The translations under genes were made by a program, and so were the position numbers. Shown here piece after piece: positions 1-64,000 of a DNA stretch of 64,000 bases. The notes below the pieces were generated by a model that saw nothing but the letters and a program-made list of their open reading frames with translations, did no database searches and was not told the DNA's origin. Position 1 is the stretch's first letter. Each line of letters opens with the position of its first letter. Origin of the DNA: Rhodococcus pyridinivorans (GTDB lineage Bacteria; Actinomycetota; Actinomycetes; Mycobacteriales; Mycobacteriaceae); the NCBI RefSeq assembly GCF_900105195.1, contig NZ_FNRX01000002.1, positions 2,108,001 to 2,172,000 on the forward strand, read 5' to 3'.

Positions 1-2
1 CG

Positions 3-794
3 CTCGATGTCGTGGTGGTCTCGGGAAACGACGCCGGCGATCCAGAGCTGGCGCGCAGCATCGACGCCGGACTGCGTCGCAGCGCTGAGGTCGTCGTCGA
101 CGCCCCCGACGAAGGTCCGGTGCGGGCGGTCTCGGCCGGTCGCGCGATGTTGTTGCCGCCGCGCGTCCGGGTCCAGACCCGGTACGTGCTCGCCCGGCAC
201 GTCGCGGTGTTCTGTGCGGTGCTCGGCGTGTTGCAGCGCGCCGTCCGGATCACCGGTGTCCCGCCGCTCGCCGAGGTCGCCGACACGGCCGACGAGGAAG
301 CGGCGCGCAATCATCCGGCGAACGAGGTCTTCCACAATCCCGCAAAGTCGCTCGCGGTGCGCATGCAGTCGCGTCGCGTGGCGTTCGCGGGAGACTCCGC
401 CGCGACGACGGTGCTCGCACGGCACGCGTCGGAGGCCCTGCTCCAGGAGGCGGGTGTGGTCGCCGGCGCTGCGGCACTGAGCGACGTGCTGGTCGCGCGC
501 GACCGGCTCACGAATGTGGTCACCGCGAGCGGTGAGAACTACGACCCGTTCTTCCACGACGAGGAACTGGACGGACCGGCGCCGATCGCACCGGCACGGG
601 TGTTCGTGCTCAGCACCGACCCCGACCGCTCGGCGGCGCAGCGCAGGACGGCGGCACTTCCGGATGTGGAATTGATGTCCGTGATCGGAGAATTCGAATC
701 GAGCACGGTTCCGACCGTGCTGGAACAGGTGGCAGTGTTGACCGTCCGCACAGAGATGGCGGCCGCATATCTCGGATTGGCAGGGGGGAGATAG
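3..794 (+). CDS. TobH-like SIS-domain protein, 5'-truncated (Rv3256c family)
   Basis: The reading frame is open from the left edge, so the N-terminus is missing; 263 residues remain. The visible start reads LDVVVVSGNDAGDPELA, resembling the early strand and glycine-rich turn of mycobacterial Rv3256c/TobH-like proteins that lie between the phosphomannomutase gene and manA. The stop TAG shares its G with the GTG of manA (1-nt overlap), so the two are translationally coupled. This context suggests a role in GDP-mannose or sugar-phosphate metabolism. I see no catalytic motif that would assign a reaction; the SIS-fold assignment is by family resemblance and position. Confidence 0.75.
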   Translation, partial: LDVVVVSGNDAGDPELARSIDAGLRRSAEVVVDAPDEGPVRAVSAGRAMLLPPRVRVQTRYVLARHVAVFCAVLGVLQRAVRITGVPPLAEVADTADEEAARNHPANEVFHNPAKSLAVRMQSRRVAFAGDSAATTVLARHASEALLQEAGVVAGAAALSDVLVARDRLTNVVTASGENYDPFFHDEELDGPAPIAPARVFVLSTDPDRSAAQRRTAALPDVELMSVIGEFESSTVPTVLEQVAVLTVRTEMAAAYLGLAGGR

Positions 795-2071
795 TGCACC
801 GACTCGAAGGTGCGGTGCGCTCGTACGCCTGGGGATCGCGGACCGCGATCGCCACCCTGCGTGGCCGCAATGTGCCGTCCCATCATCCCGAGGCCGAGTT
901 GTGGCTCGGTGCGCACCCGGCCGATCCCGCCAGGCTGGTGGATCCGGACGGCGACGAGCACTCGCTGCTCGACGTGTTGTCGGCCGATCCGCAGCGACAC
1001 CTCGGTGATCGCACGGTGGGGGCGTTCGGTCCCCGCCTGCCCTTCCTGCTCAAGCTACTGGCGGCGGAGGAGCCGCTGTCGCTGCAGGCGCATCCCAGCG
1101 CCGGCCAGGCGGCCGAGGGCTTCGCTCGTGAGGAAGCACTCGGCATCCCGATCGACTCGCCCGTCCGTAACTACAAGGACGCCAGCCACAAGCCCGAACT
1201 CGTGGTGGCGCTGACCCGGTTCGAGGCCCTGGCCGGCTTCCGTGACCCGAAACGGACCGTGGAGCTGTTCGAGGCGCTCGCCGTGCCGGAACTCGACCCC
1301 TATGTGGGACTGCTCGCGGGCCAACCCGATTCGAGCGGTCTGCGGGCGCTGTTCACCACCTGGATCACGTTGCCCCCGCCCGCTCTCGCAGCGTTGCTGC
1401 CGCGTGTGCTCGACGGTTGCGTCACCTATCTCGCGGCCGGACGGGACGGCGAACGCGATTTCGTTCCGGAGGTACGCACGGCCCTGCAGCTGGCGGATTT
1501 CTATCCCGGCGACGCCGGAGTGCTCGCCTCGCTGCTGCTCAACCGCATCACCCTGCAGCCGGGCGAGGGCCTGTACCTCGACGCGGGAAATCTGCACGCC
1601 TACCTGCACGGCATGGGTGTCGAGGTCATGGCGAACTCCGACAACGTGCTGCGCGGTGGTCTCACCCCGAAGCACGTGGACGTGCCCGAACTGCTGCGGG
1701 TGCTCGACTTCGGTGCGGCCTCGGTGCCGATTCTCGAAGCCGTGCCGGAGGCCCCGGCGGAGACCGGGTCGGGGCAGAGTCCGATCGAACGCCGCTACCG
1801 CACCCCGGCACCGGAGTTCGCGTTGTCCCGCATCGATCTCGGCGCGGGCGACGCCCTCGGGGTCGGTGCCGACGGACCACAGATCCTGCTGTGCACCGCA
1901 GGCGATGCCCGCGTCGAGTGCGACGGCGAGTCGGTGACGCTGAGGCCCGGCGACTCGGCGTGGTTGTCGGCGTGCGACCGGAATCCGACCGTCCACGGTT
2001 GTGCCGCGGACACCCAGGTCTTCCGGGCCCGGCTCGGGGAGATGCCGGGATCGGCGACCGACGAGTCCTGA
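794..2071 (+). CDS. manA: Mannose-6-phosphate isomerase, class I
   Basis: Interconverts fructose-6-phosphate and mannose-6-phosphate, feeding GDP-mannose for cell-wall mannosides (family knowledge). At 425 residues it has the usual type I length. Visible zinc-site and active-site elements are LSLQAHPS (about residues 94-101), KPELVVAL (about 130), and LYLDAGNLHAYLHGMGVEVM followed by NSDNVLRGGLTPKHVD (about 260-295). The C-terminal third is the second cupin-like half. The start is GTG at 794, overlapping the upstream stop by one base. A strong hairpin follows 32 bases after the stop and probably ends the operon. Confidence 0.95.
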   Translation: MHRLEGAVRSYAWGSRTAIATLRGRNVPSHHPEAELWLGAHPADPARLVDPDGDEHSLLDVLSADPQRHLGDRTVGAFGPRLPFLLKLLAAEEPLSLQAHPSAGQAAEGFAREEALGIPIDSPVRNYKDASHKPELVVALTRFEALAGFRDPKRTVELFEALAVPELDPYVGLLAGQPDSSGLRALFTTWITLPPPALAALLPRVLDGCVTYLAAGRDGERDFVPEVRTALQLADFYPGDAGVLASLLLNRITLQPGEGLYLDAGNLHAYLHGMGVEVMANSDNVLRGGLTPKHVDVPELLRVLDFGAASVPILEAVPEAPAETGSGQSPIERRYRTPAPEFALSRIDLGAGDALGVGADGPQILLCTAGDARVECDGESVTLRPGDSAWLSACDRNPTVHGCAADTQVFRARLGEMPGSATDES

Positions 2072-2102
2072 AGCAGAGTCCCGGTAGGGACGGAATCGAA
2101 CC

Positions 2103-2130
2103 GAAGGCGAGCCCGCACGGGCTCGCCTTC
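2103..2130 (+). terminator. Hairpin terminator after manA
   Basis: A perfect 12-bp inverted repeat (GAAGGCGAGCCC / GGGCTCGCCTTC) with loop GCAC, starting 32 nt after the manA stop and followed by a short T-containing tract (GTCGTTTCC). It separates manA from the alkane operon. Confidence 0.8.
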
Positions 2131-2177
2131 GTCGTTTCCGGATGCACCTTCGTGAGATTTACAAAATCGGCTATATG

Positions 2178-2208
2178 TCTAGACCTAGGACGAACAGTGG
2201 CCTAGAGT
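2178..2208 (+). promoter_or_regulatory. Candidate alkB promoter with overlapping operator
   Basis: Possible -35 TAGACC (2180-2185) and -10 TAGAGT (2203-2208) with a 17-nt spacer. The same bases carry an inverted repeat, TCTAGACC (2178-2185) and GGCCTAGA (2199-2206), matching at 7 of 8 positions with 13 nt between arms. An operator covering both promoter boxes suits repression by a TetR protein, and one is encoded at the end of this operon (3948-4553). Promoter and operator roles are inferred. Confidence 0.45.
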
Positions 2209-2281
2209 CAAGATATGAGTGGTGTGCGTCACCGTGCGGTGGCGTGCCCGGCGCCATCAACGGTGATGAAGGAGACCCGAC

Positions 2282-3526
2282 ATGAGTACGGCATCCGCGG
2301 ATTCGGTGGATCGACCCGACCTTCAGTGGCGCGACCGGAAACGCCATCTGTGGCTTCTGGGGCTGGTGCCCCCGACGGCGCTGTTCGTCGCCGCCGCCCT
2401 GGTGTGGGGCGGTAACGAACTCGGGCTGCAGAGCGTCACCCCGGTCCTGTGGTGGATAGGCCCCCTGCTGATCTACGTCCTCGTCCCGCTGCTCGACCTG
2501 TTCGTCGGCCCCGACGGCGAGAACCCACCCGACGAGTTGTTCGAGCAACTCGAGAACGACCGCTTCTACCGCTACTGCACCTACCTCTACTTGCCCTTCC
2601 AGTTCGCGTCGCTGGTCTTCGCCTGCTACCTCTGGTCGGCCGACGACCTGTCCTGGCTCGGCATCGACGGCGGGCTCGGCGTGATGTCGAAGATCGGACT
2701 CGCGATCTCGGTCGGCGTGGTCGCGGGCATCGGTATCAACACGGCACACGAACTCGGCCACAAGAAGATCGAATTCGAACGGCGACTGTCGAAGTGGGCG
2801 CTCGCCCCGTCGTTCTACGGGCACTTCTACATCGAGCACAATCGCGGCCACCACGTGCGGGTCGCCACCCCGGAGGATCCGGCCTCTGCCCGGTTCGGGG
2901 AGAGCTTCTGGCGATTCCTGCCCCGCAGCGTCGTCGGCAGCCTGCGGTCGGCGTGGCGCCTCGAACGGGCCCGCCTCGAACGGCTCGACAAGCCGGTGTG
3001 GAGCGTGCACAACGACGTCCTCAACGCGTGGGCGATCTCCGTCGCGCTGTACGCGGTGCTCCTCGGTGTCTTCGGTCTGTCGATCGCGCCGTATCTCGTG
3101 ATCCAGGCGGTGTTCGGGTTCTCGTTGCTCGAGGCCGTGAACTATCTCGAGCACTACGGTCTGCTGCGGCAGAAGACCGCGAAGGGGCGCTACGAGCGCT
3201 GCTCGCCCGCGCACAGCTGGAACAGTGACCACCTGGTGACGAACATCTTCCTGTACCACCTGCAGCGGCACAGCGACCATCACGCCAACCCCACGCGGCG
3301 CTACCAGACCCTGCGCAGCATGGAGATCTCACCGCAACTGCCCGCGGGTTACGCGACGATGATCACCCTCGCCTACATCCCGCCGCTGTGGCGCAAGGTC
3401 ATGGACCACCGCGTGCTCGACCACTACGACGGCGACATCACCCGCGTCAACATCGAACCGCGTCGACGCGAGAAGATCCTGGCCCGCTACGGAGCATCGG
3501 ATCCCACTACTGCGGAAGGGGAGTGA
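2282..3526 (+). CDS. alkB: Alkane 1-monooxygenase AlkB
   Basis: Integral-membrane non-haem di-iron enzyme that hydroxylates the terminal carbon of medium-chain n-alkanes using electrons from rubredoxin. The 414-residue protein has the diagnostic histidine boxes HELGHK (about residue 156), EHNRGHH (about 185) and LQRHSDHHA (about 326), plus NYLEHYGL (about 286). Hydrophobic helices lie near residues 23-45, 58-76, 100-120 and 135-155, and again around 250-280. The ATG is preceded by GAAGGAG at a good distance. The rubredoxin genes follow immediately, with the first GTG only 3 nt after the stop, so this is the head of an alkane-oxidation operon. Confidence 0.96.
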   Translation: MSTASADSVDRPDLQWRDRKRHLWLLGLVPPTALFVAAALVWGGNELGLQSVTPVLWWIGPLLIYVLVPLLDLFVGPDGENPPDELFEQLENDRFYRYCTYLYLPFQFASLVFACYLWSADDLSWLGIDGGLGVMSKIGLAISVGVVAGIGINTAHELGHKKIEFERRLSKWALAPSFYGHFYIEHNRGHHVRVATPEDPASARFGESFWRFLPRSVVGSLRSAWRLERARLERLDKPVWSVHNDVLNAWAISVALYAVLLGVFGLSIAPYLVIQAVFGFSLLEAVNYLEHYGLLRQKTAKGRYERCSPAHSWNSDHLVTNIFLYHLQRHSDHHANPTRRYQTLRSMEISPQLPAGYATMITLAYIPPLWRKVMDHRVLDHYDGDITRVNIEPRRREKILARYGASDPTTAEGE

Positions 3527-3528
3527 TC

Positions 3529-3696
3529 GTGGCGTCCTACCGCTGTCCCGTCTGTGAGTTCGTGTACGACGAGACCGCCGGCGTTCCCCGTGAGGGCTTT
3601 CCGGCCGGCACCCCTTGGTCCGACGTGCCCGACGACTGGCCGTGTCCCGACTGCGGAGTCCGGGAGAAGACCGATTTCGAGGAGTACACCCAGTGA
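3529..3696 (+). CDS. rubA: Rubredoxin (first copy), AlkG-type
   Basis: A 55-residue rubredoxin that passes electrons to AlkB. Iron ligands are C6-P-V-C9 and C39-P-D-C42, each within the canonical CPxCG-like loops. I chose the GTG at 3529, preceded by AAGGGGAG at 5-nt spacing. An in-frame GTG two codons earlier (3523) overlaps the alkB stop and is the alternative. Its stop overlaps the start of the second rubredoxin. Confidence 0.93.
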
Positions 3697-3878
3697 GTGC
3701 CGACTACCGTCTGTTCCGTTGTCTCGTCTGCGGATTCGAATACGACGAGGCCGAAGGGTGGCCCGACGAGGGCATCGGACCCGGCACCCGGTGGGAGGAC
3801 ATCCCCGATGACTGGTCGTGCCCGGACTGCGGCGCCGCCAAGGCCGACTTCGAGATGGTCGAGATCGTCCGCCGGTGA
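3693..3878 (+). CDS. rubB: Rubredoxin (second copy)
   Basis: A 61-residue rubredoxin with ligands C10-L-V-C13 and C43-P-D-C46. Its GTG start overlaps the stop of the first rubredoxin (GTGA), so the two are translationally coupled. Tandem rubredoxins behind alkB are typical of actinobacterial alk clusters; usually one form supports AlkB better than the other (established for AlkG1/AlkG2 types). The symbol follows mycobacterial usage. No rubredoxin reductase gene follows, so electrons must come from a reductase encoded elsewhere. Confidence 0.93.
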
Positions 3879-3947
3879 ACCGCTGCACGGGGGATCACTA
3901 CCCGTCTTGCTTTGACGAGCACATCCGTGCGTGAGAGCGTTCCCACC

Positions 3948-4553
3948 ATGCCGAACGCGCGGGTTCCCTTCCACGAGGCAAGTCGGGTGCTGCTGCGCTC
4001 GACGATCCTCGACGCCATGCGCGAGCTGCTACACGAACGCGACTGGTCGGCCGTCACCATGAGCGACGTCGCCCGAGCCGCCGGTATCAGCCGGCAGACC
4101 CTGTACAAGGAGTTCTCCTCCCGGCAGGGGCTCGCCCAGGGATATGCGCTGCGTCTGGTCGACGAGTTCGTCGATGCGGTGGCCGATTCGGTGTACGCCC
4201 ACGTCGGCGACGCGCGGGCCGCGCTCGTGGACGGATTCACCTTCTTCTTCGAGGCGTCCGCCGCCGACCCCCTGGTGCAGTCGCTGCTGAGCGGGGAGGC
4301 CAAACCCGACCTGCTGCGGTTGATCACCACCGACGCCGCCCCCATCCTCGAGCGGGGCGCGGGTCGCCTCACAGAGACCTTCCACCACAGCTGGATCGCA
4401 GCGTCCGAATCCGACGCGGGGATCCTCGCGCGCGCTGTCGTGCGGGTCGCGCTGAGCTTCGTCTCGATGCCCCCGGCCTCGGGGCGTGATGTCGCCGCCG
4501 ACCTCGCCGATCTGCTCGTGCCGTTCGTCGAACGGGCCGCCATACGCGGTTGA
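3948..4553 (+). CDS. TetR-family regulator of the alkane operon (Rv3249c/AlkX-like)
   Basis: A 201-residue TetR repressor. The N-terminal helix-turn-helix reads [19 protein letters not shown] then [15 protein letters not shown], at about residues 34-70; the rest is the helical ligand-binding domain. It lies 69 nt after the second rubredoxin in the same orientation, as Rv3249c does in M. tuberculosis, and probably represses its own operon in response to fatty acids or alkane products (inferred from AlkX-type regulators). I prefer ATG 3948, with GAGAG upstream. In-frame GTG 3927 or TTG 3912 would add 7 or 12 residues. Confidence 0.88.
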
Positions 4554-4681
4554 CGTCCGGGCGTCGTACCGGAAGGTGCGGCGGACGGATCCCGTCGGGG
4601 GACGATCTGCCGGGCCTCTTCTCGCGCAGGTTGTATAGCCTGGAACCAACATCGTCTGCCGACAGGAAGAGGCATCTGCAC

Positions 4682-6151
<1,470 letters not shown>

Positions 6152-6207
6152 TCCCGGCAACTCGACGGGAACGCAGAGCGCATGAGTGATCGGAAATCAC
6201 AGGGCAC

Positions 6208-6873
6208 ATGGGTGATCTGATCGTCGTCGAGGGTCTCGATGGGGCCGGCAAGCGGACCTTGTCCGCCGGTCTCGTCGAGACCTGGCGCGAGGCCGGACGG
6301 AAGGTCGCGACGCTGGCCTTCCCGCGGTACGGGCAGTCGATCCACGCCGATCTGGGCGCGGAGGCGTTGCGCGGGCAGCACGGCGACACCGCCTCGAGCG
6401 TCGAGGCGATGGCGTTGCTGTGGGCGCTCGACCGTCGCGATGCTGCCGACGAGCTGCGGAAGCTGCTCGCCGACAACGATATCGTGCTGCTCGACCGGTA
6501 CGTCGCGTCCAACGCCGCGTACACCGCGGCGCGCCGGAACCAGGATGCGACCGGCCCGGCGGTGGAGTGGATCCGCCGTCTCGAGTTCGAACGGTTCGGG
6601 CTTCCGGTGCCCGATCTGCAGGTGCTGCTCCGCGTTCCGGTCGCCCTCGCCGCCGAGCGTGCCCGTAACCGCGCCGCGACCGAGGTCGACCGCGATCGCG
6701 ACGCCTACGAGCGCGATGCCGGTCTGCAGGAGCGCACCGGCGCGGTCTACGACGGGCTCGCGCAGCAGCAGTGGATGTCTCCGTGGGAGGTCGCAGGCCC
6801 GCAGACCTCCCCGCGACAACTCGCCGTTGACATCTCAAATCTGCTTCACGACGCTCGAGGGGTGACACGATAG
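6208..6873 (+). CDS. tmk: dTMP kinase
   Basis: Phosphorylates dTMP to dTDP for DNA synthesis. The 221-residue protein has the P-loop EGLDGAGKRT (residues about 8-17). Arginine follows the catalytic lysine, as in the M. tuberculosis enzyme, instead of the common S/T. The DRY-type motif is LLDRYVASNAAYTAARR (about 94-110). The lid region around residues 150-175 is Arg- and Asp-rich (ARNRAATEVDRDRDAYERD). It lies 56 nt after ahcY and 5 nt before mtrA, so it is probably co-transcribed with mtrAB. Confidence 0.95.
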   Translation: MGDLIVVEGLDGAGKRTLSAGLVETWREAGRKVATLAFPRYGQSIHADLGAEALRGQHGDTASSVEAMALLWALDRRDAADELRKLLADNDIVLLDRYVASNAAYTAARRNQDATGPAVEWIRRLEFERFGLPVPDLQVLLRVPVALAAERARNRAATEVDRDRDAYERDAGLQERTGAVYDGLAQQQWMSPWEVAGPQTSPRQLAVDISNLLHDARGVTR

Positions 6874-6878
6874 AGGCT

Positions 6879-7556
6879 ATGAAGCCGAGGATTCTGGTAG
6901 TCGACGACGACACCGCGCTGGCCGAGATGCTCACGATCGTGCTGCGCGGCGAGGGATTCGAACCGTTCGTGGTGGGGGACGGCACTCAGGCGCTGGGTGC
7001 CGTGCGCGAGATCCGGCCCGACCTCGTCCTGCTCGATCTCATGCTCCCCGGCATGAACGGCATCGACGTGTGCCGTGTGCTCCGCGCGGATTCCGGTGTG
7101 CCGATCGTGATGCTCACCGCCAAGTCCGACACCGTCGACGTCGTGCTCGGCCTCGAATCGGGCGCCGACGACTACATCGTCAAGCCGTTCAAGCCGAAGG
7201 AGCTCGTCGCACGCGTGCGGGCCCGGCTGCGTCGCACCGAGCAGGAACCGGCGGAGGTCCTGAACATCGGGGACATCACCATCGACGTCCCCGCCCACAA
7301 GGTCACCCGCGGCGACGAGGCGATCTCGCTCACGCCCCTCGAGTTCGACCTGCTCGTGGCGCTCGCACGCAAGCCGCGCCAGGTGTTCACCCGTGAGGTC
7401 CTGCTCGAGCAGGTCTGGGGCTACCGGCACGCCGCCGACACCCGGCTCGTGAACGTCCACGTCCAGCGTCTGCGCGCGAAGGTCGAGAAGGATCCTGAGA
7501 ATCCCGAGGCGGTGCTCACGGTGCGGGGGGTCGGCTACAAGGCCGGACCGCCGTGA
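6879..7556 (+). CDS. mtrA: DNA-binding response regulator MtrA
   Basis: OmpR/PhoB-class regulator of cell-wall and division genes in actinobacteria. In its 225 residues the receiver domain shows the acidic pocket VVDDD (7-11), phospho-acceptor D53 in LLDLMLPG, and K102 in IVKPFKPKE. The C-terminal winged helix (about 130-225) ends [20 protein letters not shown]. It starts 5 nt after tmk, and its stop overlaps the GTG of mtrB. Order mtrA-mtrB-lpqB is invariant in mycolic-acid actinobacteria. Confidence 0.97.
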
Positions 7557-9274
7557 TTCGAACCTACCGGCTTCGGCGGCGTATCACGCGTAGGACGCTG
7601 CCGCTGGTGAGGTGGTCGCGGTCGATGAGCAGCCGACTCGCGCACACCTGGCGACGATCCCTGCAGCTCCGGGTCGTGACCTCGACCCTCACGCTGTCGC
7701 TGATCGTCATGTTCGTGCTCGGAGTGGTACTCACGAGCCAGATCACCGACCGACTGCTCGAAGTGAAGATCGACGCGGCGACCGAGGAAATGGATCGCTC
7801 GCGCGCACTCGTCGAGGGACAACTCGCGGGCGCCGACGACTCCGGTTCGCTCGCGGTCCGCCTCGACGGTGCCGCGGCGATCCTCACCAGCCGTGGCAGC
7901 GACGGGGGACAGGACACCGGCGTCGCCGGAACCTTCGACCCCGTCCTGATCGTTCCCGGCGACGGTCCGCGGGCCCCCACCTCGAGCGGGCCCGCCGACC
8001 AGATCCCGCAGAACCTGCGTGCCTTCGTCCAGAACGGGCAGATCGCGTACCAGTTCGCGACGGTCGCCGATCCCGACGGCTACACCGGGCCGGCCCTGAT
8101 CATGGGCAGCCCCACCGACTCCGACATCTCGACACTCGAGCTGTATCTCGTCTTCCCGCTCGGCGGTGAGGAACGCACCCTCGCCCTCGTCCGCGGCACC
8201 CTGCTCGTCGGTGCCGTGGTCCTGCTCGTGCTGCTGGCCGCGATCTCGATGATCGTCGCGCGGCAAGTCGTGCTGCCCATCCGGTCGGCCTCCCGGATCG
8301 CCGTGCGCTTCGCCGACGGACGGCTCAAGGAACGCATGCCGGTCCGCGGTGAGGACGACATGGCGCGCCTGGCGATGTCGTTCAACGAGATGGCCGAGAG
8401 CCTGTCGCGGCAGATCACCCAGCTCGAGGAGTACGGCAACCTGCAGAAACGGTTCACCTCCGATGTGAGCCACGAACTGCGCACCCCGCTCACGACCGTC
8501 CGTATGGCCGCCGACCTCATCCACGACGGCAGCGACGAGCTCGACCCCGTCCTCAAGCGGTCCTCCGAACTGCTCGTCGCCGAACTCGACCGCTTCGAGA
8601 GCCTCCTCAACGATCTGCTCGAGATCAGCCGGCACGACGCGGGTGTCGCCGAACTCGCCTCCGAACGACTCGATCTGCGGATGTGCGCGCGTGCCGCCGT
8701 CTCGACCGTGCGGCACCTCGCCCGCGAGACCGCCACCGAGCTCATCGTCGACCTTCCGGACGAGTCCGTCGAGGCCGACGTCGATCCGCGCCGCGTCGAA
8801 CGCATCCTGCGCAACCTGCTCGCCAACGCGATCGATCACGGCGAGGGCAAACCCATCCTGCTGCGGTTGCGCGCCGACGACGCGGCCGCGGCCTTCGTCG
8901 TGCGCGATCAGGGCGTGGGCCTGCGACCGGGGGAGGAGAAACTCGTCTTCAACCGGTTCTGGCGCTCCGATCCGTCGCGGGTCCGGCGCTCCGGCGGCAC
9001 CGGCCTCGGTCTCGCGATCAGCGTCGAGGACGCCAACCTGCACAACGGCAAGCTCGAAGCGTGGGGCGAACCGGGACGAGGTGCCAGCTTCCGGCTCACC
9101 CTCCCGCGCGAACGCGGACGTAAGGTGGGTCGCAGCCCCCTGCCTCTCGTACCCAGCGCCGCGAAGGCCGTGCAGGGCAAGCCCCCGCCGGGTGACGACA
9201 CCCCGGAGCGGCCTTCGACGGGAGAGATCCCGACCGACCCTGCGAGCACATCGTCCGAAGGAGCCAATACATGA
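7553..9274 (+). CDS. mtrB: Sensor histidine kinase MtrB
   Basis: Membrane sensor partner of MtrA, 573 residues. Two transmembrane segments lie near residues 38-60 and 210-235 and flank an extracellular sensor domain of about 150 residues. A HAMP domain (about 236-290) is followed by the H-box [18 protein letters not shown] with the phospho-accepting histidine near 306, and by the N, G1 and G2 boxes ([26 protein letters not shown]). The GTG start overlaps the mtrA stop. The Pro-rich tail after about residue 525 overlaps the start of lpqB. Confidence 0.96.
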
Positions 9275-11055
9275 GCCGCTCGACTCCGCGTGCAGCGGGC
9301 GTGCTCGTCGTACTCCTGACCGTGGCCGGACTCGTGCTGTCGGGATGCGCCACGCTGCCAGATTCGTCGTCACCGCAGGCCATCGGAACCCTTGAACGCG
9401 GCCCCGCGACCACCGAGGTCGCCGCTCCCGTGCCCGGTCGCGAGCCCGACCTGCTCCTGCGCGACTTCCTGCAGGCGAGCACGGATCCGACCAACCGCCA
9501 CCGCGCGGCCCGGCAGTTCCTCACCCCCACGATGTCCGAGTCCTGGGACGACGCGGCGAGCGCGACGATCGTCGACAAGGTCGACGTCCTCGTCGAGGAA
9601 CGCGACGGCGACAGCGCCACCTACGTGGTGCGGGCCAGCACCGTCGGCTACCTCGAGGAGGGCGGCATCTACCGTCCCGCCGACGGGGAGTTCGAGGCGC
9701 GGTTCTCCCTGGTCCGCACGGACGGGGAGTGGCGCATCGACCGGTTGCCGGCCGGCGTCATCATGGACCGCCCGCGCTTCCTCAACACCTATCAGCGCCG
9801 CTCGCTGTACTTCCTCGACCCGACCGGCACCGCCGTCGTCCCCGACCCCCGCTGGATCACGGGTACCCCCGAACAGACGGCGTCGCAGTTGATCGGGTTG
9901 CTCGTCGAAGGGCCGAAAGAGGTCCTCGCGCCTGCGGTCAAGAATCTCCTCGAGGACGTCACCGTCATCGGCTCGGTGACGAAGGCGGACGGCCGCACGA
10001 CCGACGTCGGCGTCGGACTCGGCGGTATCCGCATCGACTTCCAGGGGGTCGGCTCGATGGGCCGGCAGGATCGCGAATTGCTCGCCGCGCAGGTGATCTG
10101 GACCCTCGCCAACGCAGACATCAGCGGCCCGTACCAGCTCCTCGCCGACGGCCAGCCCCTCGACGAACGGTTCCCGAACGGGTGGACCACCGCCGACGTG
10201 GCATCGATGAACCCCCTTGCCGCATCGAGCGTGACGGTGGGCCTGCACGCGCTGCTCGACGGCGCGCTGGTGAGCGTCGCAGAGACCGGCGTGACACCGG
10301 TCCGCAGCTTCTTCGGTGCGTCCGACGACCTGCAGTCGGTCGCCCTGTCGCTGGACGGAGAGCTCGTCGCCGCAGTCGAGAACACCGGCAAACCGGCACC
10401 GGAACCGGCCGTGCAACTCATGGTGGGGGCCTACAGCGAGGGCGGTGCCGAGCCGGCGGTCGACGGCGAGTCGATCACCCGGCCGTCCTGGTCTCCCAAC
10501 AACAATTCGGTGTGGGCGGTCGTCAACGGGACCTCGGTGGTGCGCGCGGTGCGCGAACCCGGCACCGGGCGGGTCACCGTCGTCGGGGTGGAGGCGGGCG
10601 CGGTCCGCGGTCTCGGCGACCGCATCACCGAACTGCGCCTGTCGCGCGACGGTGTCCGCGCCGCCATGATCATCGACGGGCGGGTCTTCGTCGCGACCGT
10701 CGTGCCGACCACGACCGGCGAGTACTCGCTCACCAATCCGCGCGAGATCGGCTTCGGTCTCGGTGGTCCCGCGCTCGCCTTGGACTGGAGCACGGCCGAC
10801 ACGATCGTCGTCTCCCGCGCGTCGGCCGACGTGCCCGTCGTGCAGGTCGCGGTGGACGGCTCACGCATCGACGCACTCCCGAGCCGCAATCTCACCCCTC
10901 CGGTGGTGGCCGTGGAGGCGTCGACGGCCAGCGAGTTCGTCGCCGATTCCCGGACGGTCTTCCAGCTCAACAACCGCGATCCCGCGGGCGACCGGTACTG
11001 GCGCGAGGTACCCGGACTGGCCGGGATGGCGGCGATCCCGGTCCTTCCCGGCTAG
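9271..11055 (+). CDS. lpqB: Lipoprotein LpqB, MtrAB accessory protein
   Basis: A 594-residue lipoprotein anchored outside the membrane; it modulates MtrB signalling (established in mycobacteria). The signal peptide ends in lipobox LVLSGC with lipidated C26. A GerMN-type domain spans about 60-310, followed by a beta-propeller-like C-terminal half with repeated short Asp/Gly-rich turns. The ATG overlaps the mtrB stop (ATGA), so translation is coupled. Confidence 0.95.
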
Positions 11056-11107
11056 AGCGTGCCGACGGTGACGCCCAGGCGTCGGTGACTGCGGGCACAC
11101 TCCCGGT

Positions 11108-11752
11108 GTGCTCACCGCCTTTCTCGATCTCGTTCTGCCCGCCCGGTGCGGTGGGTGCGCCGCTCCCGGAGCGAGCTGGTGCCGGGCGTGCGCACGCGAG
11201 CTCTCCGATCACCCCGTGGCCGTCGCGCCGCGCGTCGACCCCGGGACCCCGGTGTGGAGCCTGGGCCCGTACACCGGCCCCAGGCGCCGCGCGGTGATCG
11301 TCGCGAAGGAGCGTGCCCGCCGGGATCTCGCCGAGCCGCTCGGGCTCGCGTGGGCCGTCGCGATCGCGCGGCTGCGCCGATGGAGCGAGCTGCCCGAGGG
11401 TCCCTTGATCGTGACGCCCGCCCCCACCCGGACGCGTGCGGCGCGGGCACGCGGAGGCGATCCCGTCACGCGTGCCGCCCGGGCCGCCGCGACCCACGAC
11501 CGTCGCCTCCACGTGCATCCGATCCTGAGTGTGGCGGCCGGGGTGCGTGATTCGGTGGGGCTCTCGGCAGCCGACAGGCAGCGCAACCTCGCCGGCCGTG
11601 TCGGGGTGCGCGCCGACGGTCTGCCGCGCACGATCCCGGTCCTCGTCGTCGACGACGTGCTCACCACCGGAACCACCGCGCGCGAGTCGGTGCGGGCACT
11701 CCGACGCGCCGGATTCGCCCCTCTCGGAGTGCTCGTGATCGCCCACGCGTGA
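11108..11752 (+). CDS. ComF-like phosphoribosyltransferase (Rv3242c family)
   Basis: A 214-residue ComF/GntX-type protein. The N-terminus carries a putative zinc ribbon (CGGCAAPGASWCRAC, residues about 15-29). A type I phosphoribosyltransferase domain ends in the PRPP-binding loop VLVVDDVLTTGTTARES (about 178-194). In competent bacteria ComF acts in DNA uptake; in actinobacteria its substrate is unknown. GTG start 11108 is 52 nt after lpqB, giving the same order as Rv3244c-Rv3242c. A role in natural transformation is possible but unproven here. Confidence 0.9.
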   Translation: MLTAFLDLVLPARCGGCAAPGASWCRACARELSDHPVAVAPRVDPGTPVWSLGPYTGPRRRAVIVAKERARRDLAEPLGLAWAVAIARLRRWSELPEGPLIVTPAPTRTRAARARGGDPVTRAARAAATHDRRLHVHPILSVAAGVRDSVGLSAADRQRNLAGRVGVRADGLPRTIPVLVVDDVLTTGTTARESVRALRRAGFAPLGVLVIAHA

Positions 11753-11945
11753 GCCCGCAGACGGGCCCGGAAAGTACCTCACCGAGTGACCGGAAGGCGA
11801 CGCGATGGGAAATCGCGCGGGAACGGTGGCACACCTCCGCGTTACGTACTACCGTCGCCATCAGACCCGGAAACAACAAGGTAGACGGGTGGAAACGCCT
11901 GTTCTTCCGATTCCGGGTGAGCGCGCTCTCGCGCTCATACATCAT

Positions 11946-11968
11946 GCCGGCGCGCGGGCTGCGCCGGC
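11946..11968 (+). promoter_or_regulatory. Leader hairpin upstream of hpf
   Basis: A perfect 8-bp stem (GCCGGCGC / GCGCCGGC) with a 7-nt loop, ending 8 nt before the GGGAGG ribosome-binding site of hpf. It is the clearest structure in the 235-bp interval 11753-11987. It could affect mRNA stability or initiation; the function is inferred only. Confidence 0.35.
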
Positions 11969-11987
11969 CGTAACTCGGGAGGTACGC

Positions 11988-12656
11988 GTGACGACCCCTT
12001 CGAAGTCCAGAGGTTCCGTTGCAGAGGCCGATGCAGCCACGGAAGGCCCACGTGCCGACGTTGTCGTGAAAGGACGCAACGTCGAGGTCCCCGATCACTT
12101 CCGGATCTACGTCTCCGAGAAACTCGCTCGGCTCGAACGTTTCGATCCGACGATCTTCATCTTCGACGTCGAGTTGCAACACGAACGCAACAGGCGTCAG
12201 AGGAAGAGTTGTCAGCGGGTCGAGATCACTGCCCGCGGAAAGGGACCTGTCGTACGCGCCGAGGCCAGTGCCGACAGCTTCTACGCTGCCTTCGAGTCTG
12301 TGATCAGCAAGCTCGAATCGCGCCTGCGACGGACGAAGGAGCGCCGCAAGGTCTCCTACGGTGAGAAGACGCCCGTGTCCGTGGCGGAAGCCACCGCGGC
12401 CCTCGCCCAGGATGACGAGCTCGCGATCTCGCCCGACCTGTCGCTCGGCGACAGCGAGAAGGAGCCTCAGGACGGTCCCGGTCGCATCGTCCGGACGAAG
12501 GAACACAACGCTGCGCCGATGACCGTCGACGACGCCCTCTACGAGATGGAACTCGTCGGTCACGACTTCTACCTGTTCCACGACAAGGAGACGGACAAGC
12601 CGTCCGTGGTCTACCGGCGACACGCCTTCGACTACGGTCTGATCAGGCTCGTGTGA
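11988..12656 (+). CDS. hpf: Ribosome hibernation-promoting factor, long form
   Basis: Binds the decoding region of the small subunit and promotes ribosome dimers or protection in stationary or stress phases. The 222-residue protein has an N-terminal HPF/RaiA domain ([20 protein letters not shown] at about 24-43, then [20 protein letters not shown]) and a C-terminal dimerisation tail (about 165-222) ending [14 protein letters not shown], so it is the long form. GTG 11988 follows CTCGGGAGG at 5-nt spacing; longer upstream frames have unrelated composition. It sits directly before secA1, as in mycobacteria. Confidence 0.93.
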
Positions 12657-12662
12657 CACTGC

Positions 12663-12703
12663 CGGGAGTGACCGAAGGCACCTCGCCATCGCGGTCACTC
12701 CCG
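12663..12703 (+). terminator. Hairpin between hpf and secA1
   Basis: A perfect 12-bp inverted repeat (CGGGAGTGACCG / CGGTCACTCCCG) with a 17-nt loop, beginning 7 nt after the hpf stop. There is no U-tract, so it may be a Rho-assisted or attenuating hairpin. Confidence 0.55.
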
Positions 12704-12798
12704 CGCAGCGCCTACCATGGAATCCGGCCGGGGTCCGACAAGGCCTCGGCCGGATTTCTTGTCCGTGCAGGTACCCGAGATTGAGGACGAACACACCA

Positions 12799-15693
<2,895 letters not shown>

Positions 15694-15696
15694 ACG

Positions 15697-15788
15697 CGCT
15701 GAGTCGAAGACTCACGTAGGCGCTGAGTCGAAGACTCACGTAGGCGCTGAGTCGAAGACTCACGTAGGCGCTGAGTCGAGGACTCACG
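15697..15788. repeat. 24-bp tandem hairpin array after secA1
   Basis: Three exact 24-bp units (15697-15720, 15721-15744, 15745-15768) and a fourth partial, one-base-variant unit (15769-15788), beginning 4 nt after the secA1 stop. Each unit contains TGAGTC-GAA-GACTCA, a 6-bp stem with a 3-nt loop. A strong terminator hairpin follows directly (15796-15831). Confidence 0.9.
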
Positions 15789-15795
15789 ATCACCC

Positions 15796-15831
15796 CACGA
15801 CCCTGTGGCTCACCCGAGCCACAGGGTCGTG
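15796..15831. terminator. Bidirectional terminator between secA1 and the convergent gene
   Basis: A perfect 15-bp stem (CACGACCCTGTGGCT / AGCCACAGGGTCGTG) with loop CACCCG. It overlaps the stop codon of the minus-strand gene ending at 15810 and lies 7 nt beyond the secA1 tandem array. Confidence 0.8.
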
Positions 15832-16361
15832 ATCGTCCAGCGGTGCGGAGCACGAGGACGGGGACGCTTGCGCACCATCCGGCCGGCGAAGGCGAACACC
15901 CGGTCCCCGCGACCGTAGCTGCCGAACAGTTCCACGGTGTCGGCGTCGACGGGACGCACCCGCGTCCGCAGCAGTATCGCGGTGCTGCGTCCGGCACGCG
16001 GAGGCCGGCCCGCGGTGATCGTCGCGACGAGACGCGGATCGAGGACCGTGGTGGACTGCACCGCGGGGCGGCGGCCGTCGACGACCTCGAGGACCAGGCG
16101 CACCGCCGTCTCCGCAACCCGCACGACACCCGGATCGAGCACGATCGCGGGTCGGTCGCTCGGCTCTGTGGCCGGGCCTTCGATGCTCGGGCCCTCGGCC
16201 GGACGTCCGGTTCCGCCGCGGCGGAGCGTGGCGCGTCCCGAGCGTCCGTCGTGCGGCGTGGGCCGACGGGCGACGTGGCTGCGGGGACGGTGGCAGCTCT
16301 CCTCCACCGGAGGTTCGAGGCGGGTGAGGCGGCGCACGTAGCGCCCGGTGTGATGCGACAT
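15810..16361 (-). CDS. Rv3235-family protein of unknown function
   Basis: A 183-residue protein with a disordered, Arg- and Pro-rich first 80 residues and a conserved C-terminal domain. That domain includes VRVAETAVRLVLEVVDGRRP, then LDPRLVATITAGRP, then VELFGSYGRGDRVFAFAGRM, and ends RWTITTLWLG. The pattern and position beside secA1 match M. tuberculosis Rv3235. The ATG at 16361 has GGGAGAG just upstream. No enzymatic motif is visible; the C-terminal domain resembles a small adaptor rather than an enzyme. Confidence 0.8.
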   Translation of the reverse strand: MSHHTGRYVRRLTRLEPPVEESCHRPRSHVARRPTPHDGRSGRATLRRGGTGRPAEGPSIEGPATEPSDRPAIVLDPGVVRVAETAVRLVLEVVDGRRPAVQSTTVLDPRLVATITAGRPPRAGRSTAILLRTRVRPVDADTVELFGSYGRGDRVFAFAGRMVRKRPRPRAPHRWTITTLWLG

Positions 16362-16535
16362 GGGCTCTCCCGAAGGGCATGAGAACGGATCGTCACGGTG
16401 ACACCGTGACGGCGGATCGGTTCGGGAGAGGACGAACCGCGCACATGATGCCACATCTCCGGGCGACGGTCCCGGTTCGACGCGCGCGGGATGCGCTGCG
16501 CGAGCAGGACGTCCAGGACCTACGGTGGTGTCGTG

Positions 16536-17024
16536 ATGCGAGGACTCGTACTCGACGTCGGTGGCGTCCTGGTCGGGCCGGGAAGCGACCCCGACACCTT
16601 CGGCGCGGCCGTGACGGTCCTGCGCGCGCGTGGGGTGCGGACCGCCCTGCTGAGCAACGATCCCGGTGGGCCCGGAGCGCAGTGGCTGCGCGATCTCGAG
16701 GGTCCGTTCGTCGACCGCGTGGTGCTCTCGGGTGACGCACGTGTCGCCAAACCCGACCCCGAGAGCTACCTGCTGGTCGCCCGGCTGCTGGACCTCGAAC
16801 CCGGCGAGTGCGTCTTCGTCGACGATTCGGTCGGCAATGTGCGAGGCGCCGCCGCTGCGGGGATGGTCGGCGTACACCATGATGGTTCACACGACGCGCC
16901 GGGCGAACTGGCCGTACTCTTCGATCTCGATCCCGAGGAGATCGGGAGCGGAGCCACGGACGGCGCCGAGTCGTGGTGGCGATGTTCGGGAGGTTCGGGT
17001 CAGGAGGGGGAACGGGGTCGATGA
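16536..17024 (+). CDS. HAD-superfamily hydrolase
   Basis: A 162-residue haloacid dehalogenase-like phosphatase. Motif I is LVLDVGGVLVG, where the usual second Asp is Gly, as in several HAD subfamilies. Motif II is LLSND (about 40), motif III Lys is in AKPDPESY (about 75), and motif IV is VFVDDSVGNVRGA (about 96-108). The cap is minimal. The start could be ATG 16536 or the adjacent GTG 16533. Its stop overlaps the ATG of the acyltransferase gene, so they are coupled. Substrate unknown. Confidence 0.85.
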   Translation: MRGLVLDVGGVLVGPGSDPDTFGAAVTVLRARGVRTALLSNDPGGPGAQWLRDLEGPFVDRVVLSGDARVAKPDPESYLLVARLLDLEPGECVFVDDSVGNVRGAAAAGMVGVHHDGSHDAPGELAVLFDLDPEEIGSGATDGAESWWRCSGGSGQEGERGR

Positions 17025-18430
17025 CGAGCCGGATGACGGCGCAGGACGCGTCGTACTACTACCTGGAGACGAGCAACACGCCGATGCACGTCGGGTCGCT
17101 CGCGATCCTCGAACCCCCCGAGGGCGGTCTCGACTACGAGAGCGTGCTGCGGTTGGTCGAGCAGCGACTGCCCGAGGTGCCCCGTTACCGGAAGAAGGTG
17201 CGTGAGGTCGCATTCGGGCTCTCGCGACCCGTGTGGGTCGACGACCGCGATTTCGACATCACCTACCACGTGCGGCGCTCCGCGCTGCCGAAACCCGGCT
17301 CCGACGAACAGCTGCACGACCTCGTCGCGCGTCTGGTCTCGCGACCGCTCGACCGCACGCGACCGCTCTGGGAGATGTATCTCGTCGAGGGGCTCGCGAA
17401 CGATCGGGTGGCGCTGTTCACGAAGTCGCATTCGGCGCTCGTCGACGGCGAGGAGGCCCTCGACATCGTCCAGGTGCTCTTCGACAAGGAGCCGGTGCCG
17501 CGTGAGGTCCCCGAGGAATTGTGGATGCCCGAACGCGAACCGTCGGAGTCCGCTCTGCTCGTCGGAGCGCTCGCCGAACTCGTCGCGCGCCCGGGGGAGG
17601 GGATCGCCGCCGTGCGATCGGCCGTGGGCGATCTCACGGCGACCCTCACCGAGACCGTCGACGCCGTCGGCCGGATCGCCCGCACGGCAGCGCAGTCGGC
17701 GCCCGAGACTCCGCTGAACACGCAGATCTCGAGGAGCCGTCGGTTCTCCGTGGTGCGCTCCGATCTGGAGCCCTACCGCAAGATCCACTCCCGCTACGGC
17801 TGCACGATCAACGACGTGGTGCTCGCGGTCCTCGCCGGCGCGTTGCGGTACTGGCTGCTCTCCCGTGGGGAGCCGGTCACCGAGGCGACGGTGGTGCGGG
17901 CGATGGTCCCGATGTCGGTGTACACCCAGGATCCGGACGACTGCGGCGACAACGACACGATCCAGGTGCACCCGCAGGGCGAGGTGTCGTCCTTCCTGCT
18001 GGATCTGCCGGTGGGGGAGCCGAACGCGGTGGTCCGGTTGTCGCACATCGCGCATGCGGGCGAGGCCTACTCGCGGCAGCGGCGGCGGGTGGCGGCGCAG
18101 ACGATGGTCCGCTTGTCGGGCTTCGCCCCGGCGACGATGCACGCGGTGGGAGCCCGGGTCGCGATGGGTTTCTCGCAGCGGATGTTCAACCTCATGATCA
18201 CCAATGCGCCCGGTCCGCAGCACCCGCTCTACCTCACCGGATCCCGGCTGCTCGAGATCTTCCCGGTCTCGCCGCTGCTGAAGAATCAGGCCCTGAGCAT
18301 CGCGTTGACGTCCTACGACGGCAAGATCTACTACGGTTTGAATGCGGATCGTGATGCGATGCCCGATGTGGACGTGGCAGCGACGCTGATCCAGGAATCT
18401 CTCGAGGAGTTGACGGATGCCGGCAGGTGA
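17021..18430 (+). CDS. Wax ester/diacylglycerol acyltransferase-like protein (Tgs3-like)
   Basis: A 469-residue member of the WS/DGAT family that makes triacylglycerols or wax esters from acyl-CoA. It matches the Rv3234c (Tgs3) position. Conserved blocks are YYYLETSNTPMHVGSL (about 9-24), PLWEMYLVEGL (about 117), the active-site region TKSHSALVDG (about 132-141), NDVVLAVLAGALRYWL (about 264) and the C-terminal NLMITNAPGPQ. The catalytic HHxxxDG motif reads HSALVDG, so the second His, normally the base, is Ser. It may be inactive or rely on another residue. ATG 17021 overlaps the HAD stop. Confidence 0.85.
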   Translation: MTSRMTAQDASYYYLETSNTPMHVGSLAILEPPEGGLDYESVLRLVEQRLPEVPRYRKKVREVAFGLSRPVWVDDRDFDITYHVRRSALPKPGSDEQLHDLVARLVSRPLDRTRPLWEMYLVEGLANDRVALFTKSHSALVDGEEALDIVQVLFDKEPVPREVPEELWMPEREPSESALLVGALAELVARPGEGIAAVRSAVGDLTATLTETVDAVGRIARTAAQSAPETPLNTQISRSRRFSVVRSDLEPYRKIHSRYGCTINDVVLAVLAGALRYWLLSRGEPVTEATVVRAMVPMSVYTQDPDDCGDNDTIQVHPQGEVSSFLLDLPVGEPNAVVRLSHIAHAGEAYSRQRRRVAAQTMVRLSGFAPATMHAVGARVAMGFSQRMFNLMITNAPGPQHPLYLTGSRLLEIFPVSPLLKNQALSIALTSYDGKIYYGLNADRDAMPDVDVAATLIQESLEELTDAGR

Positions 18431-18433
18431 GAA

Positions 18434-18943
18434 GTGACGCGTGTCTATGTACCGGCAACGCTCGCGATGTTGCAGGGCCTCGTCGCCGACGGTGAGGTCG
18501 ACGCGGTGGGCCGGACGGCCTTCGCGGTGACCCCCGCTCTGCGCGAGGCCTACACGGCGGGCGATGACGAGGAGCTCGCCGAGGTCGCTATGGCCGAGGC
18601 GGCACGCGCGTCGCTGCGGTTGCTCGGGTCCGAGGAGCCGAACGATCATCCGTCCTTCGCGTCGCGTCGGGTGGTGATCGCGGCCGACGTCGACGAGGTG
18701 AAGCCGCGACCGGATCTCGACGATGCGGTCGTCAAGCTCGCCGGGCCGATCACGATGCGTGCGGTTGCGTCGGTGCACATCGACCTGCAGGAGGCGGAGG
18801 CCGACGTCGCGCGGGCACGCGAGATCGTCGATGCCGCCGAACTGGGCGACGAGGAGGCCGAGTTCGTCCTCGGCGACGCGGAGGACCACGAATTGGCGTG
18901 GTACGCGGCACAGGAACTGCCCTTCCTCCTCGAACTGCTCTGA
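18434..18943 (+). CDS. Rv3231c-family protein (DUF6912-like)
   Basis: A 169-residue acidic cytoplasmic protein starting MTRVYVPATLAML and ending HELAWYAAQELPFLLELL. It follows the acyltransferase by 3 nt and precedes the desaturase electron-transfer gene, as Rv3231c does in M. tuberculosis. Family name by recognition; function unknown. GTG start 18434. Its C-terminal HELAWY motif is a recurrent feature of this family. Confidence 0.75.
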   Translation: MTRVYVPATLAMLQGLVADGEVDAVGRTAFAVTPALREAYTAGDDEELAEVAMAEAARASLRLLGSEEPNDHPSFASRRVVIAADVDEVKPRPDLDDAVVKLAGPITMRAVASVHIDLQEAEADVARAREIVDAAELGDEEAEFVLGDAEDHELAWYAAQELPFLLELL

Positions 18944-18988
18944 CCTCGCATATCGCCACGTCATAGGTGTGACGACCGTCTCTTGCTC

Positions 18989-19033
18989 AACCTACGCTTC
19001 CGTAACCTCTGATAACCTACGGAGCCGTAACCG
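18989..19033 (+). promoter_or_regulatory. Tandem operator pair upstream of the desaturase operon
   Basis: Two copies of AACCTACG-N4-CGTAACC, at 18989-19008 and 19014-19033, exactly 25 bp apart. Each has the inverted core TACG-N4-CGTA. A possible -10 (GATAAC, 19011-19016) lies between them, so a bound repressor would block transcription of the reductase-desaturase pair. The same element recurs at 21528. The regulator is not identified. Confidence 0.6.
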
Positions 19034-19053
19034 GAGTGAGGAGAAACGGTCGG

Positions 19054-20184
19054 ATGGGCCTGAAGGAATGGATCGAGAAGCCTGCGGCACACGTCGCGCC
19101 AGGGGAGAAGTCGCTCTCCAACGTCCTGCGTGGCGCGGTGGCCCGGCTGACCACCCCTCTGCTCCCCGACGACTACCTGCATCTGGTCAACCCGCTGTGG
19201 TCCGCCCGTGAACTGCGCGGGCGCATCGTCTCGGTGCGCCAGGAGACCCCCGATTCCGCGACGATCGTCATCCGTCCCGGCTGGGGCTTCGACTTCGGAT
19301 ACGCGCCCGGCCAGTACATCGGCATCGGTCTGCATGTCGACGGTCGCTGGCACTGGCGCTCCTACTCGCTGACCTCGTCGCCCACCTGGGACGACAAGGT
19401 CATCTCCATCGCCGTGAAGGCGATGCCCGAGGGTTTTCTGTCCAGCCACCTCGTCGGTGGGGTTCCCGAGGGCACCGTCGTGCGCCTCGCCGCCCCGAAG
19501 GGCGATTTCGTCCTGCCCGACCCGCCGCCGGCGAAGATCCTCTTCCTCACGGCCGGCAGTGGCATCACGCCGATCATGTCGATGCTGCGGACGCTCGACC
19601 GGCGTGCGGTCGAGCGCGAACTCGACCTGCCCGACGTTGTGCACATCCACTCCGCGCCGACGGCCGAGAACGTGATGTTCCGGTCCGAACTCGAGCGTTT
19701 CGACGCCACCCACGATCGCTTCCGCGTGCACGTGCGTCACACCCGTGAGAAGGGCAAGTTCGCGCTCTCGGAGCTCGACGAGGTGTGCCCCGACTGGCGC
19801 GAGCGTCAGACCTGGGCGTGCGGTCCCCAGCAGATGCTCGACGACATCACCGCGCACTGGGCCGCGGAGGGCATCGAGGATCAGGTCCACCTCGAGCGCT
19901 TCGCCGTCAGCCGCGCCGACACCTCTGGCTCGGGCGGAACGATCACGTTCGCGAAGTCCGGCAAGACCGTCACTGTGGACGGCGCCACGACGATTCTCGA
20001 GGCCGGTGAGAGCGTCGGTGCGCTGATGCCTTTCGGTTGCCGCATGGGAATCTGTCAGACTTGTGTTGTGCCGCTCGAGAAGGGGCACGTCGTCGATCTG
20101 CGATCCGGCAAGGAGCACGCAGAAGGCGAACGCGTCCAGACCTGCATCTCCGCCGCTGCCGGCGACTGCACACTGGACGTGTAG
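19054..20184 (+). CDS. Ferredoxin reductase for acyl-CoA desaturase (Rv3230c-like)
   Basis: A 376-residue flavin reductase fused to a plant-type ferredoxin, the established NADPH-dependent partner of DesA3 (Rv3230c) in mycobacteria. FAD-binding motif RSYSLTSSP (about 108) is followed by the NAD(P) region [19 protein letters not shown] (about 165-183) and WACGPQQML. The C-terminal 2Fe-2S site is CRMGICQTC with a fourth Cys in [15 protein letters not shown] 19054 follows GAGGAG. The desaturase gene begins 31 nt later. Confidence 0.92.
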
Positions 20185-20215
20185 ACACCGACAGCAAACC
20201 TCCGAAGGATCCCGC

Positions 20216-21529
20216 TTGGCCATCACCGACATCCGCGCGTTCTCTCATCTGACCGAAGACGACATCGTTGCTCTTGCAAACGAATTCGACGCGATTCGAC
20301 GGGATGTGGAGAATTCGCGCGGCCCGCGGGACGCCCGCTACATCCATTCCGTCATCCGTGCGCAGCGTGTGCTGGAGGTGGTCGGACGCTGCGCGCTGTT
20401 CGGTTCGCGTCGACGGTCGCGCTGGATCATCGGTACCGCTGCGCTGTCGCTCGCGAAGATCATCGAGAACATGGAACTCGGGCACAACGTGATGCACGGG
20501 CAGTGGGACTGGATGAACGACCCCGAGATCCACTCGACATCGTGGGAATGGGATCAGACCGGTCCGTCCGAGCACTGGAAGCGCGCCCACAACTACGCGC
20601 ACCACACCTACACGAACATCGTGGGCATGGACGAGGACGTGGGATTCGGCATCCTGCGGATGACGCGCGACGAGAAGTGGCGTCCGCGCAATCTCGCGCA
20701 GCCGATCGCGAACATCGTCCTCGCGCTGACCTTCGAGTGGGGGATCGCGCTGCACGACCTCTCGGCGAAGAAGGAACTCGAGGGCGTCCCGCCCGTGCAG
20801 TGGAATTCGGGGCCCAACAAGGAATTCGCAGCGAAGGCCGGCCGGCAGGTCGTCAAGGACCTGGTGTTCTTCCCGGCGCTCACCGGGCCGGCCTGGCGCA
20901 GCACGTTGTCGGCGAACCTCACCGCGAACGTGATCCGCAACATCTGGGCGTATCTCGTGATCTTCTGCGGCCACTTCCCCGACGGCGCAGAGAAGTTCAC
21001 GACCGAGCACTACGAGAACGAGACGCGCGGAGAGTGGTATCTGCGCCAGTTGCTCGGTAGCGCAAACATTTCCGGTGGGCGTGCGATGGATTTCCTCACC
21101 GGGAATCTCAGTTATCAGATCGAGCATCACCTGTTCCCGGACTTGCCGAGCAACCGCTACCCGGAGATCGCCGCCCGTGTACGGGCGCTGTGCGGCAAGT
21201 ACGACCTGCCGTACACGACCGGTTCGCTCGCCCGGCAGTACTGGCTCGCCCTGCGCACGATCCACAAGCTCGCGTTGCCCGACCGATTCCTCAAGGCGAC
21301 GGCCGACGACGCCCCCGAGACCTCCTCCGAGCGCAAGTTCGACAGGTGGCGCCCGGAGGCGCCCGCGGTGGTCACCGAGGCGTCCACCGGACGTCACCGG
21401 GGTCTGCTCACGGCGCTGCGGGTCCATGCCGAGCATGCGGTAGCAGAACGTCGTCGTCGCCTGGTGAATCGGGTCACCGGCGACCTTCCGTCACTCTGTG
21501 ATTCGCGCCACAGCTCCGAATCCGGCTAA
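20216..21529 (+). CDS. Membrane fatty acyl-CoA desaturase (DesA3-like), first copy
   Basis: A 437-residue membrane di-iron desaturase, probably the delta-9 stearoyl-CoA type. Histidine boxes are GHNVMHGQWDWM (about 88-99), HNYAHHTYTN (about 123-132) and QIEHHLFPDLPSNRYPE (about 302-318). TTG 20216 is chosen because GAAGGA lies 6 nt upstream and the protein then begins MAITDIRAFSHL, matching the paralogue that follows. The preceding gene supplies electrons. The C-terminal 80 residues diverge from the second copy. Confidence 0.92.
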   Translation: MAITDIRAFSHLTEDDIVALANEFDAIRRDVENSRGPRDARYIHSVIRAQRVLEVVGRCALFGSRRRSRWIIGTAALSLAKIIENMELGHNVMHGQWDWMNDPEIHSTSWEWDQTGPSEHWKRAHNYAHHTYTNIVGMDEDVGFGILRMTRDEKWRPRNLAQPIANIVLALTFEWGIALHDLSAKKELEGVPPVQWNSGPNKEFAAKAGRQVVKDLVFFPALTGPAWRSTLSANLTANVIRNIWAYLVIFCGHFPDGAEKFTTEHYENETRGEWYLRQLLGSANISGGRAMDFLTGNLSYQIEHHLFPDLPSNRYPEIAARVRALCGKYDLPYTTGSLARQYWLALRTIHKLALPDRFLKATADDAPETSSERKFDRWRPEAPAVVTEASTGRHRGLLTALRVHAEHAVAERRRRLVNRVTGDLPSLCDSRHSSESG

Positions 21530-21557
21530 CCTACGGGACCGTAACCTACGGTAGAGT
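21528..21557 (+). promoter_or_regulatory. Operator and -10 of the second desaturase gene
   Basis: A third copy of AACCTACG-N4-CGTAACCT at 21528-21547 overlaps the stop of the first desaturase. TAGAGT (21552-21557) is a good actinobacterial -10, 7 nt before the ATG at 21565. No Shine-Dalgarno is visible, so the transcript is probably leaderless. Confidence 0.6.
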
Positions 21558-21564
21558 AGCCCGC

Positions 21565-22800
21565 ATGGCGATATCGGATGTCAAGGAGTACGCGCACCTG
21601 ACGGAGGCGGACGTCGAGGCCATCGGCCGCGAACTCGACGCCATCCGGCACGATATCGAGGAGTCCCGCGGTGAGCGCGACGCTCGGTACGTCCGCAACA
21701 CGATCCGGCTACAGCGCGGCCTCGAGATCGGCGGGCGCCTCGTGCTGCTCGGCTCGAACAAGCGTCCGCTGTGGCTGCTGGGCACGGGCATGCTCTCCCT
21801 GTCGAAGATCATCGAGAACATGGAACTCGGGCACAATGTGATGCACGGGCAGTGGGACTGGATGAACGACCCCGAGGTGCACTCGGCCAACTGGGAGTGG
21901 GACAACGTCGACCCGTCGGCGCACTGGAAGATCACCCACAACTACCTGCATCACAAGTACACCAACATCCTCGGCATGGACGACGATGTGGGATACGGCC
22001 TGCTGCGCGTCACCCGCGACCAGCGATGGAAGCCGTTCTACCTCGGCAACGTCGCGTACAACGCCATCCTCGCAGCGCTGTTCCAGTACGGCATCGCCAT
22101 CCAGCTGCTCGAGCTCGGCAAGGTCGTCCAGGGGCGCGACGACCGCGAGCTCACCAAGGCACGCGGCAAGGAGGTGCTCGCCAAGCTCGGCAAACAGCAC
22201 CTCAAGGACTACGTGATCTATCCGGCGCTCACCGGCAAGTCCTGGAAGTCCACGATGAGGGCCAACGCCACGGCCAACTTCGTGCGCAACATCTGGACCA
22301 ACGCGGTGATCTTCTGCGGTCACTTCCCGGACGGTGCGGAGAAGTTCACGAAGCAGGACATCGAGACCGAGACGCGTGCCGAGTGGTACCTGCGTCAGAT
22401 GCTCGGCTCCGCGAACATCTCCGGCGGTAAGGTCATGGACTTCATGACCGGCAACCTGAGCTACCAGATCGAGCACCACATCTACCCCGACCTGCCGTCC
22501 AACCGGTACGCGGAGATCGCGGTGCGCGTGCGTGAGCTGTGCGAGAAGTACGACCTGCCGTACACCACCGGCCCGCTCGCGGTGCAGTACTGGAAGTCCT
22601 GGCGCACCATCGCCAAGCTGTCGCTGCCCGACAAGTACCTCAAGGACGACCGCGACGCCGCCCCGGAGACCGCTTCCGAGCGGGGCTTCGGCGGAGCGCC
22701 GGAGATCGATCCGGCCACCGGCCGCCGCGTGGGTCTGGCCACCACCATCGAGAAGACACGCAAGCGCGGATTCGTCCGCCGCGCGCTCGGCATGCGCTGA
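21565..22800 (+). CDS. Membrane fatty acyl-CoA desaturase, second copy
   Basis: A 411-residue paralogue of the preceding desaturase, with the same boxes: GHNVMHGQWDWM (about 90), HNYLHHKYTN (about 126) and QIEHHIYPDLPSNRY (about 305). The two share most of the core and differ mainly after residue 370. It starts with ATG 21565 in a 35-bp gap that carries its own operator and -10, so it can be expressed separately from the reductase operon. Tandem duplicates may differ in chain-length or temperature response (inference). Confidence 0.93.
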   Translation: MAISDVKEYAHLTEADVEAIGRELDAIRHDIEESRGERDARYVRNTIRLQRGLEIGGRLVLLGSNKRPLWLLGTGMLSLSKIIENMELGHNVMHGQWDWMNDPEVHSANWEWDNVDPSAHWKITHNYLHHKYTNILGMDDDVGYGLLRVTRDQRWKPFYLGNVAYNAILAALFQYGIAIQLLELGKVVQGRDDRELTKARGKEVLAKLGKQHLKDYVIYPALTGKSWKSTMRANATANFVRNIWTNAVIFCGHFPDGAEKFTKQDIETETRAEWYLRQMLGSANISGGKVMDFMTGNLSYQIEHHIYPDLPSNRYAEIAVRVRELCEKYDLPYTTGPLAVQYWKSWRTIAKLSLPDKYLKDDRDAAPETASERGFGGAPEIDPATGRRVGLATTIEKTRKRGFVRRALGMR

Positions 22801-22815
22801 CGGTCACGAGAACGA

Positions 22816-22853
22816 GCACGAACCCCGGCACCTACAGGTGCCGGGGTTCGTGC
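22816..22853. terminator. Strong bidirectional terminator
   Basis: A perfect 18-bp stem (left arm 22816-22833, right arm 22836-22853, GC-rich core CCCCGGCACC) with only 2 nt unpaired. It sits between the convergent second desaturase and rsgA. Confidence 0.88.
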
Positions 22854-22874
22854 GTTCGGCCGGGGTTCGTCGGT

Positions 22875-23864
22875 TCACCAGGGGTCGTTGGACGCGAGCG
22901 CCGTGAGCAGTTCGCGCACGGCCATCGCCCGGTTGTGCGACTTGCCCTCCAACGAGTCGAAGGCACATTCGGGATCGGCGGGCGGGCCGAGATGCGTGCA
23001 CCCGCGCGGGCAGTCCTCGACCGCTTCGGCCAGGTCCCCGAACGCCGCGACGACGTCGTCGGGCCCGATGTGCGCGAGCCCGAACGACCGGATGCCCGGG
23101 GTGTCGACCACCCACCCGCCCTCGGGCAGATGCAGGGCCACCGACTGGGTGGAGGTGTGACGTCCCTTGCCCACCCCGGAGACCTCGCCGGTGGCGCGGT
23201 CGGCGTCGGGGACGAGCCTGTTCACCAGTGTCGACTTGCCGACCCCCGAGTGCCCGATCAGGGCGGTCACGCGACCGTCGATCCGCTCGTGCAGGGCGGT
23301 GAGATCGTCGTCCTGACCGACGAGCAGCACCGGGATGTCGAGATCCGCGAAGTGCGCGGCGAACTCGTCGGGATCGGCGAGGTCGCTCTTGGTCAGTCCC
23401 AGCAGGGGAGCGAGACCGCCGGCATAGGCCGCGACGAGTGCGCGTTCGACGAGTCCGGTCCGTGGTGGGGGATCGGCGAGCGCGACCACGATGAGCAGCT
23501 GTTCGGCATTGGCGACGACGATGCGCTCGAACGGATCGGTGTCGTCGGCCGTGCGCCGCAGGACGGTGCTGCGGTCCTCGACCCGCACGATGCGCGCGAG
23601 CGTGTCGGGGCGACCGGAGAGATCGCCGACGACACCCACCTGATCGCCCACCACGATCGGGGTCCGGCCGAGCTCGCGTGCCCGCATCGTCGTCACGATC
23701 CGGTCGGGATCACCGCCGAGCGCGACACCCCACCGCCCGCGGTCGACGGAGACGACCATGCCCTCCTCGGCATTGCGGTGGGCCGGGCGGTCCTTCGTGC
23801 GCGGCCGCGAGCCGCGCCCGGGGCGGACCCGGACGTCGGACTCGTCGTACTCCCGCCGCCTCAG
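22875..23864 (-). CDS. rsgA: Ribosome small-subunit-dependent GTPase RsgA
   Basis: Late 30S assembly GTPase, 329 residues from the preferred start. The N-terminal OB fold (about 25-105) is followed by a circularly permuted GTPase: LTKSDLA (G4), then GHSGVGKST (G1), then DTPGIRSF (G3). A zinc knuckle ([16 protein letters not shown]) lies near the C-terminus. The likely start is CTG 23864, placed 6 nt after GGGGAG and overlapping the aroA stop as CTGA; it yields the conserved [20 protein letters not shown]. In-frame GTG 23894 inside aroA is the conventional alternative. Confidence 0.93.
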
Positions 23865-25147
23865 GAGTCGCTCCCCGTCAGCAGCGACTCCCACAGGCCT
23901 TCGAAATCGGGGAGCGTCTTGGCAGTGGTGCCGATGTCCTCGACCTCGATCCCGTCGACGACGAGCCCGAGGATCGCACCGGCCGTGGCCATCCGGTGGT
24001 CGGCGTAGGAGTGCCAGATCCCACCGTGCAGCGGCGTCGGCTCGATGTGCAGGCCGTCCTCGGTCTCGGTGATCGAACCCCCGAGACGACCGATCTCGGT
24101 GGCGAGCGCCGCCAGCCGGTCGGTCTCGTGACCGCGCAGGTGCGTGATACCGCGCAGGTCGGAGGGCGAGGCGGCGACCGCGGCGAGGGCCGCGACGGTC
24201 GGCGCCAGCTCGCCGACGTCGTGCAGGTCCACGTCGATGCCTCGCAATTCGCCCGGGCCGCGCACGGTCAGCGTCCCGTCGGCCCACGTCACCTCGGCGC
24301 CCATCTGCTCGAGGATGCCGCGGATCGCGTCGCCGGCCTGGGTGGTCGACTCGGGCCACAGGGGCACCGAGACGACACCACCGGTGACCGCCGCGGCCGC
24401 GAGGAAGGGCGTGGCGTTCGACAGGTCGGGCTCGACGGTGACGTCGACGGCCTTGATCGTCGTCGGGGGCACCCGCCAGGTGTCGGTCTCGGAGGTGTCG
24501 ACGGGGACCCCGGCCGTTCGGAGCATCTCGACCGTCATCTCGATGTGCGGCATCGACGGCACCGGTTCACCGGCGTGGCGGACCACCACGCCCTCGTCGA
24601 AGGCGGCCCCGGACAGCAGCAGACCCGAGACGAACTGCGAGGACGCGGAAGCGTCGATGGTCACGGAACCGCCGCGCACCGCACCGCGGCCGTGCACGGT
24701 GAAGGGCAGCCGGTCGCCGTCGATGTCGGCGCCGAGGGCGCGCAGGGCGTCGAGCACGGTGCTCATCGGGCGGACGCGGGCCTGTTCGTCGCCGTCGAAC
24801 CGCACGTCGCCGTCGGCCAGTGCGGCCAGCGGCGGTACGAACCGCATGACGGTGCCGGCCAGTCCGCAGGCGACCTCGCCTCCGCGCAGGGGGCCGGGGG
24901 TCACGTCGAGGGTGGTGCCGCCGTCGCGCTCGGTGACGGTCGTGCCGAGCGTGCGCAGGGCCCCGATCATCAGGTCGGTGTCGCGGCTGCGCAGCGCGCC
25001 GGTCAGGGTGGACGGCCCGTCGGCGAGTGCGGCCAGGATCAGGGCACGGTTGGTGATCGACTTCGATCCCGGCAGCGTCACCGACGCTCGAACCGGGGAC
25101 ACGGCGCGGGGTGCTCTCCACAGACTCACCCGACCATCTTCGCCCAT
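23861..25147 (-). CDS. aroA: 5-enolpyruvylshikimate-3-phosphate synthase
   Basis: Sixth step of the shikimate pathway, joining PEP and shikimate-3-phosphate. In 428 residues the motifs are [13 protein letters not shown] (about 24-36), [15 protein letters not shown] (about 88-102), [12 protein letters not shown] (about 168), [13 protein letters not shown] (about 245) and [11 protein letters not shown] (about 388). The LPGSKS and LAGTVMR forms are those of the actinobacterial class. ATG 25147 is used; longer frames read into the divergent SRAP promoter. The downstream rsgA overlaps by a CTGA junction. Confidence 0.95.
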
Positions 25148-25227
25148 CCGGACCGGTGCGGGCACCCTCGCCCACCCGGTGCGCGCCGGTGTCGGTTCCG
25201 TCACCCGGCGATGCCACACTCGACGGC

Positions 25228-25986
25228 ATGTGCGGAAGGTATGTCTCCACCGCCGACCCGGCGACGCTCGCCGTCGAACTCGACGCACTCGACGAGACCG
25301 GCGACGACAGCAGCCGGGACGGGCGGGGGCCCGACTACAACGTCGCGCCGACGACCGAGGTGCTCACCGTTGTCGCCCGGCACGACGGGGAAGATCCCGA
25401 CGGTCCCGTCCGCCGCCGTATCCGCCGCATGCGATGGGGACTCGTGCCGCACTTCGCCGAAGAGGTGGGTGGAAGCGCACCACTGATCAACGCGAGATCC
25501 GAATCGGTCGCCATCAAGCCGAGCTTCGCGCGGTCGCTGCGCTACAAGCGGTGCCTCGTCCCGATGGACGGCTGGTACGAATGGCAGGTCGAACCCGCGC
25601 CGGACGGCAAGCCTCGCAAGGTGCCGTACTTCATGGCGCCGGCCGACGGCTCGCGGATCTGCATGGCCGGGGTGTGGGCGGAGTGGCGCGACCCGCGGAA
25701 CCCGAAGGCACCGCCGCTGTCGAGCACGGCGATCCTCACCGCTCAGTCGGTCGAGCAACTCGGCAACGTGCACGAACGGATGCCGCTGATCCTCCCGCCG
25801 GAGCGGTGGGATGCGTGGCTCGACCCCGACAGTCTCGGCCATCCGGATCTGATCGTGCCGAGCGTCGAGGCGATCTCGGCGATCGAGATCCGCCGCGTGT
25901 CCGCGAAGGTCAACAGCATCCGCAACAATGGCCCCGAACTGCTGCAACCCGACGACGGCGCTGGCGATCAGATGGTGCTGTTGTAG
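25228..25986 (+). CDS. SOS response-associated peptidase (SRAP/YedK family)
   Basis: A 252-residue SRAP protein, which forms a covalent thiazolidine cross-link with abasic sites in single-stranded DNA. The start is fixed by the absolutely conserved C2 (MCGRY), exposed after Met removal. Other active-site elements are [10 protein letters not shown] (Asn near 38), DGWYEWQ (Glu near 117) and [10 protein letters not shown] (His near 184). It is divergent from aroA across 80 bp, as Rv3226c is from Rv3227. Confidence 0.94.
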
Positions 25987-26008
25987 GCGCTGCCGGAGCG
26001 GACGGGCC

Positions 26009-26506
26009 CTACGGACCGGCCGTGATCGGTGCCACGACGGCGCCGGTCAGCCGGATCAGATCGTGCGGATCCAGTTCGATCTCGAGCCCTCGCCGACCCG
26101 CGCTGCACAGCACCCGGTCCCACTGCTCGGCGGAGAAGTCGATCACGGTGCGCAGACGCTTGCGCTGCCCGAGCGGGGAGATGCCGCCGACGACGTACCC
26201 GGTCGCGCGTTCGGCGGCGGTGTGATCGGCCATCACGGCCTTGCCGCCGCCCAGCGCCCCGGCTGCGGCCTTGAGCGACAGCGTCGCCGGGACCGGGATC
26301 ACCGCGACGGCGAGCTTGCCGTCGGACAGCGACACCACCAGCGTCTTGAAGATCTGTTCGGCGGAAACCCCGAGGTGTGTGCCGAGTTCCTCGACGGCTT
26401 CGGCGCCGAAGGACGACGACCTCGGGTCATGTGCGTATTCGTGGACCCGGTGCGCGACCTTCTCGCGCTTCAACAACACCGTCGCGGGAGTGGATGTCGA
26501 GGCCAT
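26009..26506 (-). CDS. ybaK: YbaK/EbsC family Cys-tRNA(Pro) deacylase
   Basis: A 165-residue tRNA-editing protein that removes cysteine from mischarged tRNA-Pro. Characteristic stretches are [13 protein letters not shown] (about 46-58; the catalytic Lys is in FKTL), [18 protein letters not shown] (about 69-86) and [20 protein letters not shown] (about 101-120). It ends 22 nt beyond the convergent SRAP gene. In M. tuberculosis the corresponding gene is split (Rv3224A/B); here it is intact. Confidence 0.93.
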
Positions 26507-26533
26507 CCGATCACTCTAGAGAACCGGAGGTGG

Positions 26534-26559
26534 GGAACAAGCGCGGTGGGCACGGCGTT
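26534..26559 (+). promoter_or_regulatory. SigH-type promoter upstream of sigH
   Basis: GGAAC (26534-26538), an 18-nt spacer and GTT (26557-26559) match the SigH/SigR consensus GGAAY-N18-GTT. Sigma factors of this group activate their own genes, so this is a likely autoregulatory promoter. Confidence 0.65.
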
Positions 26560-26718
26560 GCACACCGACGGGTGGATCCACCGGCCACCCGAGACCCGAC
26601 GATCGGAGAATTCGTGGCAGTGCTGTGCCCGCCTCGACCGGACGCCATCGGACGTCCCCCCGATCCGGACGCCGTCGGACCGGTAGCCTTCTCGACAGGC
26701 GTCGATGAAGGGATCGGT

Positions 26719-27357
26719 GTGATCGAGGAGTCTGTGGAAGAACTGACCGAGCGGTTCGAGCGGGACGCGCTTCCCCTGCTCGATCAGCTCTACGGCGCTG
26801 CGCTGCGGATGACCCGCAATCCCTCCGACGCCGAGGACCTCGTACAGGAGACCTACATCAAGGCGTTCTCCGCCTTCCGGTCGTTCCGCGAGGGCACCAA
26901 CCTCAAGGCCTGGCTGTACCGGATCCTCACCAACACCTACATCAACTCGTACCGGAAGCGTCAGCGGCAACCCGCGCAGTACCCGACCGACGAGATCACC
27001 GACTGGCAGCTCGCCGCCACGGCCGAGCATTCGTCGACCGGTCTGCGGTCCGCGGAGGTCGAGGCACTCGACGCGCTTCCCGACGACGACATCAAGGCGG
27101 CGTTGCAGGAGCTTCCCGAGGAGTTCCGCATGGCCGTCTACTACGCCGACGTCGAAGGGTTCCCCTACAAGGAGATCGCCGAGATCATGGGGACGCCGAT
27201 CGGCACCGTGATGTCGAGACTGCACCGGGGTCGCAAGCAGCTGCGGGGTCTGTTGGCCGACGTGGCGCGCGATCGCGGTTTCATGCGGGAGAAGGCCGTG
27301 GACGCCACAACCGGAACATCGGATCAGCCCGAGAGCGGAAAGGGAGCACCGCAGTGA
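26719..27357 (+). CDS. sigH: RNA polymerase sigma factor SigH (redox/heat stress)
   Basis: An ECF sigma factor of 212 residues that controls thioredoxin and heat-stress genes. Region 2 has [17 protein letters not shown] (about 35-51) and [20 protein letters not shown] (about 63-82). Region 4 has [17 protein letters not shown] then [20 protein letters not shown] (about 134-172). GTG 26719 has GAAGGGA at 5-nt spacing. A second in-frame GTG at 26614, behind GGAG, would add 35 residues. The rshA start overlaps the stop, the usual sigma/anti-sigma coupling. Confidence 0.95.
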
Positions 27358-27635
27358 GCGAACCCGACTTCGATCGACTCGACTGCTCGGCGGTCATCGC
27401 GGACGTCTACCTGCTTCTCGACTCCGAATGCGACGCCGGTTCCCGCGAGAAGCTGCAGCGGCACCTCGACGAGTGCGGCACCTGCCTCGAGGCCTACGGG
27501 ATCGAGGAGAAGATCAAATCGCTGCTCAGCCGCAAGTGCGGCGGGGAACACGCACCCGAGGGCCTGCGGGAGCGGCTCATGCTGCAGATCCGCCGCACCG
27601 TGGTGATCACCGAGACGGACAGCGCCGAGTCGTAG
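27354..27635 (+). CDS. rshA: Zinc-containing anti-sigma factor RshA
   Basis: A 93-residue redox-sensing anti-SigH factor. The ZAS signature H37-x3-C41-x2-C44 (HLDECGTC) binds zinc and releases SigH when its thiols oxidise. Other cysteines are C11, C26 and C62. The GTG start overlaps the sigH stop. The last codons (GAG TCG TAG) fall inside the first unit of a tandem repeat, so copy-number change could touch the C-terminus. Confidence 0.95.
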
Positions 27636-27690
27636 GCGGGTTCACTCGTACCGAGTCGTAGGCGAGTTCACTCGTACCGAGTCCTGGGTG
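27625..27690. repeat. 26-bp tandem repeat across the rshA stop codon
   Basis: Two 26-bp units (27625-27650 and 27651-27676, one difference) plus a diverged third start (27677-27690). Each junction contains ACTCG-TAC-CGAGT, a 5-bp stem with a 3-nt loop. The first unit includes the rshA stop codon, and the next unit repeats the same TAG. A terminator follows at 27705. Confidence 0.85.
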
Positions 27691-27704
27691 AGACCCCCGA
27701 ACGT

Positions 27705-27742
27705 GACAGGGGCCGGAAAGCTGCTGCTTTCCGGCCCCTGTC
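27705..27742. terminator. Bidirectional terminator between rshA and bL37
   Basis: A perfect 16-bp stem (GACAGGGGCCGGAAAG / CTTTCCGGCCCCTGTC) with loop CTGCTG, 6 nt from the bL37 stop codon. Confidence 0.88.
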
Positions 27743-27748
27743 CGCGTC

Positions 27749-27823
27749 TCAGGCGTTGGGACGCTTGCCGTGGTTGGCGGCGTTACCCTTGCGGCTGCGC
27801 TTCTTGCGACCTCGCTTACCCAT
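27749..27823 (-). CDS. Ribosomal protein bL37 (24 residues)
   Basis: A very short gene encoding 24 residues that begin MGKRGRKKRSRKGNAAN and end HGKRPNA. It is extremely basic and matches the actinobacterial large-subunit protein bL37 seen in mycobacterial ribosome structures, which is often missed by annotation. The ATG at 27823 follows AAAGGAG at about 9-nt spacing. The stop TGA is at 27749-27751, next to the shared terminator. It lies opposite the rshA/TB7.3 genes. Confidence 0.9.
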   Translation of the reverse strand: MGKRGRKKRSRKGNAANHGKRPNA

Positions 27824-27918
27824 GGTGGGATCTCCTTTCTCGTTCATTACAGTGTTTCACGTGCGGTCGAGTGGTCCTGTCGGCAGGTCCGCCGCCGGAG
27901 CGTGAAACGAGGTGTTCG

Positions 27919-28134
27919 ATGGCGGAAGACGTACGCGCGGAGATGGTATCGACCGTGTTCGAGGTCGTCGTGCGAGAGGGTGACGTGGTGGCCGAGGGCG
28001 ACACGCTGGTGATCCTCGAGTCGATGAAGATGGAGATTCCCGTGCTCGCCGAGTCGGCGGGCACCGTGACCTCCGTCGGAGTCTCGGTCGGGGATGTCAT
28101 CCAGCAGGGCGACCTCATCGCCGTGATCTCCTGA
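27919..28134 (+). CDS. Biotin/lipoyl-binding carrier protein (TB7.3-like)
   Basis: A 71-residue single biotinyl domain. The acceptor site is ESMKMEI with K37; the usual MKM core is intact, preceded by Ser rather than Ala. It corresponds to M. tuberculosis Rv3221c (BCCP-like, biotinylated). The partner carboxylase is not in the window. It precedes the pdtaS-like kinase by 34 nt. Confidence 0.92.
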   Translation: MAEDVRAEMVSTVFEVVVREGDVVAEGDTLVILESMKMEIPVLAESAGTVTSVGVSVGDVIQQGDLIAVIS

Positions 28135-28168
28135 CGGCGGGTATCTCCTGAGTACGAAAGCGGTTCCC

Positions 28169-29644
28169 GTGTCCACACTCAGTTCGTTGCTCGCGAGGTA
28201 CACGGATCTTCCGGGCGCGGCCGTCGATCACCTCCAACGTGTCGTGGGCGAGTGGCAGTTGCTCGCCGACCTGTCGTTCGCCGACGTCCTCCTGTGGGTC
28301 GACGCGGCGCCGTCCGGAATCGTGTGCGTCGCACAGTGCCGACCCACCACCGCCTCGACGGTGATCCCCGAGGACGCCGTCGGCACGCTCGTCTCCGACA
28401 ACGAACATCCTTACGTCCGTAAGGCTTTCGAAACCGGAGAGATCGTCGACGTCAAGTCGTCCCCGGGCGCCGGGATCAACATCCGTCAGGCCGTGCCGGT
28501 GCGCTGGGACGGTCGGGTCGTCGCGGTGCTCAGCCGCGACGCCGCCCGCGTGTCGCGGCGGTCGGCCAGCGCGCTCGAGACGGCCTATCTCGAATGCGCC
28601 GACGACCTCTACCGGATGATCAGCGAGGGCACTTTCCCGACGCCCGAGGCGCGCTCGGACACCAAGTCGAGTCCGCGTGCGGGCGACGGATTCATCCGGC
28701 TCGACCGGAAGGGCAAGGTCGTCTACGCGAGCCCCAACGCGCTGTCGGCCTATCACCGGATGGGTCTGAACTCCGACCTGATCGGTCAGGATCTCGTCGA
28801 GACGACCCGCGCACTGGTCACCGACCCCTTCGAGAGTCGCGACGTCACCGACTACCTCCGCGGGGCCGTGGAGGGCCGTCTGGGGCAGCGCATGGAGATC
28901 GAGGCACTCGGGGCCACCGTTCTGATCCGTGCGTTGGTCCTGAACCCGGGAGGGAAGATCCGGGGCGCCGCGGTGATCGTCCGCGACGTCACCGAGGTCA
29001 AGCGACGCGACCGGGCACTGCTGAGCAAGGACGCGACCATCCGCGAGATCCACCACCGTGTCAAGAACAACCTGCAGACGGTCGCCGCGCTGCTGCGACT
29101 GCAGGCGCGCCGAACCGGGAACGCGGAAGCCCAGCAGGCCCTGGGGGAGGCGGTCCGTCGCGTGACATCCATCGCCTTGGTCCATGAGGCGCTGTCGATG
29201 TCAGTGGACGAGGAGGTCGATCTCGACGGTGTGTTCGACCAGCTGATCCCCATCGTCGTCGACGTGTCGACGGTCGGCAGCCAGATCCGGGTGGTGCGGG
29301 AGGGGAATCTCGGCGTGTTCCCCGCGGATCGCGCCACGCCTCTGGTCATGGTGCTGACCGAACTCGTCCAGAACGCCGTCGAGCACGCCTTCGATCCGGG
29401 CGTGAACGGCACGGTCACCGTCAATGCCCAGCGTTCGGCCCGCATGCTCGACGTCGTGGTCCGCGACGAGGGGAAGGGTCTTCCCGAGGGGTTCAGCCTC
29501 GAGGCGTCGAACCGGCTCGGTCTGCAGATCGTCCGGACCCTCGTGGCTGCCGAGCTCGGCGGATCGTTGGAGTTGACGTCCAACGAGTTCGGCGGGACCG
29601 ATGCACGCCTGCAACTACCGCTGGGCAAGGTGCCGGTCGCCTGA
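28169..29644 (+). CDS. pdtaS: PdtaS-like cytoplasmic sensor histidine kinase
   Basis: A 491-residue kinase without transmembrane segments. An N-terminal GAF domain (about 1-150) and a PAS domain (about 165-285) precede a HisKA_2 domain with IHHRVKNNLQTVAALLRL (phospho-His near 297) and an HATPase_c domain (LTELVQNAVEHAF, DEGKGLPEG, LGLQIVRTLV). PdtaS phosphorylates the ANTAR regulator PdtaR, which binds RNA hairpins (established in mycobacteria). PdtaR is not in this window. GTG start 28169; same order as Rv3220c beside whiB1. Confidence 0.93.
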   Translation: MSTLSSLLARYTDLPGAAVDHLQRVVGEWQLLADLSFADVLLWVDAAPSGIVCVAQCRPTTASTVIPEDAVGTLVSDNEHPYVRKAFETGEIVDVKSSPGAGINIRQAVPVRWDGRVVAVLSRDAARVSRRSASALETAYLECADDLYRMISEGTFPTPEARSDTKSSPRAGDGFIRLDRKGKVVYASPNALSAYHRMGLNSDLIGQDLVETTRALVTDPFESRDVTDYLRGAVEGRLGQRMEIEALGATVLIRALVLNPGGKIRGAAVIVRDVTEVKRRDRALLSKDATIREIHHRVKNNLQTVAALLRLQARRTGNAEAQQALGEAVRRVTSIALVHEALSMSVDEEVDLDGVFDQLIPIVVDVSTVGSQIRVVREGNLGVFPADRATPLVMVLTELVQNAVEHAFDPGVNGTVTVNAQRSARMLDVVVRDEGKGLPEGFSLEASNRLGLQIVRTLVAAELGGSLELTSNEFGGTDARLQLPLGKVPVA

Positions 29645-29668
29645 TCGTCCTTACGACCGTGCACGTAA

Positions 29669-29705
29669 GAAGGCCCGGCCTCCCCCGTAGGGGAGCCGGG
29701 CCTTC
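29669..29705. terminator. Bidirectional terminator between pdtaS and whiB1
   Basis: A stem of about 16 bp with one bulged base (GAAGGCCCGG ... CCGGGCCTTC), loop CGTA, beginning 25 nt after the pdtaS stop and 20 nt from the whiB1 stop. Confidence 0.82.
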
Positions 29706-29724
29706 GAACGTCTATCGGAGTTGC

Positions 29725-29979
29725 TCAGACCGCCGTACGAGCGCGGGTGCGGGCGTTGCGACGCTTGAGGGCGCGGCGCTCGTCCTCGCTCATACCGCCC
29801 CAGACGCCGGCATCCTGGCCGGATTCGAGCGCCCAGGAGAGGCATTCGGCGGTGACGGGGCAACGGTTGCACACGAGCTTGGCATCCGCGATCTGCGCGA
29901 GAGCCGGGCCGCTGTTTCCCACGGGGAAGAACAGTTCCGGATCCTCGTCGCGGCAGATGGCCTTGTGGCGCCAGTCCAT
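29725..29979 (-). CDS. whiB1: Transcriptional regulator WhiB1
   Basis: An 84-residue NO-responsive 4Fe-4S regulator that binds sigma A region 4 (established for WhiB1). Cluster ligands are C9, C37, C40 and C46 (CNRCPVTAEC). The WhiB turn GVWGGM (about 58-63) and basic tail RRALKRRNARTRAR follow. ATG 29979 with GGAGAG just upstream. The gene has a long 5' region containing a CRP-like site. Confidence 0.97.
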   Translation of the reverse strand: MDWRHKAICRDEDPELFFPVGNSGPALAQIADAKLVCNRCPVTAECLSWALESGQDAGVWGGMSEDERRALKRRNARTRARTAV

Positions 29980-30070
29980 GCTTCTACTCTCCTTCGATGG
30001 TGCGTGTGCACCGGCTGATTGGTCAATGCGTGTTCACGCCTGTGGCACGGAGTGTTTCCGCGCGGTTACT

Positions 30071-30086
30071 TGTGAATGCTTTCACG
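30071..30086 (-). promoter_or_regulatory. CRP-type operator upstream of whiB1
   Basis: TGTGA (30071-30075), 6 nt, TCACG (30082-30086) matches TGTGA-N6-TCACA in 9 of 10 arm positions. It lies 92 nt upstream of the whiB1 ATG. In M. tuberculosis whiB1 is directly controlled by the cAMP receptor protein Rv3676, so a homologous link is likely. A minus-strand TTGACT lies just upstream as a possible -35. The rest of 29980-30250 shows no gene. Confidence 0.6.
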
Positions 30087-30250
30087 AACGAGCGTGGAGT
30101 CAATAGAATCGACCACGATCGTGGGGAAGCTCACGCTGGTGTGGGCTACGAGTTCGCCAATCCCTCTTTCTACTCCCCTCGAGCCGAGAAGGTAGTGGCA
30201 ATCACAGAATTCGTGCTTCTCTTTCTGTCGCTGTCCCGCTGGGGGGATCG

Positions 30251-31189
30251 TCAGCGGGGCGCGACGACATCGAGGATCGACGCCACGGACACGAACTCGA
30301 CCTTGGTCCGGAGTCCGAGATAGTCGCCGTCGACCTGAAGTCCGATCGGGCGCGAGGCCCGGGCGCGCACGCGCGCGACATCGTCCGCACGCACCAGATG
30401 CGGCGACGCCGGCTCGCCGCGGGCGGCCAGAAGTTGTCTCACCACCCGCAGGCTCGGAAGTACCCGGGTCGTCATCATAGCAAACACACCCAAACCGGTG
30501 TCGAACGAGGTGCCGGGATTCGTGTGCACCGGCCGGGACTCGAGATAGGTCCACGGACTCGAGTTCGACACGAACGCATAGTGCACCCCCGAAACAGGTT
30601 CGGATCCGGGCATCTCGAGCGTGAGCGCCGGTTCGGCCCGCTTCGACGCGAAGAACCGGGCCACCGCGTGCCGCACGTAGCGCGCCGTCGTCACCTTCTT
30701 GCCCTCGGCGCGGCTCAGGTCTATGGCCTCGCACACCTGGGCGTCGAGACCGAGGCCCGCGTTGAAGGTGAACCACCGCCCGTCGCAGTGGCCGAGGCCG
30801 ATCCGGCTGGTCCTGCCCTCCTGCAACGACTCGAGTACCTGCTCGGTGGCCTCGAGTGGATCGGCGGACAGTCCCAGGGATCGCGCGAACACGTTCGCCG
30901 AGCCGCCGGGCACCACCGCGAGTCGCGGCAGGGTCGGATCGGCGCCTCGGTCGGGGGAGGGGCCGAGGAGGCCGTTGACGATCTCGTTGACGGTGCCGTC
31001 GCCACCGTGCGCGACGACGACGTCCATCCCGTCGGCGTGCGCCGAACGCGCCAGTTCTGCGGCGTGCCCGCGGTGGGTCGTGTGCGCGACGGTCAGCGCG
31101 AGCCGGCCTCTCAGGGCGTGAGCGAGGCGGTCGCGACCGGCCGGGGTGGTCGTCGTCGCATTCGGGTTCACGATCAGCAGGGCGCGCAC
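30251..31189 (-). CDS. Diacylglycerol/lipid kinase (YegS/DagK family)
   Basis: A 312-residue soluble lipid kinase of the DAGK catalytic family. Motifs are IVNPNATTTTPAG (about 6-18), the nucleotide loop VVAHGGDGTVNEIVNGL (about 57-73), LAVVPGGSANVFARSLGL (about 86-103) and GLGLDAQVCEAID (about 141). The C-terminal beta-sandwich ends QVDGDYLGLRTKVEFVSV. It corresponds to Rv3218. The lipid substrate is not fixed by sequence; diacylglycerol and sphingoid bases are options. Confidence 0.92.
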   Translation of the reverse strand: MRALLIVNPNATTTTPAGRDRLAHALRGRLALTVAHTTHRGHAAELARSAHADGMDVVVAHGGDGTVNEIVNGLLGPSPDRGADPTLPRLAVVPGGSANVFARSLGLSADPLEATEQVLESLQEGRTSRIGLGHCDGRWFTFNAGLGLDAQVCEAIDLSRAEGKKVTTARYVRHAVARFFASKRAEPALTLEMPGSEPVSGVHYAFVSNSSPWTYLESRPVHTNPGTSFDTGLGVFAMMTTRVLPSLRVVRQLLAARGEPASPHLVRADDVARVRARASRPIGLQVDGDYLGLRTKVEFVSVASILDVVAPR

Positions 31190-31236
31190 GGAACATCAGC
31201 CTAAGTGGTGCCCGGCGGGTCCACTACGCTGGACGG

Positions 31237-31659
31237 GTGCCTCTCGAAACACCTCGCAGCAGCGTTCCGTCGACCGTGCGTGCCGCCGGTTGGCTCGTCG
31301 TCCTCGAGGGCGTCGTCGCGATGGGATTCGCGGTGTACTCGATCATCCGCGCCGCCTCGGGCGAACACGATCAGTCGGTCACCAATGGCTACGGCTTCGC
31401 GCTGTGGCTGTTCATCCTGTTCGGCGGGGTCCTGGCCGGCGGGATCGCGCTCGTGCGCGGTGTGCGCTGGGGACGTGCCGTGGCGATACTCGCGCAGCTG
31501 TTGTTGCTGCCCGTGGTGTGGTCGCTGCTGACGGACTCCCACCAGCCGGTCATCGGCACTGTGCTGGCGCTCGTCGTGGTCCCCACGCTCGTGCTGCTGT
31601 TCAGCCCGCCCACGTCGCGGTGGCTCGCGCACGAGTACGCGCCCGACGTCGACGAGTGA
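31237..31659 (+). CDS. Small four-helix membrane protein (Rv3217c-like)
   Basis: A 140-residue integral membrane protein with four predicted helices (about 16-36, 53-73, 79-95 and 103-123). Basic loops and an acidic tail EYAPDVDE flank the helices. No enzymatic motif. Position between the lipid kinase and GNAT genes matches Rv3217c. GTG start 31237. It may affect cell-envelope physiology, but nothing in sequence assigns a role. Confidence 0.8.
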   Translation: MPLETPRSSVPSTVRAAGWLVVLEGVVAMGFAVYSIIRAASGEHDQSVTNGYGFALWLFILFGGVLAGGIALVRGVRWGRAVAILAQLLLLPVVWSLLTDSHQPVIGTVLALVVVPTLVLLFSPPTSRWLAHEYAPDVDE

Positions 31660-31665
31660 TCCGGC

Positions 31666-32151
31666 TCAGCTGCCGAGCGCTTGCAGGGCGGGGCCGCTGA
31701 GCCTGAAGGTCGTCCACTCGTCCTGCGCGACGGCACCGAGGGATCGGTAGAAACCGATGGACGGCTCGTTCCAGTCCAGCACCGACCAACTCAGGCGGGT
31801 GTAACCGCGCTCCACGCATTCGTGGGCGAGCGCCGCGAGCAGTGCCCGTCCGTGTCCCTTGCCGCGGTGTTCGGGACGGACGAACAGATCTTCGAGGTAG
31901 ATCCCGTGCACGCCGTCCCACGTGGAGAAGTTCCGGAACCACAACGCCACCCCGACGACCCGGCCTTCGGTGCCGTCCTCTCCGGATTCCTCTGCGACGT
32001 GCGCGTACACCGAGGGCTGCGGCCCGAAAAGAGCCTCGTGGATCTGCTCGGGCACCACGGTGCACTCGTGCCGGGCCTTCTCGTATTCGGCGAGGTCGTA
32101 GATCAGCCCGGTGATCGCGGGGACGTCCTCGGGTGTGGCTCTGCGGATCAC
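31666..32151 (-). CDS. GNAT-family N-acetyltransferase
   Basis: A 161-residue acetyltransferase of the polyamine/SSAT-like branch (Rv3216 position). The acetyl-CoA loop is VRPEHRGKGHGRALL (about 99-113). N-terminal RRATPEDVPAITGLIYDLAEYE and the downstream WSVLDWNEPSIGFYRSLGA (about 129-147) are typical of diamine N-acetyltransferases. ATG 32151. Probable acceptors are small amines, inferred only. Confidence 0.88.
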   Translation of the reverse strand: MIRRATPEDVPAITGLIYDLAEYEKARHECTVVPEQIHEALFGPQPSVYAHVAEESGEDGTEGRVVGVALWFRNFSTWDGVHGIYLEDLFVRPEHRGKGHGRALLAALAHECVERGYTRLSWSVLDWNEPSIGFYRSLGAVAQDEWTTFRLSGPALQALGS

Positions 32152-32225
32152 GGCGGGCTGCCTCCTGCGGTCTCGTGGGCGGATTCACCTCGCGCTGCGC
32201 CGCCGAGTGCGCGAGGATCGGGGTC

Positions 32226-33026
32226 GTGGCAACGGTACTTGCAGTGGCAAATCAGAAGGGTGGCGTCGCCAAGACGACCACCGTCGCGTCGTTGGGGGCC
32301 GCGCTGTCGGCGCTGGGCCGGCGGGTGCTCGTCGTCGATCTCGATCCTCAGGGGTGTCTGACCTTCTCTCTCGGGCACAACCCCGACAAGCTCGAACAAT
32401 CCGTGCACGAGGTGCTCGTGGGCGGTGTCGAGACGAAGGACGTTCTGCTCGGGACAGCGGAGGGGATGTCGCTGCTGCCGGCGACCATCGACCTCGCGGG
32501 TGCGGAGGCGATGCTGCTCATGAAGCCGGGGCGTGAATACACCCTGAAGCGGGCGCTGGCGTCGGTGGAGGACGACTACGACGTCGTCGTCATCGACTGC
32601 CCGCCCTCTCTGGGCGTCCTCACCCTCAACGGGCTGACCGCGGCGCGGTCCGTGCTCGTTCCGCTGCAGTGCGAAACGCTCGCGCACAGGGGAGTCGGGC
32701 AGCTCCTGCGCACGGTGAACGAGGTGAAACAGATCACCAATCCGGATCTCGAACTGCTCGGCGCGCTGCCGACCCTGTACGACTCGCGGACCACGCACAG
32801 TCGCGACGTGCTCGCCGATGTCTCCGACCGGTACGACCTGCCGGTGCTGGCCCCGCCCGTACCCCGCACGGTCCGCTTCGCGGAGGCTTCCGCCTCGGGC
32901 GCGACGGTGCTGGCGGGACGCAAGAACAAGGGCGCCGAGGCGTACCGGGCGCTCTCCGAGAACCTGCTGCGCTACTGGTCGGGGGAGGCGGAACTCGAGA
33001 CTTTCGAGACCGCCGTCGCGGACTGA
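32226..33026 (+). CDS. ParA/Soj-family ATPase (orphan, Rv3213c-like)
   Basis: A 266-residue deviant Walker ATPase. Motifs are NQKGGVAKTTTVASLGAAL (about 9-27), VVDLDPQGCLTF (about 37-48) and VVVIDCPPSLGVLTLN (about 119-134). No parB is adjacent, so it is an accessory ParA rather than the chromosomal partition pair, probably positioning a protein or plasmid-like cargo. GTG 32226. Its stop is followed immediately by a two-copy 26-bp repeat and a convergent gene. Confidence 0.9.
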   Translation: MATVLAVANQKGGVAKTTTVASLGAALSALGRRVLVVDLDPQGCLTFSLGHNPDKLEQSVHEVLVGGVETKDVLLGTAEGMSLLPATIDLAGAEAMLLMKPGREYTLKRALASVEDDYDVVVIDCPPSLGVLTLNGLTAARSVLVPLQCETLAHRGVGQLLRTVNEVKQITNPDLELLGALPTLYDSRTTHSRDVLADVSDRYDLPVLAPPVPRTVRFAEASASGATVLAGRKNKGAEAYRALSENLLRYWSGEAELETFETAVAD

Positions 33027-33030
33027 GACG

Positions 33031-33082
33031 TCAGCACCGACCGGGACGGCTCGCTTTCAGCACCGACCGGGACGGCTCGCCA
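33031..33082. repeat. 26-bp tandem duplication between convergent genes
   Basis: Two 26-bp units (33031-33056, 33057-33082), identical except for the last two bases. Each starts TCAGC, the same five bases that begin the real minus-strand stop region at 33083. The array fills the whole gap between ParA and the convergent gene. Confidence 0.85.
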
Positions 33083-34288
33083 TCAGCGCAGTGCCACGAG
33101 CTCATCGCCGCGTTGCTCGACCACGACATTCCCCGCGACGGCGACGTTCACCGTGGAGACCGTCCCGCGCTCGACGTCGATGCGCGGGCCGGGTTCACCG
33201 GTCCGTGAGTCGACTCCCACGAGGGCGTCCTCGACGGGAAGGAGCAGCGAACCGGCCATGATGTCGCCGTTGCCGAGAGTGTCCTCGACGGTCCACTGCG
33301 GGGCGAAATCGGTGGTGGACAATGCGACGGTGTCGCGGCCCGTCCACCACACGAGCACGCCGCCGCGCTCGAGGGCGGAGTCGTCCGATTCGCCGGCAGG
33401 ACGCGGCAGGGCGTGCGTGTCGAGGAGGACGCCCTCGCTGTCGAAGACCTCGATGCGCGGCCCGTCGTTGTCGTCCGGGGCCAGGTAGACCGCCGTGCGG
33501 TCGCCGACCACCGCGACGATGCGGGAGTCCCCGCCCGCTTCCGGCAGCACCGACGACGCGAACTCCTCGGGCTTGGTGCTGTCGTCGGGGGTGGGATCGA
33601 GAAGGGTGAGCCGATTGGTCGGCTCGTTCGCGCACTGCTCGAGCACGGCCAGCACTTCGGCGCCCGAATCCGCCGAGCGCAGTTCGCAACCCGATCGTGG
33701 CTGCGCGTTCGGGTTCACCGGTGCGTCGACGCGCCCGTACTCGACCGTGCGCACCAGATCGGAGCGCCACATCTCGAGACGTGACTCGCCGAAGGCGATC
33801 AGGTGCGAACCGGCGCCGACGACCCGGATCGGATCGTCGGCGTCGCTCGACCGTTGCGCGCCCCGAGAGCCACTGCCCGAGTCGAGCGCGGTGACCTGAC
33901 CGCATCCCCGCGGGCCGCGATAGACCGAGACCACGTCGCCCCAGGCCTCGGTGACCGCGCACAACGCCCGGTCGCGGTCGTACCGCCAGCGTTCCTCGCC
34001 GGATTGCGGGTCGCGGCCGACGACCGCACCACCGTCTGCCGTGGCGACCGTGCCGCCGGACACCACCGGTGCGGTCGTCGCCGTACTCGGAGCACGCCAC
34101 AGTTCGGCGAGCGTGCGCGGAAGAGATTGCGCGGCAGCGAGAGTGGGGACAGGACCGTCCCAGGTGGTCGACGTGGTGCCCCGCGCATCCGAGTTCAGCC
34201 AGACGACACTCGCCGCCACCAGAGCGGTGACGACGAGTGCGGCTGCGACGAGAAGGTCGGTGCGGGTGCGGCGCTCGGGCGCGAGCAC
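33083..34288 (-). CDS. Membrane-anchored beta-propeller protein (Rv3212-like)
   Basis: A 401-residue protein. After a short basic N-terminus a single signal-anchor helix (LLVAAALVVTALVAASVVWL, about 14-33) exposes a large extracytoplasmic domain with PQQ-like repeats (SGGTVATADGGAVVGRDPQSGEERW-type). It includes paired Cys (DRALCAVTE, RGCGQV; SGCELR, EQCANEP) that may form disulfides. No enzymatic residues are recognised. GTG 34288 lies 4 nt past the rhlE stop, giving an operon with rhlE. Same order as Rv3212-Rv3211. Confidence 0.82.
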   Translation of the reverse strand: MLAPERRTRTDLLVAAALVVTALVAASVVWLNSDARGTTSTTWDGPVPTLAAAQSLPRTLAELWRAPSTATTAPVVSGGTVATADGGAVVGRDPQSGEERWRYDRDRALCAVTEAWGDVVSVYRGPRGCGQVTALDSGSGSRGAQRSSDADDPIRVVGAGSHLIAFGESRLEMWRSDLVRTVEYGRVDAPVNPNAQPRSGCELRSADSGAEVLAVLEQCANEPTNRLTLLDPTPDDSTKPEEFASSVLPEAGGDSRIVAVVGDRTAVYLAPDDNDGPRIEVFDSEGVLLDTHALPRPAGESDDSALERGGVLVWWTGRDTVALSTTDFAPQWTVEDTLGNGDIMAGSLLLPVEDALVGVDSRTGEPGPRIDVERGTVSTVNVAVAGNVVVEQRGDELVALR

Positions 34289-34292
34289 GTGG

Positions 34293-35927
34293 TTATCGGG
34301 CAGACGACGTCGAGACCGCTTCCACGTTCGACGTGTCCTGCTGCTCTGCGCGACCGGCCGGGCCCTCGCCCGAGCGGGTGCGACGGCGACGACGGCGACG
34401 ACGTGCCGGAGCGGCCGCCCCGGTGTCCTCACCCGTCTCCGCTGCGGCAGGCTCGTTCTCGACCTTCACCGAGTCGTCCGAACCGGTTGCGGCCACATCC
34501 GTTGCGGAGCCGTCGGCAGACTTTCCGCGGACGGTACGACGGCGGACCCGGTTGCGCTTCGGGCGGGATCCGCCCTCGCGCTCGACGCGCTCGGGCTTCT
34601 CACCGTTCTCCGAGGCGGCGGGAGCGGCCTTGCGGACGCGTCCGGTGGCGTCGGACGGGATGTTCAGCTCCTCGAACAGGTGCGGGGAGCTCGAGTAGGT
34701 TTCGATCGGATCCGGGATACCGAGATCGAGAGCCTTGTCGATGAGCTGCCAGCGCGGCACGTCGTCCCAGTCGACGAGGGTGATCGCGATACCGGTGCGT
34801 CCGGCGCGACCGGTACGGCCGATGCGGTGGACGTAGGTCTTCTCGTCCTCGGGGCACTGATAGTTGATGACGTGGGTGACGTCGTCGATGTCGATGCCGC
34901 GGGCGGCGACGTCCGTGGCGACGAGCACGTCGATCTTGCCGCTGCGGAACTTGTCGAGTGCCTTCTCACGCGCGATCTGACCGAGGTCGCCGTGCACCGC
35001 GCCGCACGCGAAACCGCGCTCGACGAGGTCGTCGGCCACCTTCTGCGCCGTGCGCTTGGTGCGGGTGAAGACCATGGTGGCGCCGCGACCCTCGGCCTGC
35101 AGTACGCGGGCGACGAGTTCGGCCTTGTCGAGTGCATGCGCCCGGTAGATGAACTGCTGGGTGCGCTCGTGCACGGCCGACGATTCGGCCTCCTCGGCCC
35201 GGATGTGCGTCGGGCGGTTCAGGAACGTGCGGGCGAGGGTGATGATCGGGCCGGGCATGGTGGCCGAGAACAGCATCGTCTGACGACGGTCGGGGACCAT
35301 CGTGAGGATGCGCTCGATGTCGGGCAGGAAGCCGAGGTCGAGCATCTCGTCGGCTTCGTCCATGACGAGCACGCCGATCTTGCCCAGGATCAGATGGCCC
35401 TGGTTGGCGAGATCGAGCAGACGGCCGGGAGTACCGACGACGACGTCGACACCCTTCTTCAGTTCGTCGATCTGCTGCTCGTAGGGGCGCCCACCGTAGA
35501 TCGACAGGACCTCGAGGCCCGACTTGCGGCTGCCGGGCAGGTACTTGGAAGCGTTCACGAGGTCGTTGGTGACCTGGATGCACAGCTCGCGGGTCGGGAC
35601 GATCACGAGTGCACGGGGAGTGCCGTCGAGGGTGGTCGTGCCGGAGCCCTCGGTGGCGATGCGATGCAGGAGCGGAACGCCGAAGCCGAAGGTCTTGCCC
35701 ATACCCGTACGGGCCTGCCCGATGAGGTCGTCGCCGGCGAGGGCCAGCGGCAGGGTGAGTTCCTGGATCGCGAAGGTGCGTTCGATGCCGACCTCGGCGA
35801 GGGCGCGGACGATCTCGTCGCGGACACCGAGTTCGCCGAAGGTGGGGGGTACGTGGGTGGAGTCGAGTTGTGCGGAGACGGTCGTTTCGCTCGCGTCGTC
35901 TTCGTGGTCGATGGTGATCTTGCTCAG
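34293..35927 (-). CDS. rhlE: DEAD-box RNA helicase RhlE-like
   Basis: A 544-residue helicase from the preferred start. Core motifs are Q-motif FGELGVRDEIVRAL then TFAIQELTLPLAL, GQARTGMGKTFGF (I), PTRELCIQV (Ia), DEADEMLDLGF (II), FSATMPGPI (III), ATDVAARGIDIDDVTHVINY (V) and HRIGRTGRAGRTG (VI). The C-terminal 130 residues are Arg-rich and disordered. CTG 35927 is preceded by AGGAAGG at 8-nt spacing; GTG 35957 and GTG 36008 are in frame but have no ribosome-binding site. Confidence 0.92.
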   Translation of the reverse strand: MSKITIDHEDDASETTVSAQLDSTHVPPTFGELGVRDEIVRALAEVGIERTFAIQELTLPLALAGDDLIGQARTGMGKTFGFGVPLLHRIATEGSGTTTLDGTPRALVIVPTRELCIQVTNDLVNASKYLPGSRKSGLEVLSIYGGRPYEQQIDELKKGVDVVVGTPGRLLDLANQGHLILGKIGVLVMDEADEMLDLGFLPDIERILTMVPDRRQTMLFSATMPGPIITLARTFLNRPTHIRAEEAESSAVHERTQQFIYRAHALDKAELVARVLQAEGRGATMVFTRTKRTAQKVADDLVERGFACGAVHGDLGQIAREKALDKFRSGKIDVLVATDVAARGIDIDDVTHVINYQCPEDEKTYVHRIGRTGRAGRTGIAITLVDWDDVPRWQLIDKALDLGIPDPIETYSSSPHLFEELNIPSDATGRVRKAAPAASENGEKPERVEREGGSRPKRNRVRRRTVRGKSADGSATDVAATGSDDSVKVENEPAAAETGEDTGAAAPARRRRRRRRTRSGEGPAGRAEQQDTSNVEAVSTSSAR

Positions 35928-36163
35928 GGGTCCGGCCTTCCTGGTCTCGGCACGCACGCACGAGGGGGAAAGGCGACCGGCCTGCACCTCAGCGCGAGCG
36001 GTTTCCACCAGGCTCGGCGAAGCGCGGCAGCGATCCGCAGTTCGAGTGCGCGCACATTATCTGGGAAGCTCGCGGGCCACGGTCGGCGGCTCGAAGCGCG
36101 GGCTTCCCGATCCATTGTACCGGTTCCGGCGCATTCCACGAGGTAGTACTACGCTTCGTCGTC

Positions 36164-36868
36164 ATGGGAGCCGATACGCCGCAGTCCACCTCCGAGTCCG
36201 GCACGACGCCGGGCGGACCCGCAGTCCCCGCCGATCACCCCGGTGTCGCAGAGCTCTTCGCGTTGCTCGCGTACGGCGAGATCTCGGCGTTCTACCGGCT
36301 CGCCGAGGACGCACGGTTCTCCCCGTCCCTGCGCGGGCGGGTCGCCCTCGCAAGCATGGCAGCTGCGGAGATGAGCCATTTCGAGACGCTCCACACCGCG
36401 CTCACCGATCGTGGTGTGGAGATCTACGCGGCGATGGAGCCCTACCGCAAAGCCCTCGACGCCTACCACGCCTCGACCACTCCGTCGACGTGGCTCGAGG
36501 TTCTCGTGAAGGCATACGTCGGTGACAGGATCGCCGCAGATTTCTACTGTGAGATCGCCGACATGCTTGCTCCCGAGGTGTCCACGGTGGTCCGGGAGGT
36601 CCTCGCCGAGACCGGCCACTCGGAGTTCGTGGTGCATGAGGTCCGTGAGGTCGTCGAGCGCAGCCCGCTGCAGAAGGACCGCCTGATGCTGTGGGGACGC
36701 CGGCTGCTCGGCGAGGCCATCACCCAGGCGCAGTACGTCCTCGCGCAGAACGAGGAACTCGCCGAGCTGGTGATTCTCGCGTCCGGTGACCTGGCGAACA
36801 TCGCCGCGCTGTTCGATCGCATGCAGGTCGAGCACGCCGAGCGGATGTCGGTGCTCGGACTGCATTAG
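36164..36868 (+). CDS. Ferritin-like-fold protein (Rv3210c family)
   Basis: A 234-residue all-helical protein of the MiaE/ferritin-like class. Carboxylate/His positions that could bind metal are GEISAF (about 38), EMSHFE (about 69-74), DRIAADFY (about 120) and ETGHSEFVVHEV (about 145-156). An N-terminal 25-residue linker is disordered. In M. tuberculosis Rv3210c is the neighbour of rhlE, as here. The metal and reaction are not known. Confidence 0.83.
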   Translation: MGADTPQSTSESGTTPGGPAVPADHPGVAELFALLAYGEISAFYRLAEDARFSPSLRGRVALASMAAAEMSHFETLHTALTDRGVEIYAAMEPYRKALDAYHASTTPSTWLEVLVKAYVGDRIAADFYCEIADMLAPEVSTVVREVLAETGHSEFVVHEVREVVERSPLQKDRLMLWGRRLLGEAITQAQYVLAQNEELAELVILASGDLANIAALFDRMQVEHAERMSVLGLH

Positions 36869-36925
36869 CCTGGGGCTGATAGCAGTACCAGCTCGGTTTC
36901 AATGCATGAGAATCGGAGGTCCACC

Positions 36926-37156
36926 GTGGAGGTCAAGATCGGCGTCGCGGACAGCCCGCGCGAAGTTGTCGTCGTCAGCGACCAGACGCCCGACGAGGTG
37001 GAGAAGCTCGTCCGGGCCGCGTTGAACGGCGCCGACGACGGGGTGCTCGCCCTTGTCGACGAGAAGGGCCGCAAGGTTCTCGTGCAGGCCGCCAAGATCA
37101 GCTACGTGGACATCGGTCCTGCCACGCTGGGCAAGGTCGGCTTCGCCGCCAACTGA
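36926..37156 (+). CDS. DUF3107 protein (TB9.4/Rv3208A-like)
   Basis: A 76-residue protein beginning MEVKIGVADSPREVVVVSDQ and ending YVDIGPATLGKVGFAAN. It matches Rv3208A/TB9.4 (DUF3107), an abundant mycobacterial antigen. GTG 36926 follows GGAGG at 7-nt spacing; upstream in-frame ATG 36902 has no ribosome-binding site. Function unknown. It lies directly opposite the TetR gene, ending 93 nt before it. Confidence 0.9.
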   Translation: MEVKIGVADSPREVVVVSDQTPDEVEKLVRAALNGADDGVLALVDEKGRKVLVQAAKISYVDIGPATLGKVGFAAN

Positions 37157-37170
37157 GAGCGACCGACGAG

Positions 37171-37201
37171 AACGGGCCGGGGCATGTCGCCCCGGCCCGT
37201 T
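37171..37201. terminator. Bidirectional terminator after DUF3107 gene
   Basis: A perfect 12-bp stem (AACGGGCCGGGG / CCCCGGCCCGTT) with loop CATGTCG; the outer CGACGA/TCGTCG bases extend it past a bulge. Confidence 0.83.
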
Positions 37202-37218
37202 CGTCGTTCTCGGTATGT

Positions 37219-37923
<705 letters not shown>

Positions 37924-38099
37924 CTACTTCCGAACGTGGCCTGTACCACCTCGGCGCTCCTCGTCTCTGCACGTTACAGGTGAAGTCGCGTGTCGAACGG
38001 ATCGGCCTACCGCCCAGTATCCGTTCCCGGTGCACGAATGGGGGCGCAGGTTCGGCGCTTCGGATATCGAAATGGTCTCGATATGACATCCTGACATCC

Positions 38100-39158
38100 G
38101 TGATCGAGCGTGGAGGAGTGCGCGAGAGCAGGGGCCCGCAGGGCTCCTCGCCGACAGATCCTTCCCCGACGCTGCCCGGTTCGTCCCGGTCGCGAGGAAC
38201 GGAACGACCCGAGGCGGGTCGCCGGTCGCACCAGCCCCTGCGTGCCGTGTGGGACCCGGTGGGACGGCCGGACCGGCCGCCGCGCCGACCGCGACCCGAA
38301 CGGGACGTCCGCAAGCAGACCCGCGTGGGCAGGTTCGTCGCCACCTACGGCTGGCGCGCCTACGCCGTTCCGATCCTCGCCGTCGTGACCCTGATCGTGC
38401 TGTGGGACGCCGCGCGTGGCGCCGGAGCGGAGGAGCCCGCCGACCAGACCGACGCGAGCGAGGTCACCGAGATCATCGTCGAGGCCCCGCAACCCGAGGG
38501 AACCTTCCCCGAGTCGCTCGAGTCCGGTGCGCTGCCGGAGGGCGGCCCATTCACGGAGGTCGGTGCGCGGGAGTGGCGGGTCGTGCCCGGCACCACGGGT
38601 CAGGTCGGCGCGGGGCAGACCCGTGTGTTCACCTACACGGTGGAACTCGAGGAGGGCATCGACACCACCGGCTACGGCGGCGACGCGGCCTTCGCGTCGA
38701 TGGTCGACCGGACCCTCGCCGACCCGCGCAGCTGGATCGGGGACGAGGCGGTCGCCTTCCGCCGGATCGACACCGGCGAGCCGGACTTCCGGATCTCCCT
38801 CACCTCGCAGATGACCATTCGCGAAGGATGCGGCTACGACATCCCGCTCGAGGGATCGTGCTTCAACCCCTCGATGGAGCGGGTGTTCCTCAACGAAGCG
38901 CGGTGGGTGCGCGGTGCCGTCGCCTTCCAGGGCGACATCGGGTCGTACCGCCAATACCTCGTCAATCACGAGGTCGGTCACGCCATCGGCCTGGCGCAGC
39001 ACGACGCCTGCACCATCGACGGTGGTCTGGCGCCGATCATGATGCAGCAGACCTTCGGAACCGCCAACGACGACATCGCCCGCCTCGACCCGGACGGCGC
39101 CGTCCCGGCCGACGGACTGCGGTGCCGGTTCAATCCCTGGCCGTACCCGCGGGCGTAG
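38100..39158 (+). CDS. Membrane-anchored DUF3152 metalloprotease-like protein (Rv3207c-like)
   Basis: A 352-residue protein. An Arg/Pro-rich cytoplasmic N-terminus (about 1-75) is followed by one transmembrane helix (YAVPILAVVTLIVLWDAA, about 86-103) and an extracellular DUF3152 domain (about 150-350). The zinc-protease signature HEVGHAIGL (about 291-299) and a downstream H-D pair fit an HExGHxxG metallopeptidase, with cysteines that may be disulfide-bonded. Start GTG 38100 has no clear ribosome-binding site and may be leaderless. Proteolytic activity is inferred. Confidence 0.82.
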   Translation: MIERGGVRESRGPQGSSPTDPSPTLPGSSRSRGTERPEAGRRSHQPLRAVWDPVGRPDRPPRRPRPERDVRKQTRVGRFVATYGWRAYAVPILAVVTLIVLWDAARGAGAEEPADQTDASEVTEIIVEAPQPEGTFPESLESGALPEGGPFTEVGAREWRVVPGTTGQVGAGQTRVFTYTVELEEGIDTTGYGGDAAFASMVDRTLADPRSWIGDEAVAFRRIDTGEPDFRISLTSQMTIREGCGYDIPLEGSCFNPSMERVFLNEARWVRGAVAFQGDIGSYRQYLVNHEVGHAIGLAQHDACTIDGGLAPIMMQQTFGTANDDIARLDPDGAVPADGLRCRFNPWPYPRA

Positions 39159-39170
39159 GCGCCGGTCGGG

Positions 39171-39217
39171 GTCGACGGGCCGGGCGGAGTCGACGGGCGA
39201 GGTGGCGGTCGACGGGC
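39171..39217. repeat. Degenerate approx. 19-bp repeat after DUF3152 gene
   Basis: The 10-mer GTCGACGGGC occurs at 39171-39180, 39189-39198 and 39208-39217 with GC-rich spacers of 8-9 nt. Each copy contains the palindrome GTCGAC. It starts 13 nt after the stop. Confidence 0.6.
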
Positions 39218-39286
39218 GGAATGGGGGTCGCAGCAGGGAATGGCACCATGGACGGTGACGCAGGACGCATCGCGACAGGAGAACCC

Positions 39287-40480
39287 GTGACCGCAACGAC
39301 ACCGTCGACGCGCCGATCCCTTCCGCCGTTGGTGGAACCCGGCCCGGAGCTCGGTCGCGAGGAGGTCGCGCGGTACAGCCGTCACCTGATCATCCCGAAT
39401 GTCGGGGTCACCGGCCAGCGTCGCCTGAAGAACGCGCGGGTGCTGTGTATCGGCGCCGGCGGCCTGGGTTCGCCCGCCCTGCTGTATCTCGCGGCGGCGG
39501 GGGTCGGCACGATCGGCATCGTCGAGTTCGACGACGTGGAGACGTCCAACCTGCAGCGCCAGGTGATCCACGGCCGCTCCGACGTCGGACGGCCAAAGGC
39601 GGACAGTGCCCGCGACAGCATCCTGGCGATCAACGACGGTGTGACTGTGCGCCTGCACGAGACGCGCCTGGAGTCGAGCAATGCCGTGCAGCTGTTCGAG
39701 GAGTACGACCTCATCCTCGACGGCACCGACAACTTCGCGACCCGCTATCTCGTCAACGACGCCGCGGTCCTCGCGGGCAAGCCCTACGTGTGGGGCTCGA
39801 TCTTCCGGTTCGAGGGGCAGGTGTCGGTGTTCTGGGAGGACGCTCCGGACGGACGCGGCCTGAACTACCGAGACCTCTACCCCGAGGCCCCGCCGCCGGG
39901 GATGGTTCCCTCATGCGCCGAGGGTGGTGTGCTCGGTGTCCTGCCCGGCACGATCGGCACCGTCATGGCGACCGAGGCGATCAAGCTCATCACGGGGATC
40001 GGTGAGCCGTTGCTCGGCCGCCTCATGATCTACGACGCGCTTGCGATGTCGTTCCGGACGGTGACCCTGCGTCGCGATCCGGGACGGGTGCCGGTCACCG
40101 AACTCGTCGACTACGAGGCCTTCTGCGGGATCGTTCCCGATGCCGCCGCGTCGGCGCGATCGGCCGTCACCCCCAGCGAGTTGCGCCGGATGCTCGACGA
40201 GGGCCGCGACCTCGCGCTGATCGACGTGCGCGAACCTGTCGAATGGGAGATCGTCCGTATCGACGGTGCCCGGCTCGTGCCGAAGGACCGCATCCTCTCC
40301 GGTGAGGTCCTCGCCGACCTGCCGCAGAACACGCCGATCGTGCTGTACTGCAAGACGGGAATCCGATCGGCCGAGGCACTCGAAGTGCTTGTGCGAGCCG
40401 GATTCTCGGACGCGACACATCTGCACGGCGGGGTGATCGCGTGGGCGCAGCAGGTGGATCCCTCGCTACCGGTGTACTGA
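39287..40480 (+). CDS. moeZ: Adenylyltransferase/sulfurtransferase MoeZ
   Basis: A 397-residue fusion of an E1-like ThiF/MoeB domain (about 20-275) and a rhodanese domain (about 290-397). It adenylates and sulfurates ubiquitin-like carriers such as MoaD and CysO. Motifs are VLCIGAGGLGSPALLYL (about 50-66), DDVETSNLQRQV (about 80-91), LILDGTDNFATRY (about 143) and rhodanese loop CKTGIRS (about 355-361) with the catalytic Cys. GTG 39287 follows AGGAGA. It matches Rv3206c/moeB1. Confidence 0.95.
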   Translation: MTATTPSTRRSLPPLVEPGPELGREEVARYSRHLIIPNVGVTGQRRLKNARVLCIGAGGLGSPALLYLAAAGVGTIGIVEFDDVETSNLQRQVIHGRSDVGRPKADSARDSILAINDGVTVRLHETRLESSNAVQLFEEYDLILDGTDNFATRYLVNDAAVLAGKPYVWGSIFRFEGQVSVFWEDAPDGRGLNYRDLYPEAPPPGMVPSCAEGGVLGVLPGTIGTVMATEAIKLITGIGEPLLGRLMIYDALAMSFRTVTLRRDPGRVPVTELVDYEAFCGIVPDAAASARSAVTPSELRRMLDEGRDLALIDVREPVEWEIVRIDGARLVPKDRILSGEVLADLPQNTPIVLYCKTGIRSAEALEVLVRAGFSDATHLHGGVIAWAQQVDPSLPVY

Positions 40481-40555
40481 CGGTGACCTCGTTGTGACCT
40501 GAAACAGCGGAGTGCCTTCCCGATCCGAGCGGTGTGCGGCGGTAGGTTGAGCTGC

Positions 40556-41410
40556 GTGAGCTCACTCGAACCGCCTCAGCACGTGTGCTCCACATTCGGT
40601 CTCCGCGACGTCGAACCGGTCCCGCTCGGGCCCGACTGGGACGGCGGTTTCCGGTGTGGAGACGTGGTGCTGTCCCGAGTCGCCGATCATGCTCGCGCGG
40701 CCTGGTCCGCCAAAGTGCGGGAGACCCTGACCGTCGACGGTGTGCGGCTGGCCCGTCCGGTGCGGTCCACCGACGGTCGCTACGTGGTCTCCGGATGGCG
40801 CGCCGACACCTACATCGTCGGTACGTCCGAGCCCAGGCACGACGAAGTGGTCTCGCTGTCGCTGCGGCTGCACACCGCCACCGCGCAGCTCGAACGTCCC
40901 CGTTTCCTCATGCAGCCTCCGGTCGCACCCTGGGAGGACGTCGACGTCTTCGTCGCGGCCGACCGCGCGGCCTGGGAAACCGTGCCCCTGCGCAGCGCCC
41001 GCGCGGCGGGTGCGCCCGAGACGGTGACCCCCGACGGCCGTAAGAGTCTCGACCTGATCAACCAGCTCGCGACCTTCCGCAAGCCCGTGCACCTGCCTGA
41101 TCAGCTCGTCCACGGCGACCTGTTCGGCACGGTCCTGTTCGCCGGGCGTGCGGCGCCCGGTCTGACCGACATCACTCCCTATTGGCGCCCGGCCTCGTGG
41201 GCGGCCGCCGTCGCCGTCGTCGACGCACTGTCGTGGGGCGGTGCCGACGAAGGGCTCATCGGTCGCTGGGAGGACCTGCCGGAATGGCCGCAGATGCTGC
41301 TGCGCGCGGTCATCTTCCGTTTGGCCGTGCACGCGCTGCACCCGCGCTCGACCGAGGACGCCTTCCCGGGCCTGGCGCACACCGCCGACCTCGTGCGGTT
41401 CCTCCTGTAA
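40556..41410 (+). CDS. TIGR02569 family protein (Rv3205c-like)
   Basis: A 284-residue protein with a weak aminoglycoside-phosphotransferase-like layout: an N-terminal nucleotide-fold segment and QLVHGDLFGTVLFAG (about 181-195), where HGDL resembles the Brenner motif. The usual kinase DxD/N is not clear, so activity is uncertain. GTG 40556 is preceded by TAGGTT (-10-like, about 8 nt upstream) and no ribosome-binding site, so a leaderless transcript is likely. Same order as Rv3206c-Rv3205c. Confidence 0.8.
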   Translation: MSSLEPPQHVCSTFGLRDVEPVPLGPDWDGGFRCGDVVLSRVADHARAAWSAKVRETLTVDGVRLARPVRSTDGRYVVSGWRADTYIVGTSEPRHDEVVSLSLRLHTATAQLERPRFLMQPPVAPWEDVDVFVAADRAAWETVPLRSARAAGAPETVTPDGRKSLDLINQLATFRKPVHLPDQLVHGDLFGTVLFAGRAAPGLTDITPYWRPASWAAAVAVVDALSWGGADEGLIGRWEDLPEWPQMLLRAVIFRLAVHALHPRSTEDAFPGLAHTADLVRFLL

Positions 41411-41532
41411 CACCTCACAGGGCGGCCGGGGCCGGGGTGAGCAACTCTTGACGCGACGGTCACCGCGGGCAGCACCGTAGCAACACCCGTTTCCTACCTT
41501 GGGGATCAACACGGACCCGAGGAGGAACGGCG

Positions 41533-42987
41533 ATGACGACCTTCATCGAAAAGGAAAGTCTCAGAGACAAATTCGCGCGCAAGCACAACATCGAGCGGTG
41601 GGACGCCGAGGATGTGGAGGCGTGGGAGGCCGGCGGCAAGCAGGTCGCCAAGCGCAACCTGATCTGGTCGGTGATCGCCGAGCACGTCGGCTTCTCCGTC
41701 TGGTCGATCTGGTCGGTGATGGTGCTGTTCATGCCCACCGAGGTGTACGGCATCGACGCCGCCGGCAAGTTCTTCCTGGTCGCCGTCCCCACGCTCGTCG
41801 GCGCGATCCTCCGCATCCCCTACACCGTCGCCACCGCCCGCTTCGGTGGCCGCAACTGGACCATCTTCAGTGCCCTCGTACTGCTGATCCCCACCATCGG
41901 GGCGCTGTACCTGATGCTGAACCCGGGTCACTCCTACACGACGTTCATGCTGGTCGCGGCACTTGCCGGTGTCGGCGGCGGCAACTTCGCCTCGTCGATG
42001 ACCAACATCAACGCCTTCTACCCCCAGCGACTGAAGGGCTGGGCCCTCGGACTCAACGCCGGCGGCGGGAACATCGGTGTCCCGGCGGTCCAGCTGATCG
42101 GCCTGCTCGTCATCGCCACCGTCGGCAACACCGAGCCCTGGATCGTGTGCGCGGTCTACCTGGTCCTGTGCGCCGTCGCCGCGCTCGGCGCCGCCCTGTT
42201 CATGGACAACCTCCGTGATCAGAAGGCCGACCTGCGGGCCATGGGCGCCGCGCTGAAGTTCCGCGACTCGTGGATCATCTCCTTCCTCTACATCGGCACC
42301 TTCGGTTCGTTCATCGGCTTCAGCTTCGCCTTCGGTCAGGTCCTGCAGATCAACTTCCTCGCCGGCGGCGACACCCCCGCCCAGGCCGCACTGCACGCCG
42401 CGCAGATCGCCTTCATCGGCCCGCTCCTCGGATCCATCTCGCGCCCGCTCGGCGGAAAGCTCGCCGACCGCATCGGCGGCGGGAAGATCACCCTCTACAC
42501 CTTCGTCGCGATGGCCCTGGCCGCCGCGGTGCTCATCGTCGCCGGCACCCTCGACGACCGCACCACCGGCGCCGCGACCGGCGGTGTGCTGACCGCCATG
42601 GTGCTCGGCTTCATCGCCCTGTTCCTGCTCTCCGGGCTCGGCAACGGCTCGGTCTACAAGATGATCCCGTCCATCTTCGAGGCCCGTGCGCAGGATCTCG
42701 ACGAACTGGATCGCGACGAGAAGGCCGCCTGGTCGCGCAGCATGTCCGGTGCCCTCATCGGCTTCGCCGGTGCCATCGGCGGACTCGGCGGCGTGGGCAT
42801 CAACCTCGTCTTCCGCGCCTCCTACGGCGGCGAGGCGCAGTCCGCGACGATGGCCTTCTGGGTCTTCGCGATCTTCTACCTCGTGTGCATCGCGGTGACC
42901 TGGTTCGTCTTCCTCCGCCGCCCTCACACCACCCCCACGAGCGAGCCGTCCAGCGAGGCTCCCGCCCCGGCCCGCGTCGCAGTCTGA
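41533..42987 (+). CDS. narK: Nitrate/nitrite transporter NarK-type
   Basis: A 484-residue major facilitator with 12 hydrophobic segments. The nitrate signature is GGGNFASSMTNINAFYPQR (about 154-172), with a second GLGNGSVYKMIP (about 370). It begins the nitrite module and is 29 nt upstream of nirB. AGGAGG-like GAGGAGGAACGGCG precedes the ATG. A TTGACG at 41448-41453 could be its -35, but the matching -10 is weak. Confidence 0.93.
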   Translation: MTTFIEKESLRDKFARKHNIERWDAEDVEAWEAGGKQVAKRNLIWSVIAEHVGFSVWSIWSVMVLFMPTEVYGIDAAGKFFLVAVPTLVGAILRIPYTVATARFGGRNWTIFSALVLLIPTIGALYLMLNPGHSYTTFMLVAALAGVGGGNFASSMTNINAFYPQRLKGWALGLNAGGGNIGVPAVQLIGLLVIATVGNTEPWIVCAVYLVLCAVAALGAALFMDNLRDQKADLRAMGAALKFRDSWIISFLYIGTFGSFIGFSFAFGQVLQINFLAGGDTPAQAALHAAQIAFIGPLLGSISRPLGGKLADRIGGGKITLYTFVAMALAAAVLIVAGTLDDRTTGAATGGVLTAMVLGFIALFLLSGLGNGSVYKMIPSIFEARAQDLDELDRDEKAAWSRSMSGALIGFAGAIGGLGGVGINLVFRASYGGEAQSATMAFWVFAIFYLVCIAVTWFVFLRRPHTTPTSEPSSEAPAPARVAV

Positions 42988-43016
42988 CCGATCCCGGCAC
43001 GAAGAAAGAGAACATC

Positions 43017-45533
43017 ATGAGCCGCAAGAACGTCGTCGTCGTCGGACACGGAATGGTCGCCCACCGCTTCGTCGAAGCCCTTCGGGTCCGCGACGAGCAG
43101 AACAGCTGGTCGGTGACCGTGCTCGGCGAGGAGGCCGACGCCGCCTACGACCGCGTGGGACTGTCGTCCTACGTCGGAGCCTGGGACCGCAAGGAACTCG
43201 CCCTCGCCGGAAACGACTACGCAGCAGACGACCTCGTCGACCTGCGTGTCGGCACCCGCGCCGTGGGAATCGACCGCGCGGCCCGCACCGTCACCACCGC
43301 CGGCGGCGACGTTCTGCCCTACGACAGCCTCGTCCTCGCGACCGGCTCGTACCCCTTCGTGCCCCCCGTGCCCGGCCACGACCTGCCCGGCTGCTTCGTC
43401 TACCGCACGCTCGACGATCTCGACGGCATCCGCGCCGCCGCCGAACGCGCCAAGGCCGCCGGCCTCGCCGGCATCGTCATCGGTGGTGGCCTGCTCGGAC
43501 TCGAGGCCGCCAACGCGCTGCGCCTGCTGGGCGTGACCCCGCACGTCGTCGAGTACAACAACCGGCTCATGCCCGCCCAGGTCGACGAGGGCGGCGGCCG
43601 TGTCCTCGACCGTCTCGTCACCGACCTCGGCCTCGTCACCCACACCGGTGTGGGCACCGAGAAGATCGAGGCCGGACCTGAGGCGCTCCAGGTGACCCTG
43701 TCCGACGGCTCCGTCCTCGAGGCCGGGCTCGTGATCTTCTCCGCCGGCATCCGTCCCCAGGACGAACTCGCCCGCGAGGCCGGACTCGAACTCGGCGGCC
43801 GCGGCGGTGTGCTCACCGACCGCACCTGTCGGAGCACCTCGGACGAGGCCGTCTACGCCATCGGTGAATGCGCGGCCGTCGAGGGCACCTGCTACGGACT
43901 CGTAGCCCCCGGCTACAGCACCGCCGAGGTCGTCGCCGACCGGCTCGTCGGCGGCACCGCCGAGTTCCCCGGCGCCGACCTGTCGACGAAGCTCAAACTG
44001 CTCGGCGTGGATGTCGCGAGCTTCGGCGACGCCCACGCGACGACGCCCGGCGCCCTCGAGGTCGTGCTGTCCGACTCCGCGAAGGGCACCTACGCCAAGC
44101 TCGTCGTCTCCGACGACGCGAAGACCCTGCTCGGTGGCATCCTCGTCGGCGACGCCTCCGCCTACGGCACGCTGCGACCGCTGGTGGGCCGCGAACTGCC
44201 GGGTGATCCGGCCACGCTGATCTCCCCGGTGGGGGAGAAGCCGGGCGCCGGCGCGCTGCCCGACGACGCCGAGGTGTGCTCGTGCAACGGTGTCACCAAG
44301 GGCGCGATCTGCGGCGCGATCTCCGAGGGCGCCTGCGACATCGCGCAGATCAAGTCGTGCACGAGTGCGGGCACCACCTGCGGCGGCTGCCTCCCGAGCA
44401 TCAAGCAACTGCTCGCCCAGTCGGGTGTGCAGATGTCGAAGGCCCTGTGCGAGCACTTCGAGCAGTCGCGCGCCGAACTGTTCGAGATCGTCCAGGCCAC
44501 CGGCATCCGCACCTTCTCCGTGCTCATCGCGCAGTACGGAACCGGACACGGCTGCGACATCTGCAAGCCGGTGGTCGCCTCGATCCTCGCGTCCACCGAC
44601 TCCGACCACATCCTGCACCCGAAGCAGGCAGGTCTGCAGGACACGAACGACCACTTCCTCGCCAACATCCAGAAGAACGGCACCTACTCGGTCGTGCCGC
44701 GCATGCCCGGTGGCGAGTGCACCCCCGAGCAGCTCATCGTGATCGGTGAGGTGGCACGCGATTTCGGTCTCTACGTGAAGATGACCGGCGGTCAGCGCGT
44801 CGACCTGTTCGGTGCCCGCGTCGAACAGCTCCCGCAGATCTGGAAGCGTCTCGTCGACGCCGGCATGGAATCCGGCCAGGCGTACGGCAAGTCGCTGCGC
44901 ACCGTCAAGAGCTGTGTCGGCTCCACCTGGTGCCGCTACGGCGTGCAGGACTCGGTCGGGATGGCCGTCGCCCTCGAATTGCGTTACCGCGGACTGCGAT
45001 CGCCCCACAAGCTCAAGATGGGTGTGTCGGGTTGCGCCCGTGAATGCGCCGAGGCACGCGGCAAGGACGTCGGTGTCATCGCGACGGAGAACGGCTGGAA
45101 CCTGTACGTGTGCGGCAACGGCGGCCAGTCGCCCAAGCACGCACAGCTCCTCGCCGGTGGTCTCGACGACGAGACCCTCGTCCGCTACATCGACCGGTTC
45201 CTGATGTTCTACATCCGCACCGCCGACCGGCTCCAGCGCACCGCGCCGTGGCTCGACGCACTCGAGGGCGGTCTCGCGCACCTCGAGGAGGTCGTGTGCG
45301 ACGATGTCCTCGGCATCGCCGACGATCTCGAGGCCGCGATGGCCAAGCATGTCGAGGGCTACAAGGACGAGTGGGCCGGTGTCCTCGAGGATCCGGAGAA
45401 GCTGGCGCGGTTCGTCTCGTTCGTCAACGCGCCCGAGCAGCCCGACCCCACGGTCCGCTTCGACGACAGCGGCCCCCGCAAGGTCCCCGTACTCGTGGGT
45501 ATGCCGGGCATCGGACCCGGAACCGGGGCGTGA
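43017..45533 (+). CDS. nirB: Assimilatory nitrite reductase large subunit
   Basis: NADH-dependent sirohaem/4Fe-4S enzyme that reduces nitrite to ammonium, 838 residues. The N-terminus is a pyridine-nucleotide disulfide reductase domain (VVVVGHGMVAHRF at about 6-18; IVIGGGLLGLEAANAL at about 154). A BFD-like 2Fe-2S domain has CSCNGVTKGAIC and CTSAGTTCGGC. Sirohaem/4Fe-4S ligands are CVGSTWCRYG and GCARECAEA (about 640-680). ATG 43017 follows AAAGAGAA. nirD follows 89 nt later. Confidence 0.95.
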   Translation: MSRKNVVVVGHGMVAHRFVEALRVRDEQNSWSVTVLGEEADAAYDRVGLSSYVGAWDRKELALAGNDYAADDLVDLRVGTRAVGIDRAARTVTTAGGDVLPYDSLVLATGSYPFVPPVPGHDLPGCFVYRTLDDLDGIRAAAERAKAAGLAGIVIGGGLLGLEAANALRLLGVTPHVVEYNNRLMPAQVDEGGGRVLDRLVTDLGLVTHTGVGTEKIEAGPEALQVTLSDGSVLEAGLVIFSAGIRPQDELAREAGLELGGRGGVLTDRTCRSTSDEAVYAIGECAAVEGTCYGLVAPGYSTAEVVADRLVGGTAEFPGADLSTKLKLLGVDVASFGDAHATTPGALEVVLSDSAKGTYAKLVVSDDAKTLLGGILVGDASAYGTLRPLVGRELPGDPATLISPVGEKPGAGALPDDAEVCSCNGVTKGAICGAISEGACDIAQIKSCTSAGTTCGGCLPSIKQLLAQSGVQMSKALCEHFEQSRAELFEIVQATGIRTFSVLIAQYGTGHGCDICKPVVASILASTDSDHILHPKQAGLQDTNDHFLANIQKNGTYSVVPRMPGGECTPEQLIVIGEVARDFGLYVKMTGGQRVDLFGARVEQLPQIWKRLVDAGMESGQAYGKSLRTVKSCVGSTWCRYGVQDSVGMAVALELRYRGLRSPHKLKMGVSGCARECAEARGKDVGVIATENGWNLYVCGNGGQSPKHAQLLAGGLDDETLVRYIDRFLMFYIRTADRLQRTAPWLDALEGGLAHLEEVVCDDVLGIADDLEAAMAKHVEGYKDEWAGVLEDPEKLARFVSFVNAPEQPDPTVRFDDSGPRKVPVLVGMPGIGPGTGA

Positions 45534-45622
45534 CGACCGCTTACCCCGAGGGAACGAGCGGGTAACGCGCTCGAAACACCCGGCACCCACACTTCAGGAC
45601 AGCAGTTTCAAGGAGGACAGCG

Positions 45623-46057
45623 ATGACCGTCATCGAGACGCACACCGTAGGGGGATCGACGCGCGACAGCGTGTTCGACGGGCGACTGGAATGGACCTCG
45701 GCCTGTCCGCTCAGCCATCTCATTCCGGGCCGCGGCGTGGCCGTGCTGCTGCGCGGCGGCGAGCAGGTGGCCCTGTTCCTGCTCGACGACGGAACGCTGC
45801 GTGCAGTAAGCAACTTCGATCCGTTCGGCCGCGCCGCGGTGATGTCCCGCGGTATCGTGGGCGACCGGGGCGGAGAGCCCACCGTGGCGTCGCCGCTGCT
45901 CAAGCAGGTCTTCTCCCTCGACGACGGCCGGTACCTCGACGATCCGTCGGTGCGTCTGCCCGTCTACGAGGTGCGCGTATGGGCGGGAGTCGTCCAGATC
46001 CACAGCCTCGTCCCCCGTGACCAGCGGCACGAGGGGCCGACCGGAGAGGGTTCGTGA
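45623..46057 (+). CDS. nirD: Nitrite reductase small subunit
   Basis: A 144-residue Rieske-fold subunit lacking the cluster-binding Cys/His pairs, as is normal for NirD. Recognisable segments are VALFLLDDGTLRAVSNFDPF (about 49-68) and KQVFSLDDGRYLDDPSVRLP (about 94-113). ATG 45623 has AAGGAGGAC just upstream. The stop overlaps the GTG of the next gene. Confidence 0.93.
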   Translation: MTVIETHTVGGSTRDSVFDGRLEWTSACPLSHLIPGRGVAVLLRGGEQVALFLLDDGTLRAVSNFDPFGRAAVMSRGIVGDRGGEPTVASPLLKQVFSLDDGRYLDDPSVRLPVYEVRVWAGVVQIHSLVPRDQRHEGPTGEGS

Positions 46058-47193
46058 GCGACGACAACGTGCCGTTGCGGGGATTCACCATCGGCGTGAC
46101 GGCAGCTCGGCGTGCCGACGAGTTCGCCACGCTCCTCACCAGGCGTGGGGCCGAGGTCGTGCACGCCCCCGCCATCCGCATCATTCCGCTGTCCGACGAC
46201 GACGAGCTCGAGCGCGTCACCCGCTGCATCGTCGCGCAGCCCCCGGACATCACGATCGCCACCACGGCGATCGGATTCCGCGGGTGGATGGGTGCAGCGG
46301 AGGGCTGGGGACTCGCCGACGACCTCGCGCAGGCGCTCGGCTCGAGCCGGATCCTCGCCCGTGGCCCGAAGGTCACGGGCGCGATCCGGGCCGCCGAACT
46401 CCGCGAGGAGTGGTCTCCTTCCTCGGAATCGTCCGCCGAGGTGCTCGAACTTCTGCTGAAGGAGGGGGTCGCCGGCCGCCGCATCGCGGTGCAGTTGCAC
46501 GGCGAGCGCACCGAATGGGAGCCTGGGACCGACGTGTGCGATGCGCTGCGCGCTGCGGGCGCCGACGTCGTGCCCGTCCCGGTCTACCGATGGACGGCCC
46601 CCGAGGATCTCACCGCGCTCGACCGGATGATCGAGCAGATCGTCGAACGCGGACTCGACGCCGTGAGCTTCACCAGTGCACCGGCCGTCGCGTCGATGCT
46701 CATGCGGGCCAAGGAGACCGGCTGGCTCGAGCCGATGCTCCGGTCGCTGCGGACCGGCGTCACCGCGGTGTGCGTCGGTCCCGTCACCGCGGCACCGCTC
46801 ACCGAACTCGACGTACCCGTCAGCATGCCCACCCGATCCCGGCTGGGTTCGCTGGCCCGGCACATCGCCGAGGAACTGCCCCGGCGGGCTGTGCGCATCG
46901 AGGCCGGCGGTCACGTACTCAGTCCGCGAGGGCGCTGCGTGATCGTCGACGGCACCGTGCGGTGCCTTCCCCCTACCGGGATGGCCCTGATGCGCACACT
47001 CGTCGCGCGCGCCGGTCTCGTCGTCTCCCGCGAGGAACTCCTCGCGGCCCTGCCCGGCGGTGGCGGCGACACTCACGCCGTCGAAACCGCGGTCGCCCGG
47101 GTGCGCTCGGCTCTCGGCGCACCGGCGATCGTGCAGACCGTCGTCAAGCGCGGCTACCGCCTCGCCGTCGACCCGGAAGGAATGCATCCATGA
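46054..47193 (+). CDS. Uroporphyrinogen-III synthase/winged-helix fusion
   Basis: A 379-residue protein. Residues about 10-275 are a HemD-like uroporphyrinogen-III synthase domain (GVTAARRADEFATLLTRRGA, SFTSAPAVASML, VCVGPVTAAPL). Residues about 285-375 form an OmpR-type winged helix (RCVIVDGTVRCLPPTGMALM then ETAVARVRSALG and VVKRGYRLAV). The same fusion occurs in M. tuberculosis Rv0260c. It may cyclise hydroxymethylbilane for sirohaem or act as a tetrapyrrole/nitrite regulator. Coupled to nirD and to the next gene by 4-nt overlaps. Confidence 0.85.
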   Translation: MSDDNVPLRGFTIGVTAARRADEFATLLTRRGAEVVHAPAIRIIPLSDDDELERVTRCIVAQPPDITIATTAIGFRGWMGAAEGWGLADDLAQALGSSRILARGPKVTGAIRAAELREEWSPSSESSAEVLELLLKEGVAGRRIAVQLHGERTEWEPGTDVCDALRAAGADVVPVPVYRWTAPEDLTALDRMIEQIVERGLDAVSFTSAPAVASMLMRAKETGWLEPMLRSLRTGVTAVCVGPVTAAPLTELDVPVSMPTRSRLGSLARHIAEELPRRAVRIEAGGHVLSPRGRCVIVDGTVRCLPPTGMALMRTLVARAGLVVSREELLAALPGGGGDTHAVETAVARVRSALGAPAIVQTVVKRGYRLAVDPEGMHP

Positions 47194-47918
47194 CCGGTAC
47201 ACACGCCGACCCGGCGCTCCTGCTCGTTGCGCACGGCACCCGCAATCCGCGCGGTGTCGACATGATCGCGGCGCTCGCCGATGCCGTCTCCTCCCGCGTC
47301 GGCCCCACCCGTGTCGCCTTCGTCGACGTCCTCGGACCGTCGCCCTCGGAGGTCCTGCGCGACACCGGCCGTCCGACCGTGCTCGTCCCCGCCTTCCTCG
47401 CCTCCGGCTATCACGTGCACACCGACGTTCCGCGCGAGGTCGCGGCCGGCGGGAACGACGCGGTGACGATCACCCCCGCGCTCGGTCCCGATCCTGCTCT
47501 CGCCCGTGTCCTCGTCGAGCGGTTGCGGCAGGCCGGCTGGGTCGAGGGCGACGACGTCGTTCTCGCGGCCGCCGGCTCGTCCGACCCTCGCGCCCGCCAC
47601 GACGTCCACGTGACGGCCCGCATGGTCTCGTCGCTCGTGCAGACCCCGGTGCGCGTCGGATGGATCGCCACCGGAGAACCGCGGGTCGCGACCGTCGTGG
47701 ACGAGGTCCGCGCCGGCGGCGCACACCGGGTGTTCGTCGCGTCGTATCTTCTCGCCGACGGTCTGTTCCACCACCGCCTGGCGGAGGTCGGTGCCGACGG
47801 CGTCGCTGCGCCGATCGGTGTCGCCGAACCCGTCGTCGACCTCGTGGCCCGGCGCTACCGCTCCGCAGTCGACGCGTTGCGCCTCGCTCCCGTGGGAGCG
47901 GCTCGCCACCGCGCCTGA
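47190..47918 (+). CDS. Sirohydrochlorin chelatase-like protein (CbiX/SirB family)
   Basis: A 242-residue class II chelatase with two tandem halves. LLLVAHGTRNPRG (about 11-23) with H17 and LVPAFLASGYHVHTDVP (about 67-83) give the metal-binding histidines. The second half has LAAAGSSDPRAR and FVASYLLADGLFHHR. It probably inserts iron into sirohydrochlorin for the NirB sirohaem. It matches Rv0259c. ATG 47190 overlaps the upstream stop; one nucleotide separates its stop from the convergent moeA fusion. Confidence 0.88.
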   Translation: MTGTHADPALLLVAHGTRNPRGVDMIAALADAVSSRVGPTRVAFVDVLGPSPSEVLRDTGRPTVLVPAFLASGYHVHTDVPREVAAGGNDAVTITPALGPDPALARVLVERLRQAGWVEGDDVVLAAAGSSDPRARHDVHVTARMVSSLVQTPVRVGWIATGEPRVATVVDEVRAGGAHRVFVASYLLADGLFHHRLAEVGADGVAAPIGVAEPVVDLVARRYRSAVDALRLAPVGAARHRA

Positions 47919-47919
47919 A

Positions 47920-49656
47920 TCAGCGGGGGAGCGGCAGCAATTCGACGCGGTCGCCGTCCACCGCTCCCGGTGGCACCACGGCGATCGCGCTGCGCCCGAT
48001 GAGGCCGGCGAGATGCGCGGTACGAATCGTGTTGTCGCACAACCATCGTCCCTGCACGTCCTGGCGGGCGGGGAGCAACCGCGTGATGTCGCCGACGACC
48101 TCCGAGGCGTTCGCCAGCGGAGCGGTCACAGGAGTCGCCGGGGTGCGGAGGGTGCGGCCGTCGACGATCGCAGGCAGCAGCACCAGCAGCGTCGACACCG
48201 CCGCCACCGGATTCCCGGGCAGTCCCAGCACGGCACGGCCGTCCGGCAGCGTCGCCGCGACCTGTGATCCGCCGGGCTTGCACCGCACCCGTTCGACGAC
48301 CACCTGCGCGCCGGCCCGCGCCAGCGCACCGCGCAACTGATCGGCGGCGCCACCGCCCGTCGCGCCAACGATGACGATCGCATCGGCATCGGTGCCCGTG
48401 AACAACGCATCGAATCCGTCGGCGGTGTCGCGGAGATGCCCTTCACCGACCACCGTGGCGCCGCACCAGCGGACGAAGTCCGGGAGTACCGGACCCAGCG
48501 AGTCGCGCGTCTGCCCCTCGCGCAGAGGGCCGGTGCGTCGGATCTCGTCGCCGGTGAGCACTATATGCACCCGTAGAGGACCTCGCACCCGGAGTTCGGT
48601 GACCTCACCGCTGGCGGCCGCGGAGGCGACCGCCGGGCTCACGGCGGTGCCGGCCTCGGCGAGGACCGTCCCCGACTCCCAGTCCTCCCCGCGGCGCCGC
48701 GCGTCGTCGCGCACGGGCGCATCGGGCAGGCGACTGACGAGACCGCCTTCCATGCGGACGAACTCGTCGCGCACGACGGCGGTCGCGCCGGCCGGCAGGT
48801 GGGCGCCCGTCGCAATCCGGGCCGCTTCCCCGTCGCCGAGCGTGAGCGAGCCTCCGTCGCCCGCGTAGCGGATCTCGTTGCGCAACAACCACGGTCCGTC
48901 GCCCGCCACCACGTAACCGTCCATCGCCGAGGTGCGGACGCGAGGCAACGCCTCCACCGCGACGAGCGGAGCCGCCAATGTGGCGCCCCGCGACTCCTCG
49001 ACCGGAACGGTGCGGAAAGGCAACGGCGACAACGCTTCCCGTAGGATTCTCCGCGCCTGGTCCGGATCGGCGGCCACACGGGTGGTCGCGGATCCGGCGC
49101 GCGCCGCCTCCAGATCGGCAGGGGTGTCGCAGTCGGTCGCCTCGGACACCGAGACGGTGACGTACCGCTCGGGCAACAACGCCTTCATGGGCCGGTTCGC
49201 GACGTCTCCACCGAGAGAGTCCAGACGCGCGGCCAGCGCCGGTGTCCGCCACGCGGCGAGCAGGAACTGCACCCGGCCGGTGTCGTCCACCGCGAAGGCG
49301 GCCTCGGCCGTCGCATCCTCGTTCAGGGCCTCCAGCAGGGCCGCAACCGTCGTCGGTGTGACGAACGGAAGGTCGGCGGCGAGAGTGACCACGAGATCGG
49401 CGACCGGATCCGCCGCTGCCAGCGCCGCGACCGGACCCGCGCCGGGCGGTGTCTCCTGGATCTGCAGCACGTGCAGGTCGAGATCGTCGCGGTGCGGACC
49501 CACCACCGTCACCCGCGCGCACCCCTCGACCGCGCCCAGGGCGGTGTCGAGCATCCTGCGGCCGCCGACGGTCAGAGCGGGCTTGTCGACGCCTCCCATG
49601 CGGGTCGCGCGGCCTCCCGCGACGATCACGGCTTCGACGTGGGTGAGCGTGCTCAT
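47920..49656 (-). CDS. MobA-MoeA fusion, molybdenum cofactor synthesis
   Basis: A 578-residue two-domain protein. The N-terminal domain (about 1-190) is MobA-like: VAGGRATRMGGVDKPALTVG and TLAADLPFVTP, a nucleotidyltransferase for Mo-guanine dinucleotide. The C-terminal domain (about 205-578) is MoeA: RTSAMDGYVVAGDG, ATGAHLPAGATAVV, VLTGDEI and LPGNPVAAVSTLLVL. Fusing molybdate insertion to MGD formation is unusual, though known in a few lineages. The MoeA loop ATGGGAADQLRG is less canonical than SGGxSxGxxD. ATG 49656 is chosen; ATG 49674 is in frame. Confidence 0.88.
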   Translation of the reverse strand: MSTLTHVEAVIVAGGRATRMGGVDKPALTVGGRRMLDTALGAVEGCARVTVVGPHRDDLDLHVLQIQETPPGAGPVAALAAADPVADLVVTLAADLPFVTPTTVAALLEALNEDATAEAAFAVDDTGRVQFLLAAWRTPALAARLDSLGGDVANRPMKALLPERYVTVSVSEATDCDTPADLEAARAGSATTRVAADPDQARRILREALSPLPFRTVPVEESRGATLAAPLVAVEALPRVRTSAMDGYVVAGDGPWLLRNEIRYAGDGGSLTLGDGEAARIATGAHLPAGATAVVRDEFVRMEGGLVSRLPDAPVRDDARRRGEDWESGTVLAEAGTAVSPAVASAAASGEVTELRVRGPLRVHIVLTGDEIRRTGPLREGQTRDSLGPVLPDFVRWCGATVVGEGHLRDTADGFDALFTGTDADAIVIVGATGGGAADQLRGALARAGAQVVVERVRCKPGGSQVAATLPDGRAVLGLPGNPVAAVSTLLVLLPAIVDGRTLRTPATPVTAPLANASEVVGDITRLLPARQDVQGRWLCDNTIRTAHLAGLIGRSAIAVVPPGAVDGDRVELLPLPR

Positions 49657-49701
49657 GTCTTCATGCTGCCTCATCCGCCGCGCTCGTGATCGTCTGTACT
49701 C

Positions 49702-49853
49702 GCCGTGTCCGGCACCGATCGCACTGCCGTGTCCGGCACCGATCGCACTGCCGTGTCCGGCACCGATCGCACTGCCGTGTCCGGCACCGATCGCACTGCC
49801 GTGTCCGGCACCGATCGCACTGCCGTGTCCGGCACCGATCGCACTGCCGTGTC
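49702..49853. repeat. 24-bp tandem array, six exact copies, in a divergent intergenic region
   Basis: Six identical 24-bp units (49702-49845) and a partial seventh (49846-49853). Each has the inverted GCCG-TGTC-CGGC and the palindrome CGATCG. The period is a multiple of three and lacks stops, so several frames stay open across it, but none has gene-like composition. The array lies between the divergent MobA-MoeA and DUF6412-like genes. Confidence 0.93.
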
Positions 49854-49871
49854 GCGGATAGACTGCCGGGT

Positions 49872-50285
49872 ATGTTCTTCGGCTGGCGGAACGGCGCGGC
49901 GGTGTTCGTCGTCCTCATGTCCTGGCTCGTCTCCGCGGTCGTTCCGGTCACCGCGGTCTCCACCGGCGACACCGCCGGATTGCTCCTCGGCCTGCTGGTG
50001 GTGGTCGTCGCAGCACTCACGTTCGTCGCCGCCGCGGAGGATCCGCTGTTCGCCTTCGGTCGCAGCATCCGGGGCCCGACCTCCGAGGAACGACGTCTGC
50101 GCGGCGGGTTCCGCCGCCACTCCCACCCCGACACCGCCGGACGGCCACGTCCGCGCTCACCCGGTTCCGTCCTCGCCCTCGACACTCCGTCCGACGAGGA
50201 ACACCGGGAGATTCTCCATGTTCGATCCCTATCCGCACGGCACACCCGCTGTGTCCGTCCGCAACGCCCACCGCTCGTTCGGTGA
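49872..50285 (+). CDS. Small membrane protein, DUF6412-like
   Basis: A 137-residue protein with two hydrophobic segments (about 8-27 and 35-53) and a basic tail containing HSHPDTAGRPRPRSPG, a signature I associate with DUF6412 proteins. The last about 22 residues overlap the ABC ATPase coding start, so the functional protein may end earlier. ATG 49872 has only a weak ribosome-binding site. Function unknown; the adjacent ABC genes suggest it works with them. Confidence 0.6.
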   Translation: MFFGWRNGAAVFVVLMSWLVSAVVPVTAVSTGDTAGLLLGLLVVVVAALTFVAAAEDPLFAFGRSIRGPTSEERRLRGGFRRHSHPDTAGRPRPRSPGSVLALDTPSDEEHREILHVRSLSARHTRCVRPQRPPLVR

Positions 50286-50871
50286 CCTGACCGTCTTCAC
50301 CGGGGTGAACGTCGACGTCGCCCCCGGCCGATGTTGCGCCGTGATCGGCGCGAACGGCACCGGCAAGTCCACCCTGCTCGGATGCGTCGTCGGCGTCGAC
50401 CGACTCGACGAGGGCGTTGTCGAGATCCACGGCGTCCCCGTCGACGAGAGCTCGCCGACGCTGCGACGGCAGGTCGCCGCAGTCCTCGGCGACGTGGCGA
50501 CATTCGCGCATCTCACCGCGCACGAACACCTGCAACTCGTCGCCACCGGTCACGGCGTGACCGACCCGTTCGACGCGGCGACACAGGTCCTCGAGGAGGT
50601 CGGTCTCGCCGCGTCGGCCGATCGACTGCCGCTGACCTTCTCGAGCGGGCAACGCCGCCGGCTCGCGCTGGCCTCCGCGCTGGTACGGCCCCGGCGGTTG
50701 CTCGTCCTCGACGAACCCGAACAGCATCTCGACGACGCCGGTCGCCGGTGGCTGGCGTCCACCCTGGAAGCCGAGAAGCGCGCGGGCGGCACCGTGCTGA
50801 TGGTCTCGCACGATGTCGCGCTGGTGGACGCGGTCGCCGACCAGGTGGTGGAGGCGGACCGATGGAGCTGA
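50218..50871 (+). CDS. ABC transporter ATP-binding subunit
   Basis: A 217-residue ABC ATPase. Walker A is GANGTGKST (about 40-48), the signature is FSSGQRRRLALASAL (LSGGQ variant SSGQ, about 141-155), and Walker B is RLLVLDEPEQHLD (about 160-172), then SHDVALVDAVADQVVE. ATG 50218 lies inside the end of the upstream reading frame. The permease gene overlaps its 3' end by 10 nt. Confidence 0.88.
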   Translation: MFDPYPHGTPAVSVRNAHRSFGDLTVFTGVNVDVAPGRCCAVIGANGTGKSTLLGCVVGVDRLDEGVVEIHGVPVDESSPTLRRQVAAVLGDVATFAHLTAHEHLQLVATGHGVTDPFDAATQVLEEVGLAASADRLPLTFSSGQRRRLALASALVRPRRLLVLDEPEQHLDDAGRRWLASTLEAEKRAGGTVLMVSHDVALVDAVADQVVEADRWS

Positions 50872-52226
50872 CCGGAACCGTCCCCAGCGCGCGCGACCTC
50901 CGCGCGCTCCGTCACGCCTTCGAGCGCCGGCGCGCGCCGCTGGTGGATCGTCCGGCCCTCGCTGTGCTGGTCGTCCTCGGCTTGTATGTCGGCGGGGGAC
51001 TGGCGTGGTGGTTGTTCTCCCTTCCGGCGACGACCTTCGCGTGCGGGGACCCGATCGTGCGCGATTCGGGGTGCACCTCGGCGTGGGGATGGGCCGTCGT
51101 CGCGATCGCGGTCGCTGCGGGGACGGCGTCCACCCGGGCCGCAGGTCCGGTGACGTGCGGTACCGAGACGGAGTTCTGGCTGCTGTCCACACCGGTGGAT
51201 CGCGGTGCGGCACTCCACCCGAGAGTCGCGGCGCTCCTGATCTGCGGTGCAATCGCGGGTGCTCTCGCGGGACGGTTCGCGACGTTCGTGACCACCCCGG
51301 AGGGGCGCGTCGCGTTCACATGTCTCGCTGCCGCTCTCGGTGTCGGTGCCGTCGCCCTTCCGATGCTCGTGCAGTGCCGGGTACTCGTGCCCGCGGTCGT
51401 GCGGGTCGTGGTCGGGCTGTGCCTCGTCGCCGTTCCGGGCGTGGTGACGGTCGCCGCCGTCGGCGTCGCGGTGCCACCGCCGGGACCGTTGTTCGTGGTG
51501 GGGGCGTGGATCGCCGTTGCGGCACCGGCGGTCTCGGCGTTGCGTCGATGCGACAGGATCGCTGCACCGGAGTGGAGGGTGGGATCGGACACCGCGGTCG
51601 GTGTGTCGGCGTCGTTCACGGCACTCGATCCTTCGCTGCTGACAGGCGTGGTCGAACGGAAGGCCTGGTTGCGCATCGGATCCCGCCGCTCGCGGGCCCT
51701 GCCGCGCCGCCGGATCGCGGCACTCGTCCGTTCCGATCTGCTCCGCCATGTCCGTAGGCCCACACCCGTGCTCGTCGCGTGCGTGGCGCTGCTCGGCGTC
51801 GTGGTGCTGATGTCGGTCGTATCGCCGCCCGCCGCTGTCGTGGTGCAGCTCGTCGCCGTCTTCACCGTGGCGACGATCTTCGGTGCGGGTCTGCGCGACG
51901 TGAGCCGCGATCCCGATTTCGCCGTCCTGCTCGGTACGAGCGACACGTATCTGCGTCGCGCACTCTCGGCGGTCCCGGGGTCGGCCGCGGTCGTCGCCGG
52001 TGCCGTGACGGGATTCGCCGGGAGTGCGTCGGTGGCGAGCGTCGTGATCGTCATCGTCGGTGGGTGCGCGGCCGCCTATCGGATGCGCACGCGACCTCCG
52101 ATCGGGTACGACGGTCTGATCCTCGAGACGGCCGTCGGGCAGATTCCGGTCGATCTGCTCCGGCAGTGGGCACGGGGACCGGACCTACTCGTCGTCTGCG
52201 CGTGGCTCGCCGCCGTGCTCGCCTGA
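50862..52226 (+). CDS. Polytopic membrane protein, DUF6297-like permease
   Basis: A 454-residue protein with about ten hydrophobic segments and no classical EAA loop. The cytoplasmic linker near residues 245-300 is Arg-rich (KAWLRIGSRRSRALPRRRIA). It is the likely membrane partner of the preceding ATPase; family name by recognition, not certain. The ATG lies within the ATPase gene (10-nt overlap), giving tight coupling. Substrate unknown. Its 3' end overlaps the convergent alkyltransferase-like gene by 42 nt. Confidence 0.75.
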   Translation: MELTGTVPSARDLRALRHAFERRRAPLVDRPALAVLVVLGLYVGGGLAWWLFSLPATTFACGDPIVRDSGCTSAWGWAVVAIAVAAGTASTRAAGPVTCGTETEFWLLSTPVDRGAALHPRVAALLICGAIAGALAGRFATFVTTPEGRVAFTCLAAALGVGAVALPMLVQCRVLVPAVVRVVVGLCLVAVPGVVTVAAVGVAVPPPGPLFVVGAWIAVAAPAVSALRRCDRIAAPEWRVGSDTAVGVSASFTALDPSLLTGVVERKAWLRIGSRRSRALPRRRIAALVRSDLLRHVRRPTPVLVACVALLGVVVLMSVVSPPAAVVVQLVAVFTVATIFGAGLRDVSRDPDFAVLLGTSDTYLRRALSAVPGSAAVVAGAVTGFAGSASVASVVIVIVGGCAAAYRMRTRPPIGYDGLILETAVGQIPVDLLRQWARGPDLLVVCAWLAAVLA

Positions 52227-52526
52227 GCCCGGCGGGAACCGGTGTCGAGCACGGGTGAGATCGATCCGGTCGCCGGAGATCGGGACGCCCTCGAGTTCGA
52301 GACGCGCGAGTTGCCGGCGCGCGAGGTGCGAGGCCGGTCGCCCGGACGCCGGGACCACGCGGTGCCACGGCAGGTCGGCGGAATCGGTCCGCATGATCCA
52401 TCCGACGGTGCGTGCACTCGACAGGCCCGCGGCACCGGCGATGTCGCCGTAGGTCGCGACCCGGCCTGCGGGCACGGAGGCCACGAGTTCGCGGACCCGC
52501 TCGATCTGCTCGTCCGTGGTGACCAC
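52185..52526 (-). CDS. Alkyltransferase-like DNA repair protein (ATL)
   Basis: A 113-residue MGMT-fold protein. The normal methyl-acceptor motif PCHRV reads PWHRVV (about 53-58): Trp replaces Cys, the hallmark of ATL proteins. These bind O6-alkylguanine and channel it to nucleotide excision repair instead of repairing it. Helix-turn-helix ATYGDIAGAAGLSSARTVGW precedes it. It corresponds to Rv3204. GTG 52526 lies 3 nt after the lipV-like stop. Confidence 0.92.
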   Translation of the reverse strand: MVTTDEQIERVRELVASVPAGRVATYGDIAGAAGLSSARTVGWIMRTDSADLPWHRVVPASGRPASHLARRQLARLELEGVPISGDRIDLTRARHRFPPGSGEHGGEPRADDE

Positions 52527-52529
52527 CGG

Positions 52530-53315
52530 CTACACCATCCGGGCCACGAGTTCGGCGGTCTCGGCGGGACGCGCCTGGTCGATCATGTGGTCGCAGTCGA
52601 ATTCGAGCAGGGTCAGGTCGTCGCCGAGTCGTTCCGCCAGGTCGCGACGGAAATTTGACGTGGTGTACGGGGGTTGCACCTTCCCGGCCTGCACGAAGAT
52701 CGTCGGGATACCGGCCGGCGGCAGGACGGGTCCGCGGGCCAGCTCGCCCCACGAGGTCACCAGCGCAGGTACGCAGATCCGCCAGTTGACACGCCCCGAG
52801 TCGAGTTCGACGAGGTGCTCGGCGATCTCCTCGTCGAGCAACTCGGGGGCCACCTCGCCCCAGTCGCCGTGGACCTTCTCGGCCCGCGCCTCCGCCTCGT
52901 CCGTGTAGTCGGGGTTGTGGAGGGTGAGGTCGGCGATCTCGAGCATCCGGTCGGCCGGGAGGCCGATCGCCGGATCGAGGAGTACCAGCGCCCGCACCCT
53001 GTCGGGCACCGCGGCGGCGAGATGCAGCGCGAGGGCACCACCGAAGGAGTGGCCCACCACGGTGACGGGACCGGTGGTGTGTGCGTCCAGCACGGCCTTC
53101 AGGTCGGCGATGTGCGCCTCGCACGACCACGGGGGAGTCCACGGCGACCGGCCGTGACCCCGGAGGTCCGGAGCGACGAACCGCAGGTGGGGCAGGTGTC
53201 GTTCGGCGAGGTTCCGCCAGCGTCGGCCGTGACCGGTGAGTCCGTGCAGGGCGAGGACCTCCGGTCCGTCGACGGGGCCGAACAGATGGGTGTGCAGAAG
53301 ATCCGTGGCACTCAC
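52530..53315 (-). CDS. Alpha/beta hydrolase (LipV/Rv3203-like)
   Basis: A 261-residue hydrolase. HGLTGHGRRW gives the oxyanion-hole region (about 20-29), GHSFGGALAL the nucleophile elbow (Ser near 93), and CDHMIDQ the catalytic His near 245. It resembles LipV, a mycobacterial lipase of this position. GTG 53315 has GATAGT about 11 nt upstream on its strand and no ribosome-binding site, so it may be leaderless. It forms a pair with the downstream ATL gene. Confidence 0.88.
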   Translation of the reverse strand: MSATDLLHTHLFGPVDGPEVLALHGLTGHGRRWRNLAERHLPHLRFVAPDLRGHGRSPWTPPWSCEAHIADLKAVLDAHTTGPVTVVGHSFGGALALHLAAAVPDRVRALVLLDPAIGLPADRMLEIADLTLHNPDYTDEAEARAEKVHGDWGEVAPELLDEEIAEHLVELDSGRVNWRICVPALVTSWGELARGPVLPPAGIPTIFVQAGKVQPPYTTSNFRRDLAERLGDDLTLLEFDCDHMIDQARPAETAELVARMV

Positions 53316-53388
53316 GCCGACCACTATCCCAGTCGTGACTCCGCGGTGTGCCCCGGACGCTGTCGTACCCGTCTGGTGGGATGGGGTC

Positions 53389-56300
53389 ATGCTCGACGTC
53401 GATACCGGCATCCCCGACCTGCACCCACCACGGGCGCAGGTCACCGACCTGCCCGCCACCGTCTCGCGCATGTCCGAACCGCAGATCCCCGATCGCGTCC
53501 GCCGCCCGGCCGCGCGCCTCGTGCGCAGGTCCGCCGAGGCGCCGGTGGCCCGCGAGTGGCCCGACGACGTGTGCGTGCTGTTCGACGACGCCCCGCCCTC
53601 TCTCCGCTGGCGGCCGTGGCAGGTCCTCGGCGGTCCCGGCACGGGCAAGACGTCCCTGCTGGTCGACCTCGCGGTCCACCGCATCGCCTCCGGCGCCGAT
53701 CCCGAGTCGGTGCTCATCCTCACGCATTCGCGGCGGGCCGCCACCGCCGTGCGCGAGGCGATCACGGCCGGTCTGATCGCGCTCGGCGACGGCGCAGTGC
53801 CCCGCGCCACACGCGAGCCGCTCGTCCGTACCGTCCACTCCTACGCCTTCGCGGTGCTGCGGTTGCAGGCCTCGGCGCACGGCAATCCGCCGCCCCGTCT
53901 GATCACCGGCGCCGAACAGGACGCCGTGCTGCGCGAACTGCTGCGCGGCGACATCGATGACGGCGCCGGGATGTGGCCCGAGCGGTTGCGTCCGGCACTG
54001 GGCATGACGGGCTTCGCCGTCGAACTGCGCGACCTGATGTTGCGCGCCAACGAGCGCGGTCTCGGCCCGGAGGATCTGGTCGCGCTCGGGGAGCGCCGCA
54101 ATCGGCCCGAATGGGTCGCGGCCGGGCGTTTCGCGGAGCGCTACGAGCAGGTGATGCTGCTTCGCGGTGCCGTCGGTCTCGAAGCTCCGGAGGCCACCGC
54201 TCCGGCACTCGACGCGGCCGAACTCGTCGGCGCGGCGCTCGCGGCGTTCGCGACCGATCCCGATCTGCTGGCCGCCGAGCGCGGCCGCATCCGCCACCTG
54301 CTCGTCGACGACGCCCAGCATCTCGACCCGCAGGCCGCCGACCTGGTCCGCGTGATCGGTACCGGCACCCGCACGAGCACGATCGCCGGCGACCCCGATC
54401 AGGCCGTCTTCGGCTTCCGCGGCGCCGACACCTCCTTCCTCGAGAGCCTCGGCGAGGCCGACGGATCGCGCCGCATCGTGTTGGGTGTCAACCATCGTGC
54501 CGCTCCCGAGGTGGCGTCCCTCGCCGACGGGATCACCCGCAGACTGCCGGGCCTGCCGCCGCACCGGGGTATGGCCGGGCACCGCGTCGAGGAGGGCGAT
54601 CCGGGGCAGGTCCGCGTGGCGGTGTGCTCGTCGCAGGCCAAGGAGGCGGCACTGGTCGCCGACACCCTGCGCCGGTCCCATCTCGTCGACGGTGTGCCGT
54701 GGTCGCGCATGGCGATCGTTGTCCGGTCCGTGCCGCGGGTACTCGCGCCGCTGCGTCGCGCGCTGCTCGCGGCGGGCGTCCCGATGACGACCGCCGCCTC
54801 CGAACTCCCGCTGGCCCGCCAGCACAGCGTCGCGGGACTGCTGCTCGTGCTGCGCGCGGTATCCGACAGTGGCTTCGGCGGGGACGAAGCACTTGCCCTG
54901 CTGTCCGGGCCCATCGGCGGTGCCGAACCGGTCGCGCTGCGGAGACTGCGGCGTGGTCTGCGGCGGGTCGAGCTAGCATCGGGCAACGACCGCGACTCCG
55001 CCGAACTGCTGCGCATCCTGCTCACCGAGGGCGACGACACCGCCGGGAACTCGCATCTGATCCGCGGGCTGACCGACGTCGAGGCCGCACCGCTGAGGAA
55101 GGTGCTCGGTGTGCTGCGCAAGGCCCGCTCGGCGGCGCTGCGCGGGGGCGGTCTCGAGGACGTGCTGTGGGAGGCATGGCAGGCCACCGGACTCGAACGG
55201 CGATGGGCCGCCGCGTCGGCCTGGGGTGGGCCGATCGGGGCGCAGGCCGACCGCGATCTCGACGGCGTCGTCGCTCTGTTCGACGCCGCCGCCGACTACG
55301 TCGACCGTCTGCCCCGCGCACACATCGCCGGGTTCGTCGACTATCTCACCGAGCAGGAGATCCCTGCGACGGCTCGCACCCGTGTCGCCGCCGAATCCGA
55401 AGCGGTCACGGTCGTCAGCGCGCACTCCGCCGCCGGTCGCGAATGGGACGTCGTGGTGGTCGCCGGTGTCCAGGAAGGGCTGTGGCCGAGCCTGCGCGCC
55501 CGCGGCACCCTGCTCGGCATCGAGGCCCTGATCGACGCGGTCTCCGGTGCCGACGGCGGCGACGAGGCCGGTGCGCGGCTTTCCCGCACCGCACCGCTGC
55601 TCGCCGAGGAGCGACGCCTGTTCCTCGTGGCGTGCAGTCGCGCCCGCACCCACCTTCTGGTGACCGCCGTCGATTCGGTGAGCGGCGACAGCGAACTGGT
55701 CCGGTCCCGTTTCGTCGACGAACTGCGCGGTGTCGGCACCGACGACCTCGACGCGCCCGACGACCTCCTGGCCGAACCGGTGCCCGACGAGGTCCGCACC
55801 CGCGTGCTGGCCCTGCCCGCCCTCGTCGCCGAACTGCGCAGCGTGGTCTGCGATCCCGAGATCGCCGAGACCGAACCCGAACGACAGCAGCGAGCCGCCC
55901 AGCAACTCGCGCGGCTCGCGCGCGCCGGGGTGCGCGGCGCCCACCCCGACGACTGGTACGGCACGGCCGATCCCAGCACCGCCGACCCGCTGTGGGATCC
56001 CGACGACGACGCGGTGCGATTGTCGCCGTCCACGGTCGAACAGCTCACGACGTGTCCGCTGCGGTGGATGTTCGAGCGCCACGGCGGTTCCGACGGCGAG
56101 AACAGCCATGCCGTCACCGGCACGCTGGTACATACCCTCGTCCAGGCGCTCGCCGGGCGGATCCCTCCCGACCGCATCGACCAGGCCCTCGAGAAGGCAT
56201 GGGACTCGGTCGATCTGGGTGCCGAATGGTATGCCCGCCGCGAGCTCGAACGCACCCGCCGCATGCTCGACACCTTCTCGACGTGGCTGCAGGGCACACG

Positions 56301-56796
56301 CGGAGAGCTCACCGAGATCGGCGTCGAGATCAAGGTCGACGGCATCCTCGAACCCGATTCCGACGACAAGCCCCGCGTGCGGCTCCGTGGTCGCATCGAC
56401 CGGCTCGAACGCGACGCCGAGGGCCGCCCGGTCGTCATCGACGTCAAGACCGCGAAGAACCCGGTGTCGAAGGACGCCGCGCGCGATCATGCCCAGCTCG
56501 CCGCCTACCAGGTGGCCGCGGCGGCCGGCGCGATCGAGGGCGAACCGGCATCGGAGCCCGGTGGCGCGCGCCTGGTCTTCGTGGCGAAGCCGCACAACAA
56601 GGAAGGCGCGACGCAGCGCGTGCAGCTGCCCCTCGACGAGGACGGTCTCGCGCAGTGGCGGGAGATCATCCACGACGCGGCGGCCGCGACCCGCGGCCCC
56701 CGCTTCGTTGCGAGGGTCAACGACGGGTGCCGGCACTGCCCGGTGCTGTCGAGCTGCCCGGCACACGACGAAGGCAGACAGGTGACAGGGGAATGA
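53389..56796 (+). CDS. adnA: DNA helicase-nuclease subunit AdnA
   Basis: A subunit of AdnAB, the actinobacterial double-strand-break resection machine (Rv3202c). The 1135-residue protein has a UvrD-like motor with Walker A GGPGTGKTSL (about 82-91) and a RecB-type nuclease at the C-terminus (GRIDRLERD, then VIDVKTAKNP, QLAAYQVAA). Cysteines in LTTCPLRW and GCRHCPVLSSC are placed like a 4Fe-4S nuclease cluster. Walker B reads LLVDDAQHLD instead of DExQ. ATG 53389 is chosen. The ATGA overlap with adnB couples them. Confidence 0.9.
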   Translation: MLDVDTGIPDLHPPRAQVTDLPATVSRMSEPQIPDRVRRPAARLVRRSAEAPVAREWPDDVCVLFDDAPPSLRWRPWQVLGGPGTGKTSLLVDLAVHRIASGADPESVLILTHSRRAATAVREAITAGLIALGDGAVPRATREPLVRTVHSYAFAVLRLQASAHGNPPPRLITGAEQDAVLRELLRGDIDDGAGMWPERLRPALGMTGFAVELRDLMLRANERGLGPEDLVALGERRNRPEWVAAGRFAERYEQVMLLRGAVGLEAPEATAPALDAAELVGAALAAFATDPDLLAAERGRIRHLLVDDAQHLDPQAADLVRVIGTGTRTSTIAGDPDQAVFGFRGADTSFLESLGEADGSRRIVLGVNHRAAPEVASLADGITRRLPGLPPHRGMAGHRVEEGDPGQVRVAVCSSQAKEAALVADTLRRSHLVDGVPWSRMAIVVRSVPRVLAPLRRALLAAGVPMTTAASELPLARQHSVAGLLLVLRAVSDSGFGGDEALALLSGPIGGAEPVALRRLRRGLRRVELASGNDRDSAELLRILLTEGDDTAGNSHLIRGLTDVEAAPLRKVLGVLRKARSAALRGGGLEDVLWEAWQATGLERRWAAASAWGGPIGAQADRDLDGVVALFDAAADYVDRLPRAHIAGFVDYLTEQEIPATARTRVAAESEAVTVVSAHSAAGREWDVVVVAGVQEGLWPSLRARGTLLGIEALIDAVSGADGGDEAGARLSRTAPLLAEERRLFLVACSRARTHLLVTAVDSVSGDSELVRSRFVDELRGVGTDDLDAPDDLLAEPVPDEVRTRVLALPALVAELRSVVCDPEIAETEPERQQRAAQQLARLARAGVRGAHPDDWYGTADPSTADPLWDPDDDAVRLSPSTVEQLTTCPLRWMFERHGGSDGENSHAVTGTLVHTLVQALAGRIPPDRIDQALEKAWDSVDLGAEWYARRELERTRRMLDTFSTWLQGTRGELTEIGVEIKVDGILEPDSDDKPRVRLRGRIDRLERDAEGRPVVIDVKTAKNPVSKDAARDHAQLAAYQVAAAAGAIEGEPASEPGGARLVFVAKPHNKEGATQRVQLPLDEDGLAQWREIIHDAAAATRGPRFVARVNDGCRHCPVLSSCPAHDEGRQVTGE

Positions 56797-59700
56797 GTGC
56801 ACCACGGGTGAGCGCGAAGCGCCTGGCGGAGGCACTGGGACAGTTGCCGCCGACGACCGAGCAGGCCGCCGTCATCGAGGCCCCGCCCGGCCCGATGCTG
56901 GTCGTCGCCGGGGCCGGTGCCGGCAAGACCGAGACGATGGCCGCGCGGGTGGTGTGGCTCGTCGCCAACGGTCTCGTCGAACCCGAGCAGGTGCTGGGCC
57001 TGACCTTCACGCGTAAGGCCGCGCAGCAGCTCACGGCCCGCATCCGGGCGCGCCTGGCCAAGCTCGCCGGATCGGCGCTCCTGCGCGACCTCGATCCGAG
57101 CGGCGGGTTGCGCGCACGGATCCTCGGCAGCGAACCCGAGGTGAGCACATACCACGCATACGCCGGTCGCCTGCTCACCGAGCACGGTCTGCTGCTGCCC
57201 ATCGAACCGTCGGCGACGCTGCTGTCCGAGACCGAGCTGTGGCAGGTCGCGCACCGCGTGGTCAGCTCGTGGGACGGCGAACTCGACACCGACCGCAATC
57301 CCGCATCGGTGACCGAGGCCGTTCTCGCCCTGTCCGGCCAGCTCTCCGAGCACCTCGTCGAGCCGGATCTGCTGCGCGACGCCCACGTCGAACTCGAACA
57401 GCTGGTGCACACCCTCCCGCCCGGCCCGGGGCAGCGCGGAGCACCGTCGAAGACGCTGCTCGGATACCTCGAGACGCAGCACGCGCGGTTGCAGTTGCTT
57501 CCGCTCGTCGAACGGCTGTCCGAGACACTGCGCCGCGAAGGTGCTCTCGACTTCGGGAGCCAGATGTCGCTCGCCGCGCGGGTCGCCCGCGATCACCGCG
57601 AGGTGGGAGCCGGGGAGCGGGAACGATTCCGGGCTGTGCTGCTCGACGAGTACCAGGACACCGGGCACGCCCAGCGCGTGTTACTCGCCGCCCTGTTCGG
57701 CGGTGGCGCCGATCCCGGTCTCGCGGTCACCGCGGTCGGCGATCCCATGCAGTCCATCTACGGCTGGCGCGGCGCGTCGGCCGCCAACCTGCCGCGGTTC
57801 GCGACCGACTTCCCGGCGGCCGACGGCGAGCCGGCACCCACCCGCGAACTGCTCACCAGCTGGCGCAATCCGCCGCAGGCCCTCGAACTGGCGAACGTCT
57901 CGTCCGAACCTCTGCGCGATCGCGGGGTGTCGGTCAGCCGGTTGCGTCCCCGCCCCGACGCGGCCGCCGGCGACGTCCGCCTCGCGTTGCACTCCGACGT
58001 CGCGGTGGAACGCGACTGGGTCGCCGACCGGATCGCCGACGAGTACGCCGCCGCCCGCGAGGCCGGACGCACACCGCCGACCGCTGCGGTCCTCGTCCGG
58101 CGCAACGCCGACGCCGCTCCGATCGCCGAGGCGCTGCGCGCCCGCGACCTTCCGGTCGAGGTCGTCGGCATCGGCGGGTTGCTGCACACGCCCGAAGTCG
58201 CCGACGTGCTCGCGATGTTGCGCCTGGCGGCGGATCCGCTGGCCGGGAGCGCAGCTGTGCGGGTGCTCACCGGCGCCCGCTGGCAGCTCGGTGCCGCCGA
58301 CCTGAAGGCACTGTGGGAGCGCGCCCAGGAACTGGCCATCGCGGGACGCTGGGGTGTCGCCGGGGCGGTGACCGATCCCGACGCGCTCGAGGACGCCCTC
58401 GATTCGGCGCTGCCCGGTGAATATGCCGACCAGGCCGGTCTCGCTGATGCGATCTCCGATCCCGGCGACAGCAGCCGCTATTCGAAGTTCGGCTACGCGC
58501 GCATCGTCGCGCTCGGTCGCGAGCTGACCTCCCTGCGCGAGCGGCTCGGCCAGCCGCTCACCGAACTCGTCGCCGAGGTCGAGCGTGTGCTCGGTATCGG
58601 CATCGAGACCGAGGCCCGCGTGGGCCGCCGACGCGGTGTCGCCGGCCGCGAGCATCTCGACGCCTTCGCCTCGGTCGTCGCGTCCTACGCGGGGCGGACC
58701 AACGCGACCCTGCCCGGTTTGCTGTCCTATCTCGCGGCGGCGGAGGAGATCGAGCAGGGGCTCGCGCCCGGTGAGGTGGAAGTCGACCCCGACCGCGTGC
58801 AGGTCCTCACCGTCCACTCCGCGAAAGGCCTCGAATGGGAGGTCGTCGCCGTCCCACATGTCGCTGCCGGGGTCTTCCCATCCTCCACCGCCGCCGCGAC
58901 CTGGCTCGGTTCGACGACCGAACTTCCCCCGCACTTGCGGGGCGACCGGGTGCTGCCCGCCGACGATCCGGGCAGCACCGACGGTGTGCCCGTGCTCGAG
59001 CTCGACGACCTCTCCGATCGCAAGATGCTCGAGCGGGCCATCGACTCCCACAAGGACGCGCTCAAGCGCCGCAAGCTCGACGAGGACCGTCGGCTGTTCT
59101 ACGTCGCTCTCACCCGCACCGAACGAACACTGTTCGTCTCCGCCCACCACTGGGCAGACACCGGATCCGAACCGAAGGGACCCTCGCAGTTCCTCGAGGA
59201 ACTGCACGAGATCGTCACGGCCCGGCCCGAACTCGGTGCGATCGACCACTGGGCTCCGGAACCCGAACCGGAGGAGGAGAACCCGCTCACGGCCTCACCG
59301 CGCAGCGCACTGTGGCCGCGCGACCCGCTCGGTGCCCGGCGCACCGAGGTCGAACGCGGCGCGGCACTGGTCCTCTCCGAGTTCGACCGGACCGACCTCC
59401 CGACCGAATACGACGACGATCCCGATGAGTGGGCCACCGACGTCGATGCGCTCCTGGCCGAACGCGAACAGCGCGCCGAGCAGAGCGCCGAGGTGGTGCT
59501 GCCCGCACAGCTGTCAGTCAGCCAACTCGTCGATCTCGCCACCGATCCCGACGCCCTCGCCGCGCGTCTGCGTCGTCCGTTGCCGTTCCGGCCCAATCCG
59601 CTCGCGCGTCGCGGCACTGCCTTCCACGCGTGGCTCGAGCGCAGATTCGGCGCGACGCGCCTGCTCGACCTCGACGAGCTTCCCGGTGCCGACGACGAGG

Positions 59701-60149
59701 ACGGCGACGATTCGCACTTCGACCGGCTCCAGGAGGCATTCCTGCGGTCGAAGTGGGCGTCGCGCAACCCCGTCGAGGTCGAGGTGCCGTTCGAAACGGC
59801 CCTGGGCGGCACCGTGATCCGCGGACGTATCGACGCCGTCTTCGAGGATCCGGACGGCGGTTGGACGGTCATCGACTGGAAGACCGGCGCCGAACCGGAA
59901 GGCGAGAAGCTCGCCGCGGTGGGTGTGCAGCTCGCCGCCTACCGGCTCGCCTGGGCCCAGTTGATGGCAGCGCGGACCGAGCGGCTCACCGGCCGACCGG
60001 CCGAACTGCCGCTGCACAAGGTCCGAGCGGCCTTCCACTACGTCCGCACCGGACGCACCGTCGCGCCCGAGGAACTGCCGAATGCGGCGATGCTCGAACG
60101 CCTCGTGCTCGAGGCGGGGAATCTGCGAGGGCGTGCCGACGGCGAGTGA
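56793..60149 (+). CDS. adnB: DNA helicase-nuclease subunit AdnB
   Basis: The 1118-residue partner of AdnA. The motor has canonical Walker A GAGAGKTET (about 41-49), LTFTRKAA (Ia), Walker B LLDEYQDTGHAQ (about 284-295), GDPMQSIYGWRGA (III) and TVHSAKGLEWEVV (V). The C-terminal RecB nuclease shows LARRGTAFHAWLE, GRIDAVFED, VIDWKTG and QLAAYRLAW. It is the main motor in mycobacterial AdnAB (established). ATG 56793 overlaps the adnA stop. Confidence 0.94.
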   Translation: MSAPRVSAKRLAEALGQLPPTTEQAAVIEAPPGPMLVVAGAGAGKTETMAARVVWLVANGLVEPEQVLGLTFTRKAAQQLTARIRARLAKLAGSALLRDLDPSGGLRARILGSEPEVSTYHAYAGRLLTEHGLLLPIEPSATLLSETELWQVAHRVVSSWDGELDTDRNPASVTEAVLALSGQLSEHLVEPDLLRDAHVELEQLVHTLPPGPGQRGAPSKTLLGYLETQHARLQLLPLVERLSETLRREGALDFGSQMSLAARVARDHREVGAGERERFRAVLLDEYQDTGHAQRVLLAALFGGGADPGLAVTAVGDPMQSIYGWRGASAANLPRFATDFPAADGEPAPTRELLTSWRNPPQALELANVSSEPLRDRGVSVSRLRPRPDAAAGDVRLALHSDVAVERDWVADRIADEYAAAREAGRTPPTAAVLVRRNADAAPIAEALRARDLPVEVVGIGGLLHTPEVADVLAMLRLAADPLAGSAAVRVLTGARWQLGAADLKALWERAQELAIAGRWGVAGAVTDPDALEDALDSALPGEYADQAGLADAISDPGDSSRYSKFGYARIVALGRELTSLRERLGQPLTELVAEVERVLGIGIETEARVGRRRGVAGREHLDAFASVVASYAGRTNATLPGLLSYLAAAEEIEQGLAPGEVEVDPDRVQVLTVHSAKGLEWEVVAVPHVAAGVFPSSTAAATWLGSTTELPPHLRGDRVLPADDPGSTDGVPVLELDDLSDRKMLERAIDSHKDALKRRKLDEDRRLFYVALTRTERTLFVSAHHWADTGSEPKGPSQFLEELHEIVTARPELGAIDHWAPEPEPEEENPLTASPRSALWPRDPLGARRTEVERGAALVLSEFDRTDLPTEYDDDPDEWATDVDALLAEREQRAEQSAEVVLPAQLSVSQLVDLATDPDALAARLRRPLPFRPNPLARRGTAFHAWLERRFGATRLLDLDELPGADDEDGDDSHFDRLQEAFLRSKWASRNPVEVEVPFETALGGTVIRGRIDAVFEDPDGGWTVIDWKTGAEPEGEKLAAVGVQLAAYRLAWAQLMAARTERLTGRPAELPLHKVRAAFHYVRTGRTVAPEELPNAAMLERLVLEAGNLRGRADGE

Positions 60150-60156
60150 CGCAACC

Positions 60157-61222
60157 TCAGGGGCGCTGCCCGATACCGGTGGCCACTTCGTGTGCCCGGC
60201 GTCCGGCGGTATCGGGTGCAAGGGGAGCGGTGGGCATCCCGGCTCCCTCCCGCAGTCCCGACAGGAATTCCTCGAGGATCTCGGGCGGCGAATACTGCGG
60301 TTCCCAGCCCAGTTCTGTGCGGGCGCGCGTGCTGTCGAGCAATGGAAGTTGCAGCACGGTGTCGAGCAGGCCGGGGGAGGCCGGAACGAGATGTGCGTGC
60401 CAGGCCGCCCGCACGGCCTTGCGGAGTGCTGCACGCGGTACGGGGATCTTCCTGGCGGAGAACATCTCTGCCAGGAACGCGCCGTCCACGGGCGGTTCCG
60501 TGGCGAGGTTGAACGCGCCGCGGACGGGCCGGACGGTCGCACGGACGAAGGCGTCGGCCACGTCGCTCGTGTGCAGTACCTGGGCACGCAGATCCTCGAC
60601 CAGCGGCATCACGGGGAGCAGTCCGCTGCGCAGCAGGTTTCCCGGGAGCAGGGGGCCGACGAACAGGCGTCGCTGTGAGGTCGCCGATTCGCGCTTGAAG
60701 AGGAAGTAGGGCCGCATCCGTACGATGCGCATCTCCGGCGCCCGCAGTTCGAGGGTGTCGAGAAAACGTTCCAGGTACGACTTCTCGCGGGGATAGGCGG
60801 CACCCGGCCACCCATGTTGTGGGCCAGTCCTCGGTGACGCGATCCGTCGAGCGTCCGGGCGAATAGGCCGCGACGGACGACGAGTAGATCAGCGCGGGAA
60901 CCTTCTCCGCGGCAGCCGCCTCGAAGACAGAGATCGCGCCGAGCACATTGTTCTCCCAGGTCACCTCCGGGCGGTGCGTGGGTTGGAACAGCCAGGGCAG
61001 GTGGATCACCGCGTCCGCGCCCCGCACGATGGGGCGGAAGTCGTCGGTGGTGGTGTCGGCGACCGTGAAGGTCGCCTTGGGGGACGTCCATTCCGTCGGT
61101 CGTCGCGCGACGCCGGCGATCTCGGCGACGTCGGGTTCGCGTCCGAGCGCCTCGACGATCCCGGTTCCCAGATTTCCGGTCGCGCCGACGACGACCACCT
61201 TCAGACCACGTGCGGTGTCCAT
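60157..61222 (-). pseudogene. NAD-dependent epimerase/dehydratase with a single-base frameshift
   Basis: An SDR/extended-type gene of about 355 codons interrupted by one extra base. The N-terminal part (from ATG 61222) has the dinucleotide motif VVVGATGNLGTGIVEAL and IYSSSVAAYSPG, with frame lost near 60814-60820 after EDWPT. The expected HGWPGAAYPREKSYLERF continues in the next frame to a stop at 60157, with the MRIVRMRPYFLFKRE segment intact. It may be a recent pseudogene or an assembly error. Neighbours are adnB (7 nt away, convergent) and a DoxX-like gene. Confidence 0.8.
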
Positions 61223-61271
61223 ACCGACGCATACCCGCTCGCTGTGACCTCACTCACCGCGTGTGGTCAGC

Positions 61272-61661
61272 TCAGCGGGAGGATGTGCGGCGGACCTTCA
61301 GTGCCTCGGTGACGAGCGGGACCTGCAGCGGGAGCCGGGCGAGCGACACCGCCTTGGCGGCGGGGGAGAGCTTCGGGCTGCGCAGCCACGTCACGGCCAT
61401 CTGCACGTTGGCGGGGAAGACCGCCAGGAACAGCGCCGCGGCCAGGGAACCGCCGAGGCGCCGGGTGCGGGGCACGGCGAGCGCGCCGGCGACGGCGATC
61501 TCCGCGACCCCCGAGGCGTAGGTGTAGGTGCGGGCATCACCCGGCAGGGCGCGGGGCACCATGCCGTCGAACGGTTCCGGTCGCACGAAATGCAGGACCC
61601 CCACGCCGAGAAGTAGACCTGCCAGCCGGATCGCAGAGCGCTGCGACGCTTTCGTGGACAT
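61272..61661 (-). CDS. DoxX-like small membrane protein
   Basis: A 129-residue membrane protein with about four hydrophobic segments (LAGLLLGVGVLHFV at 14-27, TYTYASGVAEIAVAGALAV, LGGSLAAALFLAVFPANVQM, and a weaker last one), typical of the DoxX/MauE-like fold. HFVRPEPFD and NVQMAVTWLRSPKL are the family-like loops. ATG 61661. It is 49 nt from the SDR gene in the same direction, so possibly co-transcribed. Redox role inferred only. Confidence 0.75.
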   Translation of the reverse strand: MSTKASQRSAIRLAGLLLGVGVLHFVRPEPFDGMVPRALPGDARTYTYASGVAEIAVAGALAVPRTRRLGGSLAAALFLAVFPANVQMAVTWLRSPKLSPAAKAVSLARLPLQVPLVTEALKVRRTSSR

Positions 61662-61782
61662 GCGTGCCACACTAGCGCGCGGCGGTACGCTGCGATCCGG
61701 TATCGGGCGCAGTTCGTTCGGTACCGCGACGACCGAGGGTGGCCACCAGTGGAGGCCGACAGCAGGAAGGTGGGACACCGCG

Positions 61783-62871
61783 ATGCCCGGGAGGTTGCGT
61801 GCGCGGTTCAGCCGCTCCGATCAGCTCACCGAGCGCCCCGACTTCGCGCTCGTCGGTGTGCTGCGCGTACCCCAGGAACAGACGAGTCCCGGACTCGCGA
61901 TCGCGCGTCGCATCGGCTACGCGTTCGCGGCGCTGTTCCTCGCGGTCGTCGTGGTCTACCTCGATCGCGATGGCTACCGCGACGCCCAGGGCGACGAACT
62001 GTCGCTGCTGGACTGCGTCTACTACGCCACGGTCTCGCTCTCGACCACCGGCTACGGCGACATCACCCCGTTCACACCCGAAGCGCGCCTGATCAACATC
62101 TTGCTGATCACCCCGCTCCGGGTGTTCTTCCTCATCGTGCTCGTCGGTACCACTCTGTCGGCACTGACCGAGAGTTCCCGGCAAGCATTCAAGATCCAGC
62201 GTTGGAGGCGCCGCGTGCGTAATCACACCGTCGTCATCGGTTACGGCACCAAGGGCCGTACCGCAGTCGACGCGATGCTCGGCGACGGGGTACCCCCGTC
62301 CGAGATCGTCGTGGTCGACACCGATCCGGTGGTTCTCGAGTCCGCGGCCGGCCAGGGCCTCGTGACGGTCCAGGGTTCGGCGACGAAGTCCGATGTGCTC
62401 CGGCTCGCCGGGGTGCAGCACGCGTCGGCGGTGATCGTCGCCGCGAACCGCGACGACACCGCGGTGCTCGTGACCCTCAGCGCCCGCGAGATCGCCCCGC
62501 GCGCGAAGATCGTCGCCGCCATCCGCGAGTCGGAGAACACCCACCTGCTGCGTCAGTCCGGTGCCGACTCGGTGGTCATCTCGTCGGAGACGGCGGGGCG
62601 ACTGCTCGGCATCGCCACGACCACGCCGAACGTTGTCGAGATGATCGAGGACCTGCTCACCCCGGAAGCCGGGTTCGCCATCACCGAACGCGATGTCGAC
62701 CCCAGCGAGGTCGGGGGATCCCCGCGGCATCTCAAGGACATCGTGCTCGCCGTCGTCCGCGACGGGCGGATGTGGCGGATCGGTTCGCCCGAGGTCGACG
62801 CGCTCGAAGCGAACGACAAACTGCTCTACATCCGGCTGGTGGGTTCGTCGCCGGGCGCCATGCGTGGCTAG
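61783..62871 (+). CDS. Potassium channel with TrkA-N domain (Rv3200c-like)
   Basis: A 362-residue two-helix channel. The pore helix/filter is STTGYGDITPF (filter TTGYGD, about 88-93), between transmembrane segments near 44-62 and 108-130. The cytoplasmic RCK/TrkA-N domain follows with VVIGYGTKGRTAVDAML (about 150-166) and ADSVVISSETAGRLLG. A TrkA-C domain ends it. Probably gated by NAD(H) or similar ligands. It precedes nudC by 9 nt, an order conserved with Rv3200c-Rv3199c. Confidence 0.92.
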   Translation: MPGRLRARFSRSDQLTERPDFALVGVLRVPQEQTSPGLAIARRIGYAFAALFLAVVVVYLDRDGYRDAQGDELSLLDCVYYATVSLSTTGYGDITPFTPEARLINILLITPLRVFFLIVLVGTTLSALTESSRQAFKIQRWRRRVRNHTVVIGYGTKGRTAVDAMLGDGVPPSEIVVVDTDPVVLESAAGQGLVTVQGSATKSDVLRLAGVQHASAVIVAANRDDTAVLVTLSAREIAPRAKIVAAIRESENTHLLRQSGADSVVISSETAGRLLGIATTTPNVVEMIEDLLTPEAGFAITERDVDPSEVGGSPRHLKDIVLAVVRDGRMWRIGSPEVDALEANDKLLYIRLVGSSPGAMRG

Positions 62872-62880
62872 GGTGCTGAT

Positions 62881-63780
62881 GTGACCGGTTTCGCTTTGTC
62901 GGGTACCCCGCTGCTCTCACGTACCGTCGTCGACCGGGCGGAGGAACTGCGTTCGGACGAGGACGCCCTGCGCGCCGGCTGGGCCGGTGCGAAACTCCTG
63001 CGGGTCGATCGTCGCAACCAGGTCCGTGTCTCCGACAACGCGCTCGTGCTCGGTGAGGCGTCCGAGCTCGGTCCCGAACCGGTCGAGGGCGCGATCTTCC
63101 TGGGTATCCGCGACGGACACCACGTCTGGGCGTCTCGCGTCCTGGCGCAGACGGGCACGGTGGCCGATCTGCGGCGCATCGGCGAGCGTCTCGACGATGC
63201 CGACGCCGATCTGATGGTCAGCGCGGTCGCGTTGCTGAACTGGCACGACAACGCCGGCTACAGCGCGGTCGACGGCTCGCCCACCCGTCCGACGATGTCC
63301 GGCTGGTCGCGGATCAGCACCGAGACCGGACACCAGGAGTTCCCTCGCACCGACCCGGCGATCATCTGCCTCGTACACGACGGACACGACCGGGTGCTGC
63401 TCGCCCGGCAACCGGTGTGGCCCGAGCGGCGATTCTCCGTTCTCGCAGGCTTCGTCGAAGCCGGTGAGTCGCTCGAATCGTGCGTGGTGCGGGAGATCCG
63501 TGAAGAGGTCGGTGTCGAGGTGCGCGACGTGCGGTATCTCGGCAGTCAGCCCTGGCCGTTCCCTCGATCGCTCATGCTCGGATTCGCGGCGATCGCCGAT
63601 CCCGAGCAGGCGCTGGACTTCCGCGACGGGGAGATCACCGAGGCGCGGTGGTTCACTCGTGACGAGGTCCGCGCGGCGCTGGCGACTGGCGACTGGGCGT
63701 CCGCCGAGGACGCCCCGCTGTTGTTGCCCGGTTCGATCTCCATAGCGCGCGGGATGCTCGAGGGCTGGGCCAAGGAGTAG
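62881..63780 (+). CDS. nudC: NADH pyrophosphatase NudC
   Basis: Hydrolyses NADH and removes NAD caps from RNA. The 299-residue protein has a Nudix box GFVEAGESLESCVVREIREE (about 193-212) and the NudC signature SQPWPFPRSLM (about 222-232). The middle domain (about 118-145) lacks the four zinc-binding cysteines of E. coli NudC (NWHDNAGYSAVDG, then PTMSGWSRI), as in the M. tuberculosis enzyme. GTG 62881. A three-copy 15-bp repeat begins 8 nt after the stop. Confidence 0.95.
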   Translation: MTGFALSGTPLLSRTVVDRAEELRSDEDALRAGWAGAKLLRVDRRNQVRVSDNALVLGEASELGPEPVEGAIFLGIRDGHHVWASRVLAQTGTVADLRRIGERLDDADADLMVSAVALLNWHDNAGYSAVDGSPTRPTMSGWSRISTETGHQEFPRTDPAIICLVHDGHDRVLLARQPVWPERRFSVLAGFVEAGESLESCVVREIREEVGVEVRDVRYLGSQPWPFPRSLMLGFAAIADPEQALDFRDGEITEARWFTRDEVRAALATGDWASAEDAPLLLPGSISIARGMLEGWAKE

Positions 63781-63787
63781 CAGTCCG

Positions 63788-63832
63788 TGCGGTAGAGGGC
63801 ACTGCGGTAGAGGGCACTGCGGTAGAGGGCAC
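63788..63832. repeat. 15-bp tandem repeat after nudC
   Basis: Three exact copies of TGCGGTAGAGGGCAC (63788-63802, 63803-63817, 63818-63832). With the preceding G, the first copy has inverted ends GTGC/GCAC. It lies between nudC and the shared terminator. Confidence 0.9.
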
Positions 63833-63860
63833 AGGATCGAGTCGGGCCCGGACACGGGAG

Positions 63861-63889
63861 AGGCCGGCCGCGACGAACGCGACCGGCCT
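63861..63889. terminator. Bidirectional terminator between nudC and mycoredoxin
   Basis: A 12-bp stem with one mismatch (AGGCCGGCCGCG / CGCGACCGGCCT) and loop ACGAA, 18 nt from the mycoredoxin stop. Confidence 0.75.
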
Positions 63890-63906
63890 TACCGGAAGAG
63901 CGGGAG

Positions 63907-64000
63907 CTACAGACCCAGAGCGCGCTGGACCTCGGCGAGCGACGGGTTGGTCGCGGTGCTGCCGTCGGCGAACTTGACGGTGGGCACCACGTGGTTGCCG
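63907..64000 (-). CDS. mrx1: Mycoredoxin/glutaredoxin-like protein, 5' part outside window
   Basis: The C-terminal 30 residues are visible, reading GNHVVPTVKFADGSTATNPS and ending AEVQRALGL. The VVPTVKFADG stretch carries the cis-Pro of the thioredoxin fold and matches mycoredoxin-1 (Rv3198A), which reduces mycothiol-mixed disulfides. The catalytic CxxC is beyond the right edge. Its position next to nudC agrees with Rv3199c-Rv3198A. Confidence 0.82.
   Translation of the reverse strand, partial: GNHVVPTVKFADGSTATNPSLAEVQRALGL

Follow-up and report, generated by a model that had tools for sequence, protein, structure and literature searches.

REP/BIME-type repeats are conserved palindromes that occur in many dispersed copies. 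The MIRUs of mycobacteria are, in the excerpted text of PMC2734929, units of 40-100 bp that M. tuberculosis H37Rv carries at 41 sites. Tandem repeats of Bacillus keep a constant period (20-21 or 52 nt) with variable sequence (Subirana and Messeguer 2021, PMC8161180), and the words 'stop' and 'intergenic' have no occurrence in the main text of that paper. In a survey of prokaryote satellites, S. coelicolor, Amycolatopsis and two mycobacteria are among the species with more than 20 satellites (PMC6749651, in excerpt); its main text uses neither 'stop codon' nor 'convergent', and the excerpts leave gene ends untreated. A rule tying tandem repeats to stop codons or gene ends is undescribed among the matches listed in the open-licence literature, at the level of titles and the starts of abstracts.

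The window, that is the whole stretch of 64,000 nucleotides of Rhodococcus analysed here, was originally predicted to carry seven tandem arrays, six of them at stop codons. All seven were found at approximately the predicted positions, six by TRF and the pair at 37216 by eye. Six of the seven loci span a stop codon or start 2-7 nt past one, the exception at 49702 lying between divergent gene starts. The three short hairpins quoted for these loci (TGAGTC-GAA-GACTCA, ACTCG-TAC-CGAGT, GTCGTC-AGC-GACGAC) are present by eye. An additional window locus, absent from the original list, lies at 22840. The arrays and the hairpins near them are:

15696..15788, array of a 24-bp unit in 3.9 copies (TRF), 2 nt past the secA stop (ends 15693; SecA by Pfam), in a convergent gap ahead of a minus-strand gene
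15796..15831, hairpin with a 16-bp stem, a likely terminator, beyond the secA array and separate from it
22840..22876, array of a 19-bp unit in 1.9 copies (TRF), located between convergent genes and extending to the minus-strand gene's stop; its left edge falls within a hairpin at 22819-22850
27625..27683, array of a 26-bp unit in 2.3 copies (TRF), in a convergent gap, spanning the stop (27633-27635) of a zf-HC2 anti-sigma-like gene (Pfam), with the stop codon in the first copy
27705..27742, hairpin with a 17-bp stem, after the anti-sigma gene array and separate from it
33031..33087, array of a 26-bp unit in 2.2 copies (TRF), with the stop of a ParA-like gene (33026) on one side and the stop of the convergent gene (33083-33085) inside the array
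37216..37261, two copies with period 26 (by eye), spanning the stop (37249-37251) of a minus-strand gene
39161..39230, array of 18-19-bp units (TRF 39161-39217, 18 bp in 3.1 copies), in a codirectional gap, 2 nt past the stop of a DUF3152 gene (39158)
49702..49853, array of a 24-bp unit in 6.3 identical copies (TRF, 100% matches), between divergent starts (49656 on the minus strand, ATG 49872 on the plus strand) and not at a gene end
63788..63832, array of a 15-bp unit in 3.0 copies (TRF), in a convergent gap, 7 nt past the stop of a NUDIX gene (63780)

The pair at 37216..37261 is absent from the TRF rows of the window and hence falls outside the TRF-based counts of 35 used below. No Rfam match above the gathering score was found in the window.

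Placement was assessed in a 1.264-Mb sample of this Rhodococcus chromosome, intergenic arrays being counted at a TRF score of at least 60. A stop lies within 20 nt of 27/35 intergenic arrays, against 8.9 expected from random intergenic placement (p=2e-10); 20 of the 35 in this sample span the stop codon, and only 2/35 have a start within 20 nt. Placement relative to stops is thus non-random, and the predicted recurrence of local duplication at the 3' ends of genes is supported. When the 118 kb of intergenic DNA was resampled five times under a first-order Markov model, 0 arrays reached a score of at least 60, against the 35 observed. Array density per kb of intergenic DNA is 0.97 in convergent, 0.23 in codirectional and 0.11 in divergent gaps, so the predicted link with convergent genes holds as an enrichment at convergent pairs. 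False stops or collapsed repeats, produced in gene calling or assembly, are scarcely credible as the source. Gene calls came from a script of ours that, on a 50-kb stretch of E. coli, overlooked 3/43 annotated stops and made 9 unlisted calls; however, the outcome is the same with confident genes only, when the count is repeated at higher gene-score cut-offs (27/35 at a score of at least 25, 25/40 at a score of at least 50), and arrays or length variation occur at the same gene ends in separate relative genomes. It is confirmed that tandem arrays at gene stops are real and that the pattern reaches beyond the window.

In close relatives (G005 and G008, about 96% identical) copy number differs at the same gene ends, and more distant relatives carry unrelated arrays there. 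The secA array (3.9 copies here) has a 25-bp unit in 4.7 copies in G005 and 2.7 in G008, both of which keep the unit's own hairpin; the separate hairpin beyond it has, in all but its last few bases, closely similar sequence in G005, G008, G013, G015 and G007. The anti-sigma gene array (2.3 copies here) has a 27-bp unit in 5.6 copies in G005 and 3.6 in G008; no such array was seen by eye at this gene in G013 or R. gordoniae, and the hairpin at 27705..27742 is shared by G005, G008 and R. gordoniae. At the ParA-like gene end there is no array in G005 or G008, a different 27-bp array of 4.6 copies in R. gordoniae L063 and a different 24-bp array of 2.8 copies in G015. The 37216 locus has 2.7 copies in G005 (TRF) and a single copy in G008 (by eye). 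At the DUF3152 gene end the array is shorter in G005, where it escapes TRF calling, and has a 19-bp unit in 2.0 copies in G008; R. gordoniae carries a different array there, 29 bp in 2.0 copies. An unrelated 14-bp array of 2.1 copies spans the same NUDIX gene stop in G005. The 49702 array is absent in G013 and G015, and its flanks were unmatched in the other four relatives tried. The arrays thus show two features of a VNTR, namely head-to-tail units of about 10-60 bp and a copy number that varies between closely related genomes.

The arrays are probably VNTR-type minisatellites: tandem duplication primed by microhomology would recur, and selection would filter its products. Local duplications of about 13-35 bp would be primed by short flanking direct repeats, through slipped mispairing or template switching, and the duplicates would be kept where harmless. 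Where the duplicated unit holds the stop codon, the protein would stay the same, since translation would still end in the first copy, and the extra copies would become 3' untranslated DNA. The space between stop and terminator, above all between convergent genes, would contain no promoter or ribosome-binding site, so that duplications could persist there, vary in copy number and decay. Within genes mostly in-frame units would survive, and upstream of genes duplications would largely be removed. Arrays in coding sequence are in frame in 60/64 cases at a score of at least 60 and in 20/20 at a score of at least 80. In the arrays that contain a whole stop, the first copy holds it in 16/16, a figure that arises partly by construction and has a naive expectation of 12.1.

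Among two-copy exact intergenic duplications of the Rhodococcus set, 19/28 overrun the junction by at least 3 nt, where about 7% would be expected by hand calculation from the match rate. Ten of these 19 overruns are no longer than 10 nt; the longer ones (9/28) may represent the remains of a third copy and not microhomology. Overruns of at least 3 nt occur in 3/8 duplications in G039 and G072 together and in 15/26 in Mycobacteriales loci, and they are equally common in coding duplications of the Rhodococcus set (14/23). NHEJ fill-in was considered as the maker of the duplications; the frequent overrun favours a microhomology-primed step instead, though not decisively. We infer that the molecular step is slippage, that the arrays have no function and that bacteria of this class duplicate at a higher rate.

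Indels of at least 6 bp occur at 7.1 (G005) and 4.3 (G008) per kb in the 20 nt after stops and at 0.7 (G005) and 0.2 (G008) per kb in the 20 nt before starts. Further past stops the rate is 2.2 and 0 per kb at 60-79 nt, then, with few bases, 6.5 and 2.7 at 80-99 nt and 2.4 and 4.8 at 120-139 nt. Length varies at 54/261 and 41/265 stop sides and at 16/284 and 12/289 start sides. Scored against dinucleotide shuffles, the longer allele contains a tandem repeat at 33% and 49% of variable stop sides versus 3% and 2% of those without length variation. At the few start sides that vary, tandem repeats are as frequent (25% of 16, 50% of 12), thus tandem duplication is commoner at stops and not special there. 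A stricter test for clean tandem insertions, applied to indels 0-39 nt past stops, scored 4/48 (G005) and 5/30 (G008) as tandem, near the chance level (4-5% in G005), probably because of how gaps were placed in degenerate arrays; the fraction of stop-zone indels that is tandem is uncertain. Divergence is 0.100 and 0.095 at fourfold sites, 0.078-0.138 in convergent gaps shorter than 80 nt and 0.022-0.045 in codirectional gaps. Short convergent gaps thus evolve at about the neutral rate, and their roughly 0.05-0.2 long indels per substitution looks high.

Where RNA polymerase pauses, terminates or collides between convergent genes, replication forks might stall, such that duplications arise more often at gene ends in the first place. 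The fourfold array density of convergent over codirectional gaps, the peak of the near-gene indel rate in the 20 nt past stops, and the recurrence of independent arrays at a given gene end from one species to another would all fit such a hotspot. It is nevertheless doubtful as the main cause: with substitution in short convergent gaps near neutral, relaxed constraint alone predicts more indels, and their rate falls unevenly with distance from the stop, rising again at 80-99 nt, where bases are few. In codirectional gaps the stop preference (11/15 versus 8.0 under a neutral-duplication model) is a slight excess of marginal significance (p=0.045), and may reflect a modest extra duplication hotspot at stops there.

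The arrays had been thought to be duplicated 3'-end hairpins with a possible part in termination. The 35 TRF units fold no better than mononucleotide shuffles (mean z -0.11), z falls below -2 in 3/35 units versus 6% of 172 control pieces, and the secA unit, with its real hairpin, reaches -1.64. A whole perfect stem of at least 9 bp, a threshold under which short stems like the three quoted hairpins fall, lies inside 0/27 stop-side arrays; long hairpins occur near 5/27, outside the array. These z-scores and the stem search lead us to reject hairpin duplication as the origin, and the same two results give no support to a role in termination. Arrays acting as 3'-end elements that tune termination, mRNA decay or convergent read-through are unlikely for the same want of a common fold and stem, and also since arrays are gained and lost between species at the same genes. 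In favour of such elements, the arrays adjoin stops and occupy convergent gaps, three window loci have short hairpins, that of the secA unit being kept in both close relatives, and the length of one mycobacterial VNTR correlates with downstream gene expression (PMC2734929, in excerpt).

Periods of the 35 intergenic arrays range from 13 to 55 bp, 34 lying at 13-34 bp and one at 55. The suggested clustering at 24-26 bp stands as a broad mode (11/35) and fails as a sharp cluster. None of the 35 units has a copy elsewhere in the 1.264-Mb sample (E<=1e-3), and whole-genome searches with the 15696 and 49702 loci matched those loci alone. Different loci thus carry unrelated units, as predicted, and the arrays do not recur as identical dispersed repeats in the sample. 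A MIRU- or REP-like family inserted at gene ends is very improbable against these results, although tandem units of 56-58 bp do lie near gene ends at some mycobacterial loci.

The supposed lineage trait extends beyond Rhodococcus. The stop-side pattern is seen in two further genomes of the same class, and 450 kb of Proteobacteria (150 kb of E. coli, 300 kb of S. meliloti pSymB) contain no stop-side array and, in 9,886 bp of convergent DNA, no array, in a comparison set that is small and in which pSymB is a plasmid with genes called by our script. Among 80 named Mycobacteriales loci (L063-L142), which all represent one homologous region and so are no random sample, the share of arrays with a stop within 20 nt is 10/12 in Rhodococcus s.l., 12/22 in Mycobacterium s.l., 5/10 in Gordonia and 4/5 in others; a start lies within 10 nt of three arrays in mycobacteria and of one among the others. 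A selective filter alone leaves array-free E. coli and pSymB unexplained, thus a difference in mutational supply would be needed. As a tentative conjecture, high-GC Actinomycetes could have an unusually high rate of microhomology-primed duplication of 15-30 bp, possibly raised by convergent transcription, and the bases after stops could serve as a genome-wide minisatellite nursery, in which 3' untranslated regions turn over more quickly than by substitution. The genome analysed here has no MutS_V match and has NucS_C, and it can be asked whether short DNA stretches are duplicated more frequently in Actinomycetes than in bacteria whose repair is of the MutS type.

VNTR-type minisatellites are themselves known; the new parts are the stop-codon rule and, possibly, a clade-wide duplication bias. 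Survival of duplications whose first copy carries the stop is a simple placement rule, and it could account for many VNTRs in intergenic DNA, as well as for the poor alignability of post-stop DNA between close relatives here. The arrays are also candidates for markers in Rhodococcus typing, and they form a natural archive of short tandem duplications.

Among described systems, REP/BIME-type repeats differ from these arrays, whose units have no dispersed similarity in the 1.264-Mb sample. Intrinsic terminators share the neighbourhood 3' of stop codons, but the arrays are not series of terminators, with a mean z of -0.11 over 35 units in place of a stable hairpin per unit, and with long hairpins outside the arrays, apart from the one straddling the edge at 22840. 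The constant-period repeats of Bacillus (PMC8161180) are, like these loci, unrelated in sequence, species-specific and in many cases non-coding, and they are conserved only partly between strains; unlike them, the 35 arrays have periods spread over 13 to 55 nt around a broad mode, and not one fixed length per species. MIRUs form a homologous family, with units of 40-100 bp in the excerpted description; units here are mostly shorter (34/35 at 13-34 bp), unrelated between loci (0/35 recurring) and often hold the stop codon in the first copy. A close likeness is to mycobacterial VNTRs (MIRU-VNTR, ETR), which belong to the same order and are likewise short intergenic tandem units whose copy number differs between close relatives.

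The host genome comprises 5.26 Mb in three contigs, and the window (C2:2108001-2172000), with a GC content of 69%, contains no tRNA gene and no Rfam match. Its ParA-like protein is 98% identical to that of Rhodococcus gordoniae, the closest named locus. All seven tandem arrays of the original prediction are found in the window, next to genes encoding, by Pfam, SecA, zf-HC2 (anti-sigma-like), ParA-like ATPase, DUF3152, MoeA/MobA-type and NUDIX proteins. An eighth array, absent from the predicted list, lies in a convergent gap at 22840-22876 (19 bp x1.9), and a hairpin at 22819-22850 overlaps its left edge.

Placement was assessed in three contiguous chromosome blocks of 464 kb (window included), 400 kb and 400 kb, with genes called by script and intergenic arrays by TRF (score >=60, period 10-60). 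In one 50-kb E. coli stretch the gene caller recovered 40 of the 43 annotated stops, with nine further calls outside the comparison list. The predicted gathering of arrays at gene ends is real: 27 of 35 lie within 20 nt of a stop codon versus 8.9 expected when same-length arrays are put at random into intergenic DNA (p=2e-10; 8.8 in another run), and 20 span the stop itself. None lies within 10 nt of a start codon and two lie within 20 nt. At stricter scores the stop-proximal share is 20/25 (>=80) and 18/20 (>=100), and five Markov resamplings of intergenic DNA yielded no array scoring >=60. The period is a multiple of three in 60 of 64 arrays within CDSs at score >=60 (20 of 20 at >=80) and in 17 of 35 intergenic ones.

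By gap type, the sample holds 16 arrays in a total of 16.5 kb of convergent, 15 in 64.2 kb of codirectional and 4 in 37.8 kb of divergent gaps. Under a tolerance model, with duplications spread evenly over all sites at which they disturb neither the protein nor the start of the following gene, 8.0 of the 15 codirectional arrays should lie near a stop, versus 11 seen (p=0.045). Tolerance of duplications thus accounts for much of the stop preference, leaving only a slight excess in codirectional gaps. Where a whole stop lies inside an array it is in the first copy in 16/16 cases (naive expectation 12.1), as expected if protein-altering duplications are removed, and partly by construction, a gene ending at its first in-frame stop.

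The arrays had also been read as duplicated 3'-end hairpins acting in termination, and this was not borne out. Units fold no better than mononucleotide shuffles (mean z -0.11; 3/35 below -2, controls 6% of 172; secA unit -1.64), and a whole perfect stem of at least 9 bp lies inside none of the 27 stop-side arrays, a test that omits the edge-straddling hairpin at 22840. Such a hairpin lies outside the array in five, and 22 have one neither inside nor outside. The arrays are therefore not the long-hairpin terminators; the long hairpins of secA and of the anti-sigma gene lie outside the array and are conserved among relatives.

Junctions of two-copy exact duplications carry overruns of at least 3 nt in 19/28 cases in the Rhodococcus set (10/19 when restricted to overruns <=10), 14/23 Rhodococcus coding duplications, 3/8 in two further genomes of the class (G039 and G072) and 15/26 in Mycobacteriales loci, the expected share being about 7% by hand calculation from the match rate. 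Such frequent overruns suggest that short direct repeats prime the duplication; the long ones may represent third copies that have decayed.

Two close relatives, G005 and G008, are ~96% identical to the genome under study and mostly collinear across the 480 kb compared. Among alignment blocks over 1.5 kb, those of G005 stop at arrays 27625, 39161, 49702 and 63788, and those of G008 at 33031, 49702 and 63788. Copy numbers (this genome, G005, G008) are 3.9, 4.7 and 2.7 at secA and 2.3, 5.6 and 3.6 at the anti-sigma gene. More distant relatives carry different units at the same gene ends. At the 33031 site the array is 26 bp x2.2 here, 27 bp x4.6 in R. gordoniae and 24 bp x2.8 in G015; neither G005 nor G008 has one. 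At 63788 it is 15 bp x3.0, and G005 has an unrelated 14 bp x2.1 array spanning the stop. By eye, no counterpart of array 27625 follows the coding end in R. gordoniae, G013, G015 or G007. From these sequences, arrays seem to have arisen repeatedly and independently at shared gene ends. The stop-proximal share (within 20 nt) is 12/18 in G005 (4.7 expected), 14/19 in G008 (5.6) and 5/6 in pooled stretches of G013, G007 and G015 (1.8), many of the arrays being orthologous. Where this genome has a 27-bp convergent gap (G000:C2:2251840-2251866), the corresponding two genes of G005 and G008 stand well over 100 bases apart, suggestive of a decayed gene remnant.

The 20 nt immediately past stops carry 7.1 (G005) and 4.3 (G008) indels of at least 6 bp per kb, versus 0.7 and 0.2 in the last 20 nt ahead of starts; away from stops the rate drops unevenly (60-79 nt, 2.2/0; 80-99 nt, 6.5/2.7). 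Length varies at 54/261 and 41/265 stop sides and at 16/284 and 12/289 start sides. The longer allele holds a tandem repeat in 33% and 49% of variable stop sides (non-variable, 3% and 2%; shuffles <=0.6%) and in 25% and 50% of the few variable start sides. A stricter per-indel test (0-39 nt past stops) finds 4/48 and 5/30 tandem (chance 4-5%); many of the stop-side variable regions listed are degenerate, which leaves the tandem share uncertain. Fourfold sites diverge by 0.100 and 0.095; divergence is about neutral (0.078-0.138) in convergent gaps <80 nt, 0.034-0.069 in longer convergent gaps, 0.022-0.045 in codirectional gaps and, five very short gaps excepted, 0.034-0.058 in divergent gaps. 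With short convergent gaps near neutrality, long indels broadly follow relaxed constraint.

The sole 5'-end array among those reported comprises six identical 24-bp copies (49702-49853) between divergent genes, directly upstream of a start (ATG 49872), and is a possible expression-tuning VNTR. It is absent in G013 and G015, the G013 alignment resuming at 49853, immediately past it. A segment beginning at its edge (49696-52210), containing most of two called genes, falls in none of the blocks aligned with G005 and G008, in both of which the flanking sequences are directly joined.

Elsewhere in the class, G039 and G072 (200 kb each) have 9/15 and 9/15 arrays within 20 nt of stops (3.1 and 3.3 expected). 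Named Mycobacteriales loci agree in part: 10/12 in Rhodococcus s.l., 12/22 in Mycobacterium s.l., 5/10 in Gordonia and 4/5 in others. E. coli gave no array in 150 kb, and the two arrays found in 300 kb of S. meliloti pSymB each lie between divergent genes. In the whole genome under study MutS_V has no match and NucS_C has one. From these small samples, it is plausible that lineages differ in their supply of short duplications, which raises the question of whether Actinomycetes make them unusually often. Mycobacterial loci also contain tandem units in the MIRU length range, some of them close to gene ends:

L104:3132-3368, 56-58-bp tandem units
L115:19051-19378, 56-58-bp tandem units
L124:14507-14630, 56-58-bp tandem units
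L132:6995-7175, 56-58-bp tandem units
L138:12906-13033, 56-58-bp tandem units

The best account is recurrent tandem duplication, which would be primed by microhomology and retained where protein and promoters stay untouched. The loci are VNTR-type minisatellites. Identity with MIRU was rejected, the arrays differing in unit length and lacking dispersal in the sampled DNA, and they are not of the Bacillus constant-period type as outlined in PMC8161180. In M. tuberculosis the length of one VNTR is linked, in the account of PMC2734929, to expression of the downstream gene; single loci may accordingly have a function, and in this genome the divergent 49702 array, located shortly before a start, would be the leading candidate.
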